Source: a virus
Length of the DNA: 43,048 nt
Strand: one strand, 5' to 3'
IMG/VR virus record: IMGVR_UViG_3300042893_000793
Coordinates: 1 to 43,048 of that record
Shown here piece after piece: positions 1 to 43,048 of this stretch. Position 1 is the stretch's first letter. Each line of letters starts with the position of its first letter. Position numbers and translations under genes: made by a program. Below the pieces are notes generated by a model, which saw only the letters and a list, made by a program, of their open reading frames with translations, was not told where the DNA came from and searched no databases.

Positions 1-2
1 GC

Positions 3-1523
3 AAAATTATCAAAGCTGGACTTATGGGTGCATTGAATGAATTCAATCAACAGTTGACTAACGGCGCCAGACCAATATATCAGTATCCAGATCAATATGA
101 AATAGTTTTTGCCGGAGAAGCCAAACAACTCATTGGTGATGCAACAATTGTGTTACCAGGCACAAAAAAAGAAGCTAATAAAACTTCAATGGGTGTGGTT
201 CCAACAAAGGATGCCAGAGCCGCCAGTCCTGACACAGATCAAAAAAATATTACACAATCTACCAAAAGCATTGTTGCCGGACAGCCTGTAGTACAAGTAA
301 TCGAAGAAGTTATTAGAAACAGCAGTTACGTTACCAGTCAACAACTGACACAAATCAATCCTCTTACCAACGAAGAAGAATCAAATCCTACTGCCAGAAA
401 CAAACCTGTAAACTGGTTTAGAATAAATTTTGAAGCAGTTCCAACCAAGCCAGATAATTTACGGAATGATTATGCATACAAGATACGTTATATCATCAGC
501 GTTTATAAACTTGACAAATATGATAGCAAATATTTTCCCGTAGGAACTTTTAGAGGGGTCCATAAAAGTTATCCTTGGTGGTTTACTGGAAAAAATACCT
601 CAATTATTGATTATCAAGAAACTTTAAATTCAGCTTATACCATGTTGGTTAGCGGTAGCAATCCTCAAGACTCTTCAGCCGAAGTTGAAAGAAGAAAAGT
701 TGCAGCCTCCATGCGAGATTTGGTAATTTACTCATATGGTGCTACTAGTAGCGAATCCATGCAAGGCAGTAAAGAACGAGGTAACGAGGCAGCAGCCAAT
801 ATGGCAGACAGTTTGTATGCCAGTGCAGATCTTGGCACTACTAAGATGCGTATCATTGGTGATCCTGCATGGATTCAACAAGGCAGCCTTAGTGGAAGCA
901 TTAACGCAGAAAATCTTGACACCAGCAGTTTTTTGCCTGACGGTACAATCAACTATGATGCTGAACAAATATTATTTGAAGTCAATTGGAATAGACCGGA
1001 AGATTACGATCTTGGCACAGGACTAAGCACTCCTAATGGTAAAAAAACTCCTATCAGCAGAGTATACATAGCATCATCTGTCACTAGTGAATTCAGACAA
1101 GGTAAATTTGAACAAACCATCGAAGGGCTGTTGTTTAATTTACCAAAACCAGACGGATCAAACAAGGCAATAACTGCCCCATTGCCTGTGAAACAAGTTG
1201 ATCGAGGAAATGCAAGATCTGACGAACAAATACGATTGGCTCTTGCCGCTGATGCAGCAAAACGAGCAGGAAATAGCAGTAACTCTACTGCGTTGGCACC
1301 ACAATTGAATGTAAATCCCAGCAGTAATTTGCCACAAACTATAACTACAGCACCACCTGGTCCCAATGATGGTGCAGTACCCGCTCCACCACCCGCTCCA
1401 CCAACTTCGGGCAGCGGAGAAAATTTAGACGTAGGAGATCCGTTTGTGCCACCAGGTCGATTGTCTGGAGATTCCATAGAAGGCGTTCAATCAACTCCAC
1501 AAATTATATCAAGAGATTGGTAA
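3..1523 (+). CDS. Putative baseplate/tail structural protein, 5' truncated
   Basis: The frame is open to the left edge of the window. An ATG at 24 could start a 499-residue protein, but the seven codons before it are in frame, read like coding sequence (KIIKAGL) and no ribosome site precedes the ATG, so the gene probably begins upstream. Residues counted from that ATG: a folded region to about 400 contains YKIRYIISVYKL and the segment YPWWFTGKNTSIIDYQETLN near 185-205, a pattern I associate with tail/baseplate proteins of marine T4-like phages. The last 100 residues are low-complexity and proline-rich (PAPPPAPP). It ends 20 bp before the gp5-like hub gene, which supports a hub or tail-tube-cap role. 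Specific T4 counterpart not identified; structural role fairly likely, exact function unknown. Confidence 0.6.
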   Translation, partial: KIIKAGLMGALNEFNQQLTNGARPIYQYPDQYEIVFAGEAKQLIGDATIVLPGTKKEANKTSMGVVPTKDARAASPDTDQKNITQSTKSIVAGQPVVQVIEEVIRNSSYVTSQQLTQINPLTNEEESNPTARNKPVNWFRINFEAVPTKPDNLRNDYAYKIRYIISVYKLDKYDSKYFPVGTFRGVHKSYPWWFTGKNTSIIDYQETLNSAYTMLVSGSNPQDSSAEVERRKVAASMRDLVIYSYGATSSESMQGSKERGNEAAANMADSLYASADLGTTKMRIIGDPAWIQQGSLSGSINAENLDTSSFLPDGTINYDAEQILFEVNWNRPEDYDLGTGLSTPNGKKTPISRVYIASSVTSEFRQGKFEQTIEGLLFNLPKPDGSNKAITAPLPVKQVDRGNARSDEQIRLALAADAAKRAGNSSNSTALAPQLNVNPSSNLPQTITTAPPGPNDGAVPAPPPAPPTSGSGENLDVGDPFVPPGRLSGDSIEGVQSTPQIISRDW

Positions 1524-1543
1524 GAGATTATTAAGGACTAACA

Positions 1544-3058
1544 ATGGCAGAGCAAATTCAACGCAGTAGAGGACGCAGTCAAAATTATAAAATGGACCGA
1601 GGTGGTGTACCTGCGGAATTTGGTCCTTTCTACGGCATTGTAAAAAATACCAATGATTCAATAAGATCAGGGCGCATACAAGTATACATTACAGCATTTA
1701 GTGACGGTGATGAAAATGACGAAACCAAATGGACTACAGTAAATTACATGCCGCAGTTCTTTGGATCAACACCATACAATCCTGCCAAGCAAGGGGTGGG
1801 CTCATACATTGACGGTAATTCCAACAGTTATGGCATGTGGTTCACTCCGCCTGATGTGGGAATCACAGTGCTGTGTGTGTTTGTAAATGGTGACCGCAGT
1901 CAAGGCTATTACATTGGCACAGCACCTGATCAAAGCATAGGACACATGGTTCCTGCCATTGGCGCTGCACCAGTTGCTACTCAAGTAATTGCAGAAAATG
2001 CAAATCAAGCGGTATATTTTAAAGGAGCATCGCAATTACCAGTGGTTGAAATCAACACCAATAATCTTGCTCTTGAAGAAAATGCTAGATTTTTTGATGC
2101 TCCTAAGCCCATACAAAGTGTAGTTTCGGAAACCATGTTTCGTCAAGGCTTGATTAAAGATCCACAACGTGGTCCTATATCGAGTAGCAGTCAGAGAGAA
2201 AGTCCCAGTGCTGTGTTTGGTGTTAGCACACCCGGACCAGCGGTGTATCAAGGTGGCATGAAACTGGGGGAAATACAACGAAAAGTTCAAACTGGACAAT
2301 TGAAACCTCAAGATCTCAATGTGATTGGTCGTGTGGGTGGTCATAGCATTGTGATGGATGATGGCGATGTTGATGGCAATACCAGACTGATACGATTTAG
2401 AACCACAGCTGGTCATCAAATCACAATGAGTGACAGCGGAGACTTCTTTTACATCACTCATGCCAATGGCCTGGCTTGGTTTGAACTTGGCGCACAAGGC
2501 ACGCTAGATGTGTATGCCACAAACTCAATCAACTTGCGCACACGTGGCGACATTAACTTGCATGCTGATAGAGACATCAACATGTATGCTGGCGGCAGTA
2601 TCAAAGCCAAGGCTGCAGAAGATATTACTTTGCAAGCTGATGCAGACCTTACAGCTATTGCACAACAAAATTTAAAACTATACAGCAAAAATTACATTGG
2701 TATAAAGGCCGACGGCAGTTTGGCATTACAAAGTGCTAGTGGAAGTTGGAACGGTGGCAGTGCATTAAAATTTACCGCAGGCGGTATTGATCTCAACGGA
2801 CCAGCAGCTGACTCGGTATCAGCGCCCAACAACTTGACCACAACTGTTTTAGATGATACTACATTTAGTAGTGCCACTGGTTGGACAGTCAAAACAGGTG
2901 GCCTAGACAGTATTGTGACGCGAGCACCCACGCACGAACCATATCCCTATCACAACAAAGGCGTGGACATTGAAATTCCACTAGAAGCAGGGCAGCCGCC
3001 GCCTAATCCCAGTGCAGTGCCTATTCCAGCTGGCATAGAAATAACTAGAAGATCATGA
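1544..3058 (+). CDS. 5: gp5-like baseplate central hub/spike, no lysozyme domain
   Basis: Central hub/spike subunit of the contractile-tail baseplate, expected to form a trimer under the tail tube. Residues about 28-128 look like the gp5/VgrG OB fold (FYGIVKNTNDSIRSGRIQVY at its start, with DVGITVLCVFVNGDRSQGYY later). Residues about 260-400 are a repetitive beta-helix with short, regular strands such as GDINLHADRDINMYAGG, as in the T4 gp5 C-terminal needle and VgrG. The lysozyme domain that T4 gp5 carries between these parts is absent: the linker has no glycoside hydrolase-like motif. The tail end contains TRAPTHEPYPYHNKGVD. An AAGG ribosome site at 1533-1536 supports the ATG at 1544. The stop overlaps the next start (ATGA). 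Confidence 0.85.
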   Translation: MAEQIQRSRGRSQNYKMDRGGVPAEFGPFYGIVKNTNDSIRSGRIQVYITAFSDGDENDETKWTTVNYMPQFFGSTPYNPAKQGVGSYIDGNSNSYGMWFTPPDVGITVLCVFVNGDRSQGYYIGTAPDQSIGHMVPAIGAAPVATQVIAENANQAVYFKGASQLPVVEINTNNLALEENARFFDAPKPIQSVVSETMFRQGLIKDPQRGPISSSSQRESPSAVFGVSTPGPAVYQGGMKLGEIQRKVQTGQLKPQDLNVIGRVGGHSIVMDDGDVDGNTRLIRFRTTAGHQITMSDSGDFFYITHANGLAWFELGAQGTLDVYATNSINLRTRGDINLHADRDINMYAGGSIKAKAAEDITLQADADLTAIAQQNLKLYSKNYIGIKADGSLALQSASGSWNGGSALKFTAGGIDLNGPAADSVSAPNNLTTTVLDDTTFSSATGWTVKTGGLDSIVTRAPTHEPYPYHNKGVDIEIPLEAGQPPPNPSAVPIPAGIEITRRS

Positions 3059-4692
3059 GCGAATTTACATTTTCTCTCAATCAATTTGGAATTAGCTCTG
3101 CAATTAACGAAGCACGGGCATCGGCACCTAGCCAGACCGCTGTAACTAATTTTGAATCTGGGCAGTACTCAAACACTAAAGATAAAGATTTAACTTATAC
3201 CGGCGATGATTACATTGTTTGGGATCGAGTCAATGAAGAAAGATTACGCCGCGGCCTTCCAAGTTTAACCAAATTAGGATATCCGAGACCACTCGATGCG
3301 CCAACGCAACAACCTTCAAGTGTAGGTAACAACGGGCTACCAGAAACATTTAAAATCAAAGGTCCTCCGGGCATGACATATGAACAAGCAAAGGCAGTGT
3401 TTGATCAACAGGTCAACAGTGGTGGACTTGTTGGATTTAAAGTTGGAGACACCGCAAGTGCAGCTACACAGGCTGCTGCCGGGTTAGCATCTGCACAAAG
3501 TCAGCTCACACAAGGACTGGCATCATTATCTAGCAAATTACCCGCAGGTACAAATCTGAACAGTCTCACAGCCAGTATAGGCGCACTTGGACAAGGAGCA
3601 GGCACACAAGTGGCCAGCGCACTTCAAGGTGGCGCGGCCGCATTCAATTCACTGACTACCGGCGCAGGCGCCGCCACTGCTGCTATCAGCGCATCATTAG
3701 CTGGCGCAGGCGCTGGAGTTTCATTACCGTCAACATCAGCCATCACAGGTGCGTTAACTGGTGCCGCTGCACGAGTAGGCAGTTTGGCTAGCACCGCAGT
3801 TGGTACCATATCTGGATTGATTAAAGGAACTCCTACAAGTGGTATCAATGTGGCAGACTTTGCCAAACAAGGACCAGCATTAACTGGACTTGGTAGCATG
3901 AGTTTGCCCGATGTAACAAGCACATTGGCTCAAGCGTCAAAGTTGGTAGGTCAAAGTGCAGACACTATTAGTAACACAGCAGGTGCAGGTAAATTTGGAC
4001 TTGATGCCAGTCAACTTGAACGGTGGGGTCTTGTTAAACCAGGAACTGCTGCTACATTTTTAGCACAAGGTGGCAATGATCTTACTAGTGTGTTAAAAAG
4101 TCCCACAGTGTGGACTGGCAGAGATGGTGTGAAAAGTCTTGATGGGTTGCTGGGCAATGAAGGGCTTCAAAACAAAATTCAGCAAGGATTGATGACTTCG
4201 GGTGTGGCTGACTTAAAATCACTGGGAATTCCCACAGACAAATTAACACCACAAGCACTTAGCGGTCTGGCCACCAATGCTGCAAAGAGTGTGCCTGACA
4301 CACTAAATTGGGCCAAAAATACTCCTGGGTTACCGGCTGACATCAAATCCAAATTTGATGCTGCCGCAGTTAATGGTGCGTTTGCTGTAAATTTGGCGCA
4401 AACTAAAATAGACCCGTCCATGCTTCAGGAGTATACACCTATAGCTGCTATTGATACTGTAAATACAGACACACTTGAAGCAGCCGCTAAACGCATTGTG
4501 GGTAATGCCAAAGTGCCTAGTATTTTGCCAGTAGCCATAGAATCTAGTGCTTATTCCAATACCAAAGATGAAGATTTAATTTACACTGGAAATGACGAGA
4601 TAGTGTGGGATCGAGTCAATGCTGAAAGACTGCGTCGGGGACTGCCAAGTTTGACTGCAATAGGGTTTCCAAGGCCCGAAACTACCGCATAA
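3055..4692 (+). CDS. Ala/Gly-rich baseplate-associated protein with duplicated terminal motif
   Basis: A 545-residue protein of unknown function, coupled by ATGA overlap to the gp5-like gene and followed by gp25, so very likely part of the baseplate hub module. A 42-residue motif occurs at residues 38-79 and again at 500-541, with 34 identities of 42; its core is IVWDRVNxERLRRGLPSLT followed by GYPRP or GFPRP. The region between is rich in Ala, Gly, Ser, Thr and Leu with helical, repetitive character (about 130-300), then a more ordered part to 480. Such paired arginine-rich motifs could dock two ends of a long protein to equivalent partners, for example hub trimers, or could bind peptidoglycan; this is inference. 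I do not recognise a catalytic domain. Confidence 0.65.
   Translation: MSEFTFSLNQFGISSAINEARASAPSQTAVTNFESGQYSNTKDKDLTYTGDDYIVWDRVNEERLRRGLPSLTKLGYPRPLDAPTQQPSSVGNNGLPETFKIKGPPGMTYEQAKAVFDQQVNSGGLVGFKVGDTASAATQAAAGLASAQSQLTQGLASLSSKLPAGTNLNSLTASIGALGQGAGTQVASALQGGAAAFNSLTTGAGAATAAISASLAGAGAGVSLPSTSAITGALTGAAARVGSLASTAVGTISGLIKGTPTSGINVADFAKQGPALTGLGSMSLPDVTSTLAQASKLVGQSADTISNTAGAGKFGLDASQLERWGLVKPGTAATFLAQGGNDLTSVLKSPTVWTGRDGVKSLDGLLGNEGLQNKIQQGLMTSGVADLKSLGIPTDKLTPQALSGLATNAAKSVPDTLNWAKNTPGLPADIKSKFDAAAVNGAFAVNLAQTKIDPSMLQEYTPIAAIDTVNTDTLEAAAKRIVGNAKVPSILPVAIESSAYSNTKDEDLIYTGNDEIVWDRVNAERLRRGLPSLTAIGFPRPETTA
3166..3291 (+). repeat. N-terminal copy of 42-residue motif
   Basis: Encodes residues 38-79 of the 545-residue protein (starts YSNTKDKDLTYTG, ends GYPRP). 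It matches the copy at 4552-4677 in 34 of 42 amino acids, while the DNA has diverged at many third positions, so the duplication is old and held by selection on the protein. Confidence 0.85.
4552..4677 (+). repeat. C-terminal copy of 42-residue motif
   Basis: Encodes residues 500-541 of the 545-residue protein (starts YSNTKDEDLIYTG, ends GFPRP). Partner of the copy at 3166-3291. The protein ends four residues later. Confidence 0.85.
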
Positions 4693-4695
4693 ATA
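4688..4695 (+). promoter_or_regulatory. T4-type late promoter-like octamer (CATAAATA) before gp25
   Basis: The octamer CATAAATA differs from the T4 late consensus TATAAATA only at the first base. It overlaps the stop codon of the 545-residue gene. If the octamer occupies about -13 to -6, as in T4, transcription would start at about 4701, which is the A of the gp25 ATG, giving a leaderless message. There is no purine-rich ribosome site between octamer and ATG. Could be chance, since the stop codon supplies part of the match. Confidence 0.45.
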
Positions 4696-4700
4696 TTGTT

Positions 4701-5075
4701 ATGACTACTTTTGTTGGCTTCAACACTCAAAATCAATACAAAAAATTCACACTAGTGGACTTTGAATTGATCAAGCGAGATCTGCTGAATGCATTTAACA
4801 TTCGCCAAGGACAACTGCCCGGCCGTCCAGGATATGGCACAGTGCTATGGAATTATCTATTTGAAAATCAAGTTGATGCTGTTCAGCAAGGCATTATTAA
4901 CGAAGTTCAAAGAGTTGCTGGCGGTGATCCTAGAATATTCATCAGTAACATCAATGTGTATCCTCAAGAGAATGGCATGCTAATCGAATTAGAACTACAA
5001 ACAGTAGGCGGCGTAGATGCCGAAATATTAAATGTGTTCTTCAATCAAGTCAGCCGTTCAGCCAGCTACGTATAA
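4701..5075 (+). CDS. 25: Baseplate wedge protein gp25
   Basis: Baseplate wedge subunit of the gp25 family (also found as GpW/TssE-type sheath initiators), which seeds sheath polymerisation at the baseplate. At 124 residues it has the family's usual length. The diagnostic stretch GRPGYGTVLWNYLFE lies at residues 41-55, matching the conserved RPG..GT..W..LFE core, and the C-terminal half has the expected alternating strand with LIELELQTVGG. The ATG at 4701 has no evident ribosome site. It sits 8 bp after the preceding stop, so translation either reinitiates by coupling or uses a leaderless transcript from the octamer at 4688. Gene order gp5-like, unknown, gp25, gp6 fits T4-like marine phages. 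Confidence 0.93.
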   Translation: MTTFVGFNTQNQYKKFTLVDFELIKRDLLNAFNIRQGQLPGRPGYGTVLWNYLFENQVDAVQQGIINEVQRVAGGDPRIFISNINVYPQENGMLIELELQTVGGVDAEILNVFFNQVSRSASYV

Positions 5076-5094
5076 CTACGCCGTTTTTTATCTA

Positions 5095-5102
5095 CATAAA
5101 TA
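5095..5102 (+). promoter_or_regulatory. T4-type late promoter-like octamer (CATAAATA) before gp6
   Basis: CATAAATA in the 56-bp gap between gp25 and gp6, one mismatch from the T4 late consensus. The predicted start near 5108 would leave a 24-nt leader containing ACAAGG, a usable ribosome site about ten bases before the gp6 ATG. The same layout (octamer, 25-nt leader, ACAAGG) occurs before the gene at 24486, which strengthens both calls. The rest of this gap holds a T6 run at 5084-5089 without a convincing stem. Confidence 0.6.
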
Positions 5103-5131
5103 ACAGATAAAGAACACAAGGCCCAGACGCA

Positions 5132-8100
5132 ATGGCAAAAACCACTAGACAAACAGCGATATTTGGTGTAGAAGACTGGAAACAGATCTATCAAACCTAT
5201 CGCGAAGCAGACTTCCAAAGCTATGACTTTGAAACTCTACGCAAGAGTTTTACTGATTACCTGCGTTTGTACTATCCAGAGACGTTCAATGACTACATTG
5301 AATCATCAGAATACATTGCACTATTAGATGTTATTGCGTTTATGGGCCAAGCCCTGGCTTTCCGTACAGATCTCAACACAAGAGAAAATTATTTAGACAC
5401 AGCAGAACGCAGAGATTCTGTGACCAGACTGGCTAACTTGGTTAGCTATACTGCCAAACGTAACACAGCCGCACAGGGCTTGCTCAAAGCATTTTCAGTG
5501 ACCACAACAGAAAATGTTGTGGATTACAACGGAGTTAATCTGGCCAACGTCACAGTGAACTGGGCAGATCCCACAAACTTTGACTGGTTGGAACAGTGGA
5601 ATGCTATTGTGAATTCGTCCTTGGTCAGCAGTCAAAAGATTGGTCGTCCGTCCAGCCGTCAAACTATCTTGGGTGTAGATACCAGTGAATACGGTATAAA
5701 TCTAGTGCCAGGCTTTCTGCCAGTTATTCCTTATACTGCTACTGTGGACGGCGTAAACATGCCGTTTGAAGCTACAACTTCAAGCACAGCCGGCCGAGAT
5801 TACATCTATGAACCCAGTCCAAAGCCTAACACCACATTTAATGTGTTGTATCGCAATGATCAATTGGGATATCAAAGTGCCAACAACGGATTCTTCTTTT
5901 TCTTCAAGCAAGGCACATTGCAGAATCAAGACTTTAACTTGGCTGAACGCATTGCCAATCGTACAGTGAATATCAACATTGATGGTGTTAACAACGAAGA
6001 CCGTTGGTTATTTCAACTAGACAATGTAGGCAGTGTCAGCCGAGAGTGGACATACACTGAAAACATTTATTCATCGGCCGCAGAACAAACTGCAACACTA
6101 AGACCTATTTTTTCTGTGACCAGCAGAACCAATGACCAGATTACTATGGTGTTTGGTGATGGTGTATTCTCTGAGATTCCAGTGGGTATCTTCCGTGCGT
6201 ATGTTCGTGCGTCAAACGGCTTGCAATACATTATTAATCCTGCTGAAATGCAGAATGTGGTGCTGCCAATCAGTTACATTGACCGGAATGGTAATCTGCA
6301 AACAATTACTTTTACTTGTGGTATCACACAACCTGTAAGCAATGCTCAAAGTCGTGAAAGCATTGATGCGATCAAACAACGTGCTCCAGCAAGATACTAC
6401 ACACAAAACCGCATGGTCAACGGTGAAGACTATAATCTGTTTCCGTTTACTCTTTACAATTCTATTATCAAATCAAAAGCAGTGAACCGTGCTTCAATTG
6501 GTACCAGTCGCTATCTTGATCTTGTGGACAACACAGGCAAGTATTCATCAACCAATACATTTTCTAGCGACGGCGGCATCTGGGAAAATAATATTCTTCC
6601 TACCACATTGTTTGCATGGACCAATCGCAATGAAATTGCTGACCTTATTACCAACACAATACAACCAACTATTATTGAAGCTACATTTATACAATTTTAC
6701 TATGCAAACTTTCCAAGGATAACTGTAAACACTGGTGTCACCGCTCTAAGCACTTGGCACCAAAGCACAACATTGGCTAATGAAACCACAGGCTATTTTC
6801 AAAACGCAGTGGGTACACCAGTCATGGTTGGAACTTCAAGCAGCACTGCATTCAAATATGTTGCACAAAAAAGTTTGATCAAGTTTGTTCCTCCAGTTAT
6901 CGATGGACAACCATATTATTTTGACGCTAACAATAGATTGAAACCTGGACTGCCAACAAGACCAGAAGACCATTTGGAAATTTGGGCTAGTCCGCTTGCA
7001 ATAGTAGGAGATGGCAGCAATGATGGCATTGGTAATTTAACCAATGGTCAAGGTCCTGTAGCACTCAACAATTTTGTGCCTACTGGTGCTGTTGTAGATA
7101 CTATTATTCCTGTATTTCTCACAGACTTGACTCCCGCTATAAGAGAACAAATAACACAACAAATTTTGTTGTATAGAAATTTTGGTCTTGGCTATGACAA
7201 TGATGGCACTATTACAGGCACACCAGGAACTTGGTATGTTATTACCAGCACCAATTTGAACGCCGACGCAACATGGAGTCAAACGTATGCGGGCAACACA
7301 TCGGGGCAAAATTTAGATGCTTCATGGATAATTCAGTTTGTAGCAGTAGACAACAAATACACAATCACATTCCGTGGGCTTGCATATTACTTTGGCTCGG
7401 TGCTACAAACAAGATTTTTCTTTTACGGTAACCAAAAAATCTATGACAGCCGCACAGGCACCACCATTAGAGACTTTATTAATGTGTTGGCAGTAAACAC
7501 CAAACCAGACAGCTCGTCACCACTGCCTGGAGATATTTTCACTACTATCATTGGCCAACCTGTGGAGTCTGACGGCTATGTTGATGACTTCCAGGTGTTA
7601 ATCAGCTACAGAGATTCAGACTCAGACGGGGTGCCAGACAATCCAGACTTCTTCAATGAGATTGTTGCACCTAATGTTAACCCTAATCTCAAATTGGTGT
7701 TCTTGCAACGAACTGTGGACTTTGATAATTTGCAAAGATATTTGTTAGCTGAACCAGGAGTGGTAAATTCAGACTATCCTACCTACGATAATATTGAATT
7801 GGTAAAATTTCAGTATTCTCCAGGGCAAGTTTTCTACGCCTATAGCGATGAATTATTTTTTACATTAACAGTTAATACCGCTGGAGTTAGAGTAATAACT
7901 CAAGCTGCTGAAGGTGATTGGATTGCCAGAACAGGACGCCAGGCCTTGTACTTCCAGTACCGTCATAACTCGCCACTGACCAATAGAATTGACCCAGGCA
8001 CCACTAACATCATTGACTTGTATGTAGTCACACAAGCATACTACACTGCCTATCAAAATTGGATCACAGATACCACTGGGACAGTGACAGAACCCAACAT

Positions 8101-8578
8101 GCCCACAATTGATGAACTTGGCACTGAGTATCAAGGACTAAACGAATACAAGATGCTGAGTGACAACATTATTTTGAATTCTGTAGTGTTCAAACCTTTG
8201 TTTGGTCCAAAAGCAGCCAAGACATTGCAGGCCACAATCAAAGTTATCCGTGCTCAGAATTCCACAGCCAGCACCAGTGAAATACAAAGTTCTGTGTTGG
8301 CTGCAATGAATGAGTACTTTAGCATTGACAAATGGAATTTTGGTGACACATTCTATTTTTCAGAACTGGCAGCATATCTGCACAGATATCTTGGAACCAT
8401 AATCAGTTCAGTGGTGCTAGTACCACTAGACACACAAAAATACTTTGGCGACATGTACGAAGTAAGAGCAGAACCCAGTGAAATATTTGTCAATGGCGCT
8501 ACTATTGACAATATTATTGTTATTGATGCATTGACCAGTACCAACTTGCGTACTGCACCTGGTAGCGGAGTAATTTAA
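5132..8578 (+). CDS. 6: Baseplate wedge protein gp6
   Basis: Large wedge subunit that dimerises to form the continuous ring of the T4 baseplate. The N-terminal block RTDLNTRENYLDTAERRDSV (78-97), followed by LANLVSYTAKRN, is the family signature. FGDGVF at 341-346 and the later block RESIDAIKQRAPARYYTQNR fit gp6/baseplate-J-like proteins. The C-terminal 150 residues (from KPLFGPKAAKTLQATIKV) resemble the gp6 dimerisation region. At 1148 residues it is much longer than T4 gp6 (660), with an inserted central part of about 350 residues that I cannot assign, a common feature of cyanophage versions. The start is supported by ACAAGG upstream. The stop codon overlaps the next start (TAATG). Confidence 0.9.
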   Translation: MAKTTRQTAIFGVEDWKQIYQTYREADFQSYDFETLRKSFTDYLRLYYPETFNDYIESSEYIALLDVIAFMGQALAFRTDLNTRENYLDTAERRDSVTRLANLVSYTAKRNTAAQGLLKAFSVTTTENVVDYNGVNLANVTVNWADPTNFDWLEQWNAIVNSSLVSSQKIGRPSSRQTILGVDTSEYGINLVPGFLPVIPYTATVDGVNMPFEATTSSTAGRDYIYEPSPKPNTTFNVLYRNDQLGYQSANNGFFFFFKQGTLQNQDFNLAERIANRTVNINIDGVNNEDRWLFQLDNVGSVSREWTYTENIYSSAAEQTATLRPIFSVTSRTNDQITMVFGDGVFSEIPVGIFRAYVRASNGLQYIINPAEMQNVVLPISYIDRNGNLQTITFTCGITQPVSNAQSRESIDAIKQRAPARYYTQNRMVNGEDYNLFPFTLYNSIIKSKAVNRASIGTSRYLDLVDNTGKYSSTNTFSSDGGIWENNILPTTLFAWTNRNEIADLITNTIQPTIIEATFIQFYYANFPRITVNTGVTALSTWHQSTTLANETTGYFQNAVGTPVMVGTSSSTAFKYVAQKSLIKFVPPVIDGQPYYFDANNRLKPGLPTRPEDHLEIWASPLAIVGDGSNDGIGNLTNGQGPVALNNFVPTGAVVDTIIPVFLTDLTPAIREQITQQILLYRNFGLGYDNDGTITGTPGTWYVITSTNLNADATWSQTYAGNTSGQNLDASWIIQFVAVDNKYTITFRGLAYYFGSVLQTRFFFYGNQKIYDSRTGTTIRDFINVLAVNTKPDSSSPLPGDIFTTIIGQPVESDGYVDDFQVLISYRDSDSDGVPDNPDFFNEIVAPNVNPNLKLVFLQRTVDFDNLQRYLLAEPGVVNSDYPTYDNIELVKFQYSPGQVFYAYSDELFFTLTVNTAGVRVITQAAEGDWIARTGRQALYFQYRHNSPLTNRIDPGTTNIIDLYVVTQAYYTAYQNWITDTTGTVTEPNMPTIDELGTEYQGLNEYKMLSDNIILNSVVFKPLFGPKAAKTLQATIKVIRAQNSTASTSEIQSSVLAAMNEYFSIDKWNFGDTFYFSELAAYLHRYLGTIISSVVLVPLDTQKYFGDMYEVRAEPSEIFVNGATIDNIIVIDALTSTNLRTAPGSGVI

Positions 8579-11500
8579 TGGCACGAGTACGCAGCGTAGA
8601 TTTTCTTCCTGAAATTTTTCAGACCGATGCCAACAAGCAGTTCTTGGCAGCTACTCTTGATCAGTTGATTCAAGAGCCAAAATTTAAAAAGACTCAAGGC
8701 TACATTGGCCGCACAGTAGGTCCTGGTGTAAACCCCAATGACAAATATGTGATTGAGCCTGACAAAACTCGCGCTGACTATCAGCTTGAGCCAGGTGTAA
8801 TCAGTGTAGACCCTACAGATAACAGCAAGATTGTTGATGCTATTACCTATCCTGGTATAACTGATTCTTTGGTATATCAAGGCAGTCCGTCAACACAACC
8901 CAGCCGATTATACACCAGTGACTATTACAGTCTTGATCCGTTTATCAACTTTGATACATTTGTAAACTTTAGCCAATACTATTGGGTTCCAGACGGTCCC
9001 GATGTGGTCACTGTGCAATCACCAGGTGTGGCGCTGAGTCAAAATTTCTCTGTGAATAGAGAAAACGGAGTTTACACTTTTTCAGGTGTGACTGGAAATA
9101 ATCCCACAATAAATTTAGTACGTGGTGGTAACTACACATTCCAAGTAGCACAAAACAACAAAGAAACTGTTAACTACAAAGTCACACGTACCAATGTTAC
9201 CAGTTTCAACATTGACAACGAACCCAACGCACCTATTGTTTTAACTCGGGGCAACACATACACATTTAACTTGTTTGTGCAAGGTGATTTTCCGTTCTGG
9301 ATCAAAACTGCTGCCACTACAGGCACAGGCGATGCCTACAACACAGGCGTGACACGCAATGGATCAACAGTTGGTACTGTGACATTTGTTGTGCCGCAAG
9401 ATGCACCTGACACACTGTATTATTCTTGTCAAACTCAAAGTCTCATGCGTGGAACCATCAGCATCATTGATGCTGAACCTGGTGACGGTCCAGGATTTTG
9501 GATTCAAACTGCGCCAGGAGTCAACGGATTAGATCCCATAACTCCAAACATAACTTCTAGATCCATTTACGGTGTTACTGACAACGGCATTGATCTTGGC
9601 ACAATCAATTTTAATGTGCCACAAAAAACAGCACAAGATTTTTTCTACTATCTTACCAGCATTGGTGCAGTTGATCTTGTTACTGATTTGTTTTTTGAAA
9701 ATATTGATGGTGCCAGACTAGATCAATTCATAGCCACCTATGGCGGCATTGATGGAATCACTGACCTCAACACACGAACTTTGGTATTTGCTAATAGTGC
9801 AGGCGATCCTGCTACTAATTATTACAGCGTATGGCGCATTAGTTATGTTACAGTTGGCGCCTACACCTATCTATCGCTAGGCAGTATTCTAAACATAGAC
9901 AATTTAGAAAAATGGACCATACGATACGGTACTGAATATTCCAGCACACAATGGTATAAAAATCAAGCAGGGTATATTGTTGAAATGCCAGTGCTTACAG
10001 CCAAGCTGGACACTTTGTATTACCAAGATGGCACTGATCCAGAAATATTTGGGATAATCAGACTGATTGAACAAGACAACAGCGGCACAATTTATATTGA
10101 AGATATTTTAGGCAAAACCAATTATACCAGTCCAGATGGAATTACATTTACTAACGGACTAAAAGTTCAATTTTTAGGCAGTGTATCACCTTCTAGTTAT
10201 GCTACTGGGTCAAATGCATTTATTTGCACAAACACCGCAGCGGGTATTAATCTTATTACCACTGAGTCTACACTAGGAATGGCAGTAGGCCAAGAGATTA
10301 TTTTTTCTAGCACAGCATTTGGTGGAGTTAGCACTGGTGTTACTTACTACGTGCAAACAGTGTTTAGTAGCAGCCAGTTCAAAGTGAGTGCAACTAAAAA
10401 CGGTCCAGCAGTAACATTGACTTCTGCCAATGGCAGTATGGTTGCTACTACCAGCCAGAATCCACAATACTATGTGAGTGGAGTGGGCACAGCAATTGAA
10501 CTATTGCCTGTGACAAATTACATTACTCCTGAAGAGTATGCGGCTGCTGATGATATTGATTATCTCACAATCAATAGAGATAGCCCAGATCTAAATGCGT
10601 GGAGTCGTAGTAATCGTTGGTTCCATATTGATGTGCTTAACGCCACTGGTGCGTACAACGACACCCCGGTTGTGATAGACAATGACAAAAAAGGCAAGCG
10701 GCCAATCATACAGTTCCGCGGCGGTATTAGATTGTACAACATGGGTACAGATGCCAAGCAACCAGTGAATGTGATTGACTTTACTGAAACTGATGCTTTT
10801 AGTAATATTGAAGGCAGCACTGGATATTCAGTAAACGATTATACATTTGTCAATGGCAGTCGTGTGATTTTTGCAGCTGACGAAGATCCAAATGTGCGCA
10901 GCAAAATTTATGTTGTAAATTTTGTCACTCCAGATACTGTGACACCACTAATTGATCAACCAATTATAAATTTAGTAGAAGCAACAGACGGAGAAATATC
11001 AGTCGATCAAACTACCACATGTATCAGTGGATCACAGGTTGGTATTACCTATTGGTATGATGGTGTGGAGTGGTTAGAGGCGCAACAAAAAACTTCAGTG
11101 CAACAAGCACCACTGTTTGATATATTTGATGCCGATGGCATAAGTTTGGCCAATACAGTTACATATCCTAGTTCAACATTCACAGGCACAAAGTTGTTTA
11201 GTTATGCTACTGGATCAGGCATCACAGATCCAATATTACAACTCACACTCAAATATCTTTCATTGACCAACGTTGGTGATATTGTGTTTGATAACAATTT
11301 GTATTCAGACTCATTTGTGTATGTGCGTGATAATGTCAGCACCACAGCGCCAATCAGTTCTGGATTTGTCTATGAATATGCATCAAGAACTGTGTATGAT
11401 AGACTGATTGGCTGGCAAACTGCTGCGGTTCCAACGCTAATGCGCCAGCAGTTTAAATTTGTCTACAATTTACAACCATTGCAATTGGATGTAGCAGTTC

Positions 11501-14500
11501 AAACAAACGTTGTGACCACAGTACCTAGTGTAAAAGTGTTTGTGGGATCAATATTTCAGGATCCAGGCACATACACAATAAGCACTACTACCAATACCAC
11601 AACTATCACATTTAGTACTGTGCATGTGGTAGGAGATGTGATTGAAGTCGAAGTGCTCAGTGATCAGATCAGTCAGGTGGCTTTTTATCAGGTTCCATTG
11701 AATCTCAATAACAATCCATTGAATGCCAACAGCCCGAGTTTTACATTGGGCACCTTGCGCACTCACTATAACAGTATCTGTCAAAATTTAACCACATTTA
11801 GTGGCTCAATCAATGGTGCCAATAACACTAGAGATCTTGGCAATATTATACCTTATGGTCAAATAATTTTACAACAAAGCGCACCACTCACACTGGCTGG
11901 ATATTTTATGAGATCTCAGCAGTACAATATTTTTGGTGCGCTAGAATACAACAGCAGAGAATATCAAAAGTACAAAAATCAACTGTTAGAAGCAGTGACC
12001 AGACAGACCATACAGTATGAAACTGCGGCGCAAGTGCTTGATACTGTGATTGCTGAAATTACGTTGGGTCGCACCTCAAGCAATCCATTCTACTGGAGCG
12101 ACATGCTGCCAGCCAGCGCAGTGTTTACAACTACAACTTACGCAGTTAGTTACATCACTACGCAGGTGTTTGACACTGTGCAGTCGTACAATTACACATC
12201 TGCCAATTACCTTGGTATGAATGTGTATGTGAATGACGAAATTTTAACTAGAGATTTAGAATATACCGTAGCCACAGATGGTCCACGAATTGAGATTTTA
12301 ATTACTTTAGCCATTGGAGATGTTGTTACTGTTCAAGAATACAGCGCCACTTATGGTACCTATGTTCCTAACACTCCTAGCAAAATGGGACTGTATCCTG
12401 CCTGGCGTCCAGCCGTTATCCCAGTCAAAACCAGTGCAGGCGAACAACTGGTTATACTAGGCCACGACGGTAGTCAAACTCCTATCTTTGGCGACATCCG
12501 TGACGAAGTATTGTTGGAATTTGAAACTAGAATTTATAACAACATCAAACTAGATGGCAATCCTGTACCTCTTGATGTTGCAGATGTAATACCTGGACAG
12601 TTTAGGGATACTGGGTACAGCTATAGTGAAATCAACACCATACTAGAAACAAACTTGTTGACCTATGTGGGCTGGAACAAGCTGGATTACACTCTACAAA
12701 ATTACAATGCTGGTAATCCGTTTACCTACAATTACAGTTCTTCGACCAACAAACTCAACGGCGATACATTGTTAGGCGCCTGGCGCGGTATCAATCGTTT
12801 TTTCTACGACACTCAGCAGCCTGAATTGACTCCTTGGGAAATGCTTGGTTTTACTGTTCAACCAGATTGGTGGGAAATCACTTATGGTCCTGCACCGTAC
12901 ACATCTGACAACATGAACTTGTGGGACGACCTGGAACTGGGCCTTGTGAGAGATCCAGTAGGAGCTTACACCCTACCCGCTTATGCTAGACCCGGATTGA
13001 CTTCTGTTCTACCAACTGGCACAGCCGGTGAGTTGTTAGCACCATTGGAGTCAGTGGTAGCTGGCTACAACACACAGTCATTCCAAAAGAGTTGGGCTCC
13101 TGGAGATGGCGGCCCTGTTGAAGCATCATGGTGGAACTCAAGTGATTATCCATTTGCAGCCATGCGACTGCTGGCACTCACTCGTCCAGCAAAATTCTTT
13201 GCACTATTTGCTGATAGAGACTTATACAAATACAGCACAGAATTTGATCAATATCTCTACAATGAACGATACAGATTAGATGCCAATGGAGTGCAAGTAT
13301 ATGGCGATGGCACCAGCAAAGCCAGTTACATCAACTGGATTGTGGATTACAATCGCATCACAGGCACCGACAGCACTGTGGCATTAGAAAAAGACCTACA
13401 AAATTTAGATGTTCGACTGTGTTACAGAATGGCGTCATTCTCAGACAAACAGTATTTGAAATTGTACACTGAAAAGTCCAGTCCAAAATCAACCAATGAC
13501 AGTTTGCAAATTCCTCCAGAAAGTTATCAACTGCTGGTGTATAAAAATCAACCATTTGACAGATTGATCTACAGTTCAGTCGTGATTCAAGTTGTAGATG
13601 GCGGCTGGGCAGTTTTTGGCTACAGCACTGCAAGACCATTTTTTAACACATTGACCAGTATCCCAGTTGGGCAATTCCAAACATACAGTGTGGCCAGTAA
13701 AACTATCAAAGCACCTGCCAATTACACAACCAACATCACTCAAATTCCTTACGGATTTGTGTTTACAACTGAATCAGCTGTGGCCAATTTCTTGTTGAGT
13801 TATGGAAAGTTTTTAGAATCACAAGGATTTGAATTTACCAATCAAATCAATGGCTATTTGATGACTTGGTCACAAATGGTATACGAATATATGTATTGGA
13901 GTCAACAAGGTTGGGGCACCGGCAGTTTGATCAACTTGAATCCATTGGCCACAGGACTTTCAGTTTTTAAAGAACAAGCAGTGGTAGATACTATTACATC
14001 ACAAACTGCAGAACATGTTATCTTGGATCAGAATCGTAAAGATTTTCCTGTGCGCGATCTTAACATTGTGCGAGTTGACAATAACTTTACCATTCAGCCA
14101 TTGAACAATCAAAGCCTGAGTTTTATTGACATGCGTTACACCAGCTTTGAAAGCATGATTGTGCTGGATAACGCCAGTTTGTTTGGAGATTTAATTTTTG
14201 AACCCGTAACAGGTGCTAGACAAAGCAGACTGTATCTATCTGGCACCACTACTACAGAATGGGATGGTAGTGTAAACGCCCAAGGATTTATTCTAAATCA
14301 AAATAACATTCCTGCATGGACTGGATTAAAAACTTATGCCAAAGGTGAAATAGTAACATACAAGGGCGCATACTGGAGTGCAGCCACAATTGTTCAACCC
14401 AGCGCCAAGTTCAATTACAATGATTGGAATCAAAGTGATTACACATTTATTGAAGAGGGATTGTTGGCCAACCTTGCAAACAAAGCTGACCAACTCAGCA

Positions 14501-17500
14501 ACAGCTATGACATCAACTCGGCTAACTTAATTGCTGACAATGACTTGTTGAGTTATGGATTGATTGGTTTTAGACCAAGACAATACATGGCAGCACTGAA
14601 CCTTGATGACGTCAGTCAACTTAACATCTACAGAGAATTCCTTGGAACCAAAGGAACTAAAAATAGCACTGACTTGTTTGGTCAAGCCAAATTTAATAAA
14701 GAAGTTGCTGATTACAAAGTTTACGAAAACTGGGCAATACAACGCGGAGTGTACGGTGCCAATGCCAACCGCAGTTTCTTTGACTTACGTTTGAATCGTG
14801 CATTGTTATCCAGCAATCCTAGCTTGGTGCAAGTTGTGGTACCAAACGAAGCAAGCACCGCTGATCAACAAATTTTTCTTAGCGATGTATGGAAAAACAG
14901 TTTTCCGTTGACCACTACTGCATTGTTGCCAACCACTACCACATTGCCAACAGATATAGCTTTGCCTAATGCTGGTTATGTCAACATCGATGACGCTGAT
15001 ATCACAGTGTTTGACTTAGATGATCCTACAAATCTCAATGCCAATATAGATTCTATCATAGTTGGCACAAGCATTTGGGTGGCTAAAGTAAACAGCTATG
15101 ATTGGAACATTTATCGTGCTGAATCTGTGCCAGGCACTATTCAGCACGTTTGCGATAATTTGAACGGAACCAGCAGAGTTATATTCAGTGGACAACATGG
15201 ATTGAGCACTGGCGATCGACTGATCATAAGATTTTTTGACACCGAAGTCAATGGTGTTTACACAGTGTTGAGTGTTCCAAATTTAACCACAGTAAACATT
15301 GCATTAGATCTTGCAGGTGATCGCACAGTGGTCAACGGCACAGGCATTGGATTTACACTAAAAACCATGCGTGTGGATCAGGCCAGTGATATATTAGATT
15401 TACCTTATGCTCAGCAAATTTTACCTGGGGCAAAAGTTTGGGTAGATGATAACGGGCAAGGCTTGTGGGAAGTATTAGAAAAACAAAATCCATTCACTGA
15501 TCGAACAGTACTGGCTCCTGTATTATTAGATGCCACAGAACAATACGGAGCATCTGTAGCACAAGCCACAAATCGAGCAGCATTGTTTGTTGGTAGTCCA
15601 CGTTATGGATTTGGGACAGGTACTGCGACAGGCGGCATCTATCTGTATGTTAAAAATTACAGCGATCAGTACGTGCCAATCAGTCCTATTAGCAATCAAG
15701 ACACTGTGCTCACATTAAACACCACAGGGCTACGTGGATATGGCAATGCAGTAGATGCTGGCAATCAAACATGGGCCATAGGCGGCGCAAGTGCCAGTTT
15801 AGGTCCAGCTCCGGCTGGATCACCAGCCAACAACGGATACGCTGTGGTGTTGTGGCGCGATCCTGCTGCTGGTATAGTTAACAGCAGTCCTTGGATACAA
15901 TCACAGTTGTTGACCTTACCAGGCACAACTACTACCACAACACCGGGTGCTGGAGAATTTGGCTACAGCGTGGCCATGAGTCTTGACGAACGGTGGTTGT
16001 ATGTGGGTGCTCCTGGGTTAAACACAGTGTATGCATATGGCCAAGTACAATGGCAAAATCAATTTTTGCAATACAAAGCCAATGGAACCAGCAATACTGC
16101 TGACATCAGCAATAACATACAAATTAACAATGCCAACCAGATTGTTGTAACCAAAAACAATGCAGTGCTGGTACTCTCAACAGATTACACAGTTGATGCT
16201 GGATTTACCACAGTAACATTTACATCAACTCCGGCAGCCGATGACATTATCAATATTTCGCGACTGTATTTCAAAGCATTTACCGCCAGTGGTGCCACAT
16301 ATTCGTTGTCGCCATACTTGTTTACGTTAACTGACATTTACTCATTCTCGGTCACAGTTGATGGGGTGTTACAACGTCCAAATATTGACTACACTTACTC
16401 TGCCGGTACTTTGACATTTTATAATATTCCCAGTGGTGGCGCAGCAATTGGAGTAACATCTCAATACTATTATGAGCTTGCTGGAACACTTACACCAACT
16501 GTGGCAGTTGCTGCTGGTGCAAGATTTGGTGCCAGCGTTCAGTGCAGTACTGATGGTCGACAAGTTATAATTGGATGCTCTAGTGCCACAGTTGATGGCT
16601 TGCTTGAAGCAGGTTCAGTATATGTGTTTGATAGAAACGTACAAAAATTCATTCGCCAAGATGACAGCTCTAACACTTATACTGTGTTAGGAACAGTGTC
16701 AGCTCCGGTTAGTGTGTTAGTCAACAATGCATTCTTAACCAATCAAACAGACAGTATTGTTGGCGCCGACGACACATTCTCGGTGTCGGGCAATAACATT
16801 ACCATTAACAAAGATTTGTTTGTGGGAGATGTAATTGAAATTGAAATCAATCAGTTTGTTCAACAGCAATTGATCACAGAAAATGTTGTGGCTGAATACA
16901 CAAACTATGGTCAAAGTTTAGACTTATGCCCATACAACTGTAGTTTGTATGTGGGTGCTCCACAAGATTCCAGCGTGGTTTGGAAAGGTGGCGTAGTTGA
17001 ACGCAGTGTAAATCAATCACGAAGTTATGGCACAATTACTTCTACTATTGCCAACCCTAGTTTGACTGCTGGCCAAACTTTGCGAGTAAACAACATGGAC
17101 ATTGCTGTACCAGCCAGTCCAAACAACAATATAGCAGGTCTTGCTGCTGCCATCAATGGTGGCGAAGCAGGTACCAATACAGGTGCTCCTAATGCTACAG
17201 CAGTAGTTTCTACAGATGGCTATTTGACTATTTTTGTAACCAACACTGATGCTGCGCTTGAAGGTAACAAATTGCAAGTGGCACCTGGGTCTGTTGGTAC
17301 AGTATTTTCTGCACTTGGGTTTAAAACTTTTGTCTATACACAAACTATTGAAAGCCCACGGCCAGTAGAGTTTGGTCAATTTGGTTACTCAGTGGCCATA
17401 AACGATACTGCATTAAATCTAGTGGTTGGATCACCCAAAGGCAGTTTGTATTTGCCAATGGTGTTTGATTACAACACCACAACACAAGAAGCAGGCACCA

Positions 17501-20500
17501 CATTTGATGGCAACTCTACCACATTCTTTAGCCCTGTTGTACAATCTGGCGTGGTCTACACATATGACTATTTGCCTAGCAACAGTCTCAGTGTAGCCAA
17601 CCCAGGCAAGTTTATATTTGGTCAACAAGTGGAAACTGATTCAGTGACTTATTTGGACCAATTTGGTTATGCAGTGAGTTATAACTCTGGAGTGCTGGTT
17701 GCAACAGCGCCAGGTGAAGATTTTGAAGATAGCACATTCAGCGAATACGGTGCTGCCTACTTGTTTGAAAATCCCACAAGACGTCTTGCATGGGAACCAA
17801 TTGCCATTCAGCAGCCAGTGGTTGATATCAAGTTATTAACCAGTGTGTACATGTATGACAGAATCTCTTCTGCCAAGAGTCAATTCTTTGACTTCTTTGA
17901 CCCACTGCAAGGAAAAGTATTAGGTGCTGCTCAAGAAAATATTGATTTTATCAGTGCTGTTGATCCTGCATCTTATAATGTTGGTCCAATTAACAACCGC
18001 GGCAACACCTGGAATGTCACAAATCTTGGTGAAGTTTGGTGGGATATCAGTACTGTGAGATTTATTAACCCTAACCAAGACAATCCAACTTACGCCAGTC
18101 GTCGATGGGGGCAAGTGTTCCCAGGTAGCAGTGTTGATGTGTATCAATGGATTTCTAGTACAGTACCACCTGCAAATTACACTGGAGTTGGTGTTCCATA
18201 CAGCACTACCAGCTATGTGGTAAGCACTCGGTTGAATCAATCTGGAACATTTGTAACTGAATATTACTTTTGGGTACGTGGCATAACTGAAACTGCATCA
18301 CAGTCGGGTAAAACTCTTAGTGTGGCCACAGTGGCATCTTACATTCAAGAGCCCAAAGCCAGTGGTATTAGTTATATTGCACCAATCAATTCTAGTACCA
18401 TTGCAATATACAATGGCCTTGATTACATTGTAGCGTTTGACACTATTCTCAGTATTGAGTTTGATCAAACATTAACTGATGCAAATGTGCATACCGAGTA
18501 TGAGTTGATTGCGCAAGGTGAAGAAGATGCATTCTTAACTGATAACTTGTATCGCAAACTACAAGACAGTTTTTGTGGAGTAGACACAGCTGGTAACAAA
18601 GTACCTGATCCAAATTTAAATTATGCTCAACAATATGGTGTGCAATTCCGTCCGCGTCAAAGTATGTTTGTGGATCGCTTCTTGGCACTAAAAAATTATA
18701 TCCAACGTGCAAACGATGTGTTTTCTTTGTATCCTATAACAGAAAGCAGAAGTTTTGTTTTGCTTAATAGTGCAGAGCCAGAACCCACTTTGGCCAGTGG
18801 TGAGTGGGATTTGCGTGTGGCTAACTTGGAAATTTTGGGATTTCAAAATATCTATGCTGTACCATTAGGTTACAAATACCTTGTGGTCACTAACAGTTTG
18901 AATCGTGGCTTATGGACGATCAATGAAGTGCAAGCCACTATTACTGATCCGTCAGTAAGAGAGTTGGTGTTGAGTCGAGTGCAAAATTATGACACACGTC
19001 AATACTGGAGTTATGTAAACTGGTATAAACCAGGATACAATTCTAGTTCAACTGTTGTGGCAGAAGTTCCAAACTATGCCACACTAGCTACTCTTAGTGT
19101 GCCTATTGGATCTAGCGTTAAAGTAACTGCTAATGCACAAGGTAAATTTGAAATTTACCTGCGCACTGACACTGGGTGGGATCGCGTAGCACTTGAGGAT
19201 GGTACTATTGAAATTTCTGCTGAAATTTATAACTATGCCTTGGGCAGATTTGGATTTGATGTTGAAGTGTTTGATGCACAGTACTACGATCAAGAACCAA
19301 TAATTGAAACTCGTAAAATTATTCAAGCCATTAATGAAGAATTGTTTGTTGACGAGCTAAAAATTGAACGTAATAAATCTCTTACGTTGATGTTTAACTT
19401 TATTCTGAGTGAACTGCTGGCACCGGAATGGTTGATCAAAACCAGTTTGATTGATGTACAGCACAAAGTTAGAGATCTAGTACCATATCAAAATTACATT
19501 CGCGACAACCAAGACTTTGTGAGTGAGTACCTTCAAGAAGTCAAGCCGTATCATGTGCAAGTTCGAGCATTCAACTTGACTTATGATGGCGCTGATGACT
19601 ATATGGGTAGTTTGACTGACTTTGATGTTCCAGCCTATTACAACACAGATTTAACCATACCACAATATGTAAGTCCAATTCTATTGCCTTACCAACATGC
19701 TACAGCTCAGGCGTTTAACACGCTTAGTGATACTGCACCTAACAGCACACTCTGGGCAGATTGGCCATACAGTCAATGGTTTGGCAATTATTTGCTACAA
19801 GTAGCATCAATTACTGTAACTGATCAAGGTACAGGATACACTATTGCACCGACCGTGGCAATTGTGCCTGCTGATGGAGACACTGGATCGGGTGCAGAGG
19901 CTGTTGCAGTGCTTAATTCTTTAGGCAATGTAGTATCTATAACAGTAACTAATCCAGGTTCAGGATATCGATCAACTCCAACTGTGGTATTCAGTGGTGG
20001 CAATGGCACAAGCGCCACTGCTTATCCTGTGATGTCTGGCTTGGGAAATGCCACCAATCAGGCAACCGGCAACTCAGAATTTTACAATTTAGTTCGTAAT
20101 TTTAAAACAGTTATCAAATATGACCGGTATCAATATCAAACATCTATATTGACTTGGAGTTCTGACGGCACATATGAAAACGGCACATTGGTTAGATATG
20201 ATAACCGAGTATGGCAAGCTGACAGCACTGATGGCAGTACCGCAGTGGTCGGTCCAGAATTCAATCTTGAAGATTGGATTCTAGTAGATGCAGCCACTCT
20301 CAGTGGTGTAAATCGTACCATGGGCTTTTATGTTCCAGGTGTAAACGAACTTGGCTTAGATTTGCAGTTATTGGTTGATGGCACCAGCTATCCCGGAGTA
20401 CAAGTGTGGGGCGATTATTTCTTGGGCAGTGCGCCGGCAAGTCCTACTTTGGTATGTACCGCTACTGATGCAACAACTAACGAAATTACATGTGTTCAAA

Positions 20501-23500
20501 CAGTGCGATTGTCACTCAATGATCCAATTAGATTTTACGGTACAGTGTTTGGAGGAATTGTAGCAGGCACAGTTTACTATGTCAACAGTATTGTTGATTC
20601 CACACATTTTACAGTTGCTCTGTCTCCAGATGGATTAACAGTTAGTTTGACCACTGCTACTGGTACTATGGTTGCAGATGTGCCAGAACCCTTAGATGCT
20701 ACCTATGCCAGCAGTTTCACTGATCAATATCTTGGCCTGCGCCCAACAGATATCAATGTTGACGGCGGCGAGTTTATTGGTTCTTACGAAGGACATGCTC
20801 CAGAAGAGTTGGTTAACGGATCTGAGTATGACACACTAGATTTCCGTGTGTATACTCGTCCAGGTGCAGACTGGCTTAATCGCGGACATGGATTTTCAAT
20901 TGGATCTTACAATTATGTCTATCAAGATTCTGCATTGAGATGGGATGACCTGGTGCAAAATCCTGTAAACATAGAAGTATCCAATGTTACTACAGATAGT
21001 GATCTCTCACCAGATGTAGACTATGTTGTGGACTGGGAAAATCAAACTATCTCAGCTATCACAGGTGGTGGCATTGCTACAGGTGATGTGATCAATATTG
21101 CTGCTTACGAAATGGGTGGCGGCAATCAATTGTTCCGTGGCAACTATAGCGGGTCAAATGTTAATGATTCTGTTGTGATTCCTGTAAAGGCAGACGAAAT
21201 TTACGAACTGGTATTGTTTGTAAATGGCGAAAATGTGTCAGGGGCTACTTGGACTCCATACGCTAATAGCACACCATGGACTTACGAAAATTCGTATGCA
21301 GCACAAACTGTTGTTGAAGACAATAACTTGTACTACCGAGCGTTACAAGTAGTTCCGCCAGGAATTTTGATAGATGATCCACTGTACTGGGTAGCATTTG
21401 TTCCAGCAACAAAATCTATAGTAACATTTCCATACCCAATAGCCAGTGTAAAATATGCAACCACAGAAGCTTTGCCTGCTCCGTATGGCTATGTGTACAA
21501 CAATGGAGTAAACGGAGTTGGCGCAACCTTAACAAACGCCAACATTTACGATTACTATTCTGTATTGACTATTGACGGTGTTACTCCATCAGTAGGAGAT
21601 CGTATACTTGTTAAAAATGAAGTTGGCGCATATACCAATGATACTACTCAGAGTGCAACATTTAATGGAATATACACTGTTACTAGAGTTGGCAATAGTT
21701 TTGTTTCTTGGATATTGACTAGAGCAACAGATTTTGTAAACCCTCAGGACATTCCTAGTGCAGTCACTTTGGTTACATCAGGATCAACCAATGCCGATAC
21801 AAGATGGGTGTGTGCATCAAATCCATCTATTTCTGTTGGAACCACAGAGATCAATTGGATTCCTTTTATAGGTAGTGCATCACCATATGGTGCAGGAGAT
21901 GGTATTTCTATTACTGCAATGGGCATTGAAGATCCGCAATACAGTTGGAGCACAGCAACCACACAATATCGCACAGTTACACTGTCTGACACGTTGACCA
22001 ACAGCATCAATCTTGAAAATAGCATGCAAGGTACCAATGTAGCCAATCTTGTGGTCACGTTGAATGGCAAACGTTTGCAACCGCCCGAAGGTATTGAATG
22101 GACTGGCGATGGCACCAGTAGCAGTTTTGGACTGCCACAACGCGGCGGCGGCTATCCACAATCTGAAATTAATGCATACACTGACATTCAAGTATGGTTA
22201 GATAATGTATTACAGGTGCAAAACTATGGTTCAGTTGTTGGAGACTATTACGTGACCAACTACGATGGTAGCAATACTCCAGGTCGCCAGGTCATATTTT
22301 TTACACCACCTGCAGATGGGGCACAAATTTTAATATCAGTCAGCACCATTGCACAATATTCAGTGGCCACCGGAACAACAAACAGATTGTTAATTACGCC
22401 ATTGATGAATCAAGGTGATCATCTTGCTATTACCAGTTGGAATGATACATCACAACAAGACATATTGACTTTGGTGTTTGTTGGCCCAGTCACTACAGGA
22501 CTAACACTGGTTGAACCATACGATAGCACTGGATATAGTTTTCCTGATGCATCCCCTGTGAATGATACTCCAGGAAGTTATGATTTCAGCCTTGGTGTAG
22601 CCATTCCAGACAACGACTTTAATCTTGGCCGAGAAGGGTTACTTGCTGATAGACTGTGGGTCACACTTGATGGCAACAGACTGTATGCTGGTGTAGATTA
22701 TGCTGTTCAAGGACAATATTTAATCTTAGGCTCAGGAGTTATTGGATCTGCACAGGTATTGGCAGTAACAGAATTTACTCAAAGTATTGTGCCAGATGCC
22801 ATGGCATTTAGATTGTTCCAAGACATGCGTGGAGTTCAAACTACATTCCGCATTACGGCTTCAACAACTACCACTGTGACGCAAACAGTTTCTGCCACTG
22901 CTGACACAATCTACGTCACTGATGCTGCGGCACTTAGCGAACCCAATTTGAGTGCTGGTATTTTTGGTGTGGCCACAATTAATGGTGAACGTATCTTGTA
23001 TCGTGAACGAAATCTTGCTGCAAATTCAATCAGTGGATTACAACGTGGTACTGCTGGTACTGCCGCAGCCACACACGCTGTGGGTGCTGAAGTGTATGAC
23101 ATGGGCATTGGTAATAGACAACCACAAGAAGATCAAAACTACATTGTGAGTGATACCAGTACAGGTGACGGGTCTACCACAATATTCTATGCGCCAACTA
23201 TTGAATTTGATTTAGGCGACAGCTCTTTTGAGATTGATAGTATTGAAGTGTACGTTGGTGGTAATCGTGCTAGAAATGGCTACTATGCTGGACAGTTTGT
23301 GATTGGGCAAACGTATACAATTGCCAGCATTGGAAACACCAACTGGTATGCTATTGGGTTACCAAGCGATGTTTTCCCAGCGCCCGGTGTAGTGTTTACA
23401 GCCACAGGTGCCGGCACAGGCACAGGTGTAGCAGGCAATAGTTTGGCAAGTAATTATTACAAAGAAAGTGACTATGATCCACTAGCGATACAGTTCCTTA

Positions 23501-23658
23501 CAGCCAGTGATTTGCCAGCGCCGGGTGCAGGTGTTGATGTGGTTATTTTGCAGCGCAGAGGTGTAACTTGGTATGCTCCAGGAACTAGCACTCCTAGCAA
23601 CGGTCAGCCATTGCAACTCACTGACACAAATGCCGCAAGGTTCTTACGTGGATTATAA
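8578..23658 (+). CDS. Giant 5026-residue modular virion structural protein in gp7 position
   Basis: One uninterrupted frame of 15,081 bp directly coupled to gp6 (TAATG), in the place where T4-like phages carry the wedge protein gp7. Residues 1-145 resemble the N-terminus of large cyanophage structural proteins (YYWVPDG at 134-140). Then come a cupredoxin-like domain (175-297), a domain found twice (556-625, 3962-4035), seven FG-GAP-like blades (about 2320-3070), EVKPYH (3654-3659), a glycine-rich GTGYT/GSGYR repeat region (3742-3815), a module with INGERILY and GLQRGTAGTAA (4762-4845), and a C-terminal module with YTIASIG and FTATGAGTGTG (4905-4955). Composition is rich in Thr, Asn, Val and Tyr, as expected for beta-structure. 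Probable role: baseplate wedge or side spike, possibly host binding. No membrane segment or signal peptide seen. Confidence 0.85.
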   Translation: MARVRSVDFLPEIFQTDANKQFLAATLDQLIQEPKFKKTQGYIGRTVGPGVNPNDKYVIEPDKTRADYQLEPGVISVDPTDNSKIVDAITYPGITDSLVYQGSPSTQPSRLYTSDYYSLDPFINFDTFVNFSQYYWVPDGPDVVTVQSPGVALSQNFSVNRENGVYTFSGVTGNNPTINLVRGGNYTFQVAQNNKETVNYKVTRTNVTSFNIDNEPNAPIVLTRGNTYTFNLFVQGDFPFWIKTAATTGTGDAYNTGVTRNGSTVGTVTFVVPQDAPDTLYYSCQTQSLMRGTISIIDAEPGDGPGFWIQTAPGVNGLDPITPNITSRSIYGVTDNGIDLGTINFNVPQKTAQDFFYYLTSIGAVDLVTDLFFENIDGARLDQFIATYGGIDGITDLNTRTLVFANSAGDPATNYYSVWRISYVTVGAYTYLSLGSILNIDNLEKWTIRYGTEYSSTQWYKNQAGYIVEMPVLTAKLDTLYYQDGTDPEIFGIIRLIEQDNSGTIYIEDILGKTNYTSPDGITFTNGLKVQFLGSVSPSSYATGSNAFICTNTAAGINLITTESTLGMAVGQEIIFSSTAFGGVSTGVTYYVQTVFSSSQFKVSATKNGPAVTLTSANGSMVATTSQNPQYYVSGVGTAIELLPVTNYITPEEYAAADDIDYLTINRDSPDLNAWSRSNRWFHIDVLNATGAYNDTPVVIDNDKKGKRPIIQFRGGIRLYNMGTDAKQPVNVIDFTETDAFSNIEGSTGYSVNDYTFVNGSRVIFAADEDPNVRSKIYVVNFVTPDTVTPLIDQPIINLVEATDGEISVDQTTTCISGSQVGITYWYDGVEWLEAQQKTSVQQAPLFDIFDADGISLANTVTYPSSTFTGTKLFSYATGSGITDPILQLTLKYLSLTNVGDIVFDNNLYSDSFVYVRDNVSTTAPISSGFVYEYASRTVYDRLIGWQTAAVPTLMRQQFKFVYNLQPLQLDVAVQTNVVTTVPSVKVFVGSIFQDPGTYTISTTTNTTTITFSTVHVVGDVIEVEVLSDQISQVAFYQVPLNLNNNPLNANSPSFTLGTLRTHYNSICQNLTTFSGSINGANNTRDLGNIIPYGQIILQQSAPLTLAGYFMRSQQYNIFGALEYNSREYQKYKNQLLEAVTRQTIQYETAAQVLDTVIAEITLGRTSSNPFYWSDMLPASAVFTTTTYAVSYITTQVFDTVQSYNYTSANYLGMNVYVNDEILTRDLEYTVATDGPRIEILITLAIGDVVTVQEYSATYGTYVPNTPSKMGLYPAWRPAVIPVKTSAGEQLVILGHDGSQTPIFGDIRDEVLLEFETRIYNNIKLDGNPVPLDVADVIPGQFRDTGYSYSEINTILETNLLTYVGWNKLDYTLQNYNAGNPFTYNYSSSTNKLNGDTLLGAWRGINRFFYDTQQPELTPWEMLGFTVQPDWWEITYGPAPYTSDNMNLWDDLELGLVRDPVGAYTLPAYARPGLTSVLPTGTAGELLAPLESVVAGYNTQSFQKSWAPGDGGPVEASWWNSSDYPFAAMRLLALTRPAKFFALFADRDLYKYSTEFDQYLYNERYRLDANGVQVYGDGTSKASYINWIVDYNRITGTDSTVALEKDLQNLDVRLCYRMASFSDKQYLKLYTEKSSPKSTNDSLQIPPESYQLLVYKNQPFDRLIYSSVVIQVVDGGWAVFGYSTARPFFNTLTSIPVGQFQTYSVASKTIKAPANYTTNITQIPYGFVFTTESAVANFLLSYGKFLESQGFEFTNQINGYLMTWSQMVYEYMYWSQQGWGTGSLINLNPLATGLSVFKEQAVVDTITSQTAEHVILDQNRKDFPVRDLNIVRVDNNFTIQPLNNQSLSFIDMRYTSFESMIVLDNASLFGDLIFEPVTGARQSRLYLSGTTTTEWDGSVNAQGFILNQNNIPAWTGLKTYAKGEIVTYKGAYWSAATIVQPSAKFNYNDWNQSDYTFIEEGLLANLANKADQLSNSYDINSANLIADNDLLSYGLIGFRPRQYMAALNLDDVSQLNIYREFLGTKGTKNSTDLFGQAKFNKEVADYKVYENWAIQRGVYGANANRSFFDLRLNRALLSSNPSLVQVVVPNEASTADQQIFLSDVWKNSFPLTTTALLPTTTTLPTDIALPNAGYVNIDDADITVFDLDDPTNLNANIDSIIVGTSIWVAKVNSYDWNIYRAESVPGTIQHVCDNLNGTSRVIFSGQHGLSTGDRLIIRFFDTEVNGVYTVLSVPNLTTVNIALDLAGDRTVVNGTGIGFTLKTMRVDQASDILDLPYAQQILPGAKVWVDDNGQGLWEVLEKQNPFTDRTVLAPVLLDATEQYGASVAQATNRAALFVGSPRYGFGTGTATGGIYLYVKNYSDQYVPISPISNQDTVLTLNTTGLRGYGNAVDAGNQTWAIGGASASLGPAPAGSPANNGYAVVLWRDPAAGIVNSSPWIQSQLLTLPGTTTTTTPGAGEFGYSVAMSLDERWLYVGAPGLNTVYAYGQVQWQNQFLQYKANGTSNTADISNNIQINNANQIVVTKNNAVLVLSTDYTVDAGFTTVTFTSTPAADDIINISRLYFKAFTASGATYSLSPYLFTLTDIYSFSVTVDGVLQRPNIDYTYSAGTLTFYNIPSGGAAIGVTSQYYYELAGTLTPTVAVAAGARFGASVQCSTDGRQVIIGCSSATVDGLLEAGSVYVFDRNVQKFIRQDDSSNTYTVLGTVSAPVSVLVNNAFLTNQTDSIVGADDTFSVSGNNITINKDLFVGDVIEIEINQFVQQQLITENVVAEYTNYGQSLDLCPYNCSLYVGAPQDSSVVWKGGVVERSVNQSRSYGTITSTIANPSLTAGQTLRVNNMDIAVPASPNNNIAGLAAAINGGEAGTNTGAPNATAVVSTDGYLTIFVTNTDAALEGNKLQVAPGSVGTVFSALGFKTFVYTQTIESPRPVEFGQFGYSVAINDTALNLVVGSPKGSLYLPMVFDYNTTTQEAGTTFDGNSTTFFSPVVQSGVVYTYDYLPSNSLSVANPGKFIFGQQVETDSVTYLDQFGYAVSYNSGVLVATAPGEDFEDSTFSEYGAAYLFENPTRRLAWEPIAIQQPVVDIKLLTSVYMYDRISSAKSQFFDFFDPLQGKVLGAAQENIDFISAVDPASYNVGPINNRGNTWNVTNLGEVWWDISTVRFINPNQDNPTYASRRWGQVFPGSSVDVYQWISSTVPPANYTGVGVPYSTTSYVVSTRLNQSGTFVTEYYFWVRGITETASQSGKTLSVATVASYIQEPKASGISYIAPINSSTIAIYNGLDYIVAFDTILSIEFDQTLTDANVHTEYELIAQGEEDAFLTDNLYRKLQDSFCGVDTAGNKVPDPNLNYAQQYGVQFRPRQSMFVDRFLALKNYIQRANDVFSLYPITESRSFVLLNSAEPEPTLASGEWDLRVANLEILGFQNIYAVPLGYKYLVVTNSLNRGLWTINEVQATITDPSVRELVLSRVQNYDTRQYWSYVNWYKPGYNSSSTVVAEVPNYATLATLSVPIGSSVKVTANAQGKFEIYLRTDTGWDRVALEDGTIEISAEIYNYALGRFGFDVEVFDAQYYDQEPIIETRKIIQAINEELFVDELKIERNKSLTLMFNFILSELLAPEWLIKTSLIDVQHKVRDLVPYQNYIRDNQDFVSEYLQEVKPYHVQVRAFNLTYDGADDYMGSLTDFDVPAYYNTDLTIPQYVSPILLPYQHATAQAFNTLSDTAPNSTLWADWPYSQWFGNYLLQVASITVTDQGTGYTIAPTVAIVPADGDTGSGAEAVAVLNSLGNVVSITVTNPGSGYRSTPTVVFSGGNGTSATAYPVMSGLGNATNQATGNSEFYNLVRNFKTVIKYDRYQYQTSILTWSSDGTYENGTLVRYDNRVWQADSTDGSTAVVGPEFNLEDWILVDAATLSGVNRTMGFYVPGVNELGLDLQLLVDGTSYPGVQVWGDYFLGSAPASPTLVCTATDATTNEITCVQTVRLSLNDPIRFYGTVFGGIVAGTVYYVNSIVDSTHFTVALSPDGLTVSLTTATGTMVADVPEPLDATYASSFTDQYLGLRPTDINVDGGEFIGSYEGHAPEELVNGSEYDTLDFRVYTRPGADWLNRGHGFSIGSYNYVYQDSALRWDDLVQNPVNIEVSNVTTDSDLSPDVDYVVDWENQTISAITGGGIATGDVINIAAYEMGGGNQLFRGNYSGSNVNDSVVIPVKADEIYELVLFVNGENVSGATWTPYANSTPWTYENSYAAQTVVEDNNLYYRALQVVPPGILIDDPLYWVAFVPATKSIVTFPYPIASVKYATTEALPAPYGYVYNNGVNGVGATLTNANIYDYYSVLTIDGVTPSVGDRILVKNEVGAYTNDTTQSATFNGIYTVTRVGNSFVSWILTRATDFVNPQDIPSAVTLVTSGSTNADTRWVCASNPSISVGTTEINWIPFIGSASPYGAGDGISITAMGIEDPQYSWSTATTQYRTVTLSDTLTNSINLENSMQGTNVANLVVTLNGKRLQPPEGIEWTGDGTSSSFGLPQRGGGYPQSEINAYTDIQVWLDNVLQVQNYGSVVGDYYVTNYDGSNTPGRQVIFFTPPADGAQILISVSTIAQYSVATGTTNRLLITPLMNQGDHLAITSWNDTSQQDILTLVFVGPVTTGLTLVEPYDSTGYSFPDASPVNDTPGSYDFSLGVAIPDNDFNLGREGLLADRLWVTLDGNRLYAGVDYAVQGQYLILGSGVIGSAQVLAVTEFTQSIVPDAMAFRLFQDMRGVQTTFRITASTTTTVTQTVSATADTIYVTDAAALSEPNLSAGIFGVATINGERILYRERNLAANSISGLQRGTAGTAAATHAVGAEVYDMGIGNRQPQEDQNYIVSDTSTGDGSTTIFYAPTIEFDLGDSSFEIDSIEVYVGGNRARNGYYAGQFVIGQTYTIASIGNTNWYAIGLPSDVFPAPGVVFTATGAGTGTGVAGNSLASNYYKESDYDPLAIQFLTASDLPAPGAGVDVVILQRRGVTWYAPGTSTPSNGQPLQLTDTNAARFLRGL
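9100..9468 (+). other. Degenerate cupredoxin-like domain in giant protein
   Basis: Residues about 175-297. The pattern VLTRGNTYTFNLFVQGDFPF, then WIKTA, GVTRNGSTVGTVTFVVP and APDTLYYSCQTQSLMRGTI, follows the blue-copper-like domain widespread in marine phage structural proteins. The usual C-x2-H-x2-M type end is only partly kept: Cys284 and Met290 remain while the expected His position is Gln. Copper binding is therefore doubtful and the fold probably serves structure or adhesion. A partial second copy lies at about 306-360 (FWIQTAPGVNG, then GTINFNVPQ). Confidence 0.6.
10243..10452 (+). repeat. First copy of duplicated domain in giant protein
   Basis: Residues 556-625. Its core, AFGGVSTGVTYYVQTVFSSS followed by QFKV and ending NGSMVAT, recurs at residues 3962-4035. 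Function unknown; a recurring building block in phage structural proteins. Confidence 0.6.
15535..17787 (+). other. Seven FG-GAP-like blades (putative beta-propeller) in giant protein
   Basis: Residues about 2320-3070. Seven segments share the pattern FGxSV...(D)xxxLxVGAP...G.VY.(F/Y): near 2321 (YGASVAQATNRAALFVGSP), 2384, 2459 (FGYSVAMSLDERWLYVGAP), 2647 (FGASVQCSTDGRQVIIGCS), 2776 (YGQSLDLCPYNCSLYVGAP), 2933 (FGYSVAINDTALNLVVGSP) and 3025 (FGYAVSYNSGVLVATAPGED). Seven is the blade number of integrin-alpha propellers. Unlike integrins, I see few DxDxDG calcium loops. Two long insertions separate blades 3-4 and 4-5. Confidence 0.6.
20461..20682 (+). repeat. Second copy of duplicated domain in giant protein
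   Basis: Residues 3962-4035. The core, VFGGIVAGTVYYVNSIVDST followed by HFTV and ending TGTMVAD, aligns with residues 556-625, 10 kb upstream. The conserved FGG...YYV...F.V...G.MVA frame shows common origin despite DNA divergence. Confidence 0.6.
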
Positions 23659-23661
23659 CAA

Positions 23662-23669
23662 GGTAAATA
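23662..23669 (+). promoter_or_regulatory. Weak late promoter-like sequence (GGTAAATA)
   Basis: TAAATA sits in the 18-bp gap between the giant gene and the 50-residue gene. Only six of eight bases match the late consensus, and the implied start would fall about two bases before the ATG at 23677. No good ribosome site lies between. Low confidence. Confidence 0.22.
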
Positions 23670-23676
23670 AAAGATC

Positions 23677-23829
23677 ATGTCAACTACTATGCCAAAACAG
23701 CCAGTAACTGCAAATTCTGAGCAAACTCAGCCCAAGCGTCCCAACGAGCAAGGATCGTTTTCCGTAGAAGCTCACGTGCGTATTTTTGACCCAAAAACAC
23801 GCGAAGTTTATGTGGAGAAACGAGCATGA
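23677..23829 (+). CDS. Small structural-module protein, 50 residues
   Basis: A complete 50-codon gene, ATG at 23677 and TGA at 23827-23829, filling the gap between the giant protein and the 208-residue protein and joined to the latter by an ATGA overlap. The first 25 residues are polar (MPKQPVTANSEQTQPKRPNE). The second half, VRIFDPKTREVYVEKRA, aligns with LKVYDPNNGEVFVDKKNA near the start of the next protein. The two genes therefore share a short beta-hairpin-like motif and may come from one duplicated module, or both bind the same partner. Function unknown; location argues for a small virion or assembly protein. Confidence 0.75.
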   Translation: MSTTMPKQPVTANSEQTQPKRPNEQGSFSVEAHVRIFDPKTREVYVEKRA

Positions 23830-24452
23830 TGATTACCCCAGGTTTAGCCCAAATTCAGGGATTTTTAAAAGTTTACGATCCCAACAATGGTGAAGTATTT
23901 GTAGACAAGAAAAACGCAATTCACTACGAAAACATATCAATTGCTATGGCTCAAGCTCTAAGCAATAGATTGGACGCAAATGGGGCAAGGTTGGGAGTTA
24001 TCTATTCTATGGCATTTGGTAATGGTGGCAGCTCGGTAGACCCTACTGGTGTGATTACATATTTGCCCCCAAACACTGTGGGGCAAAATGCAGGGTTATA
24101 CAATGAAACGTATGCAAAAGTTGTGGATGATAATTCAGCAGCTGACACTGATCCTGAAACCAATTACATGACAGTGCTACATACATCTGGCACTGTGTAC
24201 ACAGATATTTTAGTAACCTGCTTGTTGGACTACGGCGAGCCGCCAACTCAGCAAGCATTTGATAATTCGACTAATTTTAACGGTGAATATGTGTTTGACG
24301 AACTGGGATTAAAATCTTGGAACGGTAGTTCAACTGACTTACGATTGATCACTCATGTGATTTTCCATCCAGTACAAAAAAGTTTGAATCGTCAAATTCA
24401 AATTGATTATACTATACGTATACAGACACTGAGCAACATAAATGCCGTATAA
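23826..24452 (+). CDS. Putative baseplate/tail structural protein, 208 residues
   Basis: Begins MMITPGLAQIQGFLKVYDP; ATGs at 23826 and 23829 are both possible, the first overlapping the preceding stop. Residues about 12-40 carry the DPNNGEVFVDKKNAIHYEN motif seen in structural proteins of T4-like marine phages, and the C-terminal part has FDELGLKSW, LITHVIFHPVQKSLNR and QIDYTIRIQ, consistent with a beta-rich baseplate component. It does not resemble T4 gp8 in sequence although it lies in a comparable place. No signal peptide or membrane segment. The stop codon is embedded in a late promoter octamer for the next gene. Exact role unknown. Confidence 0.7.
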   Translation: MMITPGLAQIQGFLKVYDPNNGEVFVDKKNAIHYENISIAMAQALSNRLDANGARLGVIYSMAFGNGGSSVDPTGVITYLPPNTVGQNAGLYNETYAKVVDDNSAADTDPETNYMTVLHTSGTVYTDILVTCLLDYGEPPTQQAFDNSTNFNGEYVFDELGLKSWNGSSTDLRLITHVIFHPVQKSLNRQIQIDYTIRIQTLSNINAV

Positions 24453-24455
24453 ATA
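24448..24455 (+). promoter_or_regulatory. T4-type late promoter (TATAAATA), perfect match
   Basis: TATAAATA exactly matches the T4 late promoter and overlaps the stop codon of the 208-residue gene. The expected start near 24461 gives a 25-nt leader with ACAAGG about ten bases before the ATG at 24486. It implies use of a gp55-like late sigma factor and late expression of the tail-fibre genes that follow. Confidence 0.72.
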
Positions 24456-24485
24456 TAGAAAAATATAGGAACAAGGCGATAACCC

Positions 24486-26264
24486 ATGGCATATACAATT
24501 AATCTAACAAACGGCACCACGTTTGCTACCATAACAGATGGTACTGTAAATCAGGCCAGTTCGATGACTTTGGTTGGCAAAAACTACGCTGGATACGGCC
24601 AGTTTTTAGATGACAACTTTATCCACCTGTTGGAAAACAGTGCTAATTCTACAGCACCTACTGCACCACTCACTGGGCAATTATGGTGGGATAGCACTAA
24701 TACTTTGTTAAAAGTATATACAGGTGTGACTTGGACTGTAGTTGGTGGCGCTACAGCGTCAGCATCGGCACCTTCCCCAGTTGTGCAAGGCGATTTGTGG
24801 TATGACAATGTTAATCAACAGCTCAAAGTTTGCTCAGTAGCAGGTGCGCCAGGAACATTTATTGTGGTTGGCCCTGCTTACTCTAGTGCTCAAGGTACCT
24901 CAGGCGCTGTGCCAATTACCATCAGCGATGGATCTACAGGCTATATTGTAACAGGACTATATGCTAACAACAACTTGGTTGGCATTATTAGCGGTGCGTC
25001 TGACTTTGTGCCAGCTGGCAACAGTTCTAGTTATATCACAGCATTTCCTAAAATTTACAAAGGCTTTACAGTTTGGAACACTGGCAACAACAGCGGCAAC
25101 ATTAGTAATCCAGGTAACATTACTATGGCTGTGGCTGGCAGTGTGATTGAAACAGTAGCCAGCACAGGCGTTTTTGTTACTGGATTGATCAGCGCCACCG
25201 GCAACGTTACTGCTGCCAACTTTGTTGGCAATGTGATTCCACCAGCTGGCGGATCAGTCAGTACTACAGGTAATATCACAGGCGGAAATCTGTTGACCAG
25301 TGGAATAATGTCTGCTACTGGTAACGCTACTGGTGGCAATTTAATTACTAGCGGTCTAGCCACAGTTACCGGCAATATCACAGGTGGCAATGTTAATGCA
25401 GGTATTGTTTCAGCATCTGGCAACGTACAAGGTGGTAATTTACGCACTGCTGGATTGATCTCTGCCACAGGCAATATCACCGGCGGCAATGTGTTGTTTG
25501 GTTCAGGTATTGTGAGCGGTACTGGAAACGTAATTGGCGGCAATGTGTTGTTTGGTTCAGGTATTGTGAGCGGCGTAGGAAACATTGCTGGTGGATACAT
25601 TTTTGGCAATGGCAGTCAACTTACTGGTGTTAGCGCCGCAGTTTCTGTGTCTAAAATTGAAAACGGTTTATCTGTGGCAAACATTGGGACAAGTGGAGGC
25701 AACTTGGCTATTACCATTGGTAGCACTTCCAACGTAATGGTTGTGGCCACTACTGGTATTATTGTTACCGGACTGAGCACCCCAAGCATTGAGAAAACCG
25801 GGTCAAACGCTGTGGGAAATATTGGTTCAGCCAGCAGTTATTTTAACAGATTGTTTGCTACCGCTACCACAGCCTTGTACGCTGACGTTGCAGAACGTTT
25901 TGCAGCTGACGAAGAACTAGCCCCAGGCACAGTGGTTGAACTAGGCGGCTCTGCGGAAATTACCAGATCCAAACAAGATTTAAGTGAAAATGTGTTCGGC
26001 GTTATAAGTACTAATGCAGCTTACCTAATGAATGGTGGCGCTGGAGAAGACAACACGCATCCACCAGTTGCAATGACTGGCCGTGTTCCAGTGCAAGTAG
26101 TTGGCGTAGTGCGCAAAGGTGACAGATTGGTATCAGCAGGCAACGGTGTTGCTAGAGCTGCTCAACCTGGTGAAGCCACAGCATTTAATGTAATTGGACG
26201 AGCACTGGTTGACAAACTCACCCCTGGTCCAGGTACAATAGAAGCAATTGTAACTATAAAGTAA
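24486..26264 (+). CDS. Tail fibre-like protein with collagen-like turn repeats and YAD.AE C-terminal domain
   Basis: A 592-residue fibre-like protein. Two copies of a small motif, GQLWWDSTNTLLKVYTG (about 63-79) and GDLWYDNVNQQLKV (about 102-115), are typical of phage fibre N-termini. Residues about 235-385 are imperfect 16-20 residue repeats built on SATGNITGGNLLTSG, likely a trimeric beta-prism shaft. The C-terminal 130 residues start at YADVAERFA (465) and include VFGVISTNAAYLMN and MTGRVPVQVVGVVRKGD. That pattern recurs at the ends of fibres in marine phages and resembles peptidase G2-type chaperone domains that may cleave themselves; no catalytic residue is assigned here. Preceded by a perfect late promoter. 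Probable host-recognition fibre or its shaft. Confidence 0.75.
   Translation: MAYTINLTNGTTFATITDGTVNQASSMTLVGKNYAGYGQFLDDNFIHLLENSANSTAPTAPLTGQLWWDSTNTLLKVYTGVTWTVVGGATASASAPSPVVQGDLWYDNVNQQLKVCSVAGAPGTFIVVGPAYSSAQGTSGAVPITISDGSTGYIVTGLYANNNLVGIISGASDFVPAGNSSSYITAFPKIYKGFTVWNTGNNSGNISNPGNITMAVAGSVIETVASTGVFVTGLISATGNVTAANFVGNVIPPAGGSVSTTGNITGGNLLTSGIMSATGNATGGNLITSGLATVTGNITGGNVNAGIVSASGNVQGGNLRTAGLISATGNITGGNVLFGSGIVSGTGNVIGGNVLFGSGIVSGVGNIAGGYIFGNGSQLTGVSAAVSVSKIENGLSVANIGTSGGNLAITIGSTSNVMVVATTGIIVTGLSTPSIEKTGSNAVGNIGSASSYFNRLFATATTALYADVAERFAADEELAPGTVVELGGSAEITRSKQDLSENVFGVISTNAAYLMNGGAGEDNTHPPVAMTGRVPVQVVGVVRKGDRLVSAGNGVARAAQPGEATAFNVIGRALVDKLTPGPGTIEAIVTIK
25482..25519 (+). repeat. 38-bp perfect direct repeat, copy 1
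   Basis: Identical over 38 bp to 25536-25573. The unit spacing is 54 bp (18 codons), so gain or loss of a copy would keep the frame and change shaft length. Unlike other repeats in this shaft, it is identical at DNA level, pointing to recent duplication. Confidence 0.9.
25536..25573 (+). repeat. 38-bp perfect direct repeat, copy 2
   Basis: Second copy of the 38-bp sequence at 25482-25519; it encodes the same GGNVLFGSGIVSG stretch. Confidence 0.9.
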
Positions 26265-26276
26265 TCGGAACTAACA

Positions 26277-27269
26277 ATGACATATTCAAGTGGCGGATTA
26301 ATTCAAGCAACAGACTTTAACGGGTTTGTGAGCACTGGATCTCCAAATATTAATAATATTTGGAGCACAGGATCAACCGACAGCGGCTGGGGGCAAACTG
26401 CCCTAAGTACAGTAAGTATTGGCGGCACTGTGACTGCTACAAACTGGGCCAGTTTGGTCAATACACTTGCTAGTATGGGCAGCCAAACAGGCACAACTAT
26501 TACTTCTCGATCTGCTCCTACCGCAGGACAAACTATTAGTGTGTTGGCGGCTGTGGCCACCGACATTTCAAGTTGCAATACCAATCGCGCCAATGCCGCT
26601 GCTGTTGGCTCAACCAGTACCACTTGGACTGGCGCAGCCGCCAAAACTACTACGACTGGCACAGGCACTGCCGCCTGGACTATCACTTGGACTCAGACAA
26701 TAACTTTCCCATCGGCCGATCAAGCTAGATATTTTTACAATGCAGGCGGCAGAGTTTATTTGACCATGAACAAATCATCTACTGGTCTAGATAGCGACGC
26801 AGACTGGAACACATTCATTGGCAAAGTAGGCACAATAAGTGTTACTGGTATTGCTGGATCCAAAACCCTAGCTGGCGTTGCGTATACAGGAACCACAAGA
26901 ACAGGTGGCACAGGTGGTACTCAAACTACACTATCCACAGCCACAGGTTGGTATGCGTTGACTGCTGGTGCTGCTGCAACTACCATATTCCAGTTGAATG
27001 ATGACTTATCGGTCTATACTGGTGACACAGTCATTGTAACTGCTGCAAAAAATGCCGGCGCAACCACACTGACTTTAACTACAACATGGAACAGTACTGC
27101 TAGAGCAGGCGCAGGCCAAAACACTCAAATTTCAGGTGGTACCGATACTACTTCACCGTTCTCGTCATACGGAACAGCACCCACAGTGCTTTGCCGATTT
27201 GTTCCACCATCAACAACTTATCTAACCAATAGCTGGGGCACACCCACTGTGGCAAGCTCAGTAGCTTAA
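26277..27269 (+). CDS. Tail fibre/structural protein, Thr-rich, 330 residues
   Basis: The last gene of the structural block, 12 bp after the fibre gene. N-terminal half is Thr/Ala/Ser-rich (AAAKTTTTGTGTAAWTITWT), then ITFPSADQARYFYNAGGRVY near 140-160, a motif I recognise from phage tail or fibre proteins in which it forms part of a receptor-side domain. The C-terminal region has strand-rich sequence such as DTVIVTAAKNAGATTLTLTT. No catalytic motif or signal peptide. Its place behind a fibre gene and before a terminator suggests an adhesin or fibre tip that is expressed late with its upstream neighbour. It could instead be a neck or whisker-like protein. Confidence 0.65.
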   Translation: MTYSSGGLIQATDFNGFVSTGSPNINNIWSTGSTDSGWGQTALSTVSIGGTVTATNWASLVNTLASMGSQTGTTITSRSAPTAGQTISVLAAVATDISSCNTNRANAAAVGSTSTTWTGAAAKTTTTGTGTAAWTITWTQTITFPSADQARYFYNAGGRVYLTMNKSSTGLDSDADWNTFIGKVGTISVTGIAGSKTLAGVAYTGTTRTGGTGGTQTTLSTATGWYALTAGAAATTIFQLNDDLSVYTGDTVIVTAAKNAGATTLTLTTTWNSTARAGAGQNTQISGGTDTTSPFSSYGTAPTVLCRFVPPSTTYLTNSWGTPTVASSVA

Positions 27270-27272
27270 CCT

Positions 27273-27300
27273 AAAGGGGCTGCTGCCCCTTTACTTTTTC
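27273..27300 (+). terminator. Intrinsic terminator ending the structural block
   Basis: An 8-bp perfect stem, AAAGGGGC (27273-27280) with GCCCCTTT (27285-27292), a four-base loop TGCT, then ACTTTTTC. It starts four bases after the stop of the 330-residue gene. The only strong terminator seen in the window. Confidence 0.88.
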
Positions 27301-27318
27301 TTGTATATCCTGTACAAT
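27290..27318 (+). promoter_or_regulatory. Sigma70-like promoter for the 16-kb glycan/radical SAM operon
   Basis: TTTACT (27290-27295) and TACAAT (27313-27318) with a 17-bp spacer, four and five matches to the -35 and -10 consensus. It overlaps the tail of the terminator. The implied start is near 27325, the first base of the next ATG, so the message may be leaderless. No late octamer is present here, suggesting the operon is on a different temporal programme from the virion genes. Confidence 0.4.
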
Positions 27319-27324
27319 CGTAAC

Positions 27325-27630
27325 ATGAACACTGACGATTTAATTTCGCACAGCCGTGCTCGCTTTGATCACGTGGCTGCCAAACGCATACTCCGAGAGA
27401 AGTACGAAGCCCGAATGATATTTGCACATGCAGGAGGTATGTGGCGTGCCGGACCTGAACTCATAATTATCCTGGCCACTGTGCCTCCAGGTGATGCAGT
27501 GCTATTGGATTTGTATGAAACTCCTGTACAAGTACGGTCAGAAGAACTGCGCGGCTTGGCCATAACTCGCTGGCAAGAGCAAATGAATGCTTGGTTGATA
27601 GAACACAACGAACTCAGCACCAAACGATGA
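27325..27630 (+). CDS. Conserved small protein, 101 residues, unknown function
   Basis: First gene of the second region. I chose the ATG at 27325; a TTG at 27301 would add eight residues but lies inside the proposed promoter. The sequence runs SRARFDHVAAKRILREKYEA, then FAHAGGMWRAGPELIIILAT, VLLDLYETPVQV and a C-terminal RWQEQMNAWLIEHNEL. It resembles small hypothetical proteins common in marine T4-like phages that sit near tail fibre genes; I know of no assigned function. Length, charge and lack of Cys suggest a soluble helical protein rather than an enzyme. It overlaps the following glycosyltransferase start by ATGA. Confidence 0.7.
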   Translation: MNTDDLISHSRARFDHVAAKRILREKYEARMIFAHAGGMWRAGPELIIILATVPPGDAVLLDLYETPVQVRSEELRGLAITRWQEQMNAWLIEHNELSTKR

Positions 27631-28472
27631 CTACCGGCGCACTAATCTTTGCTTTTGATACCAAACACACACGCTATCTTGACATGGCAGCCTTCTGTGC
27701 TGAACGTGTTAAACAGTTTCTCGACATTCCGGTAGCAGTGGTCACAAACAATCCTGCTGCCAGCGATGAATCTGTGTTTAATCAAGTGATATATGCTGAT
27801 CCACTAGGTGAAAACTCACGCTGGTTTGGTGATATACAAGATCATGTACCTTGGCACAACAGCAATCGAGTAGATGCATACAATTTGTCGCCCTGGGATC
27901 AAACTCTAGTGTTAGACGCTGACTTTGTGGTCAATAGTGAAGATTTAAAAGCGGTTCTCGACAGCTCACAAGAGTTTATGTGCTTTCGATCGGCATTCAA
28001 TCTTGCTAGACCAGAGGAAGAATTTTTGAACACTTTTGGCACATACCGGTTTCCCATGTACTGGGCCACTGTGATGATGTTTCGCCGATCAAATACAGCA
28101 CAGTACATATTTGATGCCATGCAGATGATTCGTGAGAACTGGACACACTACAGAGATCTCTATCACATTGCACAGCCCACATACAGAAATGACTATGCAC
28201 TCAGTATAGCACTGGGTATTGTGAGTGGGCAAACACTAAAAGTAGATGCAATACCTTGGGGCATGCCCAGTGTGGTACCCGAAAACAAACTAACGTTTGA
28301 TAATGAAACGTTCTGGAATATTGAGTATCAAGATGCACAAGGCAAATGTAAAACAGTCTCAATTGTTGGACTGGACTTTCATGCCATGGGCAAAAGAGAT
28401 TTAGGAGTAATAGTTGAAACCCATAGAAGAACAAGGCTATGTGATACTAGCCTTGAACACGCCCCAAGTTGA
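27627..28472 (+). CDS. GT-A-like glycosyltransferase 1
   Basis: A 281-residue protein likely to transfer a sugar from a nucleotide donor. Residues 4-12 (GALIFAFDT) form the first strand. LDADFVV contains DAD at 97-99, the metal/nucleotide-binding DxD expected in GT-A folds, preceded by NRVDAYNLSPWDQT, an arrangement like GT8-type enzymes. An upstream GTG would extend the frame, but the ATG at 27627 overlaps the previous stop (ATGA), as elsewhere in this operon. It is homologous to the next gene over the N-terminal half. Soluble, no membrane anchor. Acceptor and sugar unknown. Confidence 0.72.
   Translation: MTTGALIFAFDTKHTRYLDMAAFCAERVKQFLDIPVAVVTNNPAASDESVFNQVIYADPLGENSRWFGDIQDHVPWHNSNRVDAYNLSPWDQTLVLDADFVVNSEDLKAVLDSSQEFMCFRSAFNLARPEEEFLNTFGTYRFPMYWATVMMFRRSNTAQYIFDAMQMIRENWTHYRDLYHIAQPTYRNDYALSIALGIVSGQTLKVDAIPWGMPSVVPENKLTFDNETFWNIEYQDAQGKCKTVSIVGLDFHAMGKRDLGVIVETHRRTRLCDTSLEHAPS
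28403..28407 (+). promoter_or_regulatory. Strong ribosome site fixing a TTG start
   Basis: AGGAG six bases before the TTG at 28414. No ATG in frame lies near. The site is inside the preceding gene. Confidence 0.7.
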
Positions 28473-29190
28473 CTACTTGGATTGTGCTAGAACACTGACA
28501 AAAACAATTAAACAGTGGAATCCTCACGCCAGTGTTTGTTTGATCACGGACAAGACTCATGCCAACGACCCACTGTACAATCACTATCGTGTGATTGACA
28601 ATGTTGACCGCGATAACTTGTATGCAAACGACTGGCAAGTGTTTTTTAATTCGCCATATCGTGAAACCATCAAGCTAGAAGCAGACATGATGATTGCCAG
28701 TTCAATTGATCACTGGTGGACTATGTTTAGACACAGAAACGTTGTGATTAGCACAGGCTGTAGAAACTGGCGCGATGAAGTTAGTACAGCAAGACACTAT
28801 CGCAAGGTGTTTGATGCTAACCACTTATCAGATGTGTACAACGCTATTACCTATTGGCGGCTGAGTGAAACAGCACGTGACTTTTTTGTGTTAGTGCGTG
28901 ACATATTTGCCAACTGGACAGAGTTTAAAAAGTTGATTAAATTTCCCGAAGATGTGCCCAGCACTGATCTTGTGTATGCAATGGCAGCAGACATAATTGG
29001 TAGAGAACTAGTGACCATGCCATTTGCAACATACCCACGGATTGTGCATATGAAACAAGCACATGCTGGTACAAAGACACAGCAATGGACCAACGAACTG
29101 GTGTGGGAAATGGATCCCATGCGTATACAGACTCAAGCACAATGGGGTGCGTTCCACTATCATGCAAAGGACTGGCGTCATGACACCTGA
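28414..29190 (+). CDS. GT-A-like glycosyltransferase 2, TTG start
   Basis: A 258-residue paralogue of the preceding enzyme: GYVILALNTPQVDYLDCART aligns with GALIFAFDTKHTRYLDMAAF, and KLEADMMI (EAD at 89-91) replaces LDADFVV. The first acidic residue of DxD is thus Glu, which may still bind metal. Start chosen at TTG 28414 because of the AGGAG site six bases upstream; the gene overlaps its predecessor by 59 bp, the longest overlap in the window. Other motifs: AITYWRLSETARDFF and DLVYAMAADIIG. Probably acts in series with glycosyltransferase 1 on the same glycan. Substrate unknown. Confidence 0.68.
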   Translation: MKPIEEQGYVILALNTPQVDYLDCARTLTKTIKQWNPHASVCLITDKTHANDPLYNHYRVIDNVDRDNLYANDWQVFFNSPYRETIKLEADMMIASSIDHWWTMFRHRNVVISTGCRNWRDEVSTARHYRKVFDANHLSDVYNAITYWRLSETARDFFVLVRDIFANWTEFKKLIKFPEDVPSTDLVYAMAADIIGRELVTMPFATYPRIVHMKQAHAGTKTQQWTNELVWEMDPMRIQTQAQWGAFHYHAKDWRHDT

Positions 29191-29515
29191 AGAGTTTTGG
29201 AATATTTTACATTCTGCGCCCGAGCCGTTACCAGTATTCTATCGCTTGTATTACAATGATGCAGGCGAACCTGTTTGTTACAGCATGGAACACCTGCTAG
29301 GTAATTACATTGACATTGACGCTGAAACATTTGGCCTAGCACCTGCCAACGTGCGTGTGGTAGACCGCAAGCTCAAATACATTACTGTACGCACATCAGA
29401 CAAACTTGTGCCCGGCAACACAGGTACACCATGCCACCCGCAAAATGTTGCGGTCGTAGTCACTCAACACGGAACACATTGGAGCAAACAAACACATGGC
29501 CTTGAATCAAATTGA
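29180..29515 (+). CDS. Unrecognised 111-residue protein in glycan operon
   Basis: Start placed at ATG 29180 (MTPEEFWNILHSAPEPLPVF); the frame is open further upstream but that part reads like a shadow of the glycosyltransferase. Visible features are FYRLYYNDAGEPVCYSMEHL, YIDIDAETFGLAPANVRVVD and a histidine-rich end (THWSKQTHGLESN). No known catalytic motif is evident. It overlaps the genes on both sides by 11 and 20 bp, so translation is coupled. Small size and placement between glycosyltransferases suggest an accessory or sugar-binding role, which is inference only. Confidence 0.68.
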   Translation: MTPEEFWNILHSAPEPLPVFYRLYYNDAGEPVCYSMEHLLGNYIDIDAETFGLAPANVRVVDRKLKYITVRTSDKLVPGNTGTPCHPQNVAVVVTQHGTHWSKQTHGLESN

Positions 29516-30428
29516 CATAGCAGACCTAGACTGCATATACTTGACGTATGATGAACCACAACGAGAAGAATTTTGGATCAAGATTAGGAATATGGTGCCT
29601 TGGGCACGAAGGGTGGACGGTGTTCTGGGGAGCGATGCGGCTCACAAAGCGGCAGCCCAAGCGAGTGGTACGGATAGATTCATTCTCATCGATGGCGACA
29701 ATCTCCCCGATCCGGCGTTCTTTAATCAAACACTTGTTTTTCCTAGCAAAGAATATGAGAGTGCTGTGTTCCGGTGGCGGGCACGTAACCATATCAATGG
29801 ACTGATGTATGGCAATGGTGGCCTGAGTTCATGGACCAAGGAACATGTGCAGAACATGCGTACACACGAAGCCACAGACGGCACAGCAGAAACACAAGTG
29901 GAATTTTGTTTTGATCCCTTATACTGGCCCATGTATGACTGCTATTCAACCACATACCCTAATCAATCCCCATTCCATGCGTGGCGTGCAGGCTTTCGTG
30001 AAGGCGTTAAAATGTGCTTGGATCGTGGACGCAAGCCTACTACAGCAGAGTTCCAGGACCGAGTGCATCAACGCAACTTGGATCATCTAACCATTTGGCA
30101 CAATGTGGGTGCTGATGTGGAACACGGCTATTGGGCCATGGCTGGCGCACGCCAAGGCACGTATATGACCATGCTTACTGCCTGGGATCATACTCTAGTG
30201 CAGAACTTTGAAGCCTTGGCTGAACTGTGGCGAACAGTTGAAACTTCGGAGCCTAGACTGCTTGCTGGACGACTGGCAGAAGAATTACACACACAATTGG
30301 GCTTGCCCATGATTGTGATGGAAGCAGAACAAAGTGAATTCTTCAAGAAGCACTACAGATCTAATTGGCACAATTGTGGCATTATGACACGTGAAATTGA
30401 TGTTATTAGGCAGCAAGAAGGTTGGTAA
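29496..30428 (+). CDS. GT-A-like glycosyltransferase 3
   Basis: A 310-residue protein with the strand-loop RFILIDGDNLPDPAFF; DGD at 66-68 is a DxD-type metal site, and FRWRARNHINGLMYGNGGLS follows at about 92-111, a pattern seen in glycosyltransferase-like proteins of marine phages. FCFDPLYWPMYDCYSTTYPN and a histidine/tryptophan-rich segment near 200 (HLTIWHNVGADVEHGYWAM) make up the rest. GGAG 11 bases upstream supports the ATG at 29496. It overlaps the next gene by one base. It differs from glycosyltransferases 1 and 2 in motif order and is probably a separate family. Confidence 0.68.
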   Translation: MALNQIDIADLDCIYLTYDEPQREEFWIKIRNMVPWARRVDGVLGSDAAHKAAAQASGTDRFILIDGDNLPDPAFFNQTLVFPSKEYESAVFRWRARNHINGLMYGNGGLSSWTKEHVQNMRTHEATDGTAETQVEFCFDPLYWPMYDCYSTTYPNQSPFHAWRAGFREGVKMCLDRGRKPTTAEFQDRVHQRNLDHLTIWHNVGADVEHGYWAMAGARQGTYMTMLTAWDHTLVQNFEALAELWRTVETSEPRLLAGRLAEELHTQLGLPMIVMEAEQSEFFKKHYRSNWHNCGIMTREIDVIRQQEGW

Positions 30429-30997
30429 TGGAAAAGAAACTGTTGTTAGATGGATGCAGTTTTACATATGGCCTTGGCTTGAAAAAAGAAGAAACCTTAG
30501 AACAGCACTTCATTGAAAATGGTTATCAAGTGTTGAATTTATCTCGACCGGGCAAAAGCAATCATGCCATTGCGTTAGATGTTTATAATCACATTGATGA
30601 AGTTGATGTTGTTGTAGTGGGCTGGACATACAGCTCACGCTGGCATTTAAAATATCACGGCGACAACATTGATTTGTTAGCCACACGACTGCAAATAGAA
30701 TTACCTTACACCATTGATAGTGGTGCAATTGAGCAAAGCTATCAAGACCTGCATCGATCGTTGTATAGTTTGTTTGATTCAACACATTGGGATCAGACCA
30801 GCGACATGCTAGTAGATACCACACATGCATTGGCACAGCAAAAATCAACTGTTTTTTTCAGTTGGGAGCCAAGAGATACACAATGTTCTTTATATTATCC
30901 CCATATACCAGTATCGCTTCGTTTGCCTTGCGGGCATCTCAATGCTGATGGAACCACATACTTGTTTGACAACTTAACTGCAAAATTAACCCAATGA
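30428..30997 (+). CDS. SGNH-hydrolase-like protein 1 (GCS variant)
   Basis: A 189-residue SGNH/GDSL-like protein; relatives are esterases or acetyl-transfer enzymes acting on glycans. Block I reads LLLDGCSFTYG, with candidate nucleophile Ser11 but Cys in place of the usual Asp. Block II is RPGKSNHA, block III VVVGWTYSSRW, and CGHLNADGTTYLFDNL near the end supplies His170. The Asp three residues before the catalytic His (DxxH) is missing. AGAAGG at 30416-30421 supports the ATG at 30428. It shares block layout with the protein at 42121. It could be a degenerate binding protein instead of an active hydrolase. Confidence 0.65.
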   Translation: MEKKLLLDGCSFTYGLGLKKEETLEQHFIENGYQVLNLSRPGKSNHAIALDVYNHIDEVDVVVVGWTYSSRWHLKYHGDNIDLLATRLQIELPYTIDSGAIEQSYQDLHRSLYSLFDSTHWDQTSDMLVDTTHALAQQKSTVFFSWEPRDTQCSLYYPHIPVSLRLPCGHLNADGTTYLFDNLTAKLTQ

Positions 30998-32376
30998 CCA
31001 AAGGCGATCAAAGCAAATTTATGAGCTCTGCAGAGCAGATGAAACAGGATCTAGGACCTGCACTATGCCTTGCCAAATGGAAACAGGTCAGTTTGCACTT
31101 GCCCACAGGACTCAATAACTCCTGTTACCATCCGCCACTGCACAAGATACCTGTAGAAAATCTTGCCACAGACCCAGGATCCTTGCACAACACGCCGCAC
31201 AAGAAAGCGCAACGTGTACTGATGTTACGGAACGAAAAGCCCTCTGAGTGTCAGTATTGTTGGAATATGGAAGCGGAAAACAAACTGAGTGACAGACACT
31301 ATCGTTCAGGCGAGCCGTGGGCGGCTGTGGACTTTGAACGCATAAAGAATTCAACAGGAGAAGAAAATGACGTTATCCCTAGCTACGTTGAGGTTAATTT
31401 TAATAATGTGTGTAATCTCATGTGCAGTTATTGTAGTCCGCAATTCTCTAGCAGCTGGCAACAAGAAGTGGATCGATCAGGCGGCTACCCTACTGCTCGT
31501 GTTCACAATGATCCTGGGCATTTTGTTGGAGATCGCAGGGTACTTCCGGCTAGAGAGCATAACCCTTATGTAGATGCATTCTGGGCGTGGTGGCCCACAC
31601 TGTATCCAGAACTCATACACTTCCGCATGACTGGCGGCGAGCCTTTACTGGACAAGAATACCTACAGAGTGTTTGATCATGTATTAGCTAACCCCAGCCC
31701 CAAACTGCATTTAAATGTTACATCAAACTTTTCAGTAGATGAAAAGTCATGGCAGAAGTATCTCGGCTATGTAAAACAACTGTGTGACGGCCGCATAGAA
31801 CACTTCATGCAGTATGTGAGTCTAGACGGCTGGGGCTCTCAAGCAGAATACATGCGTCACGGCATGGACTTTGATTTGTTATGGGATAGAGTAAATCAAT
31901 TCCTAACTGAAGTGCCTAGTTACAATAGCTTAACATTTATTGTTACTATGAACAACTTGAGTGTGACCAGCTTGGAAAACTTGTTTGCTGGCATCTTGGG
32001 CCTGCGTAACACATACTCTAAGACCTATCAGCGTGTGTGGTTTGATACACCTGTGTTACGCGAACCTGCTTGGCAGAGCTTGCAGATTCTGCCCGAAGCC
32101 TATGCTGATCGGCTGGACCACTTGTGGGCTTGGATGATACGCCAAAGCGAAACACCCGACGATCCATTTCACGGATTTAAAGACTACGAAATAGCACGTT
32201 TAGATAGAGACATTGCGTGGATGCGAGCAGGCCAAAGTCAAGATCATTCCCAAGCAAAGGCAGACTTTTATAGATTCTTTCAAGAACACGACCGCCGCAG
32301 AGGCACTGACTTTCTAAAGACCTTTCCTGAAATGAAATCTTGGTGGGCAGAATGTGAATATTGGAGTCACCGTTAA
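30994..32376 (+). CDS. Radical SAM enzyme 1 with N-terminal twitch-type Cys module
   Basis: A 460-residue radical SAM protein. The [4Fe-4S]/SAM motif CNLMCSYC is at 140-147 (Cys140, 144, 147) and MTGGEPLL at 212-219 binds the SAM amino group. Upstream lie Cys25, Cys44, Cys86 and Cys89, the last two in CQYCW, matching an auxiliary-cluster (twitch) module placed before the barrel. The Cys44 context SCYHPPLH is histidine-rich and shared with the enzyme at 33416. SLDGWGSQAEYMRHG at about 276-290 is conserved across the set. The C-terminus has DRRRGTDFLKTFPEM. Such enzymes generate a 5'-deoxyadenosyl radical to modify sugars, peptides or other substrates; substrate unknown. Needs iron-sulphur maturation by the host. 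Confidence 0.88.
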   Translation: MTKGDQSKFMSSAEQMKQDLGPALCLAKWKQVSLHLPTGLNNSCYHPPLHKIPVENLATDPGSLHNTPHKKAQRVLMLRNEKPSECQYCWNMEAENKLSDRHYRSGEPWAAVDFERIKNSTGEENDVIPSYVEVNFNNVCNLMCSYCSPQFSSSWQQEVDRSGGYPTARVHNDPGHFVGDRRVLPAREHNPYVDAFWAWWPTLYPELIHFRMTGGEPLLDKNTYRVFDHVLANPSPKLHLNVTSNFSVDEKSWQKYLGYVKQLCDGRIEHFMQYVSLDGWGSQAEYMRHGMDFDLLWDRVNQFLTEVPSYNSLTFIVTMNNLSVTSLENLFAGILGLRNTYSKTYQRVWFDTPVLREPAWQSLQILPEAYADRLDHLWAWMIRQSETPDDPFHGFKDYEIARLDRDIAWMRAGQSQDHSQAKADFYRFFQEHDRRRGTDFLKTFPEMKSWWAECEYWSHR

Positions 32377-33419
32377 TGTTTTATCTTGACGCTTGCACTG
32401 AGCTCACTGAGTTCTTGCACCCTTATGCTGATGAACTGTATTATGAATTTGAAAAACTTCCAGTGGTGCCCGGAGCCACTTATTTGATAGGCCGCGAGCA
32501 ACTGCGGCTCAATGGGCATCGCGTGAGAAGCATGTGCGAGCAATGCCAAATTATATTTGCCAATCCTGCAGAAGGTTCAGAAACTTTGTTATGGCATTTA
32601 AGAAAATATGGCATTGAAGATCTAGTGCTGGATGGCCGAGTTCAACTGATAGGTGGTGGCCGCATGCCTCCCGAATACAATTGCATGCTGTTTGAACATT
32701 TTCTAACTCAACCGTTTAGATATGAAGAAAATAAAGAAGCCTGTAAACGCACACCTGAAATCTTTTCTAAAACTGCTAAACCCTATTCTTTTTTGTGCCT
32801 AAATGGTCGCGGTCGCCCACATAGATGTGCTATACTAAACCAGCTGGAGCAATTGGGCCTACTTGATGGTGCTCTTTGGACCAACCTTGATGATTATCTA
32901 AGGCCAATTCGACTGTTACCTTCCTATTATGAAGTTGATAGATATCACGGCACTACTGTAGAAACAGGTTATGTAAAAGCACAATTATTCAATAACGAAT
33001 GGGGAGAAATTTACATTAAACCTGAACCATATATTGACACTTATTTTTCAGTAGTTACAGAAACTGTTTATAACTATCCTTGGAGTTTGTTTTCAGAAAA
33101 AATGTGCAAACCACTTGCTATTGGACACCCGTTTATTGCAGTGGCCAATTACGGATTCTATCGTGATCTTCGTGACCTTGGATTTCAAACGTTTCACAGT
33201 TTGATTGATGAAACATTTGATCAGTTAGATAACAACCAGGATCGTATGGATCGTGTGATAAACTCTATTAAAGACTTGTGCAGTCAAGATCTTGGGGCTT
33301 TTATCCAGGCCGCAGAACCCATTTGTAAATACAATCAACAGCATCTTCAAGAGTTTGCTCAACAGCACATGGACGAGTTGCCTGCAAGATTCTTTCAATT
33401 TATCAACTCATCCACATGA
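32376..33419 (+). CDS. Glycosyltransferase-like protein 4 (SEK..KPL family)
   Basis: A 347-residue protein. ATG 32376 overlaps the previous stop (TAATG); a TTG at 32361 would add five residues. The C-terminal half carries YFSVVTETVYNYPW, then FSEKMCKPLAIGHPFIAV (239-256) and LRDLGFQTF with DETFDQLDN, a layout found in nucleotide-sugar-dependent transferases where Glu/Lys of SEK contact the donor (GT10-like fucosyltransferases have a comparable SEK motif). Residues 135-152 (KPYSFLCLNGRGRPHR) may be the acceptor-side loop. It lies between radical SAM enzymes 1 and 2. The same C-terminal motif recurs in the gene at 37194. Sugar and acceptor unknown. Confidence 0.62.
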   Translation: MFYLDACTELTEFLHPYADELYYEFEKLPVVPGATYLIGREQLRLNGHRVRSMCEQCQIIFANPAEGSETLLWHLRKYGIEDLVLDGRVQLIGGGRMPPEYNCMLFEHFLTQPFRYEENKEACKRTPEIFSKTAKPYSFLCLNGRGRPHRCAILNQLEQLGLLDGALWTNLDDYLRPIRLLPSYYEVDRYHGTTVETGYVKAQLFNNEWGEIYIKPEPYIDTYFSVVTETVYNYPWSLFSEKMCKPLAIGHPFIAVANYGFYRDLRDLGFQTFHSLIDETFDQLDNNQDRMDRVINSIKDLCSQDLGAFIQAAEPICKYNQQHLQEFAQQHMDELPARFFQFINSST

Positions 33420-34747
33420 ACGATTTAGATTTTAAACACACAGTACTAGACAATCTCTCAGCCAGTTTTTGTGCAGCAAAATGGTATAACGCAACCATCT
33501 GGTTAGGAAGTGGACAGACCACAAGCTGTCATCACCCGCCAGCCCATTTGATCGACAGTGATAAAGTCAGCATCAACCCTCGGCTATTGCACAATACTGA
33601 TCAAAAGAAAGAAGATCGTCGCAAGATGATCAACGGGGAGCGTCCCCCTGGCTGCGAGTATTGTTGGAAAATTGAAGACATGGGCCGCGATGCCATTTCA
33701 GACCGTGTGTATAAATCACGGATATATCCTATAGAGGCATTAGATGAAGCTAGAAATACACCATATACCAAAGACGTCAACCTCCGTACACTTGAGATCG
33801 CTTTTGATCGTACTTGTCAGTTTGCTTGTAGTTATTGCAATCCCGCTTTTAGCAGTACTTGGGTACGCGATATCAAACGGAATGGACCATATACCCAATT
33901 GGTATCCGATGGTAGGAACCATTTTACTCACGCCCATGATAGCGCACAATTATATGAGTATGGAGAAAGCAATCCATACATTGATGCATTTTTTAAGTGG
34001 TGGGAATCGGATCTACATCGAACCCTGCAAGAGCTCAGAATCACCGGTGGTGAGCCCCTCATGTCAGGACATACTTGGAAGCTCATTGACTGGTTTAAAA
34101 CAAATTCGGGTAAGAGTTCAACACGCCTGGCTATCAATAGCAACTTAGGCACAGACGTCGACATTGACCGCTTGCTGTCCAGCACAAAAGGCATGGCAAT
34201 TGACATATACACTTCAAACGAAGCTGTAGGCACTCAAGCAGAATACATACGCGATGGCTTGGTCTGGGCGGACTGGATGCACAATGTAGAACGCTTGTTA
34301 AGTTCCAAGCAGTTCCGCGGCATACATGTGATGTGTACCATTAATGCACTGTGCTTGGATAGCCTAGATCAATTGCTAGACCGCATAGTGAAATGGAAGC
34401 TGGAGTATGGACGTGATGCTATATCATTTACATTAAACATATTGCGCTTTCCATCATTTCAATCGCCATTGGTGCTGCCTGATAATATACGCACTCGCTA
34501 TAGAGATCGATTGGCTAACTTCATGGTGCGACACAAAGGTTATTCTTACTTGCACGAACACGAAATCAATCATCTACAAAGATTAATTGATTATTTAGAC
34601 GTAGTGAAAACTCCGCACTCAGACGCATTTGATCGGCCCAAGCTGTTGAATGATTTTAAACAGTTCTTCTCACAGTACGACCAGCGCCGTGACAAAGTCT
34701 TTGTCACAGCATTTCCCGAATTAAAAGAATGGTACGATGAGCTATAA
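33416..34747 (+). CDS. Radical SAM enzyme 2 with N-terminal twitch-type Cys module
   Basis: A 443-residue enzyme closest within the window to radical SAM enzyme 1. The cluster motif CQFACSYC is at 134-141 and ITGGEPLM at 209-216. The N-terminal module has Cys19, Cys38 (in TTSCHHPPAH), Cys80 and Cys83 (CEYCW). GTQAEYIRDG near 239 matches the GSQAEYMRHG of enzyme 1, but the preceding SLDG found in the others is replaced (IDIYTSNEAV), hinting at a different active-site floor. The C-terminus ends KVFVTAFPELKEWYDEL, as in enzyme 1. Both pairs of termini overlap neighbours (ATGA; 11 bp). Enzymes 1 and 2 probably arose by duplication around the transferase between them. Confidence 0.87.
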   Translation: MNDLDFKHTVLDNLSASFCAAKWYNATIWLGSGQTTSCHHPPAHLIDSDKVSINPRLLHNTDQKKEDRRKMINGERPPGCEYCWKIEDMGRDAISDRVYKSRIYPIEALDEARNTPYTKDVNLRTLEIAFDRTCQFACSYCNPAFSSTWVRDIKRNGPYTQLVSDGRNHFTHAHDSAQLYEYGESNPYIDAFFKWWESDLHRTLQELRITGGEPLMSGHTWKLIDWFKTNSGKSSTRLAINSNLGTDVDIDRLLSSTKGMAIDIYTSNEAVGTQAEYIRDGLVWADWMHNVERLLSSKQFRGIHVMCTINALCLDSLDQLLDRIVKWKLEYGRDAISFTLNILRFPSFQSPLVLPDNIRTRYRDRLANFMVRHKGYSYLHEHEINHLQRLIDYLDVVKTPHSDAFDRPKLLNDFKQFFSQYDQRRDKVFVTAFPELKEWYDEL

Positions 34748-35996
34748 TTACAACTCAACTGATCTAGTAAGACCCACAGAATTAACAGAACGTGAAGAAT
34801 TCTTATTAAAAGAGTCTAAGACATTTTGCATTTATCCGTGGATACACTTGCATGCTTATCCCACAGGCGAAGCATATCCCTGCTGTCACGCTGAAATGAA
34901 GCCCGGAGTGGTGGGTAATTGCCGCACAAATACCTTAGAAGAAATATGGACAGGCAAGCCCATGCAGCGACTACGTGCAGATATGTTGAACGAAACCCCA
35001 CATGCTGCTTGCACACGCTGTTATGAGCAAGAAGAATCAGGATTCTTTTCCGGACGTAAATCAGCTAACAAGCATCACGGGCATCACATAAAGAAGCTGG
35101 ATCAAAATCCTTTTGAAATGACCTACTGGGACATTCGTTTCTCAAACCTATGCAACTTAAAATGCCGTAGCTGTGGGCATATCTTTAGTTCACAATGGTA
35201 TCAAGATCAAGCCAAGTTGGCAGGCGGTGACTGGAAAGCTCACAACTCAGTGCTAAACTACGCAGGGCGCACAGAAACAGACATGTGGGAACAGCTAGAG
35301 CCTCATTTGGACTATGTAGAACAAATCTACTTTGCAGGCGGCGAACCCTTGTTGATGGAAGAACACTACCGTATTCTGGAAGAACTAGTAAAGCGCGAGC
35401 GCTTTGATGTCAGACTGATATACAACACAAACTTTACACATACTGATTTAAAGGGCCGTTCAGTATTTGAATATTGGAAACAGTTTGCGAGTGTAGCAGT
35501 GGGCGCCAGTTTAGATGATCAACATGATCGTGCGGCCTATATACGAAAAGGAACTGATTGGCATCAAGTTATAGCCAATCGCGCCAAAATGATTCACGTG
35601 TGTCCCAATGTAGACTTTTATATTTCGCCCACACTTAGTATTATGAATGCAATGACATTGCCTGATTTTCATCAGCAATGGACAGAAGTGGGATTGATTC
35701 GAGCACAAGATCTAAATGTGAACATCTTGCAAGATCCTGCACACTATAGAATAGACATTGCTCCTGCGGCGTACAAACAACAGTTAACAGCAAAGTATCG
35801 CAAGCACATTGAATGGTTGCGCGATCAAGACCCCTTAGGTCGTGCCACACAAGGCTTTGAATCAGCCATTACATTTATGATGGCCACAGACAACACACAC
35901 TTGATTGATACATTCTGGCGCAAAACACATGAGCTTGATGTGATAAGAAATGAAAACATATTGGACACAATCCCAGAATTACAGGCACTAAAATGA
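34737..35996 (+). CDS. Radical SAM enzyme 3 with N-terminal twitch-type Cys module
   Basis: A 419-residue enzyme. CNLKCRSC is at 139-146, followed by GHIFSSQW, and FAGGEPLL at 199-206. The N-terminal module is FCIYPWIHLHAYPTGEAYPC: Cys31, then Cys49-Cys50, then CTRC at 92-95, the typical spacing of this group. WDIRFSNLCN just before the cluster motif is shared with enzyme 5. ASLDDQHDRAAYIRKG near 253-268 aligns with the SLDG region of enzyme 1. It overlaps its neighbours by 11 bp and by ATGA. Catalyses an unknown radical modification, plausibly on a nucleotide sugar or glycan given the operon. Confidence 0.88.
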   Translation: MSYNYNSTDLVRPTELTEREEFLLKESKTFCIYPWIHLHAYPTGEAYPCCHAEMKPGVVGNCRTNTLEEIWTGKPMQRLRADMLNETPHAACTRCYEQEESGFFSGRKSANKHHGHHIKKLDQNPFEMTYWDIRFSNLCNLKCRSCGHIFSSQWYQDQAKLAGGDWKAHNSVLNYAGRTETDMWEQLEPHLDYVEQIYFAGGEPLLMEEHYRILEELVKRERFDVRLIYNTNFTHTDLKGRSVFEYWKQFASVAVGASLDDQHDRAAYIRKGTDWHQVIANRAKMIHVCPNVDFYISPTLSIMNAMTLPDFHQQWTEVGLIRAQDLNVNILQDPAHYRIDIAPAAYKQQLTAKYRKHIEWLRDQDPLGRATQGFESAITFMMATDNTHLIDTFWRKTHELDVIRNENILDTIPELQALK

Positions 35997-37213
35997 ATAT
36001 ACCACACGATCAATTTTGCGTATTGCCTTGGGTTTCGTTAGAAGCTTCTCCCATTGGCACAGTACGACCATGTTGTTTAGCAGATGATGAGTTATTGGAT
36101 GATGAGGGCAACAAGTTCTCATTGCTAACAGCTGACTTTGCGAGCATACAAAACTCACAAGCAATGATTCAACTGCGTGAAGAATTTTTAGCTGGAAAAA
36201 AACCACAAACATGCCGCAAGTGCTGGATGGAAGAACGAGCAGGACGCACAAGCAAACGCATGCATACCTTGGACAGAATGAAGCACATGGGCATATCAGG
36301 TGAGTGGACTGCTGATGCCAAGCCCTTGATGTTCCTGGATTTGAAGCTGGGCAACATCTGCAACTTGAAATGTCGTATATGCGGATCATGGTCATCAAGT
36401 CAATTTGCCACAGAAGAGCTTGCTGACATGGGAGTGGAGCAGGATCGAAAGAAATCATTTCCCTATCAAATGCTACGTGCTGGCGCTTGGCCCAGAGAAA
36501 ATCTATCATTTTGGCACGAAATAGATGCCTGTTTAAATGACATACGCTACATTGAATTCACAGGTGGCGAGCCATTTATGATTGATCAACATTTTGACAT
36601 GTTGCAGGGCATTGTGGATCGCGGAATTGCACATCAAGTTGAAATACATTACAACACCAACGGCACACAATGGCCTGCACGTGGTCCGGACATTTGGCGA
36701 CATTTTAAAACAGTAGAAGTGGCGTTCTCTATAGATGATTTGGGTGCCCGTTTTGAATATCAACGTACCAATGCAGACTGGGCAGTGGTGCTGGACACAA
36801 TCACAAGTTTTCAATACCTTCGAGATCAGTTACCAAACTTGCGTTTACAGTGCTGTTCAACCGTGAATGTGTTCAATGTGCGGTATATTGATCAACTGGC
36901 GCATTGGATAGCACTGCAACGTTTTGACTTTGTGTACTGGAATATCATGCATGACGCCTGGTACTTTTCAATTGCCACGCTGCCAGATTCTGTCAAGGCT
37001 GCTATTACACAACATTTGCGCACAGCCGATGTGCCTGCGCGGTATCGTGTGGAATTTGATAGAATCACGGATTTTATGAATAACGGTGCATCAACAGATG
37101 GGTTCATGACCAACATGAAGATCCGTGATTTGGATCGCAAACGCCAGCAAAATCTACGCACAGTAGCACCAGAATTGGCTGACATTTTAAACTATGACTA
37201 CGACCAAACTTAA
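35993..37213 (+). CDS. Radical SAM enzyme 4 with N-terminal twitch-type Cys module
   Basis: A 406-residue enzyme. CNLKCRIC is at 123-130 and FTGGEPFM at 189-196. The N-terminal module has Cys9 (FCVLPW), Cys27-Cys28 (RPCCLADDE) and CRKC at 74-77. The stretch AFSIDDLGARFEYQRTNADW near 243-262 corresponds to the SLDG region of the others. The domain layout is the same as enzyme 3, but overall identity looks low, so distinct substrates are likely. The gene starts at an ATGA overlap and runs 20 bp into the transferase gene at 37194. No C-terminal SPASM-type cysteines were seen, so one auxiliary cluster at most is expected. Confidence 0.88.
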   Translation: MNIPHDQFCVLPWVSLEASPIGTVRPCCLADDELLDDEGNKFSLLTADFASIQNSQAMIQLREEFLAGKKPQTCRKCWMEERAGRTSKRMHTLDRMKHMGISGEWTADAKPLMFLDLKLGNICNLKCRICGSWSSSQFATEELADMGVEQDRKKSFPYQMLRAGAWPRENLSFWHEIDACLNDIRYIEFTGGEPFMIDQHFDMLQGIVDRGIAHQVEIHYNTNGTQWPARGPDIWRHFKTVEVAFSIDDLGARFEYQRTNADWAVVLDTITSFQYLRDQLPNLRLQCCSTVNVFNVRYIDQLAHWIALQRFDFVYWNIMHDAWYFSIATLPDSVKAAITQHLRTADVPARYRVEFDRITDFMNNGASTDGFMTNMKIRDLDRKRQQNLRTVAPELADILNYDYDQT

Positions 37214-38168
37214 ACTGTTGCATCACCCAGATGACTATGTGAATTTTGCACAAGGTGCTATTGCTCACCTGGTGCTGCCGCATTTTGATCTAGTGGAATA
37301 CACGCCCGATACCAATTATAATAGTGCAGACACAGTGATCTTAACAACTTTTTGGCGAGCCAAGACACCAGACACAGCGTGGTGGCGGTCTTTTCAACAG
37401 CAGGGATTTCGCATAGTAGTAGATCATTTGTACGACAGTGATGTAGATACTGTGAGCAGACGGATCAATCCACTCCAGCTGGAATTGCGCTGTGGCAATT
37501 GGTTGTGGTATAACAGTGCCTTGGCCAGTGAGCAATTTGGATACAATCAATATCAGCCGCAGCGTGATGTCAAATATTCATTTATCATGTTAATGAACAA
37601 AATACGCGAGCACAAAGATCGCGTGGCTGCTGAACTGGCGACGTTATTGCCGGCTGCCAGATGGAGTTATGTTGAACGCGGTCAACACATTGGTGATCCT
37701 GAAGAAAACAATCCCAGTGTAATTTGGCATCTGTACATGAATCCCAACTGGTATGACACTGCTGCATTTTCAGTGGTGGTAGAAAGCTGGATGCGCACTG
37801 ATCGATGGGTGCATGATTCCAACAATTACAGAACAGAAGTAAGCGAAAAGATTTTTAAACCCCTGGCATTTTATCATCCATTTGTGTGCTATGGCAGCGA
37901 AGGCACCTGCAGATATCTACAGCGCGAAGGGTTTGAAACATTCTCAAATCTCTGGTCAGAAGAATATGACACAATATTAAATGACAATCAACGCTTCGAA
38001 GCAGTGACGCCAGTGGTGTTTGACGCAGTAAAGAATTACAGTTCAGGCCGGTATGATGCGCTAACTGAACAGAAACTCCGGCACAACAAACATCATTACT
38101 TCAACACAGCCTTAATTCATCAGCGTTTCCAAACAGAAATCATTGATGTGATACAGGAGTTTGTGTGA
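37194..38168 (+). CDS. Glycosyltransferase-like protein 5 (SEK..KPL family)
   Basis: A 324-residue protein whose C-terminal part has FSVVVESWMRTDR, then VSEKIFKPLAFYHPFVCYG (216-234) and LQREGFETF with DTILNDNQRF, the same motif series as the gene at 32376. The N-terminal part differs (DTVILTTFWRAKTPDTAWW; VVDHLYDSD near 75-83). Residues about 127-145 (KYSFIMLMNKIREHKDR) match the KPYSFLCLNGRGRPHR position of its relative. The pairing of this family with radical SAM genes, one after enzyme 1 and one after enzyme 4, suggests transferase/radical SAM functional partners. Likely transfers a sugar; donor unknown. Confidence 0.62.
   Translation: MTTTKLKLLHHPDDYVNFAQGAIAHLVLPHFDLVEYTPDTNYNSADTVILTTFWRAKTPDTAWWRSFQQQGFRIVVDHLYDSDVDTVSRRINPLQLELRCGNWLWYNSALASEQFGYNQYQPQRDVKYSFIMLMNKIREHKDRVAAELATLLPAARWSYVERGQHIGDPEENNPSVIWHLYMNPNWYDTAAFSVVVESWMRTDRWVHDSNNYRTEVSEKIFKPLAFYHPFVCYGSEGTCRYLQREGFETFSNLWSEEYDTILNDNQRFEAVTPVVFDAVKNYSSGRYDALTEQKLRHNKHHYFNTALIHQRFQTEIIDVIQEFV
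38155..38159 (+). promoter_or_regulatory. Ribosome site fixing a GTG start
   Basis: AGGAG five bases before the GTG at 38165. The GTG overlaps the preceding stop (GTGA). Confidence 0.65.
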
Positions 38169-38764
38169 TAGCTGTGTGCGGTGACAGTTTTTGTGTGCCC
38201 GACCCAGACTACGGACCAATGTGGGTGGATCTGTTGGGTCAGCAGTGTGATCTACACAACTACAGTGAGCGCACCGCCACTAACCTGCTGATAGCACGCC
38301 AAGTGGATCAAGCTGTCAGAGACAACGCTGAGTTTATAATAGTGCATTTCACCAGCTGCACACGCGGAGAAAAGCCACATGCTGGCCGTTATGTGCCGTT
38401 CAGCTATCACACTGCCAGCGAAATTACCACGCCATTTGACTCAAATGCTTTGAGAATTCTAAAAGAATACTACACAGAGTTCTTTGATTTAGATCTTGCT
38501 ATATATCAAAACGCCATCACAATAGAACACACCCTGAACCGATTGGTGCAGAGTGGCCGGCCATTTAGATTTGATCAGGGCGGGTTTGAACACTCAAGCT
38601 ATGGCGGCACAGGGCAGTATTTTGCACAGTACACGCAATATCGCAGTCGATACAACTTGTGGGATCATGTGACCACACGTGAGTTCCGTCCGTACTATCA
38701 CATAACAAATGATCAGACACATACACAAGTGGCTGAATACTATGCACAGGAAATAGCAAAATGA
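38165..38764 (+). CDS. SGNH-hydrolase-like protein 2
   Basis: A 199-residue protein starting at GTG (MIAVCGDSFC), supported by AGGAG upstream. GDS at 6-8 gives the candidate nucleophile Ser8. Near the C-terminus, HITNDQTHTQVAEYY contains DxxH (Asp183, His186), so unlike the other two SGNH-like proteins here the full Ser-Asp-His set is present. The middle part (IIVHFTSCTRGEKP) occupies the place of block III without its Asn. The family hydrolyses or transfers acyl groups on glycans. Other motifs: RPFRFDQGGFEHSSYGG, unlike common esterases. It overlaps genes on both sides by four bases. Probable role: (de)acylation of the sugar built by this operon. Confidence 0.65.
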   Translation: MIAVCGDSFCVPDPDYGPMWVDLLGQQCDLHNYSERTATNLLIARQVDQAVRDNAEFIIVHFTSCTRGEKPHAGRYVPFSYHTASEITTPFDSNALRILKEYYTEFFDLDLAIYQNAITIEHTLNRLVQSGRPFRFDQGGFEHSSYGGTGQYFAQYTQYRSRYNLWDHVTTREFRPYYHITNDQTHTQVAEYYAQEIAK

Positions 38765-39720
38765 AAAAGATACTGGTATGCGGTGCAGGCGGATTTATTG
38801 GCACACATCTTGTGCGCAGCCTGCGAGCACAGGGCCATTATGTAATTGGCGCTGATTTAAAGTTTCCGGAGTTCTCAATCACTGAGTGTAATGAATTCCA
38901 TCAAGTGGATCTTCGCAATCAACGCAGTGTCACACGCTTGATCAAACGTGACATTGATGAAATATATCAGCTGGCAGCAGACATGGGCGGTGCAGGCTAT
39001 ATCTTTATTGGGGATAATGATGCGGACATCATGCACAATTCAGCTATAATTAATTTGAATATTCTGCATGAAATGACTTTTAAGAAAATACCCAAAATCT
39101 TTTACTCAAGTTCAGCTTGCATCTATCCCGAACGCAATCAACTGCATGCTGATCGTCCCATGCTGACTGAAGCGTCAGCTTATCCAGCAGACCCTGACAG
39201 TGAGTACGGCTGGGAAAAGCTATTCAGCGAACGCCTGTACGCCAGCTATGCGCGAAACTATGGCATTGATGTGCGTGTGGGCAGACTGCACAATGTATTT
39301 GGTCCAGAGGGTACGTATGCAGGCGGCCGGGAGAAAGCCCCTGCTGCACTGTGCAGAAAAGTCATACAAAGCAACGGCGTTGTGGAAGTATGGGGTCCAG
39401 GTACACAAACTCGCAGTTTCATGTACATAGACGACTGCATCGAAGGCATACACAGATTGATGGCCAGCACATATACTGAACCCATTAATATTGGCTCCAG
39501 CAGAATGATTGCCATAAATGATCTAGTACAGTTGATCAGTCAAGTGAATGGTCGACCAGTTGAAATTCGGAATATTGATGGACCGCGTGGTGTAATGGGT
39601 CGTACCAGCGACAACACCTTGATTGAACAGGTATTGGCATGGGCTCCCCCAGACAGTTTGGAACGGGGTCTTGCAGAAACTTACAAATGGATTGAACAAC
39701 AACTAAATGCACAAGCCTGA
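38761..39720 (+). CDS. gme: GDP-mannose 3,5-epimerase
   Basis: Short-chain dehydrogenase-type epimerase, 319 residues. It inverts C3 and C5 of GDP-D-mannose to give GDP-L-galactose (GDP-L-gulose as C5-only product). The NAD site is GAGGFIG at 8-14. DMGGAGYI (75-82), SSACIYPE (117-124), YGWEK (149-153), GPEGTYAGGREKAPAALCRK (181-200) and TRSFMYIDDCIEG (217-229) are specific to this family. Compared with the plant enzyme as I recall it, Cys145, Tyr174, Lys178, Lys217 and Arg306 fall at Cys120, Tyr149, Lys153, Lys192 and Arg281, all with the same offset of 25, so catalysis should be intact. The N-terminal extension of the plant enzyme is absent. Supplies an activated sugar to the transferases of this operon. 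Confidence 0.92.
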   Translation: MKKILVCGAGGFIGTHLVRSLRAQGHYVIGADLKFPEFSITECNEFHQVDLRNQRSVTRLIKRDIDEIYQLAADMGGAGYIFIGDNDADIMHNSAIINLNILHEMTFKKIPKIFYSSSACIYPERNQLHADRPMLTEASAYPADPDSEYGWEKLFSERLYASYARNYGIDVRVGRLHNVFGPEGTYAGGREKAPAALCRKVIQSNGVVEVWGPGTQTRSFMYIDDCIEGIHRLMASTYTEPINIGSSRMIAINDLVQLISQVNGRPVEIRNIDGPRGVMGRTSDNTLIEQVLAWAPPDSLERGLAETYKWIEQQLNAQA

Positions 39721-40996
39721 AACCCTATGTATGGCACCCTGGACTCACACATATTTGAGTCCACAAACCGAACGGCGCATGTGCTGTGCGTCAAGAGAAC
39801 CTGCCCAGAACTTTGAACAGTATATAGACACCAAGTCAGGCACTGGGCGATACATTCCTGTTACCTTGGAAGAACACTGGAATTCGCCGCACATGCAGAG
39901 TGTGCGCAGACGCATGATGGCCGGCGAAACCTTACCCGAATGCGAAGTGTGCAATGATAAACTGTTAAACACAGATGTATATCGCACGTATTTTTGGCAT
40001 CTGTTCAAACACAAATACGACGATGTGATTGGCAAAACAGATCTAAATGGACGCACAAGCATGTTGCCTGTAAGCTGGGACTATCGTTTCTCAAACCTAT
40101 GCAATTTTAAATGCAGAACCTGCGGCGATATGTTGAGCAGTTCATGGGAGACTGAACAGCGTCAGCATAGAATGATCGACTGGTCAAATACCAAAAACAC
40201 CTGGATGCAGCCGGACGTGCGTAGAGAAATCTCACAGTTTCAAGACACACAAATTGAAGAAGAATTCAGTCGTGCAGTAGAAGAACACAGAGTGGAAGAA
40301 ATCTACTGGGTGGGTGGCGAGCCACTCATGTACGAACAGCACTGGCGCTACATGAAAAGAATCATTGAATTAGGAGATGGAAAGAATGTTTATGCTAGAT
40401 ATAATACTAATCTTAGCCGTATTGAGTTGGGTGGTTGCAATCTCTATAAAGATATTTTGTTGGGGCTACGAGATTGGCAGATCTGTGCAAGCCTCGACGG
40501 AACAGGCGCCATCGGAGAATACATCCGAACAGGTCTTTCCTATCCATTATTTTTAAATAATTTCCGGCAGGGACTGGCAATTGCTACCAACCCACGCCAA
40601 ATGCGCCTGGACTTTACGCTTACACTGCCGGGCATGTTTGAAGTGGACAACATGACGGCTTTGGCTTCGGAATTGAGTGTGCAGATGTTGGCCAAAGTGA
40701 TATTCAGCTTTGGGCCTGATATTATCATGAGTCCACTTGCACTACCCAGACACTTATTAGATCCTTGGATAGACGAACTAGCAGGCCGCTCCGCTGGCGC
40801 CATGCGTGATGTACTGCTACAATTAAAAACCCGTCCTACATTTGAGGAACAATGGCCCGACACCTATCGTGCAGGGCTTGCAAAAGGCAAAGCTCGTGTG
40901 TTAAAATTAGAAAGCATACGCACACAGTCAATCACAATGGCAGAAATACTTGCTCAAAGACCTGCGGTGCTAGATTGGTGGAATGAAATTGCTTGA
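39707..40996 (+). CDS. Radical SAM enzyme 5 with N-terminal twitch-type Cys module
   Basis: A 429-residue enzyme overlapping the epimerase by 14 bp. CNFKCRTC is at 132-139, followed by GDMLSSSW, and VGGEPLM at 202-208. The N-terminal module has Cys8 (LCMAPW), Cys26-Cys27 (RRMCCASRE) and CEVC at 79-82. WDYRFSNLCNF resembles WDIRFSNLCNL of enzyme 3, so these two are the closest pair among the CC-type members. ASLDGTGAIGEYIRTGLSYP near 265-285 is the SLDG region. The link to the epimerase by overlap makes GDP-L-galactose or a product derived from it a possible substrate; this is inference. No C-terminal SPASM cysteines. Confidence 0.88.
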   Translation: MHKPETLCMAPWTHTYLSPQTERRMCCASREPAQNFEQYIDTKSGTGRYIPVTLEEHWNSPHMQSVRRRMMAGETLPECEVCNDKLLNTDVYRTYFWHLFKHKYDDVIGKTDLNGRTSMLPVSWDYRFSNLCNFKCRTCGDMLSSSWETEQRQHRMIDWSNTKNTWMQPDVRREISQFQDTQIEEEFSRAVEEHRVEEIYWVGGEPLMYEQHWRYMKRIIELGDGKNVYARYNTNLSRIELGGCNLYKDILLGLRDWQICASLDGTGAIGEYIRTGLSYPLFLNNFRQGLAIATNPRQMRLDFTLTLPGMFEVDNMTALASELSVQMLAKVIFSFGPDIIMSPLALPRHLLDPWIDELAGRSAGAMRDVLLQLKTRPTFEEQWPDTYRAGLAKGKARVLKLESIRTQSITMAEILAQRPAVLDWWNEIA

Positions 40997-42026
40997 TCAT
41001 ATTGAAATAGACCTGCGCGGTGCAGCTGGCGTGTTTACTGTACACATAGACGTAGCGGACAACAGTCTAAGCCGTCGTTGGCTGGCCGCGCTAAATGATA
41101 TTATACGAACAGATTTGCATTTAGAAAAGAATTACTGTTGGATGGGATGGACAGAAAGTGAACGAAATGCACGATACCTTTGTGAGCAAATTAATGCTAG
41201 TATTGATCACATCAATCGAAGTGGTGTTGGCTATCACATTGATTGTGATGCTTACACAGTAGAAAATGTGATACAGACAGACCTGGATGTCGATCATGAG
41301 CGCATGAATCAGTTGCATCGCTACTTTGAAGACTTACAAGGATGGTCAGGTGGCATCAGCCGCTATTATAATTCAGCTGATCCTGCCACACGCTGGTACA
41401 TACGCCAGTTAAATCTCTTGTGTCATGAATTGGAAAGTCTTGTGTTAAGCATGCGCAAGGCAGTGCAAGCACCTGAATGGCGTAGACCTAGTCAATTGAT
41501 GTGCTGGCTAAACGCACCGCGTTTTGCACTAGAGCCCGAAGATTATGAACTGTTTGGCATAGAAACCATCAATAGAACTCTAGGCGGTGTTTACTTGGGT
41601 GTAAATAAAGCAGTTGGCAAACATCACTGGGAGGTGTTCAATGATGAAGGTAGGGATAGTCGCATTAGCGAGCTTGTTACTACAGGACTGCGTGTTCAAA
41701 CTGAAGCCGCTGGCGACTTTGATATCGAATGGGCCCGTGACCCAGGCGCTTATCACTGGCAAAAGACCAAGCTCACGGAGTTCCGTACCTGGCTTTTGGC
41801 AAATGGGTTTGATCCAGAGGACAAAAGTCTCACCATTGGTCACCCAAAGGTGGCACAGGTTGATGTGAAAAGAACATTTGGCACAGATGATTATCAACGT
41901 ATTTGGGCACAGTTGGCCAGTCATCTTGATGTGTATAGCATACGCACCAGTTGGGGTGAAGCCACATATGAATACCGCTGGAGCGATCCAGACTATGCTG
42001 AACAGCAAATAAGGAGACTGAAATGA
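40983..42026 (+). CDS. Unrecognised 347-residue protein in glycan operon
   Basis: I do not recognise a known domain. The protein starts MKLLDHIEIDLRGAAGVFTV and has a helical middle (RMNQLHRYFEDLQGWSGG at about 106-123; RQLNLLCHELESLVLSMRKA) and an aromatic, acidic C-terminal half (VYLGVNKAVGKHHWEVFNDE, WARDPGAYHW, LTIGHPKVAQVDVKRTFG). No signal peptide, membrane segment or Cys cluster. It overlaps radical SAM enzyme 5 by 14 bp and the 33-residue gene by ATGA. Stable placement between a radical SAM enzyme and the small cationic protein suggests it belongs to the same process, perhaps as substrate carrier or assembly factor; function unknown. Confidence 0.75.
   Translation: MKLLDHIEIDLRGAAGVFTVHIDVADNSLSRRWLAALNDIIRTDLHLEKNYCWMGWTESERNARYLCEQINASIDHINRSGVGYHIDCDAYTVENVIQTDLDVDHERMNQLHRYFEDLQGWSGGISRYYNSADPATRWYIRQLNLLCHELESLVLSMRKAVQAPEWRRPSQLMCWLNAPRFALEPEDYELFGIETINRTLGGVYLGVNKAVGKHHWEVFNDEGRDSRISELVTTGLRVQTEAAGDFDIEWARDPGAYHWQKTKLTEFRTWLLANGFDPEDKSLTIGHPKVAQVDVKRTFGTDDYQRIWAQLASHLDVYSIRTSWGEATYEYRWSDPDYAEQQIRRLK
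42011..42016 (+). promoter_or_regulatory. Strong ribosome site for the 33-residue gene
   Basis: AAGGAG six bases before the ATG at 42023, the best ribosome site in the second region. It argues that the tiny gene downstream is really translated. Confidence 0.75.
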
Positions 42027-42124
42027 AATGGATTAGAAGAATTTGGGACAGGATCACACTAGAGTATCGCTACCGTAAAAAACTAAAAGAACTACGCAAA
42101 AGAGATCCGTTCATCTACAAATGA
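42023..42124 (+). CDS. Small cationic protein, 33 residues
   Basis: ATG at 42023 and TGA at 42122-42124, with ATGA overlaps to both neighbours and an AAGGAG site at ideal distance. The sequence MKWIRRIWDRITLEYRYRKK continues LKELRKRDPFIYK: 14 Lys/Arg against 5 Asp/Glu, no Cys, and an amphipathic helix pattern with aromatic residues at the N-terminus. The DPFIYK ending looks conserved-type; I associate similar tiny proteins with marine T4-like phages. Possible roles: membrane- or nucleic-acid-binding peptide, or a helper of the flanking enzymes. A role as precursor peptide for the radical SAM enzymes is conceivable but unsupported (no recognisable core). Confidence 0.75.
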   Translation: MKWIRRIWDRITLEYRYRKKLKELRKRDPFIYK

Positions 42125-42777
42125 AAAAACAGTTGCTCACAGTAGGTGATAGCTTCACACATGGTGACGAATTAACTGATCGGTATCAGGCCTGGCCTTA
42201 TCGGTTGGCAGATAAGTTAGGGTATGAAGTCTACAACATGGGGCAATCTGGGTGCAGCAATTTTAGCATTCTCCGAAGAACATTGGAAGAGATTGCTGTG
42301 AATCATTATGATTTGATAGTGATAGGATGGACAAGTCCAGGAAGAATAGAGTGGAAAGATGATATAGGTATTGCTTATGATCTTTGGCCGGGCTACAGTG
42401 CTAATCATAAGTTTTTTGAAGATCACCCCTGGAGGGATAACTTTTTTAAGTTTATTAGCCAACATCATAATTCGTCATATCTATATGAACAATACATAAT
42501 ACATGTGTTGTCGTTACAGTCTTATTGTCACGCACGTGGGATTGACTATCGCATGATAAATGTACGACACAACGATTACTATCACAAGGTTGGTAAAGAG
42601 CCACACGAACAATTGGCAAAGCAGATAGATAAAGAAAAATTTATTGGATGGGACAAATTTGGAATGATGGAATTAACAAATGACCTTCCCCAAGGACCAG
42701 GTGGCCATCCACTAGAAGCAGGACACGAAAGAATAGCAAATGAAATATACACTGGGTATATCAGCAGGGTTTCATGA
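42121..42777 (+). CDS. SGNH-hydrolase-like protein 3
   Basis: A 218-residue protein with a canonical block I, LLTVGDSFTHG (Asp10, Ser11), block II MGQSGCSNFSI (40-50), block III LIVIGWTSPGR (65-75) and the C-terminal GGHPLEAGHERIANEI (His196, His202). Asp three residues before His196 is missing, as in the protein at 30428, with which it shares IGWT/VGWT in block III. It may use a Ser-His pair or only bind ligands. It overlaps the 33-residue gene by ATGA and the carbamoyltransferase start by 38 bp. Likely acts on acyl groups of the glycan; not proven. Confidence 0.7.
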   Translation: MKKQLLTVGDSFTHGDELTDRYQAWPYRLADKLGYEVYNMGQSGCSNFSILRRTLEEIAVNHYDLIVIGWTSPGRIEWKDDIGIAYDLWPGYSANHKFFEDHPWRDNFFKFISQHHNSSYLYEQYIIHVLSLQSYCHARGIDYRMINVRHNDYYHKVGKEPHEQLAKQIDKEKFIGWDKFGMMELTNDLPQGPGGHPLEAGHERIANEIYTGYISRVS

Positions 42778-43048
42778 CGCTGCTGCGGCAGTGATTGATA
42801 ATCACGGAAAAATTGTTTTTGCCGGGCATAGTGAACGCTATAGCAAAAAGAAAAATGATCCTGACTTTTGTCAAGGGCTGTTGGATGATGTGCTGGAGTA
42901 TGGCCCAGATGTGGTTGCATACTACGAACGTCCTTGGCTGAAACAACTACGTCAATGGTATGCAGGGCAGGGTATTGAGTGGAACAAATTTACTGTACAG
43001 CAAATATTACGTCAACAACTGGGCGGCCAGATTGAACCTGAACGGGTG
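42740..43048 (+). CDS. Carbamoyltransferase, N-terminal part (3' truncated by window)
   Basis: The first 103 residues of a NodU/CmcH/BlmD-type O-carbamoyltransferase, which uses carbamoyl phosphate and ATP to carbamoylate a sugar or other hydroxyl. MKYTLGISAGFHDAAAAVID matches the conserved GIS..HD.(A/S)AA.. nucleotide-fold start, GKIVFAGHSERYSKKKND corresponds to G.I..A..EERF.R.KHD, and VVAYYERPWLKQLRQW to VVFYEKPFLKF. In such proteins the ATP and carbamoyl sites lie later, outside the window. Start at ATG 42740, inside the end of the SGNH gene; no strong ribosome site (AAAG only), so coupling is likely. Confidence 0.85.
   Translation, partial: MKYTLGISAGFHDAAAAVIDNHGKIVFAGHSERYSKKKNDPDFCQGLLDDVLEYGPDVVAYYERPWLKQLRQWYAGQGIEWNKFTVQQILRQQLGGQIEPERV

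What the first reader, a model, noticed from the sequence alone, without database searches (positions are those of the whole stretch)
27325..43048. A 16-kb phage operon that looks like an undescribed glycan-modification pathway
Seventeen coupled + strand genes directly behind the tail fibres combine five radical SAM enzymes, five transferase-like proteins, three SGNH-like proteins, GDP-mannose 3,5-epimerase and a carbamoyltransferase. Each family is recognisable, but the combination points to a full pathway making, attaching and decorating a rare sugar, carried by a virus. It could modify the phage's own fibres and giant spike, or rebuild the host surface to block rival phages. The operon continues past the window.
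Basis: partly seen in the sequence, partly recalled or inferred. Interest (0 to 1): 0.88.

Follow-up and report, generated by a model that had tools for sequence, protein, structure and literature searches.

The report
Phage operon that builds decorated sugars
Large uncultured phages share a strictly ordered set of genes, with five radical enzymes at its core and exchangeable side genes, that most likely makes and decorates an unusual sugar coat, perhaps for the phage's own fibres.

Summary
Window 27301-43048 carries 18 same-strand genes: five radical SAM (rSAM) proteins, all above the NF033640 cut-off, five transferase-like, three SGNH-like, a GDP-mannose 3,5-epimerase, the start of a carbamoyltransferase and three unknowns. 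It is no chimaera: 78 of 80 related viral contigs keep the gene order (the two exceptions are cut-off contigs), as do all 32 of 44 more distant contigs that hold two or more of the rSAM genes. The five rSAMs form five old ortholog groups. Epimerase and SGNH genes are optional: 83 accessory families sit in fixed slots. Relatives continue with an amidinotransferase, transferase-like genes and an aminotransferase.

Best reading: a soluble pathway that makes and decorates an amino/guanidino/carbamoyl sugar. The acceptor is inferred; the likeliest is the neighbouring Ser/Thr-rich fibre. A conserved terminator and sigma70-like promoter separate operon and fibres, while the amidinotransferase unit has a late promoter.

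Precedent: Campylobacter phages CP220/CPt10 carry a module of five non-homologous rSAMs plus an amidinotransferase (2010). So this is a new variant of a known kind; substrate, product and host are unknown.

The parts
24486..26264 (+). fibre/virion protein (fib24), late-promoter core TATAAATA at 24448
   Evidence: phrog_14394 virion structural, E 3e-11; motif (one site in the window where chance gives 1.6)
26277..27269 (+). fib26: Ser/Thr-rich (33%) fibre-like protein, candidate acceptor; no family match
   Evidence: S+T 0.333; orthologs (by position) are the most S/T-rich called protein of 150 aa or more in two large related contigs; no Pfam/PHROG match
27272..27293 (+). intrinsic terminator between fibres and operon
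   Evidence: hairpin in 37 of 38 and T-run in 38 of 38 related junctions
27290..27318 (+). sigma70-like promoter TTTACT-17-TACAAT, overlapping the terminator tail; ATG of g1 at 27325, 6 bases after it
   Evidence: on its own at chance level: 43 such sites found, 42 expected; -10 element in 31 of 38 related junctions, late motif in 0 of 38
27325..27630 (+). g1, small protein of unknown function, first gene of the operon
   Evidence: no match in isolate phages
27591..28472 (+). g2, transferase-like (DxD motif read by eye), no family match
28414..29190 (+). g3, transferase-like; phrog_1903 (unknown function)
29063..29515 (+). g4, small conserved protein of unknown function (true start probably 29180)
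29496..30428 (+). g5, core GT-A-fold transferase-like protein with DGDN motif
   Evidence: AF2 pLDDT 72.9; Foldseek best E 2.2e-3 (RmlT), VIA Z up to 8.8 over about residues 4-157
30422..30997 (+). g6, SGNH-like (GCSF motif), optional cassette of slot A
   Evidence: motif only; slot A in 7 of 7 placements
30994..32376 (+). g7, core N_Twi_rSAM
   Evidence: 313.5 bits; CxxxCxxC
32361..33419 (+). g8, transferase-like with a TEK-type motif; core in the near relatives, missing in part of the distant ones
   Evidence: alignment
33416..34747 (+). g9, core N_Twi_rSAM
   Evidence: 301 bits
34737..35996 (+). g10, core N_Twi_rSAM
   Evidence: 391.4 bits; 77-100% identity in the 80 best loci
35993..37213 (+). 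g11, core N_Twi_rSAM
   Evidence: 319.9 bits
37194..38168 (+). g12, transferase-like, cassette of slot E
   Evidence: slot E in 27 of 27 placements
38165..38764 (+). g13, SGNH-like (GDSF motif), cassette of slot E
   Evidence: motif only; slot E in 6 of 6
38761..39720 (+). g14, GDP-mannose 3,5-epimerase, cassette of slot E
   Evidence: PDB 8sg0 E 4e-94, active-site segments aligned; slot E in 7 of 7
39707..40996 (+). g15, core N_Twi_rSAM
   Evidence: 273.4 bits
40983..42026 (+). g16, core protein of unknown function; possible cyclophilin-like barrel with a helical insertion
   Evidence: AF2 pLDDT 86.6; no Foldseek match at E<=0.001; VIA Z about 8, borderline
42121..42777 (+). g17, SGNH/DUF6071-like, cassette of slot G
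   Evidence: DUF6071 E 2.5e-10
42740..43048 (+). g18, carbamoyltransferase, N-terminal 103 aa, cut by the window end
   Evidence: full length in relatives

Best explanation
The operon is the phage-encoded core of a soluble (cytosolic) pathway that makes and tailors an unusual amino/guanidino/carbamoyl sugar. Steps: nucleotide-sugar changes (SDR and DegT/StrS aminotransferase at the far end of the locus; GDP-mannose 3,5-epimerase where slot E carries it); C-H chemistry by five non-redundant N_Twi rSAM enzymes; O-carbamoylation; optional acyl or methyl changes by slot cassettes; transfer by GT-A-like and TEK-motif transferases; late amidination by an AGAT-like enzyme. I infer that most steps run from a host-type sigma70 promoter before virion assembly, that amidination and one or two transferases run from a late promoter with the virion genes, and that the acceptor is a virion protein, most likely the Ser/Thr-rich fibre encoded next door. 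Swapping cassettes at fixed slots would then vary the displayed glycan. Shown: gene families, order, conservation, slots, promoter types, motif integrity. Inferred: substrate, order of steps, acceptor, benefit.
For: Enzyme kinds: NF033640 five times, epimerase, GT-A-like fold of g5, carbamoyltransferase over the cut-off in 14 of 14 records, AGAT-like gene in 16 of 19 records, 15 of them at 61% identity or more (85; family 36, 91), a DegT-type aminotransferase 6.8-13 kb past the carbamoyltransferase in 13 of 14 records, the 14th ending too soon, SDR beside it in the two contigs read in full. Order: 78 of 80 loci and 32 of 32 distant loci collinear. Five monophyletic rSAM groups in a quick tree. 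No protein with three or more hydrophobic segments among core genes or 83 cassette families. fib26 S+T 31% on average in 47 loci, rank 1 of 276 and 1 of 263 proteins. Promoter split: sigma70 -10 at 31 of 38 g1 starts and late motif at 0 of 38; late motif at 27 of 27 AGAT starts and 7 of 8 fib24 starts; baseline over all genes 22% late motif, 11% sigma70 -10.
Against: No product, substrate or host is known. rSAM enzymes with SPASM/twitch domains often act on peptides, so protein modification is not excluded. Five transferase-like genes have no Pfam family above cut-off and only one was folded, at modest confidence and with no Foldseek match at E<=0.001. Ser/Thr richness is common in beta-structured fibres (recalled), and fibre adjacency is shown only in the near relatives: none of the distant loci was read upstream past g2. 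The epimerase is present in a minority of loci. No AGAT-like match in 3 of 19 records, and the one in G018 is only 33% identical; the DegT match in G002 is only 31% identical. The early-type promoter would also suit a host-directed role. The promoter p-values treat related loci as independent.
Confidence: 0.5

Rival explanations
1. The pathway remodels the host envelope glycan (exclusion of rival phages or receptor masking), not the virion.
For: The operon has a host-type sigma70 promoter and a terminator that shields it from the fibre transcript; some cassettes look envelope-related (TctC-type binding protein; Peptidase_S11).
Against: No polytopic membrane protein (flippase, polymerase, Gtr type) in core or cassettes by a crude hydropathy scan; the AGAT unit is driven by late promoters (27 of 27); in the near relatives that reach it the operon sits beside the fibre.
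Confidence: 0.22
2. The rSAM set modifies virion proteins directly (peptide C-H chemistry), with the sugar genes as a second, partly independent layer.
For: SPASM/twitch rSAM enzymes are often peptide maturases and several such NCBIfam models give weak hits far under their cut-offs; g16 has a possible cyclophilin-like barrel.
Against: Collinear carbamoyltransferase, GT-like, DegT and AGAT genes fit sugar chemistry. A precursor peptide was not searched for.
Confidence: 0.15
3. A DNA hypermodification pathway.
For: Phage carbamoyltransferases, GTs and rSAM enzymes occur in DNA hypermodification (recalled knowledge).
Against: No PF00303 member (thymidylate synthase; the family of dUMP/dCMP hydroxymethylases, recalled) in 14 of 14 records while 9 of 14 controls ring; the locus is with tail genes. 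The Tet_JBP search was uninformative, no control rang.
Confidence: 0.05
4. A diffusible small molecule (aminoglycoside- or guanidino-natural-product-like) released or used in the cell.
For: AGAT, carbamoyltransferase, DegT aminotransferase and twitch rSAM together recall aminocyclitol and guanidino natural-product pathways (recalled); the AGAT profile also hits StrB and SxtG.
Against: Many transferase-like genes; no exporter-like polytopic protein; place beside fibres. Cyclitol synthases and self-resistance genes were not searched for.
Confidence: 0.06

Closest known systems
Campylobacter phage CP220/CPt10 module (CPT_0080-0090 in FN667788)
   Same: A few genes behind base-plate lysozyme and PAAR genes; five rSAM genes, a glycine-amidinotransferase-like gene, two nucleotide-diphospho-sugar-transferase-like genes; reported as an interchangeable module (passages; annotation).
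   Different: Its rSAM proteins are not N_Twi_rSAM (0 over the cut-off in the whole record; g10 and g11 give only E 0.04 or worse); no carbamoyltransferase, g5 or g16 match in the 45 kb read. Only its AGAT is detectably homologous (E 3e-7).
Vibrio phage K566 rSAM cluster (K567 seen only in a listing)
   Same: Four distant twitch-rSAM-like genes within 7 kb.
   Different: 20-25% identity; no carbamoyltransferase, g5 or g16 match in the 25 kb read.
Carbamoyltransferases of T4-like cyanophages and pelagiphages
   Same: Nol-like carbamoyltransferase; in S-SSM5 about 4 kb from a fibre gene.
   Different: 27-32% identity in the rows listed; no rSAM match in the S-SSM5 stretch read.
Marine virus AG-345-D19 (single-cell contigs)
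   Same: Carbamoyltransferase (50% identity), rSAM and AGAT within 8 kb.
   Different: Short unannotated contig; rSAM 23-26% identical and cut by the contig end; other order.
Moraphages (Arch Virol 2025, PMC12619734)
   Same: Large, mostly freshwater phages with four core putative glycosyltransferases (passages and abstract).
   Different: Described as a lineage outside the T4 groups; 'radical' and 'carbamoyl' do not occur in its text.

Membership tests
N_Twi_rSAM (NF033640) | Score above the curated cut-off over the whole model | tested here: met
   Five of five, 273-391 bits against 170
N_Twi_rSAM (NF033640) | CxxxCxxC cluster motif | tested here: met
   294 of 294 frames in 60 dereplicated loci
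N_Twi_rSAM (NF033640) | Catalytic activity and substrate | not testable with these tools
   Needs purified enzymes
GDP-mannose 3,5-epimerase | Full-length match and active-site segments (SSAC, YxxxK, GREK; roles recalled) | tested here: met
   8sg0 E 4e-94, segments aligned
Nol/NodU-type carbamoyltransferase | Both Pfam domains | tested here: inconclusive
   Met in the relative tested; the window holds only 103 N-terminal residues, under the cut-off
AGAT-like amidinotransferase (in relatives, outside the window) | Profile match with catalytic Cys and HxD columns (roles recalled) | tested here: met
   E 1.8e-18; a Cys aligns with the Cys that reads Ala in 4jdw
GT-A glycosyltransferase (g5) | GT-A fold | tested here: met
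   Nearly all of the 50 rows are GT-A or nucleotidyltransferase folds, Z up to 8.8; no Foldseek match at E<=0.001; model confidence modest; donor and acceptor unknown
SGNH hydrolases (g6, g13, g17) | Family-level match | tested here: inconclusive
   g17 under the GDSL cut-off, g6 and g13 no match; motifs read by eye
CP220-type rSAM/amidinotransferase module | Five rSAM genes plus amidinotransferase behind tail genes | tested here: met
   the amidinotransferase is seen in relatives, past the window
CP220-type rSAM/amidinotransferase module | Homologous rSAM proteins | tested here: not met
   0 over the cut-off in the whole record; no hit of the g10 profile in the 45 kb read
Gtr-type phage seroconversion cassette | Polytopic membrane flippase and transferase (recalled) | tested here: not met
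   No protein with three or more hydrophobic segments in core or 83 cassette families (crude hydropathy)
DNA hypermodification via dUMP/dCMP hydroxymethylase | PF00303 member | tested here: not met
   0 of 14 records, controls 9 of 14; the records may be fragments
DNA hypermodification via Tet/JBP | PF12851 member | tested here: inconclusive
   0 of 14, but no control rang

The most novel reading that the evidence does not exclude
A phage-made, natural-product-like glycan (guanidino, carbamoyl, amino and radical-tailored sugar) displayed on the virion's Ser/Thr-rich fibre, built by five successive, non-redundant rSAM enzymes and diversified by slot-specific cassettes, i.e. a serotype-like, exchangeable chemical coat of a virus; reached independently in Campylobacter phages with rSAMs of another family.
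Probability: 0.3. Interest if true: 0.92.

Novelty: new variant of a known kind. Interest (0 to 1): 0.78.

Why it matters
rSAM enzymes were called very rare in phages in the Campylobacter-phage papers (passages); here five old orthologs stay in the same order across widely diverged large phages, so the product must be worth much to them. It turns the unexplained five-rSAM module of Campylobacter phages (2010) into a comparative problem with over a hundred loci in hand. If the product is a virion glycan, it would be a new way for a virus to vary its surface chemistry and a source of new rSAM sugar chemistry.

Tried and rejected
Chimaera at 27.3 kb: rejected, the fib26-g1 junction recurs in 38 dereplicated loci, and another assembly (L006) is 100% identical over fib24-g14, with g13 at 99%. 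Scattered remnants: rejected. Co-transcription with the fibres: not supported. DNA hypermodification: not supported. Same lineage as the moraphages: not supported by the passages read. Bacterial origin of g16: the one genome scan (query g16 only) found two MAG contigs, which look phage-like to me; bacterial relatives of the rSAM genes were not sought. Foldseek gave no match to g16 at E<=0.001.

Corrected or weak: a first motif count confined to residues 90-190 gave 111 of 121 (g7+g9) and 55 of 60 (g10); without that limit it is 121 of 121 and 60 of 60. The sigma70 count at g10 (22 of 60) comes from coding sequence; without coding bases it is 3 of 60. At g1 the same change lowers 31 of 38 to 25 of 38, since called starts can lie upstream of the likely ATG. 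The two non-collinear loci of 80 (L057, L068) are contigs cut before g7, where a roughly 26% hit elsewhere was taken for it; all five rSAMs were found in 77 of 80, those two included. The tree is the quick one, the careful search did not finish; five extra rSAM copies have long branches; g7 has 12 rows against 17 for the others because some loci do not reach it and frames outside 330-620 aa were dropped. Genes were called by a simple open-frame script, not a trained gene finder. Paper searches listed no paper that I recognised as describing this operon; only open-licence PMC papers are held. Seen: abstract, section list and passages of PMC12619734; passages of PMC2853527, PMC3322345 and PMC12398825; all others in listings only.
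Full report
What is in the window. The window is a virus record of 43,048 bases. Its left part carries T4-type baseplate genes (gp5-, gp25- and gp6-like), a 5,026-aa virion protein (phrog_10938, with a wedge-fibre connector match) and fibre-like genes. The gp6-like protein is closest, at 35%, to Sinorhizobium phage Phosso among isolates. From 27301 to the end run 18 + strand genes, g1 to g18. Five are N_Twi rSAM proteins, g14 is a GDP-mannose 3,5-epimerase, g18 is the start of a carbamoyltransferase.

Recurrence. g10 finds 230 relatives in viral contigs, of which the tool kept the best 80. In 78 of 80 loci (59 of 60 after removing near-copies by g10) the ten genes tested (g2, g3, g5, g7, g9, g10, g11, g15, g16, carbamoyltransferase), where present, lie in the same order and strand; the two exceptions are cut-off contigs. 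A second scan, started from a distant g16, gave 44 loci: 35 have at least one of the five rSAM genes and all 35 are in order; 32 have two or more and all 32 are collinear, 25 with all five; 9 have g16 alone. Ortholog identities to the window there fall to 36-46% for g10, g11 and g15. A quick tree of 94 rSAM rows puts the 80 labelled rows into five groups, each one side of a branch with support 97-100. So the five enzymes probably split before these phage lineages did, and none seems to have replaced another since.

Copy number. In 14 related records, every one has N_Twi rSAM genes above the cut-off, 5 to 10 each by my count of the list. Some of the 14 are near-copies of each other (L010/L011/L012; L040/L044). 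Extra copies lie singly or in pairs elsewhere, in G005 for instance near genes that look fibre- and terminase-like by eye.

Slots. Between core genes lie 83 accessory families (genes of 100 aa or more, 60 dereplicated loci): slot A (g5 to g7) is filled in 40 of 55 loci, B1 (g7 to g8) in 3 of 56, B2 (g8 to g9) in 7 of 56, C (g9 to g10) in 5 of 58, D (g10 to g11) in 19 of 59, E (g11 to g15) in 30 of 58, F (g15 to g16) in 0 of 53, G (g16 to carbamoyltransferase) in 11 of 49, H (after it) in 27 of 42. Many families keep to one slot: the g12 type 27 of 27 in E, the epimerase 7 of 7 in E, one SGNH family 7 of 7 in D, the g6 type 7 of 7 in A; others move, such as an extra rSAM family (c19) in D, E and H. 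Among 82 representatives Pfam finds SGNH/DUF6071, rSAM, SDR, AMP-ligase, tryptophan halogenase, DegT, FkbM methyltransferase, nucleotide-sugar dehydrogenase and others (the first 25 of 57 families were listed). The window's epimerase, g6, g12, g13 and g17 are such cassettes.

Beyond the window. After the carbamoyltransferase, near relatives carry on the opposite strand an AGAT-like amidinotransferase (profile E 1.8e-18 to human AGAT, then StrB and SxtG; catalytic columns aligned) and one or two transferase-like genes with the TEK-type motif, then on the + strand a long gene that looks g5-related by eye. An AGAT-like gene is in 16 of 19 records, at 61% identity or more in 15. A DegT-type aminotransferase lies 6.8-13 kb past the carbamoyltransferase in 13 of 14 records (in G002 a more distant one, 31%), the 14th ending too soon, with an SDR beside it in the two contigs read in full.

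Transcription. The last fibre gene and g1 are separated by a hairpin terminator (37 of 38 dereplicated junctions at -7 kcal/mol or below, T-run in 38 of 38) whose tail overlaps a TTTACT-17-TATAAT type promoter; in the window TTTACT starts at 27290, TACAAT ends at 27318 and the ATG is at 27325. Taken alone the window's promoter-like sites are at chance level (43 found, 42 expected); the case rests on recurrence. In this clade TAAATA behaves as a late-promoter core: 44% and 53% of its sites in two contigs lie at gene starts, about 4.5% expected. It precedes fib24 in 7 of 8 and AGAT in 27 of 27 loci, but g1 in 0 of 38; a sigma70 -10 is at g1 in 31 of 38; over all genes 22% have the late motif and 11% the -10. 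The binomial p-values there ignore relatedness. So the operon is probably read early or throughout, the amidinotransferase unit late.

Unknown core proteins. g16 folds with confidence (pLDDT 86.6), has no Foldseek match at E<=0.001 and a borderline resemblance to cyclophilin barrels (Z about 8). g5 folds at pLDDT 72.9, without a Foldseek match at E<=0.001 but with GT-A and nucleotidyltransferase folds filling the VIA list.

How it most likely works. Amino, guanidino and carbamoyl groups are typical of decorated sugars; SDR, DegT, AGAT and carbamoyltransferase form a plausible order of steps; the rSAM set would add C-H chemistry such as epimerisation, dehydrogenation or deoxygenation (inference from known twitch enzymes, recalled). 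Nothing in core or cassettes has three or more hydrophobic segments, so the acceptor is probably soluble. fib26 is 27-36% Ser+Thr (mean 31% in 47 loci), and its ortholog, by position, is the most Ser/Thr-rich called protein of 150 aa or more in two related contigs of 353 and 349 kb (1 of 276, 1 of 263). The late promoter on the amidination unit fits finishing steps during virion assembly. This makes virion decoration my first choice and host-surface change the main rival. The adjacency to fib26 is shown only in the near relatives; the distant loci were not read that far upstream.

Against what is known. Campylobacter phages CP220/CPt10 have a 10-12 gene interchangeable cluster with five rSAM genes and a putative glycine amidinotransferase, function unknown (passages of PMC2853527); in the CP220 record it lies a few genes behind base-plate lysozyme and PAAR genes and includes two nucleotide-diphospho-sugar-transferase-like genes. 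Its rSAM proteins are not of the N_Twi family, only the AGAT is clearly related. So the same kind of module seems to exist twice with different rSAM families. g1, g3, g5 and g16 have no match in 50,697 isolate-phage records; g10 has four weak ones. The searches listed under Tried and rejected showed no description of this operon in the open PMC library.

Noticed in passing
window 8578-23658: A 5,026-aa virion protein gene, related to phrog_10938 with a wedge-fibre connector match; G005 has a 4,900-aa protein with a near-identical start.
   Followed up: partly
G001 and G005 (L086-L121); window 24448: TAAATA looks like the late-promoter core of this phage clade.
   Followed up: partly
L122 70-1206; L124-L131, L137: g16 relatives without any rSAM match nearby; in the MAG contig L122 g16 lies beside genes that look like tripartite tricarboxylate transporter parts by eye.
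   Followed up: no
records G003, G004: Further AGAT-like matches elsewhere in the genome, up to seven matched places per record.
   Followed up: no
L170 11977-18713 (Vibrio phage K566): Three annotated rSAM genes plus a fourth on the other strand that matches the same queries; a phage record with a possible culture in which the chemistry could be tested.
   Followed up: partly
L086-L103 and L104-L121: 29 and 24 tRNA genes in the two large phage contigs.
   Followed up: no
window 32361-33419 (g8) versus L018, L007, L008: g8 is 94% identical to L018 but 43-45% to L007 and L008, whose g7 and g9 are 88-93% identical, so g8 seems to be swapped in place.
   Followed up: no
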